From Nereocystis luetkeana (lineage: Eukaryota; Sar; Phaeophyceae; Laminariales; Laminariaceae): a DNA stretch of 64,000 nucleotides. The translations under genes were made by a program, and so were the position numbers. This document shows positions 1 through 64,000 of this stretch, piece after piece. The notes below the pieces were generated by a model. The model was not told the DNA's origin. It searched no databases and worked only from the letters and a program-made list of their open reading frames with translations. The number at the start of each line of letters is the position of its first letter. Position 1 is the first letter of the stretch. The stretch covers positions 3,596,001 through 3,660,000 of the forward strand of contig JARUPZ010000002.1 of assembly GCA_031213475.1 (NCBI GenBank). The letters run 5' to 3'.

Positions 1-124
1 ATAGCCCAAGAACATAAAACGTCATTTTTTCAAACAAGATTGGCATTACGACGATTTTTGGGTTAAGGGACCCCATCATTAAGGAAACATTTTGGCGAAA
101 ATGTGCTACCTCTATCGTAGAACG
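1..124. mobile_element. MITE family C, copy cut by window start
   Basis: This is one end of a non-autonomous TIR element. Its outer end reads CTACCTCTATCGTAGAACG, the reverse complement of the terminus at 4392 and 25153. The inner sequence (a GGGTTAAGGGACCCC-like stretch, then a purine-rich run) aligns with the right half of the copy at 25153-25394. The other end lies outside the window. The superfamily is not established because no clear target duplication is visible in the family. Confidence 0.7.
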
Positions 125-1095
125 TGATATAATAAAGTAATGGCGTAGTTAATGTGGGTGTGCGGCGGCGGTGTGTTTTCATTTCATTGTTTTCTGTTTT
201 TGCCAGGAAGATGGGACCATCTTCTACTCCACCAACGCTACTTGAATGGACGCCAAAAATGCAGAGGACACATACATGGCTATGTAAACCTCCGACCACT
301 TCCTCCGGACCCCCTCGGTCAAGTTTAGGCCGTTGCAATTATCCTCCCGTACCCCGTCTCTAGCAGGGCGCCGCCCCCTGTGCCCCTACGCCCCCCATAT
401 ACCATGATCCGACGATGATGAGCCCTCCTTCCACTTCCTCTTCGCCAACTGTGAAGATATGGCCGAGGTAAGGGAAAGGACGCAGGTGTTTCTGGCAGCT
501 GGGAAGCAGTGCTTCGCTTCTTCTTATATAGATCTTCTTTATTGATGACTAGAGCTGAGGAGGTGCTCTGGTAGAGAAGTGAGAGGTAGGGGGGTGGGAC
601 TCGACGCTCAGATATACTCGTCCCACCCCACGCTACGAGCTCTCCTAAATTCCTCTTATCTAACGTACTCCTAAATAACTTTCCTAGGGCTACCGATTGT
701 TCTTCTGCTAATATAAGAACTTCTCGCTTTACGATCCTATCTGCGTTAAGGAACATTACTCTTGTCTAACGACCTATCCGCCTTAGAGAACATTCCTAAA
801 AGACGGTTGATCTCAACTACCGGAATATCCGCCGGGTTAATCCATTCTTTGGATTATTCTCGTATTCCTCAGGCTACGAAACTGCCGACTATATTATCTA
901 TATCTATAGCCCATGAGCACTCGACTCATATCACACAACGCTGTCCGGCCTCTGCTACCTACAGACACAACTTACACTTTTTTTGTAGACGTCGTGCGGT
1001 TCCTTCTTTTTCTCCTTTTTTTTCTTCTTCGTTTTTCCAGTGCCTGAACCCAGGTAATTACCGGGCTTTCAACCTCATTCGAGGCAGTATCATAA
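125..1095. other. Noncoding, with LTR-like block
   Basis: No gene is recognised. A pyrimidine-rich stretch leads into a block at about 1037-1092 (core CTGAACCCAGG ... CATTCGAGGCAGTATC) that recurs almost unchanged at about 3531-3587, on the far side of the gypsy relic. Both copies follow sequence with TATA-like and poly-pyrimidine character. A pair of matching blocks flanking retroelement debris suggests LTR ends or the region just inside them. Full LTR limits are not visible, so this is an inference. Confidence 0.35.
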
Positions 1096-1110
1096 CACTA
1101 GCCCACTCTG

Positions 1111-1725
1111 ATGAGCCGTGTATGCAGATTTATGGAAAATTCATGGAAACCCCTATTCCACGAACTAGAACATGCGTCGAAGTTACGGCTCCTCAAAACC
1201 CACTTCCACACCTCTGACCGGCAAGGCAATGAAGCCGGCAAAGCGCTTAAAAAATGGAAGGAAGACCTAGCCTTAAGGAGCAGGAAGAAATCGACAACGA
1301 AGGCCATCGTTATGGCACCCGCAACGGGGGGGGGGGGCGAGGAAGATGAACGGAAACGCGAAGAACGAACAACAAAAACGAGAAGAAAAATAACGCAGAA
1401 AGTGCCAAGAACCACCTACATCAAGGCCACAACTCTGGAAACGCGTCCTGTGCCACACATGAGTGACCCGATTGTCCAGACCAGCTCCGACACTGAGCTG
1501 GGGGGTAGTCAGGACCAAATACGCAAAAACCATCCCCAACCCAGCCCCCAAAAACAAAATGTACCAGAACTACACCAAGGAGAAAACTCCCGGACCCGAA
1601 AACTTGGAAAGCGTCAAGAAGTAGGAAAATCACAGCAGGAAACTCACATCCCAAAGTCCAGGAAAATGACAAGAAACGAACGTATCGAGTGCAACCGAGA
1701 AGAGAAACTCAGCTATCCCCGGTGA
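1111..1725 (+). other. Basic open frame beside LTR-like block, possibly gag-like
   Basis: This is an open frame of about 204 codons, very rich in Lys, Arg, Thr and Gln, beginning 16 bp after the LTR-like block. Only the first 60 residues (leucine- and tryptophan-containing, helix-like) look structured; the rest is low-complexity and basic. The position just inside an LTR-like end would suit a gag remnant of a broken LTR element, but no zinc knuckle or other hallmark is visible. It abuts and slightly overlaps the end of the gypsy relic on the other strand. It could equally be a chance frame. Confidence 0.25.
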
Positions 1726-3381
1726 CGCCTCGTGATTCGTCTACGCTACGCTGGGGCCCCCGTGCAAACGCGCTAGCCATTTGAGTTTTCAGACACGAAG
1801 AACCTCGTAGCTCTCGTCGAAGCCGTGTAGCGCGCTGGAGAAAGAAGAAGCTCGATCGGTCCCGGGTCGTCCAAAACTCGAACCAGATATACTCCATCCG
1901 TTCGCGTAGCCGCGCTGGTTTGCCCGAGTCACCACAGACCGTCGTTGTCCTTGTACCAAACATGGGTCGCGTTGGGAAGCACGGTGTTGCAGTGTCGGCG
2001 AAGCCTATCCGCGCGCGATACGCAGCCATAAGCGGGGGCCAGAACCACTCGCCGTTACCCCGAGAAAGCTCCCGTTGTGCCGCGCCGATTCCCATTCGGC
2101 GGTACAGGCGGTTGGTTTGGCGGTGCTGGTTCGGGGTGCCGACCCAGTAGCGCAAACGTGCGTCGCAAGAAAGCTGAAGGTCGATTTCCCGTTCCCAGGA
2201 TGGGCGGGATAGTCCTGTCCAGTGCGTCTCGTACATCGCCGTGATGACGCCACCTGGAGCCCTAACCGATTGGTGTCCGGTAATATTTTCCACTTCGAGC
2301 CGTTGAAGAGGTGTCGAAACGTCGTCCTCGGTGACGTGGTACCGGGAGGGTGGTGTTCTTGGATAAGTTGTTGAGCACGTATTTCATGAACCCCGCCGGC
2401 AAATACTTCAGCATGTCGCCACAGTTGTGAAGGTTGGCACAGGGCTTGCAGCGCTGAACCGATACGCGTCGGCGAGCATCAGTGCCGGGTATATTGGAAG
2501 GAAGATCCAAACACAGGAGCTGTTCCCCGAGAAGAGATCCGTCCGGGGTGTCCGCTGCGGTGCAGGGGACAATTGCGAGCACTTTGTGGGGCCCCGCCTA
2601 GTTGAGTGAGGATTTGGCCTTGAGGACCTTGGCGTTCGTGTCGGGCTTCGCGCCCTGGCGAATGGTGGCCGCCGTATCGTACGCCCACGCCCAGCTGCCA
2701 ACGTCAGATTCGGGGACTGACCGCAGAGCGTCGGCGAGGGCGGAGTTGCGGCGGTTCGCGCGAGCCACAGTGAGGGCGTGGTGTTCGCGAACGATTTCGT
2801 ACGCGCGCTGCTGGCGGTCCGTCGCCAAGTCGCAGTAGGCGAGGTGGTCGCGGGCCATGCTCTGGTGGCCGGCGACTCCAGTACGCTCGAAAATCGTGAG
2901 AGGGAGGCGTGGCAGCCGACCCATACGGATCTCGTTGGGAGCCAAACCCGTGGCGGCGCTGACATAATTTTTGTACGCAAATTCGACACGAGCGAGCTGT
3001 TCAATCCCAGTTGGTTTGCAGCGCATTGACGACCACTGCCAGCATCTGGGCCGTCGTGTGGGGTACACGTTCAATCCCACCGTTGCCGTTTGGTTGGTAG
3101 GAACTGGTGGCAATTTTTCGAACCCCGATAAGCTGGTAAATGGCGTGTGAGAGCTTGGAGCAAAACAAGAGGCCGTTGTCCAGGAGGATGCTGCGCGGTG
3201 TCACGGGGAGAGGGCCGAAATAGTCGATGCCGACGGTGACGCCGGGCACTTCTTGCGAGGGTAACGTGATGGTGGGCCACCGGACCGTCTGCCGTCGACG
3301 CCGCGTGTGAAGATCAGAGATCGGGAGACTTTGTATATCTGGACAGGTTTGCCTCTTGAGTCGGTACTTGTTGGTACTCAC
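1709..3381 (-). mobile_element. Ty3/gypsy retrotransposon fossil, pol 3' part
   Basis: This is a broken fragment of a Ty3/gypsy LTR retrotransposon on the minus strand. Parts visible are the end of the integrase catalytic core, the conserved region after it (with the tract NEIRMGRLPRLPLTIF), and a C-terminal chromo-like segment followed by a short tail. It belongs to the same lineage as the element at the right end of the window, which carries a very similar tract. It is clearly broken, with several interruptions (roughly four or more). The reverse transcriptase and gag are absent here, and the fragment lies between two LTR-like blocks. The level of decay suggests an old insertion. Confidence 0.85.
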
Positions 3382-3389
3382 GTGTGTTG

Positions 3390-3600
3390 TTTGCTTAGAG
3401 ATATAAGAAGAGCAGCTTTATTCCTTTCGTGCACGGTGGGGACTGAGACCAAGCTCGTGCGTCTCTGGAAAAACCCTTAGTTTCCCACCAAATATACGCC
3501 TTCCACGTACTGCAAACACGACCCCAGAGCCTGAACCCAGGGAACTACCGGGCTTTCAACCTCATTCGAGGCAGTATCGAGACACAGGACCAGACATGAT
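3390..3600. repeat. LTR-like block, second copy
   Basis: This stretch contains the near-identical repeat (about 3531-3587) of the block at 1037-1092, preceded by an A/T-rich stretch with a TATAAGA motif. Together the two copies bracket the gypsy relic in direct orientation. I interpret them as LTR remnants or inner-LTR sequence. They might instead belong to a different element that the relic interrupts. Confidence 0.35.
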
Positions 3601-3681
3601 ACAACAGCGCAGCAAATAGTTTTTCGTTTCCACGCTCGTGAAGATAAACTTTGCTATCAAGAGATTTTAATGGGAACTATA

Positions 3682-3786
3682 TTACATACCATGGTAGGAC
3701 GTACCGTACACACAAAAATATACCAGGTGTATATTTCGCTATTTTTACGAACAATATTTGGCCCTATTTACTATGATTCCCCGTAA
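3682..3786. mobile_element. Mariner-type MITE family A, decayed copy
   Basis: This 105 bp element matches the right end of family A (ACAATATTTGG..CCCTATT.ACTATG..CCCCGTAA) and carries a degenerate left end beginning TTAC after TA. Its middle contains TACCAGGTG, a one-base variant of the dispersed 9-mer. It is much more decayed than the copies at 57475 and 60854, so it is probably an older insertion. Confidence 0.7.
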
Positions 3787-4240
3787 CATCAATATACTTC
3801 GTAATATTTTATTATTAGTACATACCGATGCATCTTTCAATACATCGGCCAGGTCGCGATCTATAGATAATGTACAGCGGCGCCCTTACTGAAGCTGTTG
3901 TCCAAGAACTGATTGATGAAGTATCATTCAGACCCCACCCCGGCAAACACGGTCAACGTAGAGCAATCGGGCAGAACTTGTCATCCCGGAAGGATCTACA
4001 CTGCCGTATACCAGGTATCTAGCATCTGCCAAGAAAAACCTGGTATATACAGTATCATAAACTGTTGCTCGGATATGATCGTTCCGAGATTTGTTCAATA
4101 ACTTTCTGGTGGTGTGGCTGGAGGTCGCGCGGTCACTTGGAGTCCCAGCAAAAGGTATGCCGTGCGTACCCGATCTCCCGCAATATTTTATTTCCTTGTG
4201 GGAACAAATTTCACCTCCAATGGAATTAAATTACGACTGA
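3787..4240. other. Noncoding gap
   Basis: No gene is seen. The interval contains one exact TACCAGGTA site at 4009 and a variant ACCTGGTATA near 4037. Confidence 0.5.
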
Positions 4241-5480
4241 TAAAGTAATGTTTGATATTTACTCCCATGGAAATATTTGAGCCATTAAATTTTAATACTT
4301 CCATGGAGAGAATCAAATTTTGTACTTCCACGGAAGGAACGTGTTCACTTCCGTGGAATTGAAATGGTATACTTCCAAGGAAGTAATGACCCGTTCTACG
4401 ATAGAGGTAGCACATTTCCGCTATTTTGTTTCTGAAAGACGGGGTTCCTTGACTCCAAATAGTCAGAATGCCAATTTTGATTTGAATAAAAAAAGGTTTG
4501 CAGACTCGGGCCATGATTTTATTGGCCCCGATGCAATTTGATTTTTGCTGAAGTCAGTTTTCGGGTGAGGTATGGAGCTCCTTAAGTGAGGAGCTTCAGA
4601 AAAATTATGGCGAATCTCTATCGTAGAACGCCTTTACTTTTTAGCTCCCAAAGGTTGGAAGTAAAAATCAACCATGGAAGTGGGAAAAAGCATGAAGATA
4701 TTATTTACTTCTGAAGTAACTCTTAATGATATACCTGGTATCCTGTAAACAATATATCCCATGGAACCTTTCAACAACTTACTTCCGTGGAAGCTTTCAT
4801 TAACTTTCATGGAAGAAAATGTACTTCCATAAAAGTTGGATTTTCTTCCTTGGAAGTTGTGTACAAGCTTCCATAGAACCTTCCTCCATGGGATATTCCA
4901 CCAATCTTCCTACTGCCCTACTCTCGCTTCGTAACTTGACCCCGCAGGGGACCCTTCCCAGTTGGCACCCTGCTCCCATCCACAAGGTGTAGGGATAAAG
5001 TGAGCCCCCCGCAGAAGCCACAGGGGGCCACCAGTCACCCTGATCCCGGAAACCATGGAAGGTAATTTACTGTACAAAAAATATACTTGTATAAGAGTTG
5101 AAGTAGTCCGTGGATGGAAGTAAGCAATCTTCCGATGAAAGTAAAACAACTTCCATGAAAGAAAGTATTTTGTTTTCTTGCACATTATACTCTCCTGGAA
5201 GTACGTCTGTGGAAGCTGGTGGAAGGGAAGGAAGTTCCTGAATTTTTGGTTGGTGAAGTTAACCCTTTTAGAACTGCAGTCCCATCACCGGGACGAATCA
5301 CGCAATTATAAAGTAGTTAAACCCCTAAACGTGGGTTATTGGCAGCTTCCACCAAACATGGTCGGTTGAGGAAGATTCGATTATTGGAAGTTGGTGGGAG
5401 TTGGACGCTTCCACTTCCGGCCACAGTGGATGTTTCGACGAACTTTCATGGAAGCAACTTTACTTGGAAGTACACCGTCT
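4241..5480. repeat. Irregular swarm of ACTTCC-GGAAGT palindromes
   Basis: More than twenty occurrences of CTTCC or GGAAG half-sites, many paired as ACTTCCATGGAAGT or close variants (central pair AT, AC, GT, AA or TT), are scattered at irregular spacing. The sequence between them is unrelated, so this is not a conventional tandem repeat. The swarm is interrupted by the MITE at 4392-4630. No open frame here looks like a gene. A TACCTGGTA site lies at 4732. Confidence 0.75.
4392..4630. mobile_element. MITE family C, full copy
   Basis: This element of about 239 bp has inverted ends CGTTCTACGATAGAG. Its length and inner sequence match the copy at 25153-25394, including the purine-rich GGAGCT-containing stretch near one end. 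It carries no coding capacity. It interrupts the ACTTCC-GGAAGT swarm, so it inserted after the swarm formed. Confidence 0.8.
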
Positions 5481-6372
5481 TTCGTGGTAAAAACAGAAGG
5501 AAGGGGGAAACATGTGGTGGACGCCAGCTTTGCAAAGAAAACGGGATGAAGTGGAACAAGCTACTATTAATTTAGTCGAGCATTTTATCGCGGATTTTCG
5601 GCGGAAAGAGCTCCTTCGGGTAGGGCAGAGGATAGGGTTAGTGCTGGGGTTAGAGCGGAGCTTCACGCGCATTGACAAACGGGCCGTCTCATATTTCTAG
5701 AACCCCACGGTGGCCGCAGGTCATCCCCCGAATCCCATACTAACACACTTGAGCACTGCCCCCACGTTTATGCGGACAAACTGCAGCACGCTTTGAATGA
5801 ATTGAAAATCTGGTTAAACGTTTGGTTTAGTATTAGGAGGCATGGTCAAACGGGGGCATGCCCCCGCCTTTTTAAACGAAACGGCGGCAGAGCAGGGGGG
5901 GGGAGGGGGGGGGGAGGGAAAACACGCCCGCGGGTGGTGCCCGCGTGTGCCCCAACCTGTCTCGAATATAATTATGACGCAGTGGCAAAGGCACTCACAT
6001 CCAATGCAGAGCACGCATACCCTTGTAGTTTTCGGGGGACCTTATTACGGCTGACGGCACTGTGGCGCAGGAGGGTATACTGGGGTCCACCCCCCGGACT
6101 AAAAGGGGGGGAGAGATATGTCCCCGCTAAGTATACAAACTTTACGGGTCACCCCTTTTTGACTGCCATTCCCCCCTCCTTCAGCCCAAAGCGTGGTCTG
6201 TATCTGCGATGTCAAGTTTTGGCCGCCAATACGTTATGAACAAACCCAGGGCTGAACATCGAAACCTCTTGGGGAGGTTGGGGCGCGCGCGGGCACCTTC
6301 TGCGGACGTACTTTCCCTATTCCCCAATTACGCGGGATACGGCGGAGTATACCCGCTTTTGACAAGTCCCTA
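5481..6372. other. Noncoding gap with G-run
   Basis: No gene is recognised. A G-rich tract (about 5890-5920) contains long G runs broken by single A residues, followed by GC-rich sequence with C/G runs. Open frames across this stretch lack any recognisable domain. Confidence 0.4.
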
Positions 6373-6476
6373 TTACGGGGGTCCATAGTAAATAGGACCA
6401 AATATTGTTAACAAAAATAGCGAAATATATAGGTTTTTGTGTGCACCGTATGTCCTATTTACTATGCCCCCCCGAA
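6373..6476. mobile_element. Mariner-type MITE family A copy
   Basis: A TA dinucleotide precedes TTACGGGGGTCCATAGTA; the right end (TATTTACTATG then a C run) has lost its last bases. The internal part (AATATTGTTAACAAAAATAG) is typical of the family. It lies about 380 bp upstream of the first recognised exon of the left GNAT gene. Confidence 0.8.
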
Positions 6477-6854
6477 GTAGTACAAGGGCTACAGCAGTAC
6501 AAGCATGGAGCGTCGATCCATGACGCAAGCCGCAAGCTGATTTGTTTTAAAGGAGCGGTACGACCAACGGCAAGACTCTCCATGAATACATACAAACTTC
6601 GGTATTCTAAACGCCACACAACTACAGTAGCTAATACAAAAGTGCACACGGTGTACACAACTTTGCTGCGACAAACTTTGGAATGTGTCATAATCCAACG
6701 GCTAGAGACAAGTAAGTGCACAATGCGTGGTTTACTGTTCCCTCTGTCTCCTAACTGGACGGACAAAAGCACGTCGTTGCCCCCCGCCCCCCGCGTGCCC
6801 TCCCGACCTGAATGGCATCATTCTCTCTCTCTCTCTCTCACGACGGAACACCAG

Positions 6855-9800
6855 GACCCCCAGATTGCTGAGATCACTCATACAGTTGGCAAGGCGTTCA
6901 AAGACTACAACGTTTCTATCAACGCTGCGCCGGAAGTGATCGAGGAGGAGTTTGAGGATCCCAAAATCGGTCCTCTGGCGGTATCGGGGTCAGTATCGCT
7001 GTCAGTATTGGTTGAGCGTATACACACGAAACATTGCCCTTCGCGCCTGAACATAGCCGACCAATAGTGGGTCCTACTGACAACGGCCAATAGTACACTG
7101 ACAAGTCTAGGGGCCAGCCACTGTACATATATGATACCTGGTATATTCGAACAGATCGGCTTCGCCGAGACGAGGCGGTGTTGCTATCGCTTCCGACGAA
7201 ACACCAACCGTCGCTGCCGAACAGAACAAGGCTGGCTTTCAATACATAACGTACGACACTTGTTCCCCCCCACGCGCGTACAAACCGCCACACCGCTTTC
7301 ACCACCGGTGCTTTCACGTCCTACCCGCAGTTTGTGGTGCTTTCCTCCGTCCTTAACTTCCTCACTCTCGTCATTGACTTCATTGCCACTCCGCCGCTAC
7401 CTCCATTTCGCCAGGATTTGCAACTCATTGGATGGCTTCGCGGTCACGAACGGTGACGGCGAGATCGTTGGCGTTACGTTCGTCGACGTGCTCGCCAAAG
7501 GTTCGAAGGTGGCTGTATTGGGCCCCGTCGCGTCTTTGGCCGCTGGCGCGGGGAAAAAAACCTTCATGGCGGCGTGTACTCACGCTGAGAACCTCGGCTT
7601 TTCGACCTTGGTGAGGGTAGGCGTGTTTCGAGACGATGCGGCCTAGAATGGTCTTGCCATTCATGAGGCCTTGTTGGGTCTATCCGCGGGTCTTCGTGTA
7701 CCTGTTCTTGTGTTTCCCATCCTGAGTACGGTGGTGATGGGCCAGATCCCTTACTTATTTACCTTTCCTCGTGTCCCGTGCTTGAACTTTCCACACTCGT
7801 GTATGGTGCTTGGTGCCTCGTCTGCTGAGGCAGGTCCTGATGCAAGTCGCGTCAAACTCCCGGTCGTTCTCCCTCTACGCCAAGCTCGGCTTCGAGGTGC
7901 GGTAGAGCCAGCTAGATGAACCCAGTGCGCAGATAGATGTATATAGCGGGCGTATGTGCTTCCCTCTGATCATCAACTCCTGGCTTTATTGATGGGTACC
8001 ACTCAACGTGTATTGATAGGCCTATCATGCCACACGGCGTGTGTAGCAGAAAGAATAGTTCACATAATTCACGACCACCCGTTGTTTCTGCTATACGATT
8101 GCGAGTCTGAATACCACCTACCCCTTCGCGTCACCAAACCGTTGTACCATAGCTTTCTTGCGCGCGCAAAGCACCGCAACCGTTTGATTGAGCGGAAGCG
8201 CATTCTAAGCCTACCCTGGCGCATGATCCTGGTGCCCCCCTACCCCGAAAACACCTCAAGTTGACGCGGACAACGTAGATATCCAGCACAGGCTGAGACC
8301 CCACCCCGTTCCCCCCCTCGCACAACGTTTTTAACCACCACAGGCGAAACACACGTGCCAGTACATTGGCGGGTTTCTGCCGCCTCTAGAATCATCATCT
8401 CCTGCTGCCGACACGGATAGCCTATCCTTGACGGCTATGACTTATGAAGACGTGCAGGAATGTACGGACCTGTTCCTTAGGGCGCACGGAGCAAACAACG
8501 GCTGGGACAGGAAGCCAGATATCACCGGGTTATTGGCGGCCGACTTTCCACTTGTGATGTGCGCGAGCAAGCACCTGATACCTTTGATTGAGTCCCTTGG
8601 GTGGTAAAAAACGAAAGCACACGATTTTTTCGCACGAGCCTCTTTTGCGGGTTGGTTGTAACGGTCTCCCGACATGAGTGAGGGTTGTGGCAAGGGCTGT
8701 GTACGATGAGCAACCAAGGCCAGGGAGCGCCTTGCAAAAAGCAGGCGGCGTTGCTGCAGTTTGTGGTATCCTAGATTTAGATAGGGCCCCTAACTCGTAT
8801 GATGGGCACCTGAGCGTTTCTTTTTCGAGAACCCAAAATGCGACGGATACAATGGCACCCAAAACGCAACCGGTAGCCACCGTAGTGTGGGCAATCGCCA
8901 CAATGATAATACTACCGTAACCACCAGGTATGGCACGCCGTAAAGTAGCTGCTCACTCATCTACGTATTCTGCGCAACTTCCCAACCCGGACCGTCGGCG
9001 AAACAGGCTGGTGGCTAGGGACGCTGATGGAAAGGTGGTCGGCTACAGCACAGGTATTTCTCTTACAGGGGACCGTATCAAACAGGACCCGCCATATATA
9101 TGTGCAAAAACCAATTTAATCCAGTATTTGTACTACCAATAAGCATATTTCGTCCAGATCACGATCTCCCCCCGTAATACATGAATAGCTTCGCGCGAAG
9201 AGTCGAGTCCAGTGTCTGGTGGTGTGGTAGTCCTCTTTGTTTCACCCGCGATGTCGCCCAAAGAGATTCACCGACCGGATGCTGTGTCGCGAGGGTGGAT
9301 AGCTCGGCAAGCGCTATTCGCGATCACACCAATGGGTTCTCAGCGTACGGTCTTGCCACGAAGATGGGGCTCCGATACGTGTTTTTGCTTGTGGTGACCC
9401 GGTAACGACTCGCGTTCTTGATCGACAAATAGGAGCGGAGGATTCGGTCAAGTTTGCGCACGGTGTCCAGATCTCCCTGTAGGGATGGCCGTGAAGACAT
9501 TATACTCATTTTTCTACTTGTGTCCGTGCCCTCGTCGTCCGTCTTCCTTGTTTTCCGTGCACGTCGTGCTTTGGGGTGGTGGCGGTGGTGACGGCACTAT
9601 GAGTCAAGGATTCTTCCTTTGCGGGCACCAGGTGTCGGTTTCGCAAGACGTGTTCTGCGCCATGTACACAGAAACGTCGAGGTTACACCAGGAGCGTGGG
9701 TTGCCTTGCCCAAGGTGCGTACAACACCTCTATCTCCTCTGCTGCTGTGCTGTGCATGCGCTTCCGGTGCGCGCGCCGATACAAAGAATACCGATACACG

Positions 9801-10206
9801 GATCTTTCGCTGTATGGTCTAACGGTCACGATGCCCGGTTTTAGACACGTTGGGCGTGTGGTTTTCTCATCGTGATGAATGCGAGAAAACACGGTTGACC
9901 GTTGGTTCCATGATGACACAGAACATCGTTTTATTTCTGTGAATATTGTAGACTCTGCCCACTCAAGATGAAGACAGTGAAGCGAGAAGATCCACCACAA
10001 ATTTCTATTCTCCCGCCGACCTTTTTCAACACATACATACCTTTCGCAGGTTTCACTGTCCGATGGAATTCCCGGGGCTGATATCGTGGGCGTTGGCACA
10101 AAACTTGACCATCTATCGAGCTGTCATTATTATGGCCAGGGGAATCTACGAGCACGATTGGCCCGGTTGTGGTTTAGTCGTGACACCAAGCGGAGCTGGG
10201 TGGTGA
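6855..10206 (+). CDS. Two-domain GNAT acetyltransferase, left copy (7 exons)
   Basis: This gene encodes a predicted acetyl-CoA-dependent N-acetyltransferase with two GNAT domains; the substrate is unknown. Exons are 6855-6988, 7415-7610, 7834-7896, 8344-8558, 9007-9053, 9609-9714 and 10050-10206 (TGA). All introns are GT-AG and the phases join into one open frame of about 305 codons. Domain 1 shows an N-terminal helix, a strand with GEIVGVTFVDV, the acetyl-CoA loop region SLAAGAGKKTF, and SFSLYAKLGFE. Domain 2 shows AMTYEDVQECTDLFLRAHG, DADGKVVGYST-GFF, and a C-terminal part ending GAGW. The layout and length match bacterial tandem-GNAT proteins of about 290-300 residues, as I recall that family. 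The start codon and any short first exon are not resolved: a CT-rich tract and CAG precede 6855, so a spliced 5' exon is likely, but an in-frame ATG at 6723 is possible. The paralogue at 15950-20000 has exons of identical length, which strongly supports the model. Confidence 0.88.
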
Positions 10207-11140
10207 ACACCGTAGATGGTGCAACCAGTGCCATATCGGGCCGTTGATCTTCACAACCCGGAGAGGCAATTAAACGACATGCGATACACATCTTGGTTCA
10301 AGACCTTCTATCGCGAATGCCCTGGCCGAACACCTCGGCTAAAATCATGAAATGCGCGGCACGTGGTGGTGGTGGTAGCAGACCCTCACAGGTTTAATTT
10401 CGTTTGATGTATACTGTCTTGGACATCGCCGGCTGGGTCTAGCGACACCGCTGCCGCCCCCGGCCATTCAACAGACGACAACAATACACACGCGGGGTAT
10501 TGCATCCGCCAGTACACTTGGCATATCGCGTCAGCGACGGAAATATCTGACACTCATTCTTGTAGGATGGCGTTCTTGCGCGATGGACACTCGACTAACG
10601 GCCGGACAACTTATATAACGCCTCGTTTGCATGACGCTACCCACCGCGGGCGGGACCTCGTGCGGTCATGTTACTGACCCCCCCGTCGCTTTTGAGAGTC
10701 GATGTTCCCGTGAACGGTTATTAGTACCACCTTTCGGCGCCCTGCCTCCTTTCGCACGCGAATGAAGGCGCCGCTCCGAACGCCGTCCACGATGGGGGTA
10801 GCACGTTTTTGCCTTGCACGGCAAACATTTCTGGCCGGTGGGGCTTCTCCGCCGAAGAACTGCCCTAAAACGTTTTGTTTTGATTTATTTGTTGTTTATG
10901 TATAAATTACCAAGGCGATATGATTTCTTGTGGGGTTAAGGGTACAGGTTTCTCTGCACCCTTTTGTCGGGGATGTATAGAGCTTCTGAAGCCGGGAGGC
11001 TCAGGAAAAGGGCGGGCGCAACCCTCTACCGGAGACTGCATTTTCGGTTCCACTCTAACAAAGATGTGTGCCAGGAAACCAGGTAGTACTGGTGTACTTG
11101 CAGGTTTTACGCGTGTTTGGATTGCTCGCTGGGATCGGTT
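10207..11140. other. Intergenic, nothing recognised
   Basis: This follows the stop codon of the left GNAT gene. I see no conserved frame, RNA gene or repeat family member here. A polyadenylation signal cannot be assigned with confidence. Confidence 0.4.
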
Positions 11141-13560
11141 GTGACACCAGCAGCAACGAGCAATGTACCGCGAGTGGCGTGCTTGTAACCAAGAGGAACC
11201 TCTCGGACCGCCCTCTGTATACGTGGAGTGCAATGAAGAGCCTTTCTTTGCACTTTATGTGTGCCATCAGAGTCTCTACTGTAGTAGAGGTTCCCTGCTT
11301 TTTTCAGGCACCAACCCCGTTAGAGCGTCCCTTCGACCCCTGTTTTGATGATTTGCCAAGCGAATGTTGTAGCCCTCGTTTGGCGAAAGTGCTGCTAAAC
11401 GAACGACCTGTTCCGTTGTGTGGGGCGTTTCGCTTCTCATCTTCCTTTGTGTGTTTTGTATTGCTCGATTGACGTGGTCATTTGGCGATACGCGCACGCT
11501 CTGAAGGGACTAGGAAAATGGCACGTACCTTACTCGGTGCGTTCAGCTTATTTGGTGAGTGCGTTTCACGCCCATTTATTTGTCAGCGGCATGTTTTGCT
11601 TGTTCAAAAGATCAAAATCAAAATGTATGACTCATCGTCTCAATATTTATTTATAGTACGAGTATTCATGGCGAATTTAATGTGTCCCCCTGGAAATGCC
11701 TACACCGGAAATTAAATTAACCCATTGAAGCTGTCATCCATATGCAAGTCCGCCTCTCAAGCGGTTCTTAGTAGGATGCAGCTCACCCTTCATGCGACTC
11801 GCCAGACACCTCACGGCGCTTCGCGCTTGGTGCAAGCAATGTCTGCCTGGTCGGTGAAAAACCGACATGCTCCGTCCCAGCATTGTAGGGATGCGAGGGT
11901 CATACGACTACGGCCATGCATGAAATCGAGTACATCTCTCCTATCGAGTACACCCCCAAATTATGGCCCGCTTACTGCAGTCCCGTACGTATCAGAAGAA
12001 AACCGGAATTCGGATGTTGCGTTTCATAAACCCACCGCACGCAGTGATTGCACTGATCGTGTACACAAAACAGATAGATGGAAACCGCGGCAAGAATCGG
12101 TGGTGGCTAGCCTGGGCAGTAGACTTGTCTATTTAGAGCGTGTGTTGCCAGTTGAATTGTATCTCTACTCGTCCACCCGTGTTGCGGGTTTCTCCCACCG
12201 ATCACGCTTTGAAAACTAACGAGGTAGCTTGCCGACATTGATATTCTCTACGTTCGGGGCTGTTCTACTGGGGCCTCCTGTTGCGGTGGTGGATCCTGCA
12301 CGTGCTTCCTCCCTTCTTTGTAATGAGGTCCCAGGCCGTGCCGCATTTTTCTACCACCCGATATGAATGTATGTGCCTGCTTTCACTCATGTTCCTGTCA
12401 CGTACACTTCCTCGCGTTCGTCTCTCGCGGGCTCTGACGAGCGTATTGTCGAAGCGGTAAACGCCTTTGACAACGGCCGTTGGGCTTCTGCGCCAAACTC
12501 ATAGCTACTCCATGCGCCTTTTGACATACCCTTTGATGGCGGTGGCGGCTGGGAATGGGGGCGCACTGCTGTCCACCCCCGTTTGTGAGAGAAGGGCCGG
12601 CGCTCGTGGAGTCCACTATAATCTGCACTGTTGTGCTCCGGCGGGGGGGGGGGGGGTCATTTCTTGCTTGCCTTTGTTATTCGATCACTGACGACGCGCG
12701 CCGTTCGAGACGAAACGCGATCGCTACGCTCAACAGTTTGTGTGATTGCGTCAACTGCCTTGCCGCTTGCCAGCTCCTATAACTGAGATCTCCCTTCACT
12801 GAGAACTGTAGGGTTTTAGGCGGGAATGGATATAAACGGACCGCACAGGGAAACTAATCTGATTCAAAGTGGATGAATCCGGCGGCCTGAGGAACGCCTT
12901 CAAAAATAGCACCGTTGGTAGCCACCGCCTGTTCAATTCAACATCCACCTGTTCTTCCCCCGTGTACAATACTCTCACTGTCAACGCGAGACGACCCCGC
13001 CACAACAGAGCCAAGACAACCCTCTTATCACCTTTTGGAGGCGGTAGTTGTTCGACGACATCCACTCTTGCTTCCAGTCGGGTACACCGGCCTTTGCTGG
13101 ACCCTCCCGTAACCTGCTTGCCCTACATCCTCGCTGGCTCGTCTCCAGATAGACCAGCGGTGTCCATGTTCTACAATTAATACTACATTTCGAAGAACTT
13201 GTCGTGCGGATCATGTTTTACCTCCACGAATCGAGATTTTGGTCACGACAGATCGTGGCCCGCGTGCCGCAATCTCGCGGAGCGCTGCCTGCATTATTCA
13301 CCCTAGCGAGTTACGAGGCTTATAACCTGCTAGAGTCTTAAGTGGTGTGACGGTAACCGTCCTCAGCCGTCTGACGATAAGTGCCCTCAGGTTGTCCAGC
13401 GGTATATATCATCAGACCGTCCAAACGTCTTCGGGGGCTACTGTTGTGCTGCCGCTAAACAACATATTTATAATGGCATTGATGTCGATGTGCGGTGGTG
13501 TCACAGTTACAAGTGGTGATCTCGGGGCCGTGCAAAGCCTCAATACGTAGCTACTCCTCC
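11141..13560 (+). other. Possible unrecognised multi-exon gene
   Basis: Several plus-strand open stretches have protein-like composition and plausible splice borders. Examples are a frame near 11190-11270 (VYVECNEEPFFALYV), one starting after TTTTTTCAG at 11307 (PFDPCFDDLPSECCS), one near 12390-12465 (SDERIVEAVNAFDNG), one near 12870-13030, and one near 13340-13540 (DDKCPQVVQRYISSD). They lie between the two GNAT genes. I recognise no family, the exon phases are not proven, and competing frames exist, so this may be a gene, a decayed gene or chance. Confidence 0.25.
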
Positions 13561-15949
13561 ATCGTGATTGTGGGGTGAAGCTCGACACCAGCCACCAACG
13601 CACCTTGGGTGTTCAACAAGCTCAAACGTTTGGCGGTTGATGAATTCAATTGACGGTGACACCCGTGTCCAAAGAGCAAAGCAGTCAACGAGCAGAGCGT
13701 TAGGGCGGCTCGATCCTTGATCTTGACGGTGAAAAATGAATTATTTTTCGGTGGCATGATACCGTTGACGAGACAGGGCCCCGACTCGGCGAGCGAGAGG
13801 GGAAGGTGCGGTGCAAATGTTTCCGTCGCGAGCGTCGTCGATTCAAGTGAATTAGGAGTCAGTCCCATTCGGCAAAAAGGCCGAGCACCCCGAGAGGATG
13901 GCAACAATAATCGTGTTACTCAGGGGGCAGTGCTGCCGTGGGGCAGCATCCAATTCGCGAAGGGGTGGGTTGGTTTGTAGACGAAGTGACGGTCTCCGCA
14001 AACAGAGCAACAAGCCAAAGAAGGTTTATTGGTGGAGAGAACGATGCTCGTCTATCTGCAAACACATTAATGAACCAAACAGGGCTTATTCGTGAAGAAA
14101 TGAGGCTATGTCTGTATATTGATGTGTGACCTCCACGCTTCAAGCGTTTTTTTCGAGGAAGCCATCGCGTGCAGGTAAGCATTTAAACGTCGCGCACGAG
14201 CAAGCACGAAGTCCTGCTGCCAGTATGAGCAGACAGACGTGTAGTACTCGCCAGGTTGTTCAACCAAGCCTGTTATTTGTGCCCTCTTTTCTGCCGCCCC
14301 ACCCTCAAGGTTTGAATTCGAAGGGAAAGTGGGGTGTTTGTTTCGTGTTTGGTTTGCTTGAGTTTAGTCGGAGGAGCCGAATGGTACGGTACAATTCCGA
14401 GGCTTAGTGATCCGGGACAGCTGTAGGCCGTGCTAGTAAGGAACCCGGCCTGTGTCATAGTGAGAGGGACGAGTGGTCGAGATACTCACGGGATTGCACG
14501 GAGCAGCAACCTGCGATACAGGTATCTGGCCGAGGGGAGGAATATCTCTCTCCTACGACTGAGAAAGGATTACGACAATGAAATAATATAGATCTACATC
14601 ACCGGTCCCTGCGCGGGAACCTTGCGCAGAAGAGGAAACACCGTGGGGGTGACACACCGGTGGCGATACGCGGTTGCGAAGGGGGTGTCGAAGAACCTAC
14701 AGCGTTGTTCGCAATGATTACAGTTTCCAGAATGGTCACATTGTTGCGGAACTGGGGCGACAAGGTTGACCTGGACTCAAGTCGGGAAACGTCCTCTGCC
14801 ACGACAGGGATACGCATATTTGTTCATATAGCCGTTGCCGGCTGACGGAGCTCCTCGGTCGCGGGACAACTCAACATGGTTGGAGCACTGTTACAGGCGT
14901 CGTGTTTTACTACATATTTCGTGATATACGTGGTATAGGATACGGCAATGTTCATCTGGTTAAGGCGTCGTTTTCTCTCAAAATCTTTTTTCTTGGGGTA
15001 AGTTACAAAAAAAATCTCAAATTGAAGAGCCCAAAAAAAACACACGTGCGACCCTATCGCAGGATGCGGCAGGCAGAGGACGCCGAGGTAAAACCGTGCT
15101 CGACATAAACGCTGCTAAGATTTATGTGCGACAACCGGGGATGAGACATCAACCAACAGTAAGGTTGGATTGCGACGACACAACATAAAAAGCGGTTGGG
15201 TGCTTCAAACTGCCGTTCGCATTGCACGTGAGCTTCCGACTATCACCCCACAGGCGGAGCGGTTGCAGAGAATACCGGCAACGTTACAGTTAAGCCTCCC
15301 TCATGAGAAACGGCTCTCAATCGTCCCAAAAAACGCCCCTTCTCCTGCCTTTGGGCAAGTGGAGGGCGGTTCTGTATGCTCTCTGTCCAAAACCATTTCA
15401 GTATCACAACACGCAAGCTAAAACACATACTGCCCTACCCACTATTGTTTAGGCTGGTTCGCTGCCACGGCCACTGCGGGCGTCAAGTTATCGTGTTTTT
15501 TTGTGGTAAATCGCAGTGGAAATAGTGCTACCCTGTCTCCCTACCGTAGCCTCGGCCATATCCTATCGCCCCCGCAGTACCTATCCTGAACCATTTTTTC
15601 CCCTGCTATCGACTGGATGTCGGCTAGTTTAGCGCGGAATTAACTGGTCGTTAGGTCGTTAGACCGGGTCGAAGTGCTTCCCTAGCGAAGCACACAGCAG
15701 TTGTGAAGACCGGTCACCGCCAACAAGTACTATACAGTGCAAATTGCGCTTCACTCCCCCTCCAATCGTCCTACCTCCGAAACACCTCGACCCACAACTC
15801 GTGACGGACGCCTAGGCGGTCGTACATGATCGTGAACCCGAGACGAAACCAATGTCTTCGAGCTAAATTACCAATGCCGACCGAGTGTTCCTCGCTCAAG
15901 TATGAGAAGCTGTATGGCGTGAGTGTCACTGGCCGCGCTCGTACCGTGT
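13561..15949. other. Intergenic, nothing firm
   Basis: Short open frames occur on both strands (for example minus 13551-13907 and minus 14599-14817), but none shows a recognisable domain or a supported splice structure. No repeat family described elsewhere in this window is present. Just downstream of the right GNAT gene, minus-strand 15771-15950 reads as an open stretch past the stop, without evidence that it is coding. Confidence 0.35.
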
Positions 15950-18900
15950 TCACCATCCCGTCACGCTCGGCGTCACCACCAACCCAGAACTGGGCCAGGC
16001 GTGCTCGTAGGTTCCCTTGGCCATGATGGTGGTGCCTCGGAATATCGTCAGCTTTTTCGCCAAGGCCCACGATATGAGCCCGGGGAACTCCATGGGAGCG
16101 TGAAACCTGCGGTTGAACGTGGTCATTGGGTAGAGTGGGCAGTTGTTAGGTTGACGCCTGATGCCGTAGCGGTAAAACCTACGGGAACATTTTTACATGT
16201 CATTTGTCTAGGATCGTCACTGAGCTCGAGGAAAATTCAAGCTAAGTCCGACGCACAACCTGATTAACGAATACCAGGTATGTAAAAGTGAAAAAAAATA
16301 GACATTGGATCCACAAAGATATTTGGGTATGGTTTGCGAGTTTGTTTTCAGTGGTGAAAGAGCCCCGTCCCCCAGAAGTGTTTAGGTCATGCTGCATACA
16401 ATCATGTGAAACCCCACTACCGGCCGCAACACGGCTCGGCTGGTCTTGCCGGCTGCCTTGCCTTGGCTTGGTGGACACACCGTACCGAGGCGTTCTTCAA
16501 AATGTTCATGTTCCGTCCACACTTCCGTAGCCATCAAGACACGGGACGGGTGACCGACCCTGCGTGTGCCTACTTCTCGGGTTCCTGCCAATCTCAACAT
16601 GATGGATTCACCCCACTCTACTGATGCTTCGTACCTTGGGCTAGGCAGCCCACGCTCTTGGTGCACGCGCGATGCTTCTTTGTACATGGCGCAGAAGACG
16701 TCCTGAGAAATCGACACCTGGTGCCCCATAAGGAAGAAGCCTGTTTCGTAGTGCCACCGCCACCGCCCGAAACCCCACACGCACGGAACAAGTCAAGGAA
16801 CGGTGTTTGATGAGGACGCCGATATACAAAACCGAAACGTGAACGTGCACCATTTCTGGCCACCGCAACAAAGTCCAGGCATAACGTAGGGGGAGCCTCC
16901 ACCTCAAACTCTTCGTTCATATTACTATATTATAAGGGACTCGTCGATGATGTATCAAAGCGCCCAGGTCGTCACAAGCCGGAATGAAACAAGATGTTAG
17001 TTTCCTTCATCTTCGGCATGATGACCAGAGCGATCATTGAACGGACGACGACACCAGCCAACCTTCACACGATATCAAGGCATTGTATCTGACGGTAAGA
17101 AATAGTAACGTGGGCGGTTTCGAGAGGTGTATCCAAGAAGAATATGACACCAGAAATCAAGCTTGTTCCAGTGCGCGAAGCTAACTTCGTGAGTAGTACC
17201 TGTGCTGTAGCCGACCACCTTTCCGTCAGCGTCTCTAGCCACCAACCTGTTTCAGCGACGATAGCGGGAAGGTTTCGTTGCATCGTGGATGAGATGAGAG
17301 ATGGCGTGCAGGGTGGGTCACGTGATCGCTACCGGACATTGCTTGGTGACTGTCAGCCACACCATCGTGGCTACCGTTTGAGTGCTGGCAGCTACCGGGT
17401 TTCTCGCATACTCTCAGACACTCGCGCAAATCCAGAGTGCTTTATCCACTACCAAATTCTTCACCGGCGAGTGCCTGCACGCGAAGGCCTTGATATCATG
17501 CACCAAGTACAAGCATACGCAGGCAAGCACACGAAGGTGGAGCGATCTTTGTTTCGGCGAATCCTCGCTGGACCCAACCCTGAAGTCGATAAATGCCTCC
17601 AACTGCCGGTTGTACCAATATTGCGCACACCTCAGCCGTGAATCTCGGTGCGCTACTCGCAGTTCTCTTCTCCCCCACGGCATGTACAGCTTACATGCCG
17701 TGCGCGCTACAAACAAAAAAAAGCTCACATCGCAAAAGGAAAGCCGGCCTCCAGCATCCTGGCGATATCTGCCTGCCGATCCCACCCGTTGTCCGCCCCG
17801 TGCGCCTTGAGGAAAAGTTCCGCGCATTCCAGCACGTCTCCCGCGGTCATAGGCGTCAAGGACGGCCCACCCTCGTCTTCAGTGGGAGCCGAGGACCCTG
17901 AAGACGGTAGGAATCCGCCCACGTACTGGCACGCGTGCTTCGCCTGGCGCGTGGTGGCAGGGAAGGGGGGGGGGGGGTGGAGGGTAGGCTTGACCCTAGA
18001 ACGATATTCGCTGCGTTGTTGACGTCAACGAGTCGAACGTTTCGTGGGGGTAGGGTTGCACCTCTGTAGCTTAGGGGGGGTCCCCTAGCTTGAGGAGCTT
18101 TTGTATCTAACCTGACCACCGATTTGCAGATACAATGAACAAGTTATCGCGGTGAAAAATCCCTTGACATTTAATAGATACATCACGAAAATCCTGTTTG
18201 TACAACACCATCCGCTGAGTTCCAGTGGCATTGGTAATAGTGTCATAGTCGAGAATCCCACCTCAACCAGAAACCCTTCGGCCAGAAGGTGTCACCACCA
18301 TCGAAGCACGCCCCAGTATTACACCCAGACACCTATTAACCCCTGTAGAACCGCAGTCCCGTTTTGGGGACAAGCCAGTTTAATTTCCAGTAGTTTTGTC
18401 CCCAAAACGGGACTGCGGTTCTAAAAGGGATTAATACGACTCGACCTTGGTTTGGCGTAGATCGGCGTGTAGATTGCGGGCCAAGCTATGTATATACCTC
18501 GTGAAGCGTTCTAGTCATTTGTTTTTTTTGTCATTTGTTTGGGCACGCACCTCGTGTTTTAATGCGAGTCTTTAGAATCCACGCAGCAGACGAGATCATG
18601 CTGCTCCCGTATCGGAACACAGAGAAAACAGGAGAACCAGATCTACACCACATACGCGTATTGCGAGACGTATACGTCCGTACTTACGGCCAGGCTGGCA
18701 GATAGTGCCGTTCTGGTTGCGGCAACATTCGCAGCCAAACTGCGGTCTAAAAGGGTAGTGTACAGACACGAGCAACCCAGTGGTCGCCCTTGCGCTGAAG
18801 CAACCGCTAAAAATAACCCCCGCACCTCGAACCCGAGCTTGGCGAAGAGGGCGAACGACCGCGAGTTGGAGGTAATTTGCATCAGAACCTGTGGAACATA

Positions 18901-20000
18901 TAAACAATGAGACGACACATGGGGAAACGTTAGTATACTCCTGTGTGAACATCGGGCCCAAAACCGTGGTGCGTCAGCCGACGCAGCACAGAGAACTACT
19001 CTTGTGTCGGAACGAGGTGGGGCCTCCTATGTGGCGTCCGCGTTAACACAGTTGATATCACCGACGAGCATGCCGACCGCATATAGGATTGTGTTGTCTT
19101 CACTGCCCCCTACTCTTCTCCGACCACGGCGGACCCCGACATTACTCTCGCCTACATGGAAACCCTCGCCGCCCTCTCCTCGCTCTCACCAAGGTGGAGA
19201 AGCCAAGCCCCTCAGCGTGGGCGCACGCGGCCTCGAAGGTCTTAGACCCCGCGCCGGGAGCTATAGACGAAACGGGTCCCACGCTGGCCACCCTTGACCC
19301 TTTAGCTGCCACGTCCACGAACGAGGTGCTAACGATTTTGTCGTCGCCACTGGTGGCCGCGGAGGCGTCGTGCGTCTTGCAGAACCTGCAGCGCAACGAT
19401 GAACGACCACGGCGGAGTTGCAGCGAGAAGAGAGGGGGGGACTCAATTCCGGCCAAGGTCCACGCTGGTGGAGAGCAGGGACAGTTGTGGCAGCGGTGGA
19501 GGCAAGTCAACGCCCCTCCCCTCGGGAATTTCAGACGCCAAGAACGCCAAACCTTGATGGCGATTGCTGCTTCGGCCCCAGAAAGCAGCTCGAGTTCTGG
19601 AGGGGTATGGTGTGGGTGTCCGAACTACGACGCAAGGAGCTCCGCGACACGCGCGCAGCATTGCCATAGTATGGTACTGCCGCGCGCCCTTCCTGGTCAC
19701 GTGATAGTATGTATGGCACTCGTGCTTGCTATGGTTGCATCACCACATTCAGCGTCATCGTGGAGAAGATACAAGATTTCATGTTGCCGACCGCGAGGCT
19801 CCTCAACGAGCGAGGCGTCATCCGTGAAGAACATTCTGCGTCGACTACTTCCGACTGCTGACTGACCACGACACGACCATTGAAGCGGTCCTTGCGTCCC
19901 CGAAATCCCCCGCAATCATCTCTGGGTGTGCATTAACCGAAGTGTTGTACTCCACGAATGCCTTGGAAATAGTCTGAGTGGCATCTTCGATCTGGGGATC
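15950..20000 (-). CDS. Two-domain GNAT acetyltransferase, right copy (7 exons)
   Basis: This is the paralogue of the gene at 6855-10206, on the opposite strand and convergent with it. Exons in coding order are 20000-19867, 19385-19190, 18888-18826, 17943-17729, 17246-17200, 16740-16635 and 16106-15950. Their lengths (134, 196, 63, 215, 47, 106, 157) equal those of the left copy and the phases are the same. Domain 1 carries DPQIEDATQTISKAF, the loop region SIAPGAGSKTF and SFALFAKLGFE. Domain 2 carries GDVLECAELFLKAHGADNGW, LVARDADGKVVGYST, GFFLMGHQVSISQDVF and an end at VTGW. No stop or shift interrupts the joined frame, so it looks functional. Introns differ freely in length and sequence; the 882 bp third intron hosts a piggyBac-type MITE at 18336-18434. 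The start codon upstream of 20000 is not resolved. A bacterial origin of the family with later intron gain is an inference. Confidence 0.88.
18336..18434. mobile_element. PiggyBac-type MITE family B, in intron
   Basis: This 99 bp near-perfect palindrome is bounded by TTAA on both sides. The arms read CCCxxxTAGAACCGCAGTCC with an inner GTTTTGGGGACAA and its complement. TTAA borders plus a CCC start are hallmarks of the piggyBac superfamily. It sits in the third intron of the right GNAT gene and is absent from the matching intron of the left copy, so it inserted after the duplication or was lost on the left. Confidence 0.8.
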
Positions 20001-20983
20001 CTGGTACGAAAAGATATAACAGGCATACCGTTGACATGTTGAGGTTGGGGGGGAAGGGGCATGTAGTGTTGAAGTCAGATTCGTATATCACAACAGCAGT
20101 CAACGTCGGTCATGTGTACGTACTCGAAGGAAGTAATGCAGCAAACAGAAACGACAATACGTACATATACGTACCAGGTACGTAGAGTTTACTTGTAGCA
20201 GGTGCCGACCTGTTTCCGTTCAAGCCGGGTCCAAACAAGAGCCCCTACGCTGCGTTCCTGCCGCGTTTTGTCGTGATATCGCGTTTCATATCAAGGTCCG
20301 ATGCTCATCATGTTTATCCCTTGACCAATCTGGAACTACACCAGGGAGAAAACGGGTCTTGTAGGCCCGATTTACGTGACAGAGGTCATCCAATACGCGC
20401 AGACGAAAAGGGCGCAGACAAGTACATCATGCCACTGCAGGGACTCCTCGCGATCGTTCTAGGCTCGTCGGCTGAAGAGCTCCAAACCTGATACATAATA
20501 ACCACCCAAGAACTAACTTGGAGAAGAGTTCATGTATATTCAACTGTAACACCGGGATGAAATTGTAGGGCACAAGCAGGATCAAGCCGGAGTTGTACAG
20601 AAGGGAGCAAGACTTTATGCATACCAGGTAAAGCTTTTTTTGCTCCACGCGTGTTGTTTTTCAGGAGTGACTATGAGTGATCAACGGTGAAGCTCGTGCT
20701 ACACATTAACGGATTGCAATAGTGATACTACTACCGTCGCGAAATGTGCCCCCGTGTTTCATGACTGAAACACAACGCAAAACATACCAGGTACTCAATC
20801 CGAGAACGCAGAAGGTGCATGAATACATACCTGGTACTCTATACCAGCACGTATGTATTTACATACGTATGATATACGACGTAGACGGTACCTGGTATAC
20901 GCGTAGCGCAATAAGTTGAAAAAAAAAAGGATGATTGATATATAAAAAGTGTGATATCCATGTGGTTTGTTTGGAGCCTATTA
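20001..20983. other. Intergenic with TACCWGGTA cluster
   Basis: No gene is recognised, although the 5' end of the right GNAT gene must lie somewhere here. Exact TACCAGGTA or TACCTGGTA sites occur at 20172, 20622, 20785, 20828 and 20889, continuing into 21031 and 21196. This is the densest cluster of the motif in the window. Confidence 0.6.
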
Positions 20984-21096
20984 TTACGGGGGACCATAGT
21001 TAACAGGACCTATGGTATACATAAAAAAACTACCAGGTATATATTTAACCATGTTTACGAACAATATTTGGTCCTATTAACTATGGCCCCCCGTAA
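20984..21096. mobile_element. Mariner-type MITE family A copy with inner TACCAGGTA
   Basis: TA flanks both ends. The left end TTACGGGGGACCATAGTT and the right end AACTATGGCCCCCCGTAA pair almost perfectly. The middle has TACCAGGTA at 21031 where sister copies read ACCTATATA or ACCTACATA, so the 9-mer was gained inside an existing MITE copy. It has no coding capacity. Confidence 0.9.
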
Positions 21097-21561
21097 TAAT
21101 AGTCTGTGGCAAGGATGTATCAACATGTTCAACCGAGGTGACGAATTAATGTGATAGAATCGACATCAACTACAGCAGTAGTATGACTATATATATACCA
21201 GGTATAGATGTACAGCAGTCATCAACAATAAGTAGTTGGAACAGACTGTGTATCACGTTTCAAATCGATGACAGGCTGCTTTGTGACCGTCAAACTGTCA
21301 AATGACGAATGACCACGCGAAAGAAGCAAACGTTTCGCGCCGATGCCCACCGATGTTTCGCGTATGCCCACAAAAACTCTTCGAGAAATAGGAAGCGCAG
21401 CTGTTCATAGCGGTGCAGGCCACCTCGAACTTGATCACATAGAAGCGACAGTAGCAATGGCAAGGGGTGTACACGTAAGCGCGCTGACTAACTGCTGGCA
21501 TGTAACCGCTGACCTGTTTTTTACGATAGACGCTGTAGGCGTTGAACTTGCAGCTATATTA

Positions 21562-21666
21562 TTACGGGGGACCATAGTTAATAGGACCTATGGTATACAT
21601 AAAAACCTACATATTTAACCATTTTTACCAACAATATTTGGTCCTATTAACTATAGTCCCCCGTAA
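21562..21666. mobile_element. Mariner-type MITE family A copy
   Basis: This 105 bp element is flanked by TA and has inverted ends TTACGGGGGACCATAG. The middle reads ACCTACATATTTAACC, without the 9-mer found in the neighbouring copy at 20984. Ends and length are well preserved, suggesting fairly recent insertion. Confidence 0.9.
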
Positions 21667-23050
21667 TAGTAGCGACACAGTTTTCCACCTATTCAAATAC
21701 TCCGTATTTTTTTTACAGTTAACACAAACGGCTATATACATAAATTGAGGATTTGTGTGATGTCTCGTTCGAAACTAGGTACTGGTGTATCTTATGGCGG
21801 CAGCGATATCTATCTGCTGTGAGCTTAGACTGGTGTGTAGTGTGCACCCGTCTACTGGTATACTGGTGTTTGTGATTCTTCCGTTGCACGGACCAGACGA
21901 AAACACTGGCTCAATATTAGCTGCTATACACGTACTCGCGCGTAGACTACGAGAACTACTTGGAGTAGTACAACTGCATAGATCGCAGAGCGAGGCAAAT
22001 GTTGCGCTACTTCGACTGCTACAGCAGTACACTACAACTACTGTGCTGCTGCAGGACTGCTGAACTATCACCACGTACTACTGCTGCTGCTGCTGTATGG
22101 GCTGCCCGGGCGGCACCACGCGTTAGTATTAACAGTTACCTGGTAGTTGCTATTACTAATTGCATGGTCTCACGTGCTGGTAGGTACGAAAAAAACGGGA
22201 AAATACAAAAACCGTTGAATTAACTCCTTAACCAAGCGCACGAGCTCCATCGTGCGGTGAATGGCCCTACATATGGAGGGGCGGTCGGCGCAAAACTTTG
22301 TGCAGGATGCGGGTACTGTTGGGCACGGCTGGCCTTTCGGCCGCACGAATGATTTTTGGATATACGCGATCTAAACAACGTGGCGGCGCCGCGTGACTGC
22401 CCCAAAGCTAGGGATGGAGTTCTGATCATGGTTAAGGTTAGGCCAGGGGTCGCCTTGGTCTTGGCTGGCGCGCGAAATCGGAATTCACGACACGTCCTAC
22501 ACAAGTTTAGTGCCGACCAGTACGGCGCCCTCTTTTCATTATTCCCCAACGACGCCAATCAACCCTTCCCCTCTGGCGCTGAAAGGCCCTTCGATTTGCG
22601 CGCGTAGCAAAAAGCGAGCCCTTTGGCGTCCGTTTCGCCCTCTCAGCCAGGTGAGAAAGTTTCAGATCTCTAAACGGCAGTAGTAGGTATGTAAGAAGCG
22701 GGCATGCACGCGCCGACCTCTTGACAGTTTGGTAAACTCCTGCACTTGGGGCGGCCGCACGAGCCCTCGAGCAGGCCACTCGGCAGGCCCTCCCCGGGTG
22801 AGGTCGAGGCAGGCGGGCACGGTAAAGGCGAAGAAGACCCACCTCGCGCCGATCAAAGGGCCTCGAAGCGCGGAGCGCCCTCGGGATTCGACAGCAGTGG
22901 TGTGCCGCTGTGACGACATTCATCTGTGGTATCATTTTATACTAGAATTTTACATATTGCCAAGGCTTCCAAATAAAATATTTCCGTGTGTGTACGTACG
23001 TACCAGGGGCACAGACGAGCTACTGAACGCAACTACCACAAACAATTGCT
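21667..23050. other. Intergenic, nothing recognised
   Basis: A GC-rich block (about 22500-22900) gives overlapping open frames on both strands, rich in Arg and Ala, without recognisable domains. A CTGCTG-rich stretch lies near 22080. One TACCTGGTA site is at 22137. Confidence 0.4.
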
Positions 23051-23580
23051 TTTAGTTGTCAAGGACAGGTATAGTTGTCCGTCGACAACTAGTTGCATAG
23101 GTTCTCAAAACAGTAGTTGGTTGCCGGTAGACAAATAGTTGCGCACGTTTTCAAAACAGCAGTATTAACCCCTTTAGGACTGCAGTCCCATTTTGGGGAC
23201 AAACTACTTGAAAATTGAATGGTCTGTCCCCACAACGGGACTGCGGTTCTAAAAGGGTTAACAGTTGCCTGTACATAAATAGTTGCGCAGTTTCTCGAGA
23301 GAATAGTTTGTCTGCAGACAAATAGTTGCGCAGCTTTCCAACAGAATAAAAATAGCTGTAGATAAATAGTTGCGCATCTTCTCAAAAGAATAGTTGTCCG
23401 TAGACAAATCGTTGCGCAGGCTTCAAGAACAGTATTTGCCTGTGCAGACAAAAAGTTGCACAGGTTTTCAAAACAGTAGACAAATAGTTGCGCAGGTTCT
23501 CACAACAGTAGTAGTTGCCTGCGGACAAGTAGTTGCGCACAGCTATTCAAAACGTTAGTTGTCCAGCCAACTGTTGACAT
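23051..23580. repeat. Degenerate satellite of TTGCGCAG units, array 1
   Basis: About ten diverged units of roughly 42-45 bp are built from GTTGCC-GCAGACAAATAG, then TTGCGCAG, then GTTTTCAAAACAGTA. Each unit contains small palindromes (TGCGCA, CTGCAG, TTTTGAAAA-like). The array is interrupted by the piggyBac-type MITE at 23165. The same unit reappears about 1.5 kb downstream. Confidence 0.8.
23165..23261. mobile_element. PiggyBac-type MITE family B copy in satellite
   Basis: TTAA borders both ends. The arms CCCTTTAGGACTGCAGTCCC and the complementary right arm enclose a short AT-rich loop. It is inserted inside the TTGCGCAG satellite, so the satellite is older. Confidence 0.85.
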
Positions 23581-25039
23581 CTAGTGTTGTTTAAGAGACC
23601 TGCGGAGACAGGCTGCGGTTAAAACAGCAAGGGACAGCAACATGGGGAAGGGGTGGCGCGGTAGCGCTTGATGGCAGTGTGCTCGGCTGCGAGAACGAGT
23701 AGCAAGCTGTTGGGTGGTCTATGGTAGATCTTTGCTTATACCTGGAGACAGGAGGTGACACAATATCTTGTCTACGCGGAATCACGTGGACGGCGGGGGG
23801 GGATAGGCGTTGGTGTGTGGTGTGTTCATCTTGTTTGCGTTCTGGATCGTTCTGGGTGGCTTCAAGTCGCGTAAACGATGTGAGTAGTAGTTGAGAGGGA
23901 TGGCAATAATTAACTGGTGCCATCATTATCTTTTAGGTTCGTTTCTCGGTCGATCCGTTCTTGTTTATTTCCGCCCCGATACAGGTGTCTCAGATGCATG
24001 CAATTCATTCAATTAAACCGGAACCATTCCAACGCGCGAACACGGGCGTTGTACATCCTGCGAGGGGATCCCTCCTTCCTGTTGAAGTTGATCCTTGACC
24101 CTCCGAGCTCCAAGCCACGCAGTTGGTTTCGTTGCCCCCGACTCCCCACCCTCCCCACTCCCCACACGGCAACGCACGCCCCCACCCCCGCGCACTCCAC
24201 AATACGCCCGCACTCTGTCGGGAACGAACATCGTGCAGATCTATCCGAGCCTCAGCAGGGACCGACCGTCCTATCCACTGCTGCTATCTTCCTCATTCGT
24301 GCCTGTTGCCACATGCCACACACACATGGTCCCATGGTCTGTCCCCGGTCCGTCCGTGTTTCGCCCAGACATTCCGTGTGTTTCCTTCTCTCTCCTCTCT
24401 CGTCACGTCCTCCATGATGAGCAGCTGGCAGAGAATATAGTGAAGCGCGCGTCCTCCTCTAGCCGCAGACACCCGACCTATTGCAACAGGATGCCGCTCG
24501 GTGCGGTTGAGGGCCCGCTAGGCACTGTCCTTCTCAAGGTTTGTGTGCGCACATGACACTTCACATAGCATGTCGGGCGTGGCCCAAGTACGCAACCAAT
24601 GCCGGCTGTCTACCTTTTTTCGGGAGACCGGGCAACCCATTCTACGAAGAAGGCGTAGATTCAGCTATATGTGTACTGACTTTTTTCAAAGAGTTTTTTC
24701 GGAAAAAACTTTGAATTTTCAGGTAACCTTTGGGCAAGAACTTTCGCGGAAAATTCCTGATCCTTATGTTCGCGGGATTTCCAGCTCAACGTTTTCTCAA
24801 TATAGTGGTGGGAAAAAGGTAAGAAGGGTTTCCACAAATGACACCAAAAGCTTTCTCCCTAACCGACATCGAAGGCGTTATCCGCTCTCGATTTACTCTA
24901 CAAACACCCCATGATATTTGAGACTGCAGTACTTTCCCGGTATCCATCTCCGCATGACGTGAGGCTACGGTAGGCTCCCTCCGATCCCCCGAGCCCCTCT
25001 CTAACTATTACTATAAATGCATGACGCAGCAATTTTCAA
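23581..25039. other. Spacer between satellite arrays
   Basis: No gene is recognised. Plus-strand open frames of about 120-165 codons (23917-24417 and 24543-24914) are proline- or arginine-rich and show no known domain. A minus-strand frame at 23591-23926 is equally unsupported. Confidence 0.35.
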
Positions 25040-25700
25040 ACGTGGTTGTCAGGACAACTATTTAGAACACATTTTGTTGCGCAGCTTCTCCCAACAGTAC
25101 GTGTCCGTGGACAACTAGTTGCGCAGGTTTTCACCACGGCAGTTGCCTGAGGCGTTCTACGATAGAGGTTCACTCAATTTTTTCTGAGGCCCCTCACGTA
25201 AGGAGCTCCATACCTCATCCGAAAACTGACTTCAGCAAAAAACAAATTGCATCTCGGTGGATAACCCCATGGCCCAAGTATACAAACAGAGTATTTTTCC
25301 GAACACAATATTGACATTCCGACGATTCTGAGTTAACGGACCCCGTCATTCAGAAAACCTTTTAGCGGAAATGTGCTACCTCTATCGTGGAACGCTTCGC
25401 CTGCAGACAACTGGTTGCGCAGTGTTTAAAAAAAGGAGTTGCCTGCCGACAAAGCGTTGCGCAGGATTTCGAAACAGTAGTAATTGTCTGCAGACAAATA
25501 GTTGCGCAGGTTTTCCAAACATTAGTTGCCCGGAGACAAACAGTTGCGCAGGTTTTCAAAATAATAGTTGGCTCCAGACAATTAGTTGCGCTGCTTTTCA
25601 CAACAGTAATACTTGCCTGCAGATCAACAGTTGCGTAGTTACCCGCAGACAAATATTTGCGCAGGGTTTTCAAGAAGTAGTTACCTGCCAGACAACTATC
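25040..25700. repeat. Degenerate satellite of TTGCGCAG units, array 2
   Basis: This array has the same unit as array 1 (GCAGACAAATAG, TTGCGCAG, GTTTTCAAAACAGTAGTTGCC). It is split by the family C MITE at 25153-25394, with satellite units on both sides. Units are irregular in length and sequence, indicating old amplification. Confidence 0.8.
25153..25394. mobile_element. MITE family C, full copy in satellite
   Basis: This 242 bp element has ends CGTTCTACGATAGAGG and the complementary right end. It is collinear in inverted sense with the copy at 4392 and in direct sense with the partial copy at 1-124. It lies inside the TTGCGCAG satellite. Confidence 0.85.
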
Positions 25701-28700
25701 AACTACTACTGTAGTTGTACGGGGTGTGCATCTATTGGTGACAGGTGCCGGACGGGAAACCCTACAAAACGTCCCCATGGATGACTATCCTACCACCACG
25801 CAGTAGCCTGACACGCCATACAGCCGAACAAAACCCCCCCGTCTGCTCCATCCACTACATAGAGTACTACTGACCGTGTGTACGGTACATGTTTACTAAC
25901 CAACGACCGTCACATTTCCGGATAGACAGCCCTACTCGTGTAAGAAACAAAGGCAATAAGAAGAATAACAGAACATATGTTCAACCTGAAAATCGTACCC
26001 ACGGGTACGTTTGAACTAGAGCCTCAAATTTACCTGACATTCTACGTTTCACAACGGAAATGCCACCCTCCTAGACAAAAGTCCTTCCCAAAACCTTATC
26101 GATAGTGAAGTATACGCGTTGCGTTCACTTGTACTCCTCGCGTGTGTATTGCATGCTCTCTGCTCACGCGCAGGTGTGACCGTTGCAAGCGATGCAATAA
26201 GGTGTTTGAGGCTTTCTCCGACGCAAGCGACATAGACCCGGAGGATGTCCCACCCTAGCTAGCTACAAGACCAAAAACGCCGACTGCTGCCACCGCGTCT
26301 ATCATCCACCAACGCGCACAAGTTGACGCCCGTTATCAATACATCCTGCTGCGCGAGTTCCTGGAGACCCTGGAAGCGATGCCTTACTTCCTTCCTAGCC
26401 TGCGCCGGCGAAAACGATTGAGGGTGCTGTGGCCGCGGCGAGCACGCGACGAAGCTTGTCTTCGCTCTCGTCTACCTTCATCGGTGTTCACGAGCTGGTT
26501 GTTGAGTGACGTGCTGAGAGTTTTCATATTTATACAGCATCATGAAACTATTTGAATAACCAAGTATACGCCGTTCGCCCATAGACCCCAAACTCGTTTT
26601 CTCCCATGCATTTCCCCCCTTAATTTGATCTTTGTTTTCTCGCGAAAGCCCCAACCAAAGACAAGTAACAACGCGCGACAGCAGGGTACAGTGTATGTAG
26701 ACTTGCCAAAGCGGCAGGTGCTTACGTTAATTCAAGTCTTGCTTTCTTGCTACGAGTACCCTTCCTTGGTGGAAAACAGCATCTCCAATTTCCCACAAAT
26801 AAACGTGCTAACGAAGGCTTTTGGGGGAATGATTTGAAGGACAAAGTTGAGAAAAACGAACCCAAGTAATCGAAAATCCCAATTCCCCTGCACATTTTGT
26901 GGAGGTGCGAGTCGGGAGAGAATTTGGCGACGACCTGATACATATCAACTACACGCGGTCAGTCGCTAGTGGGAGACTTGCCGACTAAAGTCAGTCGAGC
27001 CAAACGAGCCGGAATAGATCCCCCCAAGCCGAGGAGGGGGGGGGCGCTGCAGGTGCACCTGGCAGGCCCACCCAAGACAATAATAACGGTTTTTGGCTCT
27101 TCTTTTGTTCTTAGACAAAAGCAACATATATGGTCGACGTAGACTCATGGGCGTTCCACAAACTAAAACCGGGTTCAGTTCACACAAGAAACGCGTACAA
27201 CATACGGTAAATGTAGGTCTCTACGGCATGAACTCCAGACAAGTGGACCGTCACATCAGTTCGATTCAGTTTTAACATGGCCTGGAGGGAATACGAGCGA
27301 TATGTACGTACTTCGTGCTACACTGTTGTATGCCTGGTATATTATTCAAGGGCAGCCGTGGATAAATTTGTCACCCGAATAAAAACCTTGAATCTAGCCG
27401 GCTTGCTGCGCGGCTTCTCATGCTTCAGGCTGTAGAGCGCCGTTTGCAGGTCGTGTGCAGTAGCCAGGGTGGTCCGCGGCCGCCAACAGCCACAAACTTC
27501 GCCGACGGCATCTCCGCCCCGAGCGTTGGCATCGGGTACACCAGGGGTGACACTATCGGCACCGTCGAGAGTGGTGGCACGTTCCGCCGTGCGTGTGTGC
27601 GTGTGGATCGCCTGGCGCGCGTTGCAGTGTCACAGGGCATGGGCGGTATCCGCAGCTCGCATCGAATTCACGCTCCAAAGCTGTATCCCGCAATAAAAAC
27701 GCCTTCCTACACTCAACACTTCAGGAAACCCAGTACGTCGGATAGTCGGCCCGTCCGTTTCACTGCCTCTTACGTAGAGTTACCGTACGTATATACCAAG
27801 GGAGAAAGCACACCCCAGTGATGACATTTTTTCGACCTCTCAACATATAATCACGGGGGTGTGCTGTTTGTTGTGAGGGTGTGTTCTATCTAACGCACCT
27901 CCGGTGATAAACAACACGCACGGGACGCCCGCAGCTAGGGGGTGCGGTACCGAGGGGAATTGGTAGCCGGGGGGTGCAACAACGAGGGGATGTCCAACCG
28001 TAGTAAGGGTGGCTGAAATTGATGTTAATGCAGAAGACCTCTCGGTCAGACTGCAGATAGCGAGACAAAAAGACGGTGTCATGTGTGAAGGTAAGGGGGT
28101 GACACCGGCAACAAGGCTCGCGATAAAAATGGGTTCCTCGTAGCAAAAACGCGATAGGCTTTGGTCTGAACAACCCTGATTGCTTTCCCATTTCCACGCA
28201 ATCCGGCCGGTGATGGGACCCAAGCTTGAAACCGGAAAGCGACAGCGAAAATCTCCGGCTTGCTGCCTTGCCGTAGAACGGATACCGGTAGGGCATGAAG
28301 TGGCTATTGCGACAGCGCAACTCCCGGGTTGGAATTACTTGCTGTTTAGCGCAACTCTAGGTTTTGCGCCGTGCAACCTTTTGGGCAAACAAACTGTTGG
28401 GCACGTCCTTCCCGCCGGAGGCACGAAGTTTTCGTTGAGGCGCCTTTTTTGTCTCGGCTGTGGTCCAAACATTATGGTTTGGGTGTCTTGACACACTTTT
28501 GGTCAAGTGTTTGTACAGCATGTACTGACGCAATTGACACGCGTGTAAGGTATGTATACAGCCTCTCTCTGGTAGTTTGTTAATCCTCACTTTCACTTTC
28601 CAGCTAACTCGTAGGAGGTTTCGCCCTCAGCGATCTTCAGGACAAGCCGTGGCCACCAAGTGCGGTCCCTTCCCCCCGGTACGTGCCTTCATTTCCCGCT

Positions 28701-29085
28701 GCTCGTTCATTTTATCGAAGGTCGCTTATATAACTCGCGCTCTCGTGCTTTCGGCTAAATCAATATACCTGGTACCTGGTATTAAATTTTAATATTGTTC
28801 ATGAAAGAATAAGTCCTCACAAGTACGGATGCACTCGGTGAGGCTCGAATCCACGAAATTAATCTTATGATACCACTGTGATAGGGACGCGGACCACCTA
28901 CCTAGCCACCGGCGACGCCGGTTCGTTTGTACCAGTATAAATTGCTGAATTGTGTATCCTGCACGAGGCCATACAAAACCCCTTGTATAGAATAAGCAAG
29001 CTCGATCGAAGTATCAGACACAGGTTGCAAAGATGAGTTTCAACCAAACCCTCGATCTCACAGCTGTCGTTTTGATATTTTATTA
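25701..29085. other. Intergenic, a few coding-like stretches
   Basis: No gene is recognised. At about 26174-26260 a plus-strand stretch after CACGCGCAG encodes CDRCKRCNKVFEAFSD, with a CxxCxxC pattern, then a stop. The same frame stays open from there to about 26550 with an Arg/Leu-rich stretch. Neither has an identified family. Frames at 27420-27821 and 27840-28320 show no domain. TACCTGGTA occurs twice in overlap at 28766 and 28773. Confidence 0.35.
28825..28915 (-). ncRNA. Possible tRNA-like promoter pair (SINE head or decayed tRNA)
   Basis: Read on the minus strand, TGGCTAGGTAGGTGG fits an A box and GGATTCGAGCC approximates a B box about 45 bp later, the spacing found in tRNA genes. The acceptor stem does not pair, so this is not a working tRNA gene. 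It may be the head of a tRNA-derived SINE or a coincidence. Confidence 0.3.
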
Positions 29086-29181
29086 TTACGGGGGGCTATA
29101 GTTAATAGGACCAAATATTGTGCGTAAAAATAGGTAAATATATACCGGTAGGTTTTTGTGTAGACCACAGGTCCCCCGTAA
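29086..29181. mobile_element. Mariner-type MITE family A, internally shortened
   Basis: TA precedes TTACGGGGGGCTATAGTT and follows CAGGTCCCCCGTAA. The right arm lacks the CTATTAACTATGG part found in sister copies, so about ten bases were lost. It lies in a stretch (CTCACAGCTGTCGTTTTG) that resembles 48910-48940. Confidence 0.85.
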
Positions 29182-29363
29182 TAGTGCGGGGTATGCCAGG
29201 TGGAAAACAGCAAAAGTGGGGATCATACCAAAATGACCAAGAAGCAGAAAAAAAACGTACCGGTACTCGACTCTTTCGTGCCAGCCAGGTACGTACTACT
29301 AACGGCCACACGCTGTGTCTGCATCTCCATGATAGTATCACGAAATGCTTGAACTTTCCAGCC

Positions 29364-29460
29364 TTAACCCCTTTAGAACCGCAGTCCCGTTTTGGGGATA
29401 AATCACTCAAATTCTAAGTAACTTGTCCCCAAAACGGGACTGCGGTCCTAAAAGGGTTAG
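29364..29460. mobile_element. PiggyBac-type MITE family B copy
   Basis: TTAA at the left is followed by CCCCTTTAGAACCGCAGTCC. The right arm ends GGACTGCGGTCCTAAAAGGG, then TTAG, so the right border is mutated by one base. The inner arms (TTTTGGGGA.AA) pair around a short AT loop. Confidence 0.8.
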
Positions 29461-29737
29461 TAAGTCCTTTATGAATGCTTCTATTAAGATTGATATTGAT
29501 ATATTATTGTAGAATTCTACACAGCAGTAAGTAGTACATACATTAAATTGCGAGAGTGCCGGTGTAGACGAAGAATTCGCGGGGGCTTTCACGGGGGGTA
29601 CACTTTTTATTGTATTTTTCAAGACATTTCCTCGGCATTTTTGTTGCGGTTTTGTGCGCGAAGTTTTGCGCGAAGTGGCGTTTTTTTCATGTGTCTTTTG
29701 TGTACAGTAGTAGTGCTGTTATTGTTACAACTAATAA

Positions 29738-30188
29738 GGCTCATCCTTATCGGAGAGCTTTTTTTCCAAAATTTCCACAGTTTGGAAATAATTGGAGATA
29801 TGTATCGATATACGGAGGCGTTCTGTCACTATTCGTGAAATTCTCCAGAAGCAAAAATATCAAATTCGTTAACATTCCAATATTTGGGGAAAAAAAACAG
29901 GAAAATATGAAAGATTGAAAAATTGCGCGAAAAAAAAGTCGAAAAATTATTTTTTTTAAACTCTCGGAGAGCTATCTTCCTAATTTTCCAAAGTTTGGAA
30001 ATAATTGGAGATATGTACCGATATACGGAGGCGTTGTGTCACTATTCGCGAAATTCTCCAGAAGCAAAAATATCAAGTTCGTTAACATTCCAATATTTGA
30101 AAAAAAACAGGAAAATATGGAAGATTGAAAAATTGCGCGAAAAAAACGTCGAAATTTTGGAAAAAAAGCTCTCCGATAAGAATGACCC
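29738..30188. mobile_element. TIR element with internal tandem duplication
   Basis: Inverted ends of about 38 bp (GGCTCATCCTTATCGGAGAG and its near-complement ending TAAGAATGACCC) bound a 451 bp element. Most of the interior is a direct duplication with period 214 bp, containing GGAGATATGTACCGATATAC and ATATCAAGTTCGTTAACATT. TAA precedes the left end and TAT follows the right, loosely compatible with a PIF/Harbinger-type 3 bp target duplication. It has no coding capacity. Confidence 0.65.
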
Positions 30189-30224
30189 TATTAATAGTAA
30201 CAGCGTTCTTCGCAGTAAAAAACG

Positions 30225-30335
30225 TTCTTTCGTACCCATCGACATCCAGCCCAACCGGTGTCCGTGCCGGTTTTTCTACTCTAGAGAGAAACATGCCATG
30301 TATGTGGTCACAAAACTCCGCACGCAGCGATAGGT
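30225..30335 (+). repeat. Dispersed repeat E, fragment
   Basis: This stretch matches the family by ACGTTCTTTC, then ATCGACATCCAGC, then GTGTCCGTGCCG and ATGTGGTCACAAA. It is diverged. It is followed by two overlapping TACCTGGTA sites at 30392 and 30399. Confidence 0.65.
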
Positions 30336-30439
30336 GCCACTTACAAGTATTGTTGCTGGTATTGATGGTCTTAATATTTATCTCTGTCGCGTACCTGGTA
30401 CCTGGTAGTTTTTTTACCACACAACTTGCATCTCTCTAT

Positions 30440-30525
30440 TAATGGGATTGAAGAATCGGGGCACGGACACTGGTTGTGCTGGATGTCGGTAGAATGAACA
30501 GTTTAATGTGAAGAAGACACAGACA
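30440..30525 (-). repeat. Dispersed repeat E, fragment
   Basis: The core GAAGAATCGGGGCACGGACA, then CTGGTTGTGCTGGATGTCG and GTTTAATGTGAAGAA, identifies the family in reverse orientation. The rest of the unit is missing. Confidence 0.65.
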
Positions 30526-30721
30526 CATGATGAGTAGACGACGCGATGCCTCCTCCATACGACAGGCACGACATAATAACTCGAAAAACAGGAGAGAACA
30601 AAAATAACTAGGAAAAAAAAAATTGAAAGAACGGAAACAAACATCAAATTTTTAAGCTGTCGTGCCACCCCACCCACCTATTAATAGTACACGAAAAGAA
30701 CACCACCATGATTTTCTCATA

Positions 30722-31040
30722 ATCACTTCATCTTTCTTTCATTTTGTTGTGAAAGGAGTCTTGCGGCGTGGGTGGATGATGAGCTTTCTGTGCTTGTTTC
30801 GCTTTGGCTGATACATCCTCTCCGGGGGTGGGGCATACCAGGTAGTTGACGAACGAAGGACGGAGACGGCAGACAGGGTAGCAAGGTACTATTAATCAAT
30901 TGTAATAGACCGAACATCACTTGTAGGGAGAACCTGCTACTCGCATGATACCACAAACTGCTGCGCTACCAGGAGGGTACTACTATGTGCTTCGGCGTGT
31001 CTGTTATTTCCCTTGGTTTTCCTTAGCTCGTTTGCCACAT
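30722..31040 (+). repeat. Dispersed repeat H (LINE-tail related)
   Basis: This unit shares GGAGACGGCAGACAGGGTAG, then a stretch ending ACCACAAACTGCTG, with copies at 33570, 42290 and 48010 and with the 3' ends of both LINE relics. It may be a 5'-truncated LINE 3' end or a SINE using that tail. A TACCAGGTA site (30836) is inserted where other copies read continuously. Confidence 0.6.
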
Positions 31041-31244
31041 CACCTGCGGGGAAGCCCGATAATTTATTTTTTCGCGTTTCCTTATTTTATTCTCTTTCGA
31101 TTCGGTCTTCGGTTTCAGGGATGTATATCAACTCATAATCACGTGTTGATTATGATTAATATCTGGTGATTCATTTTAGTCATTCATGTGATCATATTTT
31201 GCTCATTTAATGATTATTAGTCAAATACCAGGTATTGATTATTA

Positions 31245-32070
31245 GGGCCCATCTTAACGGGGATTTTCATTTTTTTCAATTGTTTTCTTGTTTTTTTTCT
31301 AATTTAATTTGCATCTGATCGGCCGAAGAGTGAACGACCCAAGCAGGCAAACTAGAAAAATTGAATTTGAGCGAAAAGTCTTTTGGGACTTTTTTCGTGT
31401 GATTTTTCGAATTCCAATGTGGAATTCGGGAGTTCGTCGGACTTGACGTAGCATGTTCAAGGTCGGTCAACACCCTCGGTGGAGTCTGGGGCGATTCTAG
31501 GCCGCTTCAGCGACCACGATCGAGGCGATAAAACGCGAACCTCAACGAGAGGTGCCCGGAGCAATAGCCGCGCCCACGCCCACATACCATAGCACATCGT
31601 ATCCCGGTGTTGGCGCCTCAAAAGTAATCATGGCGGTCGCAATCCCAATTTTAGATCGGCCAACAATCTCGAAATCGAGCTGCTGAGCAAAAAAACGGAG
31701 GATACGCTCGGGACCTCGATAGCTGCATCACCGCTGCTGTTCCGCACGTGGCGCTTGAGGGCTTCCTCCGCCCACCCAAGACACCCAGAAAGTGATAGAT
31801 TCCTGTCCTGCGCGACCAAAAATTAAAAGAGGCGGGCGGCGGCGCGCACGCGAAAGCGCAAACCTTCGCTCTCGTCTACGCGCGTCGCTGTTTGTCTGCT
31901 GGGCGTTGTGTGACGCGGCGCGTTCGTCCAGACATATTTTTTTATCGACAACTATTAATAGTACGCTGTTCCACGATAGGACCCGAACACGTTTTTTTTT
32001 CTAAATCATACTGAAATTCATTGAAATTAATTTTTTACGTCCATATAGGGTTCCCCGTTAAGATGGGCCC
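31245..32070. mobile_element. 826 bp TIR element nested in hAT relic
   Basis: Perfect inverted ends GGGCCCATCTTAACGGGG bound the element, flanked by TTA on the left and ATA on the right. A 3 bp TWA-like target and GGG..CCC ends would fit PIF/Harbinger. A short open stretch at 31790-32000 (Arg-rich) shows no known transposase domain. It has inserted near the left end of the hAT relic. Confidence 0.65.
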
Positions 32071-32292
32071 ATAGTTCAACTTATCATTAGAATAATGATA
32101 GAAAAGAGGCATTTCTTTTTGTAACTGTAAAAAAACGTGCCCGCGGCGCAACCAACAGGAATCTATCAACCGGGCAGAAAAAGGGACCAAGACAAGCACC
32201 GTAGAAGAAGAGGTGAAAAAAGCCGACGCTGAGGTTGGCGAAAACGTCTCTCGGCGGTCTCATGCGGGAGGTGGTAGCGAGTAAGAGTCTTC

Positions 32293-32740
32293 TTGAGAAG
32301 GAAGACCAAAGATGACGCACAAGGTGAAGCTGCGGCTTCCTGCCAAAGAAGCGACGAACGCTATTATTATCAACGCTGCCCGAAAAAAAACGATATCATA
32401 AACGAATGGGCGCTCTCCAAGTCGGAAACGGTTACAGAGGGTGCGGTCGGAGCCGCAGGCGGGCCCCTCTCGAGTGGTGGCAAAATGCCTCGCGCATCTA
32501 TCTATCCCCATATTGACACGCTAGCCCGCAAGAACCTTGCGGTTCAAGCGTCATCTATCTGCCGCATCCGAACGCGTATTTTCCGTAGGCGGACTTGTTT
32601 TCAACAAGCGCAATCGTCTGGGGTGGGAGAGGGTGGAGGATATAATTTTCCTTCACGAAAGCATGGAAGCTCAAACTCTGGTAGGAGATTCCGCTGTTGT
32701 ATTCTGTATGGATGGACTGTTACTTATTACTCAGTAACTT
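32293..32740 (+). pseudogene. hAT transposase C-terminal dimerisation region
   Basis: The conserved hAT C-terminal block is clear: LARKNLAVQASS followed by AASERVFSVGGLVFNKRNRL and VEDIIFLHESM. It is split over two frames, with a shift near 32550 between QASS and AASERV. A further shift lies upstream, where PLEWWQNASR (other frame) precedes YPHIDTLARK. The upstream RNase H-like catalytic part and BED finger are not recognisable. The gene is dead. Confidence 0.85.
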
Positions 32741-33269
32741 GTAGGGTCCCGTCAGGGTTCTGCTTGCAGCGCAGCGAAGGATGGCCGCCATCTATCTACC
32801 ATGCATGCTTTAGGAGATAATATAGCGCATTTCGTTGTATCGTAAGCACGTGAATAGAGGCAACATACCAAGGGGGGGTACGCGTTTTGAGGGGCTTTAT
32901 TGGGGCTGTGGTGCCTCTGACTCTTTGCGTGCAGTGGAACAGAGAAGCAGCTGTATTACGTTGAACAGTAGGCTACGCTACTGAGAGGGCATGCGGGGGG
33001 AGGGAATCCGTGCAGGAGCACAGCAGGGCCCCATTCGGCAAGCCACCGCCGGAATCTGTGAAAAACCGTTGAAAATGATCAAAATAATCAACCAAAATCA
33101 TTATTAGAATCGCATCATCGCCGGGTTGATCGCGTTGACTACAATCAACTAATCATGATTAAATCAACCCGATTTGGCCGAATTAATCAACAATCAAATC
33201 AACTCCGAAAATGGGTTGATGTACGTACATCCCTATTTGTTTTACGTTTTTTTGTTCTCTTTTATAGAA

Positions 33270-33485
33270 TGTATGTGACGTGCCTGTCGCATCCACAATG
33301 TTCACATGGTATTGCATTTTCATTGTCTGCTCTGCCTACTCCATCACATTGTTTTATTTATGTGGTGTAGTTTTGGGACCACAGGACGTGCCTTTCCTAA
33401 GGTTGAAGAATCGACACGGACACTGGTTGTGCTGAAAGTCGAAGGGTAGAACAGAAATAATGGTTTAATGTGCAAAAACACACAC
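33270..33485 (-). repeat. Dispersed repeat E copy
   Basis: Reading the minus strand, CATTATTTCTG, then GACTTTCAGCACAACCAGTG and TCCGTGTCGATTCTTCAACC, follows the family order and extends to GCGACAGGCACGTCAC. It lies just outside the right end of the hAT relic. Confidence 0.75.
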
Positions 33486-33569
33486 ACCATAAATATATAC
33501 GATAAGCAGAGCAAAACTAAAAAAAAAAAAAAAAAGAACAGGCACACCAAGGCACGAAAAAAAAACACC

Positions 33570-33800
33570 CTCCATGTACTCGTAGCCGCAGCAGCTTATG
33601 GTACGCGTACTTAGCATAGCTACGTTATACCTGGTACCTACGAGGAAGTCTGTCTGGTAGCTTGCTACCCTGTCTGCTGTCTCCATCTCACTTTCATCAA
33701 CTATATCCCACACCCGGAGAGGATGCGTTACGCAATACGAAACGAAGCAAAGCAGGTTCGTCATCCACTTACGAAACAAGACTGAAGAAGAACAAGACTC
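33570..33800 (-). repeat. Dispersed repeat H copy
   Basis: On the minus strand it reads GACGAACCTGCTTTGCTTCG, then GGAGACAGCAGACAGGGTAG and CATAAGCTGCTGCGGC, in the same order as the copy at 42290. A TACCTGGTA site at 33628 interrupts the unit. Confidence 0.65.
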
Positions 33801-33929
33801 CTGCCTTAAGGGCAAGAAGACTCCTGCCTTAAGGGAAAGAAGGACGACGAAATATGAAAAGTGACTTAGAAAATCATGGAGGATCAAAGCGCAAACGAAG
33901 AAAAAATAAAAAGGAAGATCACGTCTGAA

Positions 33930-34748
33930 CCAGCTGGAGCAGTTGGCGGCATAAGTGGCATAGACATGTTCCACTTCCTAGTCGGCCTGGTGCCTTGCGA
34001 CCCTGTCTGCCGTCTCCTTCCTACTTTCGGGCACCGCGATTTTCCTTCCACTCTTTCTGTTGTCCTCCCTGCCCCCGTTCCCTTACCACGCACGGTGGAT
34101 GCCCGGCACTGCCTACTCAGCTGTGACTCATCCTCGTACCACCTCACCATGAACCCTTCGGCTGCTTTAAGGACCCTCCGTACCACTCCCCCGCCTTTTT
34201 GCTCAGGAGACCACAGCGGAGTGCTCAACTCCAAACAAGGGGGACTGTTACGTTGGTCCGTCGATGGCTCGGAGCTCCCTAACTAAGGTCTTCGACCATT
34301 CATGTATGCCAAGTCTTACTTTACTGTCCCGCCAGGTCTCGGATTCTCGCCTCCAGCTATCGTCCCGAACATCACCCGCCAGGGCCATCGCTCCTTGCTT
34401 TGCCGTACCACGGTCTCTGTGAACAAGAGCCGGCGTCCAAGGACGGTCGTTTCGATGCTCTCGCAACGCGCCATCATCTTTGAGAGCCTTCGCGATCGAG
34501 AGGGTGGCGTGGTCAGCATGAAATCGGCGCCGGAAGCCAATGACTCGCAAGAGGACTTGGAGGTGAGCCGCTCGAAGCTTGACAAAGCGTTCCGCTTTGA
34601 GAGTCCACGTCACACAGCCGTACAGCAGGGTCTCAATTTCCTCGGCGTTCAGCATTCGAAGCTTCAGGCTAAGCGGGGCGGTCGCCCTGTCATACAACTC
34701 CGGGCCGAGCCGTTTGGGGCATGCCCTCATGAGACGGATCCGTCGGTC
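33930..34748 (-). mobile_element. LINE relic, C-terminal RT region and 3' UTR
   Basis: This is a minus-strand non-LTR retrotransposon fragment. The frame at 34730-34248 reads through the post-RT region typical of a widespread LINE group (ETLLYGCVTWTL, then the Arg-rich LLRVIGFRRRFH) and ends in a stop after RELRAIDGPT. The 3' UTR runs to about 33930 and includes the H-core GGAGACGGCAGACAGGGT. It matches the 3' part of the LINE at 45400-47490. The 5' side is cut at 34749 by the Harbinger-type MITE pair. Confidence 0.85.
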
Positions 34749-35628
34749 GAATGTGCGAACTGACCCCCCCAGAGAGCATTGGAACGAGCCAAATGGAACA
34801 TTATTTGCCGCATGAATTGGTGTTGATTGGTTGAGGGAAACGAATAGATTCAGTGCAGCCCGAGAAAAACAGTGTATCTACTAAGGGTGTGTCTTAACCC
34901 TCCCAGAGAGCATGGGAACGAGCGGAACGGAACGAGGCTGCTCGTGGTCATTCGTTCCGTTCCTACCTAAAAAAAGGTGTTTGGGTCCACGCAGAATCCT
35001 GGGCCTCGCCAGCCGAATCGGCACGAACGGTATCTTTTGCACATGCCACGACCAATTGGTATCCACATAATCTTCGGTGGTGTCCATCTACATCAAATAA
35101 TATGCTATTTGTTCCCGTTCGGTCGGGCCGTTCGGTCCTCCAAAACAAGAAAAAGGGGTGCAACACTTCTTCTTCCTCTTCCTAGATATACTGTTTTTCT
35201 CGGGCTGCACTGAATCTATTCGTTTCCCACAAACAATCAACACCAATTCATGCGGCAAATAATATTCCATTCGGCTCGTTCCAATGCTCTCTGGCGGGGG
35301 TTAAGACACACCCTAATATAAAGAGGAAGAAGAAGTAGTGTTGCACCCCTTTTTCTTGTTTGGGAGGACCGAACGGCCCGACCGAACGAAAACAAATAGC
35401 AGATTATTTGATGTAGATGGACACCACCGAAGATGGATGTGGACACCAATTTGCCGTGGCATGTGCAAAAGATGCCGTTCGTGCCGATTCGGCTGGCGAG
35501 GCCCAGGATTCTGCATGGACCCAAACACGTTATTTTACCTGTTAGGTAGGAACGGAACGAATGACCACGAACAGCCTCGTTCCGTTCCGCTCGTTCCCAT
35601 GCTCTTTGGTGGGAGTTGAGATACGCCC
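34749..35628 (-). mobile_element. Harbinger-type MITE family G, outer copy, split
   Basis: This MITE of about 440 bp is split by an insertion of another copy. The left piece is 34749-34881 and the right piece 35317-35628; joined, they match the copy at 44674 in reverse orientation. The right end reads GGGAGTTGAGATACGCCC; the left end is degenerate. It abuts the truncated LINE. Confidence 0.8.
34885..35313 (+). mobile_element. Harbinger-type MITE family G, inner copy
   Basis: This 429 bp element has ends GGGTGTGTCTTAACCC and GGGTTAAGACACACCC, flanked by an exact 3 bp duplication TAA (34882-34884 and 35314-35316). TAA duplication and GGG..CCC ends fit PIF/Harbinger (Tourist-like) MITEs. It inserted into the opposite-orientation copy of its own family. 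Confidence 0.9.
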
Positions 35629-35892
35629 TGACTGTTTAAATATTTTGAATACATGAGGTGCTATGAGTACGTGTCTCACATCAACCTCATTCGTGATCCG
35701 CGCCGTTTGACACCCTCGGCTTGACGGCTTTACGCTTGTTATCGGAGTAGGTTTAGCAATCTGGGAGAAGGGATTTTTAGGGGTGTTTTCGACTTGGAAA
35801 TTGCGCGGTCTGCACTTTGGAATCATCGCCCGAAGTTGAGAAAATTCCATGTTCATGGCCAATTTTGTCTCGTTTTGGCTGCGGTTTGGGGT

Positions 35893-35938
35893 CAGGGATA
35901 GGGTTAGGGTTAGGGGTTGGGTTGGGTCTTCGCCCGTA
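35893..35938 (+). repeat. Short TTAGGG-like run
   Basis: The run reads GGGATAGGGTTAGGGTTAGG and then GGTTGGGTTGGG. It is a degenerate telomere-type hexamer tract within unrecognised sequence, and could be interstitial telomeric DNA. Confidence 0.6.
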
Positions 35939-36480
35939 CCTTGATCCCAACAGGAACCAAAATACCTAAACAGCCTTCCAACCCAAAAAGCCATTCTCCC
36001 AGATTGCAATGGGACCTCTGTTATCTTCGGGAGCACATATTTTCATCAGCTTGGAAAACAATGTGTACCTCTACGCCCGTAATGTCCGCATTTTTTATGT
36101 ATGTGCGCTGTTCATATTAATAGTAAGCCGTTCTTTCTACCGTCGACATCCGACATCTGCAACCTCGGGTATTCTTTACTCTTCATACCTGGTACTGGTA
36201 TATTTTTTTCCGCTTCAGGATTAGAGTGCTGTGTCCAGTTTTCGCCTGAACCAATGATTCCCGAACAAAATCCGAGATTCCTGGACTACGATACGACCGA
36301 ATTTGTTTAGGTAGATTAATTTAACTTTGGTCACCAGGTGATCGTAGATCGTATAAATACCAAAAAAAATGCGTGAAAAAGAAGCTGTGAGATCGAAAGC
36401 TCAAGTTTCCTTAAAATGATTAATAGTTATATACGATACAGAATTGGTGTGATAATTCGATCGCGCGCTCTGCACTGAAA

Positions 36481-36840
36481 GTCGTAGGTTTTCAGAGTTT
36501 TCGACTATTAATACGAGTATACTATAGCATTAATACGACAGGTTTGAAAGCAGCGAAATCGATGCCTACCAAGTATGGTGCCACAGTTAAAAATACCAGG
36601 TGTTTCAGCATATGTGTGTATGTATTTTTTGTTTTTTTTGCTCATCCCATTCGTTATCTTCGCACATCTTCTTCTCTCTCTCCTTCCAACTCGTAACTCA
36701 GATCCGGGGTCACATAGCAGGCTCTTCTCCCCCCTTCCCGCTACGGTACGTGCCTTCATTTTTGTCGCGAGAAGATTTCAGCCTTTTCTTCCCTCGTCAA
36801 CTCGCATCGAATTGTGCCTACCAAGGCGGCAAGGCGCTCT
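36481..36840. repeat. Inverted duplication, left arm
   Basis: About 360 bp match 37217-37572 in reverse orientation. The arm includes both SINE body (36622-36840) and non-SINE flank (36481-36614: TTTTCAGAGTTTTCGACTAT, CATTAATACGACAGG). Because flanking DNA is copied too, this is a segmental inverted duplication rather than two SINE insertions. Confidence 0.8.
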
Positions 36841-36968
36841 CAACAATTGAATCCTTTTTTATTTTTATTTTTGCAAATAAAGTCAAATGTCCGACCCACC
36901 TGGGGCTCGAACCCAGGACTCAAACACAAGTAGAATTCGAGGTTAACCACTTGAACCACCGTGGCGAC
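36622..36968 (-). mobile_element. tRNA-headed SINE, full copy
   Basis: Read on the minus strand, the head starts GTCGCCACGGTGGTTCAAGT with A box TGGTTCAAGTGG and B box GGTTCGAGCCC inside a T-arm CTGGG-TTCGAGC-CCCAG. A unique body of about 250 bp follows (GAAGGCACGTACCGTAGCGG, GTGACCCCGGATCTGAGTTA), then an A-rich tail. It would be transcribed by RNA polymerase III and mobilised by a LINE. Confidence 0.8.
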
Positions 36969-36984
36969 CAGGTATGTATACATC

Positions 36985-37214
36985 GTTTCACTATTTCATA
37001 GATTGCGTATGTCGTGCCTGTCGTATCTAGTATGATGACATGGCTTTGCATTGCCCACTGCAGTTCACACTGCACACGTGGCAACGTAGTATTTCTGTGG
37101 CGTAGCTTTGTGACCACAGAACTTGTATCTCTTCTAGGATTGAAGAATCGGCACGGACACTGGTTGTGCTGGATGTCGACGGGTAGAAAGAACGGTTTAA
37201 TGTGAAGAACACAC
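36985..37214 (-). repeat. Dispersed repeat E copy
   Basis: On the minus strand it reads GTGTTCTTCACATTAAACCG, TCGACATCCAGCACAACCAG, and on to GAAATAGTGAAACG. It fills the spacer between the two arms of the inverted duplication. Confidence 0.8.
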
Positions 37215-37216
37215 AC

Positions 37217-37572
37217 ACACATCGTGGGTAGGCACAATTCGATGCGAGTCGACGAGGGAAGAAAAGGCTGAAATCTTCTCGCGATAAAAAATGAAGGCAC
37301 GTACCGTAGCGGGAAGGGGGTAGAAGAGCCTGCTATGTGACCCCGGATCTGAGTTACGAGTTGGAAGGAGAGAGAGAAGAAGATGTGCGAAGATAATAAA
37401 TGGGATGAGCAAAAAAAACAAAAAAACACACACACATATACTGAAACACCTGGTATTTTTAACTGTGGCACCATACTTGGTAGGTATCGATTTCGCTGCT
37501 TTCAAACCTGTCGTATTAATGCTAGTACTCGGATTAATAGTCGAAAACTCTGAAAACCTACGACATTCAGAG
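37217..37572. repeat. Inverted duplication, right arm (SINE body plus flank)
   Basis: The SINE body begins abruptly at GTGGGTAGGCACAATTCG, without its tRNA head, and continues into the same flank as the left arm (CACCATACTTGGTAGGTATC, GAAAACCTACGAC). An extra SINE tail fragment (37578-37629, ending in a long A run) follows immediately. Confidence 0.8.
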
Positions 37573-37880
37573 AGAGAGAGGTGTGCGAAGATAATGAATG
37601 GGATAAGGAAAAAAAAAAAAAAAAAAAAACATCTCTATGTATGATGGAAGGTGTACACAAAACTATACACCCGCGGTATACACCTCGTACTCGTATTCGT
37701 TCACCAGCCGGACAGAAAAAACGTCGTGTGCCATTTCATCGTTCAACCACCAACCCCCGAGTCATATTCATATTTCAGGCTGGAGGGTTTTCAGTTTCCA
37801 GTTGCGGCACGCCGTACAAAAGTACCTACGCTACGTACTAATCCCGGATCTTGTTACAGCAGCAGCAGCTACTAAAGCTT

Positions 37881-37962
37881 TCTTTTAGAACCGCAGCCCC
37901 GTTTTAGGGACAAACCACTCAAACTTGAAGTAGTTTGTCCCCAAAATGGGACTGCGGATCTC
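37881..37962. mobile_element. PiggyBac-type MITE family B, decayed
   Basis: The arms TTTTAGAACCGCAGCCCCG and CAAAATGGGACTGCGGATCT are recognisable. Both TTAA borders are lost. Confidence 0.7.
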
Positions 37963-38057
37963 GAGTCAAGGAGTCCGTCCTCACAACAAGAAAGAAGGTG
38001 TTACGTACGGCCCTAGGAAAATCCGGAAAACGATGAAAAAAATACCAGGTACCAGGT

Positions 38058-38262
38058 GTGTGTGTTCTTCACATTAAACCGTTCTTTCTACCCGTCGACA
38101 TCCAGCACAACCAGTGTCCGTGCCGATTCTTCAATCCTAGAAGAGATAGATGTTCTGTGGTCACAAAGCTACGCCACAGAGATACTACGATGCCACGTGT
38201 GCAGTATGTATGCATCGCAGTGGGCAATGCAAAGCCATGTCATCATACTAGATACGACATGC
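38058..38262 (+). repeat. Dispersed repeat E copy
   Basis: The full unit runs from GTTCTTCACATTAAACCG to CATCATACTAGATACGACA. It is preceded by TACCAGGTACCAGGTG (from 38043) and fused at its end to headless SINE body. Confidence 0.8.
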
Positions 38263-38478
38263 AGCGTGGGTAGGCACAATTCGATGCAAGTCGACGAGGG
38301 AAGAACAGGCTGAAATCTTCTCGCGATAAAAATGAAGGCACGTACCGTAGCGGGAAGGGGTTAGAAGAGCCTGCTATGTGACCCCGGATCTGAGTTACGA
38401 GTTGGAAGGAGAGAGAGTAGAAGATGTGCGAAGATAATAAATGGGATGAGCAAAATAAAAAAAAATAAAAAAAAATAA
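38263..38478 (+). mobile_element. SINE body without head
   Basis: It starts at CAGCGTGGGTAGGCACAATT and ends in the tail GATAATAAATGGGATGAG plus A-rich sequence. The start point is the same as at 37217, although the upstream flank differs. The tRNA head is missing. Confidence 0.75.
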
Positions 38479-38959
38479 AAACGACAGGCACGACATACAC
38501 AATCTATGAAATAGTGAAACGAAAAGAAACAATCAAAAGAGAAAACGAAAACAAAGTAGACAAATCAACAGAGAGAGAGAAAAAAAAAAAAAAATGGCTG
38601 GAAAAAGCACGTTCTCGTAAATGATTTCAATATGTAAACTGATGTAACATGGGTATCCACTCAACTATTAATACATATTCTCAACCTACAGCATAGAGTT
38701 GCCATCGTTCCCACAACTATAAAAGTACTCGTGGCTACTGACTCGTACAGTGTAGCGGTCACGGTCTGGATTGCAGCCTGCACCATACGAAATACCAGGC
38801 GATCATGGAACACACAGAGGAACACGCCTGCCATCTAGGGTGCTGTCAGAGTGACGGCTCGCGGGAATGCAGTGAAGAACGAGCCATCGAACCAAAAACC
38901 ATACGAAAACCAACGATCGCGATGTCTTCCCAGACTGTCTGACGAAAGGTGCAGCACAG

Positions 38960-39300
38960 CTATGGTATCTGTGTGTGAGTTCTTCACATTAAACCGTTCT
39001 TTCTACCCGTCGATATCCAGCACAACCAGTGTCCGTGCCGATTCTTCAATCGTAGAAGAGATACAAGTTCTGTGGTCACAAAGCTACGCCACAGAGATAA
39101 TACGTAGCCGCATACCAGGTACCAGGTATGCAGTAAGCACTGCGGTGGGCGATGCAATGCCATGTCATCATACAGGCACGACATACACAATCTATGAAAT
39201 AGGGAAACGAAAAGAAACAATCAAAGAGAAAACAGAAACAAAGCAGACAGATCGAAAGAGAGAAATGAAAAGAGAGAAAAAAAATGAAAGCAAAAACTAG
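38960..39300 (+). repeat. Dispersed repeat E copy
   Basis: The unit is in forward orientation with an A/G-rich end (GAAACGAAAAGAAACAATCA). TACCAGGTACCAGGTA at 39113-39128 interrupts the stretch that in other copies reads from ATACTACG into the GCCACGTG region, so the tandem 9-mer arose inside this copy. Confidence 0.8.
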
Positions 39301-39409
39301 GAGAAACAATCTGTCGTATCTACAGAAATTATCAGTAGTAGCTACCTGATTACAGATATCGCGAGGTATCGCTAAACGTACATGTCTGTGTTTTCACGTT
39401 CGTTGAGCC

Positions 39410-39499
39410 TTAACCCTTTTAGAACCGCAGTCCCGTTTTGGGGACAAACCAGTCAAATTTCAAGTAGTATGTCCCCAAAACGGGACTGCGGTGCTAAAA
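39410..39499. mobile_element. PiggyBac-type MITE family B copy
   Basis: TTAA at the left is followed by CCCTTTTAGAACCGCAGTCC. The right arm CGGGACTGCGGTGCTAAAAC lacks its TTAA. It abuts a repeat E copy. Confidence 0.8.
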
Positions 39500-39598
39500 C
39501 GTTGTTTTTACCCCTCGACATCCAGCACAATAATAACCTGTGTCCGTGCCGATTCTTCAATCCTAGAAGAGGTACCGGTGCAAGTTATTACGTGGTCA

Positions 39599-39696
39599 TT
39601 AACCCTTTTAGGACCGCAGTCCCGTTTTGGGGACAAAGTACTTGGAATTTGAATGGTTTGTCCCCAAAACCGGGACTGCCGTTCTAAAGGGGTTAA
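39599..39696. mobile_element. PiggyBac-type MITE family B, first of tandem pair
   Basis: This 98 bp palindrome is bounded by TTAA, with arms CCCTTTTAGGACCGCAGTCC. Its right TTAA (39693-39696) is also the left border of the next copy. Confidence 0.9.
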
Positions 39697-39795
39697 CCCC
39701 TTTATTAGAACCGCAAGAGCCCCGTTGTGGGGACAAACCGCTCAAACTTCGGGTAGTTTGCCCCCAAAACGGGACTGCAGTCCTTGAAGGGTTAA
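39693..39795. mobile_element. PiggyBac-type MITE family B, second of tandem pair
   Basis: This copy shares TTAA with the first. The arms are more diverged (TTTATTAGAACCGCAAGAGC), which suggests it is not a simple local duplicate. It ends GGGTTAA at 39795. Confidence 0.85.
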
Positions 39796-39895
39796 ACCAC
39801 GCCAGAGATACTCGTACTACTGCCGCCGTGCGTTGTTGTGAGCAGAGGAGACAACAGAATCAATGTCGTATCATGATGCTTGATACGACATGCAT

Positions 39896-42180
39896 TAAAT
39901 ACACGTTCTATGAAAGAGAGAAAGACCGGAGTACGTGTATACGCGTACTCGTTTCAGACTCGCATCATCGGCGTATCGCGAATAAGAATCAATGATGTTC
40001 CTGCACATGAAGGATGTTGCTTGTTGAAAGTTCGACGTTTCATAGAGTTAAACGAACGTCGTTGGGTAGAAAAGCGTTCAGAAAAATGCGAGAACTACTG
40101 CATAGTTGGATACGTTCTTTGGATGCAGCTCGTACCAGGTTACTCGTACATTAATATGAATAGTACTTACTGTACCAGTACGCACCTGGTGTAAACATTG
40201 CGGACTCGTGTCACTTTAAATAATTCAAACATTCAAATATTTCATGGAACATACACAAGCATAGAGCGCGTTTGTTCGAAGCTTCACTGCCACGTCGAAG
40301 ACTCGACTCAGAAAAAAGTACCAGTAGGACGCCGTACCGTTAGATTTGAAGAGCTCTCACGAGAAAATGAGTTTTCGATATCGCAAATAAAAACTTAGCG
40401 GTGTCTACTGCCCGACAGGCGACTTCAAAGGCAACGCGTGGAGAATGCAACGGGCGGATGAATGAGGGGGCAACTGCGGCGTCCCAATTTCCGATCCTCG
40501 GCGCCTGAGTACACCCCCCTCCCCGCTCGTGCAAAGTATATACAGTAGCCACAAGACGTAGACGTGCACGGTTCCGTCCCTTCCTCGTGCTCTAGTCGTG
40601 TGTACCAGGTACCAGGTATCAAATACGCACACGGGGATGTACATGCATGCCTGGTGCTAAAGACAGTTTCAAATATAAAGTAAAAAGCATTCAATACTGA
40701 CAGAGTAGCACACCAGCAGTAGTAGTAGTGGTATTGCCTGATGTGCCAGGTGTTTTTGCTTGCAAGCGCAGTCTGTGGCCAGCCAACAAAGGTACGCGGT
40801 CAATCAAGTGCGTACGGTAGCAATCCCCCACAGGCAGCGGAACTTCGAGTACCAAAGCAAACACGTTGACTACCAGGTAAAGATGCAGCACAAGAACAGC
40901 TGCATGAAAAAGGCCGTAGAGCAGAACACGTTCCAGGCATCGAGAGCACAAAAGCACCGAGAGTAATTTGCTGCCGATTGGAGAGCTCTGGGGCAAAGTG
41001 ATTGATATTAAGCCAGAGTTATTACAGTACTAAAGGGCCACCACAAGTAGAGCAAGCCCAAAGAGGAGTGGTGTTGTTGCAGTGGGAGGCGCCAACAAAA
41101 ACTCCTCAAGATTTGCCGCTGTAATATAAGCGCGAGGGCATTTTGGAGCACCCGATTGACCTCCCGGACTCCCACGCACTGATACGCCCATCAGCATCAC
41201 GTGTGCTCCCCCATGTAAATTTATGTACGGTATCTAAAACGATCGACGGCAAGACTTGGATTTGCTTTGAGCGGCGTGTCCGCATCTTATTCTCCTTGCC
41301 TTGCGAAAGCTGAAAGAAAAGAAAAAAAAAATGTGCAAGCCCGACCTACTCGTTTGGCGTCGGAGGCTATAGGACAGGAAACGTACAGGGCAGACAGCAA
41401 TTAATTGGTTCCTTTACGGCGGATATAGACCTCCGTGCTGCTCTCATCGCTCCAGCACTAGTGTATTCCCTCACCCTGCCACAATACCGTTAGCAGGCGA
41501 TCTACTGAACTTAGGTATCCTGGTGTATCTGGGTGCTGTTGTCCTTCTCACATTACCTCATCGCCACAACACCACGCTGATCACGCGACTCAACCTTTCG
41601 ATGCAGCTGAAAGAGCAAGCAAGATTTGTCACCAAGAAACTCACCGTCACAGTCTTGGGGTCAAGCATCTGAAGTTGCAGATCTCCCGACATTGTCAACC
41701 CGGCGAGCACGACGCAGACAGAGTGCGGGGTGGTAGTGTTTTTTTTTTTGTTGGGCTTCCAGAAAGCGTAGCTCGAGTTCTGCCACGACTGCCTGCGACT
41801 GCCGGTGTTGTGAGTGGGATGTCCACAGAAATACGCGAGAAAGGTCAGACCACCACACAACACACCAGTAACCAGCAATAGCAGTGACAGAAAGAGAGGA
41901 CACGAACCACGACCAAAAACCGGGTTGACCAAAACAGAATCCGGATGTCCGGGTTTAACGTTACCACAGTACTCCGTAGACAGCTACTCGTACACAGAGT
42001 ATACGACTGATGTACAAGAACGACAGAACAACCAGGGGAAAAGCGGGGGAGTTCATCCTGAGAATGATGTGACATCTGACATCTGACCATCTATTAACAA
42101 TAGGATAGAATGGCGCGTAAAGTTGACATAATAATACGTAAATACGCGTTGTCCAAAACACAATAGAGACAAGTACGTAC

Positions 42181-42182
<2 letters not shown>
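39896..42182. other. Intergenic, nothing firm
   Basis: Open frames (for example minus 40691-40996 and minus 41558-41932, the latter with a hydrophobic N-terminal stretch LFLSLLLLVTGVLCGG) have no recognisable family. Tandem TACCAGGTACCAGGTA lies at 40603-40618 and a single site at 40871. A run of T near 41738 breaks otherwise ordinary sequence. Confidence 0.35.

Positions 42183-42261
<79 letters not shown>
42183..42261. repeat. Homopolymer of 79 T
   Basis: This is an uninterrupted T run. As a poly(A) tail on the minus strand it would end a retroposed copy lying to the right (repeat H and E sequence). A run this long and pure may alternatively be an assembly or sequencing artefact. Confidence 0.8.
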
Positions 42262-42289
42262 CTTTCTTGCGCTGACTCTCCGTGATTTT

Positions 42290-42560
42290 CATTTCATTTT
42301 TTCTCTTCCTCTTCCTTTTCTGATTGATAAGCCGTACTCAAGGAGCCGTGTGGCGTGGTTGGAAGACGAACCTGCTCTGCTCGGCTCGTATTGTCTGACG
42401 CCAAGGGGCTGGGCATAGTTGACGAACGCAGGGCGGAGACGGCAGTCTGGGTAGCAAGGTACCAGGCGGATTAGCAGGGAGAACCTGGCTATACTACTCG
42501 TACCACAAGCTGCTGCCGCCACCTAGAAGGTGCTTTGGGCTTTGGTCTGCCTGTTATTTC
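42290..42560 (+). repeat. Dispersed repeat H copy
   Basis: This copy contains GGAAGACGAACCTGCTCTGC, GGCGGAGACGGCAGTCTGGG and TCGTACCACAAGCTGCTGCC. It is the best-preserved copy, followed by T-rich sequence and then repeat E. Confidence 0.7.
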
Positions 42561-42689
42561 CCCTTTGTTATTTTTCCTTGTTACTTTCTCCTTGGTTCTT
42601 TGTCTTACTCTGTTCACAAGCAGTGGTGTCTTTTGTTATTTCTTCTTTTTTCCAGCTCGTTCTTTTTCAAGTGTAGGCCACCTCGCCTG

Positions 42690-43045
42690 CGGGGGGGGGG
42701 GCACGACAGATTGTTTCTCTTAGATTTTGCTTTCATTTTTCTTCTTTTTCTTTTTCGACTTGTCTACCTTGTTTTTGTTTTCTCTTTGATTGTTTCTTTT
42801 CGTTTCACTATTTCATAGATTGCGTATGTCGTGCCTGTCGTATCTAGTATGATGACATGGCTTTGCATTGCCCACTGCAGTTCACACTGCACACGTGGCA
42901 ACGTAGTATCTCTGTGGCGTAGCTTTGTGACCACAGAACTTGTATCTCTTCTAGGATGGAAGAATCGGCACGGACACTGGTTGTGCTGGATGTCGACGGG
43001 TAGAAAGAACGGTTTAATGTGAAGAACACACACACACACACACGA
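42690..43045 (-). repeat. Dispersed repeat E copy
   Basis: This is a full unit in reverse orientation, with the A/G-rich end (as T/C on the plus strand at 42690-42815) and a CA-repeat at its other edge (43027-43042). Confidence 0.8.
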
Positions 43046-43775
43046 CGAAAGTATATTGAACAAAACCTAAATACACACAACTATTAATGCTCGTAGTGTC
43101 GTACGTGCGATAAATCCGTTTTTTTTGTGCGAAACTAATTATGAAAATAACGAAGCACAGATCCTCGCAAAATACAGTTCATACTTCGACAATGACACGT
43201 GTATCTCGGAGAAAAAACAAAAGCGTATACTGGCATATTTAAATTATTATTTCTCTTGCCATCCGACAATGTGCAGCACATGATCTTCATCGTATTCGCC
43301 ACAACGCAGTCAGAGGTCACAGGGCAGGCTCGAATATCTCAGGAGAAGAAATATTGCCTCCAGGGAGAGAAAAAACTATCAGTACTAAAAAATAAAAAAC
43401 GGACATGCGTAAAACACACATACTGCTGCTGTGAGACAGCCTGCTTTGCAGTGGATGAAAAAAATCGTATCTGGTACCTGGTATGTACCACGCGCAAACA
43501 AAAAAAAGCGAGATGAGCATACGTACGTATCGCATGCGTATCGCGTACACACGTGCGATACGCTGTCGTACGAGTCGCAACCGAAACCGAGAATACTGTT
43601 CACGCCCCGGGAAAAAAAAAAAAAAAAAAACGGAATCAAAAACAGATCCACGTCGAAATTCAAATCGAAATCGAACATCCAATATGGCAAAATTCTGAAG
43701 GGCTATCAGAACCGGGTTTTTTTTGTTTGCCGAAAATCCGAGATTAACTCGACGGGACTGTCAAAAACACAAGTA

Positions 43776-43880
43776 TTACGGGGGACCATAGTTAACGGAA
43801 CCTATGGTATACATAAAAACCCATATATTTAACCATTTTTACTAACAATATTTGGTGCTATTAACTATGGCCCCCCGTAA
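43776..43880. mobile_element. Mariner-type MITE family A copy
   Basis: TA flanks TTACGGGGGACCATAGTT and the complementary right end ACTATGGCCCCCCGTAA. The element is 105 bp, with the typical ACAATATTTGG arm. Confidence 0.9.
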
Positions 43881-44092
43881 TATTTATCGTAGACTCTTCA
43901 GGAGGCCCCTCTAGTTTTCCGAGAGCTTTTTCGGGCAGTTTTCCGTTTTCTCCAGAGTCGTATAGTTGGACTCTTCGTCCATGTTTCCAATTCTGCGGAC
44001 ATCATGTGAGTTGTTTTCATCAAACCTCTTTAAAGATCCATTATATGTGGCCCCAGTTCTGGCAAACAGCCTTATTTTTTATCCTCCAGCCG

Positions 44093-44472
44093 GTCGCCCC
44101 GGTGGTTCAAGTGGTTAACCTCGAATTCTACTTGTTTGAGTCCTGGGTTCGAGCCCCAGGAGGGTCGGACTTTGACTTTATTTGCAAAAATAAAAAAAGG
44201 GATTCAATTGTTGAGAGCGCCTTGCAGCGTGGGTAGGCACAATTCGATGCGAGTCGACGAGGGAAGAAAAGGCTGAAATCTTCTCGCGATAAAAAATGAA
44301 GGCACGTACCGTAGCGGGAAGGGGGGAGAAGAGCCTGCTATGTGAAGAGCCTGCTATGTGACCCCGGATCTGAGTTACGAGTTGGAAGGAGAGAGAGAAG
44401 AAGATGTGCGAAGATAATAAATGGGATGAAAAAAAAAAAAAAAAAACAAACAAAAAAAAAAAAAAAAAAAAA
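44093..44472 (+). mobile_element. tRNA-headed SINE, full copy
   Basis: The head has A box TGGTTCAAGTGG and B box GGTTCGAGCCC in a pairable T-arm. The body matches the copy at 36622-36968, with a short duplicated GAAGAGCCTGCTATGTGA near 44325-44360, and ends in a tail of A runs broken by CAAAC. Confidence 0.85.
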
Positions 44473-44673
44473 GAGAGAAGTGATTGGCTGCTCTTCAAAA
44501 AAACAAACTACAGGTATCAATACTTCTGTACAGGAGTCTCGAGGAACGAAAAATTGTTCCTGAAAGCTTTCGAAAAACTCCGAGGAGCATTCTGAGGAGT
44601 CTACCAGTGTTTTTGGCTGTCCCGCTGAGTAAAACACGTACGTTCGGGCTGAAAACCAAGTTCTGAGAGCTCA

Positions 44674-45107
44674 GGGTGTGTCTTAACTCCCACCAAAGAG
44701 CATGTGGAACGGAACGAGGCTCTTCGTGGTCATTCGTCCCGTTCCTACCTAAAAAAACGTGTTTGGGTCCATGCAGAATCCTGGGGCTCGCCAGCCGAAT
44801 CGACACGAACGGTATCCTCTGCACATGCCAAAGCAAATTGGTGTCCGCATCCATCTTCGGTGGTGTCCATCTACATCAAATAATCTGCTATTTGTTCGCG
44901 TTCGGTCGGGTCGTTCGGTCCTCCCAAACAAGAAAAAGGGTGCAACACCACTACTTCTTCTTCCTCTTCCTAGATATACTGTTTTTTCTCGGGCTGCACT
45001 GAATCTATTCGTTTCCCACAACCAATCAACACCAATTAATTCATGCGGCAAAGAAATATTCCATTCGGTTCGTTCCAATGCTCTCTGGGGGGGGTTAAGA
45101 CACACCC
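44674..45107 (+). mobile_element. Harbinger-type MITE family G copy
   Basis: This 434 bp element has ends GGGTGTGTCTTAACTCCC and GGGTTAAGACACACCC. Flanks TCA and TTT do not match, so the target duplication has decayed. Internally it is close to the copy at 34885. Confidence 0.85.
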
Positions 45108-45399
45108 TTTTCCCATATAGTTGGTCGGAAAGGGAAGACATAAACATGGAATAATAACAAAGGAACAAGAAAACAGGAATGGAAAACAAACAAGAGCATA
45201 AACAAGGAGGCATGCAGGCTCACAAGCACAGCGGAGGGGGGGGTAACACCGAGGCTAAAAATATCAAGCACGCGACCAAGAAATAAATGCGTTTTTTTAA
45301 AAGTTGCTCGCCTGAACGAAGAGACTTCTAGCGAGAAACGACCAGGAGGATTCTAGAAAGCACCTGCAGAGAACGGTGAGATTGGAAGGGATAAAAACG

Positions 45400-47490
45400 A
45401 GGAGCGAGCAGCTCATCTGGGACGAGGATGGCACGCTGTTTGTTGCTGGATACGGTCCGAATTGGTGAACGATGGTCGGGGTCCTGCCACAAACACTTGA
45501 TGAGCACGAAGTCGCTGAAACTCGATTTCACGACCATCGACATCTTGTCTCCGCGACCGCCTAAACCATCGCTCGGAGACAACCCATCCATGGACGATAT
45601 GACGAAAGCATGTCAAATTGAAAAGCTGTTGGGCCAGATGGCCTCCCGGCTGAACCCCGAAATACGAAACCTCTACACCCCGTATTCGCCCAGAGTTTTC
45701 CACATCGTCCTTGTCAACGTTTGAGTAACAAAGGAAGTCCCCAAGCAATGGCAACATGCGATCACCAAGGTCCTTCACATTCACAAAAAGAAGGACCGAA
45801 CTGATTGCAACAACTACTGAGGGGTTTCGCTTGTTGCCCACGCAGGCGACGTGCTGTTGAAAATCATCGCATCCCACCATTGCAACTACTACTGCGAGAC
45901 CGAGGGAATACTCCCGGACGAACAGGGCGGCTTCCACCCGCACGATCAACGATCGATCTGCTGTCCGTCGTGCGCCGGATACAAGAGCTCCGACGAGAGA
46001 GGAAAACTCCCCTGCAGAAACCGTCCGACTCTGTCGCCCGAGAGCTGTTGTGGGAGGTACTCACATGCTCTGGCGTACCAACTATCAGATGCTTACAATT
46101 ATCCGCAATTTCCAAGAAGGCATGCGGTCTCGCGTGCGTACGGATGACGGTGAGCACTCGGAATATGGTTTGATGTCACGCAGGGGCTGCGGTAAGGCTA
46201 CGTGGTATCACCGCTACTGTTCAATTTGTTATTCGCTGCTGCGCTACACGTCATACAGGTACGCTTCAGCAAGACAAAATCGATCGTAAGGCAAATGGTT
46301 CAACCCAAAGATATTGGAGCAATCGGTACAGAGGAGCAGGAGCCGTTGTTATGTGTGTGAAGGGTTGTATTGGGCATGTCGTACGCCGATGACGCAACAA
46401 CAGTTGTCTCGAAGTCTGCTGAAGGACTCGCTAAAATGATAACAGTGGTGCGTAGCTGTTTTCGAAGCAGCAGATCTCGTGGTATCGGAAACGAAGACGG
46501 AGACAAAATGCTCCTACAGATACCGGATCAGACAACGCTCGCCCCACCGCTCGCCATCAAAGACGCAGGCCAGACAGAGGTACAAACCAGACGGCCCAGT
46601 TATTATACCTAGGCGGCATTATCCACGAAAACGCTAACCTGTCGCTCGAAATCGACCGACGGGTCCGTCTCATGCGGGCATGCCTCAAATAGTTCGGCCC
46701 GGAGTTGTATGATAGAACGATCGCCCCGCTTAGCTAAAATTCCGCACGCTGAAAGCCGCGGTGGTTGAGACGCTGCTGTACGGGTGTGTGACGTGGACCC
46801 TCAGAGGGCGGAACACCTTGCCAAGCTCTGAACGGCTCACCACCAAGTCCTCTTGCGAGTCATTGGCTTCCAGCGCCGACTCGTAATGACCACGCCACCT
46901 TCTTGTACGCGAAGGCCCTCACGATAACACGCTGCGAGAGCATCGAAACGGCCGTCCGTAAACGGCGGCTCTTTTTTGCGGGGGCTGTAGAGCAGCAAAG
47001 CAAGGAGCAATGACCCAGTCGGGTAAAATTCGGGACGATGGCTGATGGGGAAAACCCGAAACCTGGCGGACAGTTCAAGACTTGGCAGAGAGGCATGTTA
47101 GGGGATTCCGAGCCACCAAAGGATCAACGAAACATTCCCCCTTGGTGGTTAGGGTTGAGACTGCGCTGTGGTACACTGCAGCAAAAAGGCGGGGAAGTGG
47201 TAGCAACGGGTCCTCGAAGCAGCCTAACGGTTCGTGGTGAAATGGCACGTAATAGAGACACAGCTGAGTAGGTAGCGCCGCGCGTCCGCCGTGGTTGTGC
47301 CCAAAGGAATGGGGGGAGGGAGAGCAACAGGAGGAATGGATGGAAACCCGACCACGGGAATGGGGGCAGGTGGGGCAACAGGAGGAGAAAAAAGGCACGG
47401 CGATGGACGGAAGTAGGAAGGCGACGGCAGACAGGGTAGCAAGGCACTAGGCCGCCTAGAAACTCGAACATGTCTTTGCCACTCGTACCG
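45400..47490 (+). mobile_element. LINE relic with RT and 3' UTR
   Basis: This is a plus-strand non-LTR element. The reverse transcriptase shows NYRGVSL-type sequence near 45815, [13 protein letters not shown] near 45905, and the catalytic YADD box near 46385. The post-RT block VETLLYGCVTWTL lies near 46765. Frame changes and stops are frequent (for instance a stop after MRACLK near 46690), so it is dead. The 3' UTR runs to about 47490 and matches that of the LINE at 33930-34748, including the H-core. The endonuclease domain is not visible; the element is probably 5'-truncated. Confidence 0.85.
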
Positions 47491-47539
47491 CCAACTGTTG
47501 TTGCTGCTCAGGATTCTACACTATTTGATTTTTTCGTGG

Positions 47540-47940
47540 CATGGCCATGGTACCACCCATGGCATACCATAGCATCCCCACGGCATCCCATGGAGTGGTA
47601 AGGGACTCCCTGGCGCCGTGGAGGGTGCTGTGGCATGCCATGGGGGGTGCCGTGGCAACCCCCGCGGCAACTGCCATGGGACTTCATGTCAACCTCACGG
47701 CATGGTACGGCAACCCCTACGGCACCCCAATGTCCACGGCACCTAGGGTTAGGCTTAAGGTTAGGGCTAGGGTTAGGGTTAGGGTTAGGGTTCCATGGTA
47801 TGCGGTGGAGGCCCGTGGAAGGTTCCGTGGTATGGCGCGGGAGATGTAGTATGTTGTGCCGCAGATGGTGCCACGGCATGCTTCCGGATGTCGCGAAAAA
47901 GGACAATAATAATGTACATGCCTGCTGCAGCTGGACCATG
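47540..47940. repeat. CCATGG/GGCATGCC palindrome swarm
   Basis: Many CATGG, CCATGG, GGCATGCC and CCACGGCA motifs lie at irregular spacing over 400 bp, without a constant period. The middle holds the TTAGGG tract (47744-47792). No gene is present. Confidence 0.75.
47744..47792 (+). repeat. Interstitial TTAGGG tract
   Basis: The tract holds about seven hexamers, the last four exact (GGGTTAGGGTTAGGGTTAGG), the first ones degenerate. This sequence is the telomere repeat of many eukaryotes, and here it is embedded in the palindrome swarm. Confidence 0.8.
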
Positions 47941-48009
47941 GTTCGAACGTAATTTTTATTTCTTGTTATTTTGTATTTTGGCGCTTTCATCCTTCATTTT
48001 GTTTTTTTC

Positions 48010-48245
48010 TATATTTCTTCCTTCATACTGTCATAAAAAACTCTTGTTCCATGGGTGTGTGACGAGCCTGCTTTGTGTGTTCTGTATTGTCTCACGCGTC
48101 TTGCTTGGCACTGGGGCGTGTCTGACGAAGCAGGAAGGAGACGGCAGACAGGGTAGCAGGGTTCCACACCGACTATTAGTAGTAGGTAGAATGTGGTTAT
48201 GCTACTCGTACGACGAACTGCTGTGGCTGCCTGGAGTTTTATTTT
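48010..48245 (+). repeat. Dispersed repeat H copy
   Basis: The order GACGAGCCTGCTTTGTGTG, GGAGACGGCAGACAGGGTAG, CTGCTGTGGCTGCCTGG follows the family. It lies just after the palindrome swarm. Confidence 0.65.
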
Positions 48246-49094
48246 TTCGTTGAACTGGGGTTTATAAGTAATTCCCCTTCGTTCATCCAGAAGGACTTCA
48301 TACATGCATAGATATTGCCAATCATTACTACCAAAAAACAACGTAAACCCCTTTAGGGTGTCTCTCGTTTGCAATATTATAGCTTCTACCCTTCTTTTCC
48401 CAATCCCCTTGTAATCCCCGCCACCCCCCGAGCACCTACTACACCTGCTGCTGCAAGAGCCGAGTCCCCATCCCCAAGTTTTTCCAAGAAAACGTCGAAT
48501 GACAATCCGCTATGCAGTTAACTAGCCGGGTGGACTGCTGTGCGCAGGTTTCAACGCGTGGAAGCTTGTGCGGTGTAGTTGCCCATATTGAGAGTAGTTT
48601 AATACTGCGAGTACTAAAGTTACCAATGAAATGGGCGAAAAACTACTACCAGTACTGTAGTACTTCTAGTGCCCGGAGCACACAACTCTGAAATATTTGA
48701 CTAATCCCAGTATTCCACAGCAGTATCGAACTCGCATACTTCTAGTCCGACATGTCGAACTCAAGCTATTTCGAGTACTCGCATATCCGTGGTAGTAAGT
48801 CAAGTACCAGGTATATATGAGACAAGTGGCCAAAATCAGGTACATTTCTATTTCAGAGACCGCAATGGCCCCAGGGCCTCCTCTCATTGGGCAGTTAGGA
48901 CGGAATCCTCGACCTCACAGCTGACGTTTTGTAATTTTATTGATGTTATGTAAACCCCAAATACTGCGCGCACTGTTTCCTTCCCCCTCGCCGCCATCCG
49001 TTTGCCGGTACCCTCCACTCTTTCTTGTTGCGCCGTCCGTGCAGCAGCTAGCTGTTCCTCTCCTTGCGTATCTGGTCTCTGCGTCATTTGCATT
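48246..49094. other. Intergenic, nothing recognised
   Basis: No gene is seen. One TACCAGGTA lies at 48805. The stretch near 48910 resembles 29045-29075. Confidence 0.4.
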
Positions 49095-49390
49095 TCGTGT
49101 TTCACTTCATAATTATTGTTTTCGATATATATGTTGTCCTTGTGTTTTGCTTTTCCTCGTCTGCCTTGTGTTGTGGTGTTCTTGTATCCGGTACGTTTGC
49201 ATTTCGCTTAACTTGTTTTACCCATTAATTTGCGATTGTCGTTGTTGCTGTGCCTTTTCTCTATCTCATTCTGTGACCACAGAAGAATGATAATTTCTCT
49301 CTAGAACAAGTAATCAGGACGGACACTGGGTGTACTGCTGTACTAACTGTAGTCGGGTATATAGAAAGAACGGGTGTGCGAGTTCAGAGG
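49095..49390 (-). repeat. Dispersed repeat E, diverged copy
   Basis: Recognisable by TGTGACCACAGAAGAATG, then CGGACACTGGGTGTACTG and AGAAAGAACGG on the plus strand. It is more diverged than other copies. Confidence 0.55.
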
Positions 49391-49418
49391 GTAAGTGGAG
49401 ATCACGGTAGCGGTCACT

Positions 49419-49799
49419 ATGATTTGGAGTGGTATTGGACTATTGAATGGTCATGGGAAAGCCGTAGTATCAAAGCCCTGTAGCACCCGGAGAGTACTCC
49501 TGGAGCTCTGAAGTCTGCTTCGCAGCGCAGCGATTAGCGTAGCCGATAGGAGATTAGTAGGCAAGGGTTAGTTTCTACACCCGTCTGGCGGGTGAATAGA
49601 AGGAGAGCAGAGTGGGGTTGATGCCTTGAATCAAGTCCCTATCGAATCACTCTCAACGTCTCCCTTCCATCTCTCATGATGAAGAGGAAAAATACAATAA
49701 CACACGAAGTCTCCTAGACAAGAGAAGCTGCCTTCTCGGTCAGTTCAGGTAGTTCCTACCCGCATTCTTTTCCCTTACCACGATACTCTGGTACTGCTA
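49419..49799. repeat. Direct duplication, left copy
   Basis: About 380 bp align with 50039-50445 in direct orientation, sharing AGCCGTAGTATCAAAGCCCT, AGAAGGAGAGCAGAGTGGG and AAGAGAAGCTGCCTTC. No coding frame spans it. Its nature is unknown; solo or paired LTRs and a duplicated RNA gene are possibilities. Confidence 0.75.
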
Positions 49800-50038
49800 G
49801 TACTGCTACACTTACTTGCCGTCGACTCGGCCCCTGTCAGTTTCTGTTTTGGTTTTCGATATCGAGCGTTTTTGACAATAGCACTGGCTGCCCGTGACGC
49901 CTAGGCGTCATGGGGAAAGCTATATATAGCGTAGTTTCGAATCTTCGACTTCCTTTTCCGATCTCTTCAGATGTGGATTCCGTTATCATCCATCGATCGT
50001 CGTGTGGTCTGCATATTTTTGACTGTCCGGGTGGGCTA

Positions 50039-50445
50039 ATGTGATATGGAGTAGTATTGAACTATAAAATTGTCATGGGACAGCCGTAGTATCAAAGCCC
50101 TGTAACACGCGGAGAGTATTTCCGGGGCTCTGAAGTTTCCCTTGCAGCGCAACGGTCAGGATAGCCGCTAGGAGAGTAGACAAGCGCCCGAGGAAAGTTC
50201 CTCGGAAAAGTGTATTTACCCGTTTTTAGCGGACAAACAGAAGGAGAGCAGAGTGGGCTTGATGCTTAGGATCAAGCCCCTATAGGACCACTCTCACCCT
50301 GCCATCTCCCATCATGAAGAGGACTACCTGGTACAGTAATGCAACAGCACAAGAGGTCTCTTGATCAAGAGAAGCTGCCTTCCTAGCCAGTTCTGGTAGT
50401 TCCTGCATTCTATTCCCTTACCATGATACTCGGGTGCTGGTACAC
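50039..50445. repeat. Direct duplication, right copy
   Basis: This is the partner of 49419-49799, about 620 bp downstream. It carries an extra stretch near 50190-50225 and a TACCTGGTA site at 50325 that the left copy lacks, where the left reads AAAATACAATAAC. Confidence 0.75.
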
Positions 50446-52959
50446 CACTTACCGCGTGATTGGCGGATGATATACGGCACGGGCTCAACATGATACTACC
50501 CGAACTGCCTAGGGCTCGTACGATATATAACCCCAAATCATTATGGTTTTGGTCGCGATCTCGGTATCCCATAGGAAGACGACGCACACACAACTTCAAG
50601 TACCTGCTGTGGTTTCTCTCCAAAAATTGTTCGTGAAATTTATCCAATCGGGTTTCGGCGAAGAACTTTCGAAATACAACGAATTAATTGCAAGATGAGG
50701 CAACCATTTTCTCGAATTTCGTGATCATCAGGGGTGAGCGACCAGTTGCTATTTTGGATATTGTTTTTGTTCACCCACTCTAAAATCGAGTAAGTTACAT
50801 ATTTATATTGTCAAGAAGAGCCTAAATCAACTGATTTGTACAAAACTTCAAACAAATGTATCGAGAAATAACGTCTCAAATCGCATGAATAAAAAGGTTA
50901 TATAGATCGCCCTGATGCCCGCATAACATTTTGGAAATAGAGTTGAGCTTTGATGCACACTTTCACTTTTTTTTTTTGCAGAATAAAAAAATAAATACCG
51001 CCGGGCCGCTGTATTTGCTACACCGTCTGTCCTACTACTGCATGCAGGACAGACAAATCGGAAAAATGGGAACGAAGCCTAAAATGAGAACCAAGCCGTA
51101 TCTCCAGAACCATGTGGTGTATCAGAGAACCAAAATGATCCTGCGAAACCCCTTGGCCAGCCCTGTGAGAGGAGCTCGTCAGAACGGTCATGCTCCATCT
51201 CGTGCCTTCGGGTGGGCGCAAAAAGCGATATACGCTGGCTCTATTGTGATTTCTCTAGATGCTGGCTACCGCGGCGATGCCGAGGACTTCCAGCCTGAGC
51301 GACAGCTCATTCGAAGGCTGCTGTACAGCCCCACAGGACTGTCAACTTTTTTTCTTGGAGTTGTACACAATTGGTTTGCATTCTCAAAAAAACCGTCCGT
51401 TCCCTTTTTTTGTTTCGTTCCCATTTTTCCGTTTTGTTGTGTACAGTGCAACAATTAGATCCGCCCTTCCCAGCACTCATCTTCGCCAGGGCCTGCACGA
51501 CGAAGCCGACGATACACGTTGACCCCGACCCATAGCAAGCGGCGTATTCAGCAACGTCGACCACACGCAGGTCCATGTAGTTGGACTACACACGACGGCA
51601 AAGCATACACCAGTCGAACGCATTCATTCTTCGTCGTTATTGGTCTACTCCGCCTTGACAAGCCTCCCTCCACCTAATAGTATTCTGGTCTCCTGAAGCA
51701 ATCAACTCAATACAACGGCGTTTCTATCTGCTTTTCACACATACGTTTCTACCTCTCCTGATAGCACATACACCAGCTGCCAAAACACGTACACGAACGC
51801 ATGGGTACAACAATATACTTGGATATTGTTATTGCCCTCGATGAAATGCATTCGAGCGCTGTTCTCAGTTTGCTTGTCTTTTTTTCGTGAAGTCGCAGTA
51901 GTTGGAGTTGGTGGGAGTGTGGAGAGAGATCAGTGGGCACCGGCACAGACGGCACCCCAGCAGGCGGGGTTTGGCTCTCGGACTGAACGCCTGTTTCTTT
52001 TCCTTGGAAACCCAAAAACAAAAGGCTCGCGCTTCACGCTCGCGCGCCTCATTTGTAAAATACGGTTACTACATTAGGGGACAGAGTGGTATGCCAGTAC
52101 AGCAGTGCGATAGCACGGCGGGAGCAGGACGCCCCACCCCCCAACAGCCATCAATAGGTTGTGGTTTGCCTGGTCCATGCGGCGATGATATATACGGGGA
52201 GAGCGCGCCTGTTTGTCTATTATATATGTACCAGGTATAATATCGTAGAATGTCTCCCCTCGCCTCTGAGAAAAGCCCACACGGCTCGACAGTTTGAATA
52301 TGACAGGCACACCAAGACACTGGAAATGCTTGAAATACTCCCTGTAAATGTTGCAGCAGATCTTGATGTACCAGCACATGAGTATGCGTACGTGTTTAGT
52401 TTGTGAGTGACAGTCTCACTATCGCACATACATGTTATTGGCCTCTTCTGCTCTTGATATTTGAAAAACGCAGTAGTATGCATACACCTGTAAGATTGCA
52501 GAGGGTGGGTGGCCCAATAGCAGGAGGTGATATTCGTGATTTCTGTAGGCAGGCTACTAGCGAGTGGCGCATTTTGATCCTACAGCTCTTTATTTCTTAA
52601 ATCGGGGGGACGAAACAGTTATACGAGGGTAACAAATTGATCAACAGAGACGAACATACATGTATGTCTGTACTACACAGAGTATTGGAAGGTAAAAAAA
52701 GCGAACTACTTTCCGTCTTGAAGTTGATGCGAATTAGACTTTTTCGTGCTGCTAGACTACTAAAAACTGGTAAAAAGTAGTGATGGGGCACCAGACTCTT
52801 TTACGCCCTACTATTAATAGTATTAATATTATTATACTGGAAGAGTGGGAATGACGAAAGTGACAGATCTTGTAGATTGTCATTCCCATTGAGACATACA
52901 TGCTTGTACGCACGACGGTTACAAAGTAATCAACACTCACGATAATCGTGGTCGTACTA
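50446..52959. other. Intergenic, one long unassigned frame
   Basis: The plus-strand frame 50931-51458 (175 codons) is the longest here, but its phenylalanine-rich ends and lack of any domain make it doubtful. The minus-strand frame 51576-51307 has some protein-like composition (DLRVVDVAEYAACYGSG) without an assignable family. TACCAGGTA is at 52229. Confidence 0.3.
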
Positions 52960-53063
52960 ATACGGGGGACCATAGTTAATAGGACCAAATATTGTTAGTA
53001 AAAATGGTTTAATATATAGGTTTTATGTTCACCATAGGTCCTATTAACTATGGCCTCCCGTAA
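52960..53063. mobile_element. Mariner-type MITE family A copy
   Basis: TA precedes ATACGGGGGACCATAGTT (first base changed) and follows TGGCCTCCCGTAA. It is 104 bp long. The orientation of the AATATTG arm is opposite to the 57475 copy. Confidence 0.88.
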
Positions 53064-54540
53064 TATTAGTACCATGTACTACGAATTGAATATGTACTTT
53101 TCATATGGGTAATAATGTCATATTAATCTATGAGAAAAAAACACGATGTCAAAATACGACCAACAGCGTGGAATATGTTTTTTCCCAAAATAAGTAAGTG
53201 CATGGGCCAGCAACATTTATTTCCGACCAAGCACGCACAGCAGTATACTCGTAATATGATTTGATATACGATACAAGCCCCCAACCCAAGTGCAACCCTC
53301 TTCTCGGTGTAGTATGAACTCGCAGCTATCACCCTTCAACCGCAGCAAAGTCGGCGGCGTGGTGGGGCACCCCGATCAAGCGCGCGTGATTCACCCGACA
53401 GCCTCTCGTGTTATTAATAGTAACAAAGTAAGCGAATTACTTTTTTTCGTCTTGAAGTTGATGAGAATTATAAACTATAGTTGGCCAGTGAAAAACATGT
53501 GGTGGGTTGTTTACACATCATTCAACAGATTGACGTGTGTTTTCAACTAACTGCCGGATTAGTTACGAGTACCGAAACATACGACCAGGATAGGCAAGGT
53601 AAAAAGTAATTCACTACTGCTGTCTCCGTACCACCGCTGTTTTCGGCTGCAGGCCGCGCAATTCGTTTTTTGTTTTTTCTCAATGTCAACACCCTGCTGG
53701 TAAAGGTCAGCTCATGCAACGATAGACGCTCGATCTCGACATAGACTCAGCCCAGGCCAACCCGCTTCGTAGCGGGCAAGGGCAACGAGTATAGACGACG
53801 GCCTCGAAGAAATCAGGTGGATCAATGCTCTAGGGGGCAAGAGCTTGCCGGCGGCGTCCTACGGTATCCTCCCAAACCTGAAGAAAAGGCTATTTTTTGC
53901 CATTCGAGACGGATAGAGTTCTTGTTTCATCCATTTATTTCCCCGAATCACCTCCATCTCCAGTACAATTTCATTTAAATCAGCTCTCGCGTCGTACTGC
54001 ATTATTACTACTACAACTATTAATACTGCTACTTCAACCACTACTACTGCTATAATTACTGCTACCATTACAACAACTGCTACTATTAATACTGCAGCGG
54101 CCAATAGTTTTTTATGATACGCCTGACCAGAGCCCGCCACACGTCACCGGCCATTAATGATTGTGTGTTGTTGTTGCTCGGACTTTCTGGGTGCGCACAA
54201 ACGCGAGCAAACGCCGAGACAAACTCTCCTCCAGTTGTTGTGGTCTGGTGCCGTGTAATTCACAATATGACTGACTGCTGCTGCTGCTGGTGTCTGCTGT
54301 TGTAGTCTATGAGTACGTATCCACCGAGAGGTGCGCGCCGCGTGGGCTTCTCTTGGTACCCAAACCCGCGCCAGCCGGCTGTTGTAGTGGTCACGGAGAG
54401 ATGCTTAACCGCGCGTCGAGCGCGAAGCAACGACGCTATACAGTTGTGTCACCATCCAACCCATCGATCGTTCTGCTGCTCGCTGTCGTGGAGAACATCT
54501 CGGATTCAGAAAGCTTGCTCTTCTTGTGTACCTACCTGGT
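53064..54540. other. Intergenic with trinucleotide tract
   Basis: No gene is recognised. At 53995-54110 lies a degenerate tract of ACT/TTA/GCT trinucleotides. Its minus-strand translation (Val/Ala/Ile-rich) is a repeat artefact, not a membrane protein. Confidence 0.45.
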
Positions 54541-54850
54541 GTGACATCATAATATTTTGGTACATGGTGTGATGGTACTACGCGGCTTGATATATACCAG
54601 GTATACTATATGGAACAAACACGGTATGAGTTGTGGGATATGTTGGTGGTATGGTATATGGGAATATGGGAAAACCACGTTATGTGGTACGGTATGTGTG
54701 GACGATATGGGACGGGAAAAACACAGTATGGTACGTTTGCGACATGGTACCATGGTACGATGTCGTGGTTGTAATATATGGCTAAATTTGCCTTGTGGTA
54801 TGGTATGTTTCAGTATATAAGGTCCGTATGGTTCGAATACGTGGTACGAA
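54541..54850. repeat. GGTATGG/GGTACC-rich tract
   Basis: Short motifs TATGGTA, TATGGGA and GGTACCATGG recur irregularly, resembling the swarms at 4.2 and 47.5 kb but with a different core. TACCAGGTA is at 54595. Confidence 0.6.
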
Positions 54851-56530
54851 TATCATCTGTAACGAGCTTATATATCGGCCATTGGAGAGTGTTCGAAAAT
54901 ATAAGCCTTGCGGACAGACAGACAGACAGGCAGACAGACAGATTTGCCTTTACTAAAACAGAGACTCAGTTCTACAAACTGAGAATATTTCTAGATCAAT
55001 ACAGAGGGACGATGATACCACTCATTTCGCCGTCCGTGCATCCGCAGACGACAACCAAACACCAGTCTGCATCAATGACCCATCAGTGACTGTTGCTGCG
55101 AAGTTTGTACCTGTTTTCAGCACACATGTCTCCATCTCCTTCTACAGTAGGACGTGTTATACAGCAGCGTTACACACACGGGTACACAGACCCACAATAC
55201 CTGGTGGTTACGAAGCAACAACGGTGCTCACACGCGTGCACGAACGCACGTTTACGAACAAGCATCTTGCAAATGTTACACATACATCAGAAGAATGACG
55301 ACAATGCCACACACTTCGCAGTCCGCAAACCCACGGCAGACAACATCAACACGAACACCAGCCTTCCTCGATGACTTATCAGTCCTTGTTGCTTACAGTA
55401 CGCGACAGCAGTTAAGAAACTCTCATTTTGGCTAAGGCTCGGGGCTTATTCCCCCCCCCCGATTTGAGCATAAATGCTTAAATAAATCCATTTTCTTATT
55501 TTGCGATCGGATGCAGAACACCAAATTCTTAATATCAAACGATTTTTTCTACGAAGGAGTACAACGCGAGATGCATTTCTTCGGAGGTTGCGAAAAGACA
55601 TGAATTACCACACAGGCCTCCACCCATCCATGATGATGATGAAAACCAATATCAAGAGATCAAACGAAAGGCTTGAGGACTACAGACACCAACGCCCATG
55701 TTGCCCGTTGTCAAGGACCCCATGACCGTACCACTGCCGCTGCATATATATCTGTACTTCCCTATCCGGAACAGCCGTTCAAGCTGCAGTAGTACGTGAT
55801 CTACGTTACGCCCGTTAGGCGTCAAGGTTCTCCCCCTACTGCTACAGACAGCGGGGTTTCCTCCGGCAGCTGAACCTCCCAACTGCCTGTTCTGCCCGCC
55901 CCCTCCGACTGCTGCACTCTCCCTCTGCCCTTCCTCGTTTGGCTGTATGTAGCAAAACCCACGCACCCACCGCCGCGCTTGATTCCGCGCTGTATGCACC
56001 TAGCGGGAGTTTCAAGCTACGCACGCGTTGGTCCTCTTCAAGGTGCACACGATAGTCGTACAAATCTTTGGTCCGCTCTTGACTCTAGCGAGTGATCAAC
56101 CCCCCAAACAACTCCATACTTAGTATCACTAGTACTCCGCGATTCACTGAAGAACCGTCTAGAGCAGCTGTGGCCTTGACTCTTGCAGGCGAAAACCATC
56201 CGGAATCGCCATGCCGACGGTTTCATCCTCCGGGGGCATGTCGTCGTCTTCGTCCAGCAGTGTGAGCGGATCTTTCCCGATGTCAGAAACACTTGCACGT
56301 AATACGATATAGTATTGTACCGACAAAATGGTCCCAGGTCATTTCTGAAGCAGCCCAGAAAAACAAAAGGGCGTACGAGCATAGTATTCCAAGTGATGCG
56401 AATAGATAATTTATTGTAACTCAGTATTCCTGAAAACAGAAGATCAAAAATTAGGAACATTCCTGCCAAACGTTTTCGATACCCGTGAAAGATCTACTCA
56501 CAAAACCAGCACATAAAGGACACCACTTAC
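54851..56530. other. Intergenic, one coding-like stretch
   Basis: (GACA)n lies at 54913-54942. On the minus strand about 56300-56165 encodes DIGKDPLTLLDEDDDMPPED and then GMAIPDGFRLQESRP before a stop; this looks coding but I cannot assign it. Other frames show no domain. Confidence 0.35.
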
Positions 56531-56914
56531 TTACTTACACGCGCTGAAGCAAACGACAATAATAGCAGTAAGAAAACAATGCATAAAATCCCTTTCACCG
56601 TCACCATTTCCCCAGCTGTCCTCGTCTTCCTCCTCGCTGTCCTCGTCCATTTCCTCGCTGTCCTCGTCCTCCTCCACGCTGTCCTCGCCTCCCTCCCCGC
56701 TGCTCGCGCCCTGCTCCTGCCCTCCTTCCTTTTCCTCCCCGCCCCCTTCCCCACCAGTTTCGTCCCCAACTCCTTCCCCCACCTTTTTCTCCCCGACACC
56801 GTCTTCATCCTTTTCCTCACCAGTTCCTTGCCCATCCTTTTCCTCCCCACCCACCCCGCCTCCTCCGTCCTCATCGTCGCTCGCACCGTCCATGAAAGCC
56901 AAAGGCTTCGTCAA
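56531..56914 (-). CDS. Hypothetical acidic protein with hydrophobic C-terminus
   Basis: This open frame of 127 codons starts MTKPLAFMDGASDDEDGG. It continues as a Glu/Gly/Asp-rich low-complexity region of about 95 residues, then DSEEEDEDSWGNGDGERDF, and closes with the hydrophobic FLTAIIVVCFSACK. The repeat-like CCTCGTCC tract on the plus strand could create such a frame by chance. If real, it would be an acidic tail or C-terminal exon. No family is recognised. Confidence 0.3.
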   Translation of the reverse strand: MTKPLAFMDGASDDEDGGGGVGGEEKDGQGTGEEKDEDGVGEKKVGEGVGDETGGEGGGEEKEGGQEQGASSGEGGEDSVEEDEDSEEMDEDSEEEDEDSWGNGDGERDFMHCFLTAIIVVCFSACK

Positions 56915-57474
56915 CCCCTCTAATAATGCTTTTTTACGTAAAATTTTGGGATAAAACGTACTGGATTACCTGGTACACTACTTTTTACCGGTACAGTATT
57001 TCACAGAAACAAACAGTTATAAAGTCGATTTTGGGGAGGAGGCAGCTAGGTTGGGTGCCTGGTGCGGCCTAGAGAGGTAGGTGTTTCGGCAGTTTCTTAT
57101 TCTTCTGGGCTGTAGTGCATTCTTGTAGATTCTTAGTTGCCTACCAACTTGCACTTCTCGATTTCTAATTATTATTTCTCCTCGAAGGTCAGCACAAAAT
57201 CCTAGTTGTAATTTTCAAGAAACAAACGTAAAAATTTAAGGCTTAAAATATCAACACCTACATTCTTAACTAACTGCTGTCGCGTTGCCGCTGCAAGTAA
57301 GTCCCAATAGCACATACATGGCATGCCGGTAGGTAGTTCATACGAGTACGTTCTTCTATCAATCAAATAGGAGTATCCACACATCCACAATCAAGCTTGC
57401 ATAGATAGAAACACACACGCACGCCATGAATAATTGTCAAGTAGCTTGCGTATCTCGCCAGCGATCTGATACTA
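56915..57474. other. Intergenic, nothing recognised
   Basis: A TACCTGGTA site lies at 56967. No frame or repeat family member is recognised otherwise. Confidence 0.4.
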
Positions 57475-57579
57475 TTACGGGGGACCATAGTTAATAGGAC
57501 CTATGGTATACATAAAAACCTATATATTTAACCATTTTCACCAACAATATTTGGTCCTATTAATTATGGGCCCCCGTAA
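57475..57579. mobile_element. Mariner-type MITE family A copy
   Basis: TA flanks both sides; ends TTACGGGGGACCATAGTT and ATTATGGGCCCCCGTAA. It is 105 bp and nearly identical to the 21562 copy apart from a few bases. Confidence 0.9.
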
Positions 57580-59389
57580 TACTCGTAATTTAACCGCGTT
57601 TTCTGTCTCTAGAAGTTGAGCATCAACTATCCAATCAGTCGAACGCACAGCTGGCGTATTGGGCCTGTTCTATATATTGTTTATAGTGTAGGGGCTGTGC
57701 ACAATTATTTACGATGACGTATATGCGCATATAGGAATCACAGCTGAAGTTTACAAGTTAGTTGTATGGTAGGCCGTTCGCGCGTACCAGTGGTATTCTG
57801 TACCAGTTATGTATGTATGTATGTAATTGATATAGGTCAGTGACTATAAGATCCTAGGCGGTCTAAATAATCACGCCGCATGTGCGATCCGTTCTTCTCA
57901 GCAGATCCAACGAAAATGAAGGCACGTACCGGGAGGGAGTAGGGACGACACCTATTTCGGAAATTCCACGGCTTGTCCAGAAGAAGGCCGCTTAGGGTAA
58001 AACCTTCTACGAGCGAGTTAATCAGGAAAAGGAAAGTGATTTATCTTATTTTTTAAACACGCCCAAGGGTAGTTCTCAATATTTTCTGCGTACGATCAAG
58101 GCAATAATAGCAAGGGGGGTATTCCCGTTTTTGCTCACTATTATGTATCAATCGCTTGAGTCACTCTGCACCTCGCTCAAAATGGTACCCCAAGATTTTT
58201 TGTTGGCCTAGAATCGTATCAATCCCTATGACGAGTTCATTATTAGAGGTAGCGACTTCCAAAAACAGATAATCTTCTAGAAAATTGCGAAGAAAAGGGA
58301 TACCTATTCGCGTCAGGTCTTCAAATTTACCCCCCTAGCGCAGCCTTCGCCGTTACTTTAGACCTACTTAAACCCGCCACTCGCTATTTTAGTCCAATCA
58401 CATCCATCCTCGCCCGAGTCAGGACGCAATCCTCGTTTCGATGCTCTTCTTTCCGCCGCGCTACCCACGGCATGGTTTTCCGTTCGTTCTTCAACGCAAC
58501 TTGTAACTATCCACGAGCGTGCGGGCACTGGAAATGCCGTTCGTTCGACGTCATAGCGCTCAAGTTCGGCTAGACGGCAACCTTACGGCTCCGTCTGCGG
58601 CAGCAGGTCTCGCCGCTCTTAGCCAAGATTTTCCCTTCCACCGCATGCGGGATGTTCTTGTGCCGAATCCCAGAGACGACAACGTCCTACAGTCCAACTT
58701 ATTTTCAAGCAAAACGGAAAACGCCCGTGGATAACGTTCGACTCTGTACGATCGACGCGACTTCTTCCCTTTGTATTGCCGCCTTTTGAGGCTACCGCTT
58801 GCTGCGTTGTCGGACATGCTTCCAATGAACCTTCCCAATTTACACCCTCTCCTCTTCTAATTCCGGGCAATGCGGGCGGAACCGACTTATTTTTGGCTGC
58901 CTCTGACGAGCTTTATTTCCGGAACAACCACGACGACATCATCTGCAATAAGGGTAGGCCACAACATGTCCAATTGCTTATACTCTCGTTGATACTTCCA
59001 TTTCTCCTCTTGGTCGTTCTTTGTCGAATTCATTCTCCACCGTTCAACATGTTTTTTATTTTCCCTCCTCTCTACTGTTCCTGTAGGTTCCTGCGATAAT
59101 TCCTGCCACAATCCGAATCCTGTCCATGTGCATTTTTTGCGCCCAGGACCATACTTGTCACGTTCCTGGTCAAGCCTCTGCAACGTCTTCGTGCCACAGG
59201 TAATACCATCTTGATTCCCTTCAGAAGCATTGACTAACTTTGTCGTATAGGCTACTTCTAGCACGCAGTGTGTACTGGTGGGCACGTATTTCCCATTGAT
59301 TGGCAGATATCGTCGTGTGCTTCGTTCAATCATATTCACTTTATGCAATGCTGGCATTCGCGTCCGCTTGCCTTGTACGCTTACAGCAT
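57580..59389. other. Intergenic, possibly decayed element
   Basis: No gene is recognised. About 57910-58020 matches 28600-28710 in reverse (GGCACGTACCGGGAGGGA, CACGGCTTGTCC), a further dispersed repeat. Open frames at 58519-58734 and 58776-59099 precede the helicase relic in the same direction and could be its upstream remains, but no Walker A motif is visible. Confidence 0.35.
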
Positions 59390-60340
59390 TTATTTCCTGG
59401 TGAAGTTACGGTCCTCGCTGGAGACGGGCGCCAAATTCCTCCGGTAGTTCCGGGTGGAGGCCAGTCAGATATATATATATATATGTGCCACCTCCATTAT
59501 GGCCAGTTCATACTATCGCCACAACGTCTCAAAGTGCGCGATGTTGCCAAGAAAATAATAAACAGGGAGGACCCCTCGTTTTCTTCGATGGTGGATAGAA
59601 TAATAGGCCACGGAGTTCTTCGCCCGGATCCGGATAGACTTGTCAATATTCCTGGAGTTCTTTACCGAGCTTACCTTAGAATATTCCCTTGTCTTCGGCC
59701 TCCCCCCCACAGTTGTTTGCGGATCCCGTTGCTTGTTCAAAGCACTGTGTTGCTACTTGTGTTGCTACTTTGCACAACGACAACGTTGATACTATTAACG
59801 ATCTCGTCCTCAGTAGGGTTGCTGGCGAACTGCACACTCTCCAAGGCCGGGCGCTGTTAAACCACGAATTACTTGAGTGTGGCATGAACGATGCCTTTGC
59901 TATGACTGATTACTTATCTACCCTTCGACATGACGGCGTACCGTCTGACATTTATAGCTAAAAGTAGGAGTGTGCGTTGTACTCGCTAGACGGTTAGACG
60001 TGTCAGCTGGTTTGACGAATGGGGCTAAAGTTATCGTGTTGGGTGTCTTGCCTTACACCTCGTAGGTCTCAACTTTAAATTATGACACAACTAATTAGAT
60101 TCCCAGGATCACATGTTATTTCATTACATAGCGACGTGTAGATGTTAAGCGTGTTCAGTTCCCCGTTCGTTTTGTATTTCGCGGATACTGTCCACCGTAG
60201 CCAAGGCCATACATTGGACACAGTCTTCTTCTATGGTTTACGCAGAAGATTATGTTTTCATGCACGGGTGCTTCTCTGTTGGCCTATCAAGAGTAAAGCG
60301 ATCCGATGACACCATAATCTTGACCACCGAGACTAGAATT
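59390..60340 (+). pseudogene. Broken Pif1-type helicase, C-terminal part
   Basis: The sequence shows the SF1B helicase pattern in order. These are GEVTVLAGDGRQIPPVVPGG (motif III region) near 59400, TINDLVLSRVAGELHT near 59785, LKVGVCVVLARRLDVSAGL near 59960, DTVHRSQGHTLDTV (motif V) near 60190, and VGLSRVKRSDD (motif VI) near 60275. The pieces lie in different frames with stops between (after VLPYTS near 60058). The ATP-binding loop and N-terminus are missing. Such genes occur as Helitron helicases and as host Pif1; without the Rep domain I cannot decide, though the transposon-rich setting favours a Helitron. Confidence 0.8.
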
Positions 60341-60853
60341 TGCCCCTAAAAACTTTGCTCTAGGACTGCCAACGTCGAATACTCTTTACTACGTAAATTG
60401 TAACTGCTGTAGATTTCTGCACCATTTACTCTACTGGTCCGGGTTTTAAAAGTAGACGTCGCCATCATTTTATCTTGAAAAGAGTTGTCGATTGAAGACT
60501 TCTTCTTCATCTAAGGACAGTTATTGCGGCTACAAGTAGCCTATCGAGTGGCTATCGATTCTGACCATAGCCGTATTGTTATGGTATCCCATTTCCCCTG
60601 TTGCGACGTTATCGTTTGTAGCAATCGTCCTCTAATCATACCTGGCCGGCGTTATCGTCTGCTGTTCTGATGAGCGCCTCGCCCTTCGTTCAGAACACAT
60701 CCAGGCGAGGAAAACCGCAACAATACAAGAGCTTTTACAATCGTCAAGCACCTCGTGTGAGTGACCAGAACAGAGCCAAAGGCATCAAGCTGCTAGCAGT
60801 AGTCGGTCCCTAGGTCCATACTGCCTTACAAGTAACACTGGCGTCGTCGACTA
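60341..60853. other. Noncoding gap
   Basis: No gene is recognised downstream of the helicase relic. No Helitron 3' hairpin with CTAG end could be identified with confidence. Confidence 0.4.
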
Positions 60854-60958
60854 TTACGGGGGACCATAGTTAATAGGACCAAATATTGTTATTAAAAATT
60901 GTTAAATATATAGGTTTTTATGTATACCATAGGTCCTATTAACTATGGTCCCCCGTAA
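60854..60958. mobile_element. Mariner-type MITE family A copy
   Basis: TA flanks; ends TTACGGGGGACCATAGTT and AACTATGGTCCCCCGTAA pair without mismatch over 28 bp. This is among the best-preserved copies. Confidence 0.92.
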
Positions 60959-61099
60959 TAGACGCTTTTGGTGCCTGTTCAAGGTCTGATTTTGTTTTCT
61001 CCGTTGACAAATTCGGCTTTTCGCTCTTGAAGTCTGTTTTTTTCGGCTTCTTGCTTGTAATTTGATGTCTTCTCCTTTTGGTGATTGTTTTCGAGAGTA

Positions 61100-64000
61100 T
61101 GATATCCGCCGGTTCACCAGCGCGTCGCGCGGTCAGACTGATGCAGCAGCCGCTATAGGTTTTGCGCGCTGTTGGTCCGTGCGACGCAGGGGATTTTTCG
61201 TATTCTCCCGGTCTACCTGGTTATTTGCTTGTAGGCAACTCGAGCATCTGTGTCACTGCTGATGTTTTTGGTAGTGCCACAGTCCCTCTGTCACTGCTTG
61301 CAGCAGGTAGACCCTCGTTCCTTTCACCCATGCTTGCCGCTGATTCGACTCAGCAGTCCGCCGCAAGGCCGGACACAGCAGCAAGCGCGCTGGCCCCAAA
61401 ACGACACTCCGGGCAGCCTGGCAGCAGGATAGTCGGCCGCGCCTCTCTCGGGTGTATGATGTCCGTCACGCTAAATATCCGACATTTTTCTCGTGGTCGG
61501 CTCGGCCCCCCTCATTCCTCCCATGCCCTGCATGCAGCGCCCTCTATTTCTAGTATGAACACGGATAGTTTCGATGCAAGATTATATGTTAGTGAGGGGG
61601 GACCCGAGGGCGTTTGGCCCTCGTACTCACCTCTCCCTCTGCTCATGGCACCCGAGCCCGGCACAGTTGTTCCATCTGTAACCGTGCTTGGCCCTCGTAC
61701 GCGCTCGCAGACAAGACGCCCCACGGCGCGCAAGCCGCGCGCTCCTCGGACTACCTCCCCTTCGGGGGATTCTCCCCAGCCCTTCATCGACCCTTTCCCG
61801 ACATTGCCGACTCAACCCACCACTGATGCGTTCACGCCTGCTTCGCCCTTGCTTTGTACCCTCCCTCCCTCCCTAGGCTCCTCGACGTACCAGCACGACA
61901 GCCGCTCTCCCCGAGGTACCGTCACCCGCAGAGATCGAATTCATCGAATCTGTCGAGCGATACACGCGTTCCGATTGGGCGCGTGAACAATGCACTGAAC
62001 CGGTTTGTGACGCCGCCATTCGGTATCTTCTCTTTGGCAGTCCGTCCGTCGTCCCCGACGATTTCCTCCTACACCTGGCGCCTCAGAAACCCCCCGTTGT
62101 CCGAAGTGCTCTCCTTAGCCAAAAAATGATGATTTTACACAGATGACGACGGTGTCCTCCTGCTCGTGCGGAAATTGACGCCCCCCGCTCTGGCTTGCAC
62201 CGACAAGCCTGGCGGACGTGCCGCTCGCCTTTTGGACGACGAGCCTATGCAAAACTACGTCCCGCTGCATATGCGTCCATGGATTATGCAAGCCTGCCAT
62301 ACAAACGCCTCCTGCCACCTCGGCGTCGCTCAAACGCTCTCGATGCTCGAACGTTTTTATTGGTGGATTGGCATGAGCATCTGCACGCGGTGGTCGCTTC
62401 ATCGTTGCCTTCAATGCCAGGCGCGCAAGTCTTCCAGACAAGCGATACGTCGGCCCATTCTCTCCCTGCCGCTACCATCCGGCTCTGGTGTCGCGGTGAG
62501 CGTCGACTAATTCGGTCCCCTTCCCGTCACACCTCGAGGCAACTGCTACATTCTTCTCTTCACGGATAGGTTCAACCGGCGCGCAGACATGTGTGCCGTC
62601 TCAGCTGCGGAATTCACGGCTGATGGCACCGCCGACATCTTAGTCAATAAGTACATACCTCTTTGGGGGTATCCGGTCAGCCTCCTCTCCGACAATAGAC
62701 TGCATTTGTGCTCCAAGCTGTCATATGCCGTGAACAAACTTCTGGGAATGCGAAAAATCGCCACCAGCCCCTATCATCCCAGCGGCAACGGCGGCGTCGA
62801 GCGCGTCAACCACACCATGGCTCAAATGAACCGATGGTCTGCAACAAACGACAGGACGACCGGGACATACATTTGCCGCACGTCGAGTTTACTTACAACA
62901 CTCCCGCCAGTGCCACCGCTGGGTTGGCTCCCAATGAAGTGCACATGAACCGCCTCCCCCGCCTTCCCCTCACCATCTTCGGACAACACTACGCCCGAGG
63001 CCACCAAAGCCTCGCCCTCGACCAACTGGAATACTGCGACCTCGCCGCCGACCGCCAACGGCGTGCGTATGCGCTGGTGCGGGAACAACACGCTACCACA
63101 GTCTCTCTCGTGGAGCGCCGTAACTCAGCGCTCTCAGACGCCTTCAAACAACGCCCTACCTACACCATCGGTAACTGGGTATGGGTCTACAACACCGCTT
63201 CCACCATTCGCCGGGGCGCGAAGTATGGCACCGACGACAAGGTTCTCAAGGCGAAGCTATCGCTCAACCGGACAGACCCATTCAAGATATTAGCTGTCGG
63301 CCCCGCGCCTTCCGACTCGATGGCGGACGGTCGCCCTTTGCCCACCAAATTGCTATACTTGGACCTTCCGAATGACATGCCGGGCGCCGACGCCCGCTGT
63401 CGCGTGTCGGTAGCCCGCTGCAAACTTTGTACCAACCCACATGACACAACCGACCTTCCCCGATACCTCCCCGCTGGAATAACGCAAAACGTCCTCAACA
63501 ACCATACCACTAAGTCCCCCCCGTTCCACGTCACCGCCGACGACATTTCCGTGCCCATGGAGCGTTTGGAGGTCGACAAGATTTCCAGCCACCGGTCAGT
63601 ACGAGGCCGGGCCGGAATCATCGCCGTTCTCTACGAAACACACTGGAAAGGCCTCCTCCGGCCGTTTTGGGAACGCGAATCGGACCTCCTTCACTCTCGT
63701 CAACACATCCTCGACTACTGGGCCGGCGCGCCCCTGCAACTTCGACAGGCTAACAGGGCGCACCGCTGTATGCGCGGGGGTGCCGCTCAACGCGAGCTCG
63801 CCCGCGGCAAGGGCGCCCGTTTTCTGCCTCCTGGTTACAGCTACGTCGACCAGCAAACGTGGACTCGCCGGTTCAGCGGCACCACCTTGCCTATCAGTGC
63901 TCACTTTTGGTAGAAGGGTCAAGATCATTTTTGGTGGCTCGCAAAAATTTCCGCTCGCACTTCAACACCTGGACAGTACATCGTGAGCTTCTTGGACGAC
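61100..64000 (+). mobile_element. Ty3/gypsy retrotransposon fossil, pol region, runs off end
   Basis: This is a plus-strand Ty3/gypsy fragment. In order I see a proline/serine-rich segment of uncertain identity, the integrase zinc-binding (HHCC-type) region near 62290-62440, the catalytic core, the conserved region after the core, and a C-terminal chromo-like segment, continuing past the window end. One uninterrupted frame of about 400 codons covers the last part, but several breaks (about four) lie upstream, so the copy is broken. It is younger or better preserved than the related fossil at 1709-3381. LTRs are not seen within the window. Confidence 0.88.

Follow-up and report, generated by a model that had tools for sequence, protein, structure and literature searches.

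Excision footprints of Tc1/mariner transposons, the closest described counterparts of the motif analysed here, are given as 2–4 bp (PMC7913693), those of the pogo-type element Passer as 0–4 bp, and overhangs of 2 or 3 nt have been described (PMC3878927). The footprint tabulated for Sleeping Beauty and Frog Prince is C(A/T)GTA (PMC3878927, Table 1), and that of Sleeping Beauty is given elsewhere as TAG(T/A)CTA (PMC2874221). Around its TA target, the Tc1/mariner element ZB prefers ATATATAT (PMC7913693). In this report we focused on TACCWGGTA, a TA-bounded word of the window (the whole 64-kb stretch that was analysed, whose DNA is probably eukaryotic).

The first finding in this study is the abundance of this word. 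The initial annotation had counted 32 exact copies where a random sequence would hold about 0.5, and both statements hold for the window: every copy lies where it was placed, and the expectation is 0.41 in dinucleotide-preserving shuffles (n = 100; maximum 3, none reaching 32) or 0.56 under an order-3 Markov model. Four overlapping tandem pairs collapse the 32 copies into 28 separate loci, about one per 2.3 kb (Table 1). TACCWGGTA is the top 9-mer of the window after the A run, and the first among words of the form TA-palindrome-TA (arms of 1–3 bases, W centre); the runners-up are the shorter TACWGTA (14 copies) and TAAWTTA (13), whereas every other 9-mer built this way is limited to 4 copies or fewer. 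The central base is A in 18 copies, T in 14, and never C or G. That one-base variants are also frequent is partly borne out: they number 22 with the centre left aside. TACCWGGTG or its complement (7 versus 1.24 expected at order 3) and the centre-less TACCGGTA (4 versus 0.70) are clearly in excess. An origin by restriction and fill-in was rejected, as TACCWGGCCWGGTA has no copy in the window.

Table 1. Putative excision scars in the window and the basis for each
Putative scar	Position	Basis
TACCAGGTA	4009..4017	Exact motif; CCTGGTA follows at 4039
TACCTGGTA	4732..4740	Exact motif
TACCTGGTA	7135..7143	Exact motif
TACCAGGTA	16272..16280	Exact motif
TACCAGGTA, cluster start (7 loci, 1.03 kb)	20172..20180	Exact motif
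TACCAGGTA, in 7-locus cluster	20622..20630	Exact motif
TACCAGGTA, in 7-locus cluster	20785..20793	Exact motif
TACCTGGTA, in 7-locus cluster	20828..20836	Exact motif
TACCTGGTA, in 7-locus cluster	20889..20897	Exact motif
TACCAGGTA within MITE copy 20980-21098	21031..21039	Exact motif; sister comparison
TACCAGGTA, cluster end	21196..21204	Exact motif
TACCTGGTA	22137..22145	Exact motif
Double, TACCTGGTACCTGGTA	28766..28781	Two overlapping exact motifs
Double, TACCTGGTACCTGGTA	30392..30407	Exact motifs; sister comparison
TACCAGGTA	30836..30844	Exact motif; sister comparison
TACCAGGTA	31226..31234	Exact motif
TACCTGGTA, repeat family of 30836	33628..33636	Exact motif; sister comparison
TACCTGGTA overlapping TACTGGTA, probable decayed double	36186..36200	Exact motif and overlap
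TACCAGGTACCAGGTG, probable decayed double	38043..38058	Exact motif and neighbour
Double, TACCAGGTACCAGGTA	39113..39128	Exact motifs; sister comparison
Double, TACCAGGTACCAGGTA	40603..40618	Two overlapping exact motifs
TACCAGGTA	40871..40879	Exact motif
TATCTGG then TACCTGGTA, probable decayed double	43468..43483	Exact motif and neighbour
TACCAGGTA	48805..48813	Exact motif
TACCTGGTA	50325..50333	Exact motif; sister comparison
TACCAGGTA	52229..52237	Exact motif
TACCAGGTA	54595..54603	Exact motif
TACCTGGTA	56967..56975	Exact motif
Centre-less TACCGGTA in MITE copy 29084-29185 (minus)	29143..29150	MITE alignment, same TA as 21031
Decayed TACCAGGTG, third MITE copy (~3692-3787)	3721..3729	MITE alignment, same TA as 21031

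The comparison of repeats with and without the motif, showing that it was gained, is the second finding. A repeat sister that covers the motif site exists for six of the 28 loci, and at all six, as had been claimed, there are sisters without it, to which the match improves when the motif is excised in silico; two MITE copies that are themselves scarred give a higher score when the motif is retained. The double at 30392 is a 14-bp gain at TA against all four sisters tested, with none of 631 removals tried doing better, and 30836 is a 7-bp gain relative to the sister at 42340, again with no better removal, although the best fits to the other two of its three sisters are 5 and 8 bp. In these two comparisons the sister clearly has a single TA at the junction, which is less clear with other sisters. 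At the remaining loci the length varies. The 21031 MITE, compared with scar-free sisters at 57470, 21557, 60852, 43773, 52959 and 6371, yields a best-fitting insert of 5, 6, 7, 8 or 9 bp depending on the sister. The double at 39113 fits 14 bp best against all three sisters tested, yet placed upstream of the predicted edges, which are matched exactly at one of the two doubles with sisters. The locus at 33628 belongs to the same repeat family as 30836, scarred at a different point, and its sisters do not decide the length. The duplication at 50039 had been cited as a case of gain; the sister of 50325 at 49595 does lack the motif, but a 12-bp insert fits best.

These observations are best fitted, among the ideas first put forward, by excision footprints: TACCWGGTA is probably the scar of a TA-targeting cut-and-paste DNA transposon with 5'-CCWGG termini. 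TA is the only possible target duplication because it is the sole direct repeat bounding the 9-mer, and TA targeting with TA duplication is a trait of the IS630-Tc1-mariner superfamily. The putative element would insert at TA, duplicating it, and its terminal inverted repeats would start with 5'-CCWGG (CCAGG or CCTGG, both ends). At the 3' ends its transposase would cleave precisely at the boundary of the element, and at the 5' ends five bases within it, leaving on each flank a TA followed by a 5-nt 3' overhang, CCWGG. Such overhangs could anneal as C-C-(A.A or T.T)-G-G with a single central mismatch, which repair would set to A or T; the products would be TA-CCAGG-TA and TA-CCTGG-TA. The W-only centre is as expected, A or T being what the resolution of an A.A or T.T mismatch should yield. 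Near the scar at 4009, the CCTGGTA at 4039 is possibly a remnant of aberrant excision, or due to chance; the two were rejected as a short element pair, about 0.4 such pairs being expected by chance (rough arithmetic).

The flanks of the motif are largely unrelated and share a target preference, which was read after joining each site to a bare TA. RTAY is found at 20 of the 28 loci versus 35% of 3436 background TA (p 9e-5), with a purine on the left at 23 and a pyrimidine on the right at 23. Pooling the two sides reveals an excess of A/T at -7, of A at -6 and of purine at -3, in keeping with the palindromic AT-rich preference around TA seen in the IS630-Tc1-mariner superfamily. Seven loci fall within 1.1 kb (clustering p 0.0006), other measures of clustering being weaker (p 0.02 over 300 bases, p 0.0036 over 2.5 kb, and p 0.05–0.07 for gaps under 500 bases). 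This cluster would fit local hopping, which is ascribed to most DNA transposons (PMC3878927).

The excision-footprint proposal is only partly supported because neither the element nor its transposase was found, and because two of the repeats cited in its favour are weaker than claimed; the gain relative to sisters, the W-only centre and the two-sided preference speak for it. The 64-kb window yielded no element with TA-CCWGG...CCWGG-TA as its bounds. A scan at E 0.01 that covered 137 of the 174 stop-to-stop ORFs with a length of 98 aa or more, unsplit by introns, likewise gave no DNA-transposon transposase, such as the DDE/D enzyme with an HTH domain expected of the IS630-Tc1-mariner superfamily. 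Two other candidates were rejected. In 36596-37453, both arms end in TA-CCAGGTGTTTCAG, but the inverted arms extend beyond these ends (36525-36638 with 37411-37524) and each contains a SINE-like block; 36525-37524 is more plausibly an inverted duplication in which one old scar, TACCAGGTG, is present twice. The inverted pair 109/4407 starting with CCTCTATCG also matches outside its ends, which are not CCWGG. Rfam and tRNA scans of the window were empty. In viral_contigs, the double motif was found in nine unrelated stretches, each with the double alone except for one extra copy in L002, so that the motif is not enriched there. Probes for the MITE, SINE and second repeat had no match there, nor did the second-repeat probe in genome_contigs, and an integrase fragment had no relative in viral_contigs. 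The source could instead be a TA-targeting transposon outside the IS630-Tc1-mariner superfamily, from an undescribed DDE group or another recombinase, cutting with a 5-nt stagger. The CCWGG core, at 5 bp, lies beyond the 2–4 bp given for Tc1/mariner in the account cited above, and no Tc1/mariner transposase was seen among the 137 ORFs scanned; however, the TA target, the AT-rich two-sided preference and the W-centred footprint are all Tc1/mariner-like in the terms of the sources cited, making this alternative unlikely.

Double scars are a feature for which the excision reading does not account. There are four exact tandem doubles, TACCWGGTACCWGGTA (at 28766, 30392, 39113 and 40603), too many for chance re-insertion, for which 0.20 are expected. 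The two centres of a double are apparently always equal (7/7, including three decayed doubles judged by eye), which counts against independent repair since that predicts equality in half. Such doubles would suit a very short templated insert, in which CCWGGTA units are joined at TA by end-joining or a polymerase and no larger element ever existed, and it would also agree with the window having yielded no element whose ends are of this kind. This origin nevertheless seems improbable, because it leaves the TA on both sides, the palindromy and the nearly equal use of A and T unexplained, and we know of no process that adds such palindromic TA-bounded units.

A selected protein-binding or CCWGG-type methylation site, also proposed in the initial annotation, would be in keeping with a near-palindrome with a W centre, as in many binding sites. 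We consider it very improbable, as the motif arrives as an insert in repeat copies, MITE debris included, and CCWGG is not over-represented beyond its TA-framed copies (112 lie outside that frame, against about 125 for the whole window by rough arithmetic assuming uniform base composition). That the motif belongs to one or a few dispersed repeats, its count being their copy number, has least to commend it. The MITE family of 20984 had been presented as a repeat that gained the motif, and scar-free sisters do exist, but 3 of its 10 copies are scarred at the identical TA, so that some scars may be inherited; likewise, each arm of the inverted duplication 36525-37524 carries a TACCAGGTG. However, for 16 of the 28 loci the rest of the window offers no similar flank (E 1e-4), and scar-free sisters exist at all six loci with spanning sisters, leaving this account scarcely credible. 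A free-standing mobile palindrome would be conceivable, but no mechanism for it is known to us.

Beyond the scars themselves, excision footprints raise a broader possibility, which we advance tentatively: a eukaryotic genome may hold the dense fossil record of a cut-and-paste transposon of high mobility, with a stagger of 5 nt that exceeds what is described for elements targeting TA. Its scars would far outnumber its resident copies, and it would have revisited or tandemly expanded its own scars, re-editing the genome by excision at a very large scale. If the scar reading is true, one short word would tally past excisions genome-wide even with the element gone, footprints would be a notable source of 7-bp insertions, and the A/T ratio of the centre would report mismatch repair at the break. 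A 5-nt stagger would also broaden the cleavage geometry known from transposases that target TA, and a 5-bp footprint would be novel with respect to the range cited for Tc1/mariner. Our searches of open-licence papers turned up no report of such scars.

Comparison with known systems highlights similarities and differences. The inverted repeat of the Mos1 mariner starts with CCAGGTGT and its footprint is 3 nt; this start agrees with CCAGG and TA here, and no mariner sequence was found in the window among what was searched. Footprints of Stowaway/Osmar5 in grasses are, from what is described, alike in consisting of terminal inverted repeat fragments (1–4 bp) flanked by duplicated TAs. They differ from one another in sequence, whereas here a single 5-bp core recurs at 28 loci. 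Relative to Sleeping Beauty and Frog Prince, whose core as listed is 3 nt, the core here is 5 nt (CCWGG) and the source element putative. The likeness is otherwise close: a TA target, TA kept on both sides, a short palindromic core and an A/T centre, the W centre being common to both printed versions of the Sleeping Beauty footprint (PMC3878927, PMC2874221).

The first finding of this analysis is that TACCWGGTA, a near-palindromic 9-mer, occurs in 32 exact copies in the window, where 100 dinucleotide-preserving shuffles give a mean of 0.41 and an order-3 model an expectation of 0.56. All positions listed in the initial annotation were confirmed, and they reduce to 28 separate loci (named here by start coordinate) once four overlapping pairs are counted as tandem doubles. 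Nine control palindromes with changed outer or inner bases have 0 to 4 copies each in the window, the highest count, 4, belonging to CACCWGGTG and to TAGGWCCTA, which we interpret as a piece of the MITE family. Of 144 CCWGG in the window, 32 are framed by TA on both sides, and the central base of these copies is A in 18, T in 14, and C or G in 0.

These 9-mers are probably scars left by excision of a TA-targeting cut-and-paste transposon. TA is the sole direct repeat bounding the 9-mer; if the sites are footprints, the duplicated target can only be TA, and CCWGG would be the remainder of the excised element between the two TAs. The CCWGG overhangs of the two ends would pair at four of five positions with a mismatch in the middle, whose repair would yield A or T but never C or G, which matches the observed centre. 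When the 28 sites are rejoined to bare TA, 20 read RTAY, a context found at 35% of the 3436 TA in the background (binomial p 9e-5); summed from the tally, a purine lies to the left in 23/28 and a pyrimidine to the right in 23/28, and pooling the two sides shows enrichment of A/T at -7, of A at -6, and of purine at -3. Insertion of an element whose target has two-fold symmetry would leave such a two-sided preference, whereas a bound site, if TACCWGGTA were instead recognized by a protein, does not require it around TA.

Gain of the scars was assessed by comparing 120-base flanks of the 28 loci, with the motif intact or cut to a single TA, with the rest of the window. No similar flank exists elsewhere in the window for 16 loci (E 1e-4), and a sister repeat spans the site at six (21031, 30392, 30836, 33628, 39113, and 50325). 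At all six, the motif-cut version outscores the intact one against scar-free sisters, bearing out for these loci the earlier claim that sisters lack the motif; for the MITE copies 29174 and 3696 the intact version is the better match, because each carries a scar variant of its own. The more precise prediction, that the gain is exactly CCWGG plus TA, fared less evenly when every removal 0 to 21 long at nearby offsets (631 choices) was scored against chosen sisters, with up to six best choices per comparison. It held at 30392, a double (14 bp, 0 better choices against 4/4 sisters tested), and at 30836 against one sister (7 bp, 0 better choices), the other two favouring 5 and 8. It did not hold at 50325 (best fit 12 bp); at 39113 the best length is 14 bp against 3/3 sisters with the position shifted upstream of the predicted edges; at 21031 the best length varies among the six sisters (5, 6, 7, 8, or 9), and the predicted 7 bp scores 1 to 6 points under the best choice; and 33628 is undecided by its sisters, better-fitting removals of 5 or 11 bp lying elsewhere than the predicted site. 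Loci 30836 and 33628 are scarred at different points of one repeat family and are therefore separate gains. In the MITE family, 3/10 copies are scarred at the same TA (copy 9060 is too diverged to judge). A tree, itself poorly supported, groups two of these three scarred copies with scar-free ones (support 0.85 and 0.62), a hint that a single favoured TA was hit repeatedly.

Another finding is that double scars exceed what chance revisits of one TA allow: 0.20 are expected among 32 events, and the four exact doubles were reached in 0/5000 simulations. Three further loci (36186, 38043, and 43475) are read as decayed doubles, one exact scar with a degraded partner. Re-insertion beside a footprint has been reported in grasses (PMC1925063). 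Centre bases are equal in 7/7 doubles, including those read as decayed, where independent repair predicts half (4/4 for exact doubles alone, a chance of once in 16), which suggests that doubles arise by tandem copying in one event. Seven loci lie within 1.1 kb (20172-21204), more than expected when sites are drawn from the TAs of the window with threefold weight on RTAY (p 0.0006; 0.02 for spans of 300 bases and 0.0036 for 2.5 kb). In a separate test the excess of gaps <500 bases is weak (p 0.05-0.07).

The full-length element with CC..GG ends at TA that had been proposed was looked for in the window and none was found: half-motif pairs with matching inward sequence revealed no element with CCWGG-type ends, reducing to weak pairs between scars and a pair at 36.5-37.5 kb that belongs to an inverted duplication instead. 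No DNA-transposon transposase was detected in the 137 ORFs scanned of 174 of at least 98 aa, among which Integrase_H2C2 had one match; the longest of 112 ORFs of at least 100 aa is 401 aa. A tRNA scan and Rfam search of the window gave no match. Taken with the Ty3/gypsy-type remains, these ORF lengths and scan results suggest that the DNA is eukaryotic. The last exact scar ends at 56975, and the Ty3/gypsy-type remains lie beyond it.

Other repeats and protein-domain matches in the window
Feature	Position	Remarks
MITE-like family, about 113 bp	3692-3787, 6371-6482, 9060-9180, 20980-21098, 21557-21668, 29084-29185, 43773-43882, 52959-53066, 57470-57582, 60852-60961	Inverted ends TTACGGGGGACCATAGTTAATAGG or near
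Second palindromic repeat family, 7 listed copies	18332-18425, 23161-23254, 29360-29453, 37872-37965, 39406-39788	AACCGCAGTCCCGTTTTGGGGACA...
Tandem units, ~42 bp	25407-25615	Core like AGTTGCGCAGG
Large inverted duplication	36500-37545	In each arm, a SINE-like block plus TACCAGGTG, an old variant of the scar
Block with tRNA-like head, then body and poly(A) tail	44089-44470	Head A/B-box-like in our reading, tRNA scan negative; with related blocks, looks like a SINE family
Related blocks	36630-36970, 37222-37430, 38255-38475	
PIF1-like helicase match	59300-59857	Weak (E 0.0011, under curated cut-off); perhaps a Helitron remnant
Ty3/gypsy-type remains	62511-63910	Weak rve and chromo matches, under curated cut-offs

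Among candidate sources, a Tc1/mariner relative ranks first as the likeliest. The source transposase would have cut with a 5-nt stagger, which exceeds the footprints given for Tc1/mariner (2-4 bp; PMC7913693) and Passer (0-4 bp; PMC9976928) and overhangs of 2 or 3 nt (PMC3878927); footprint length is a defining feature of Tc1/mariner from which the scars here depart. The pattern is like that of Sleeping Beauty and Frog Prince, whose footprints, listed as C(A/T)GTA (PMC3878927, Table 1; for Sleeping Beauty given differently, as TAG(T/A)CTA, in PMC2874221), are shorter than CCWGG by a single base pair at either side.
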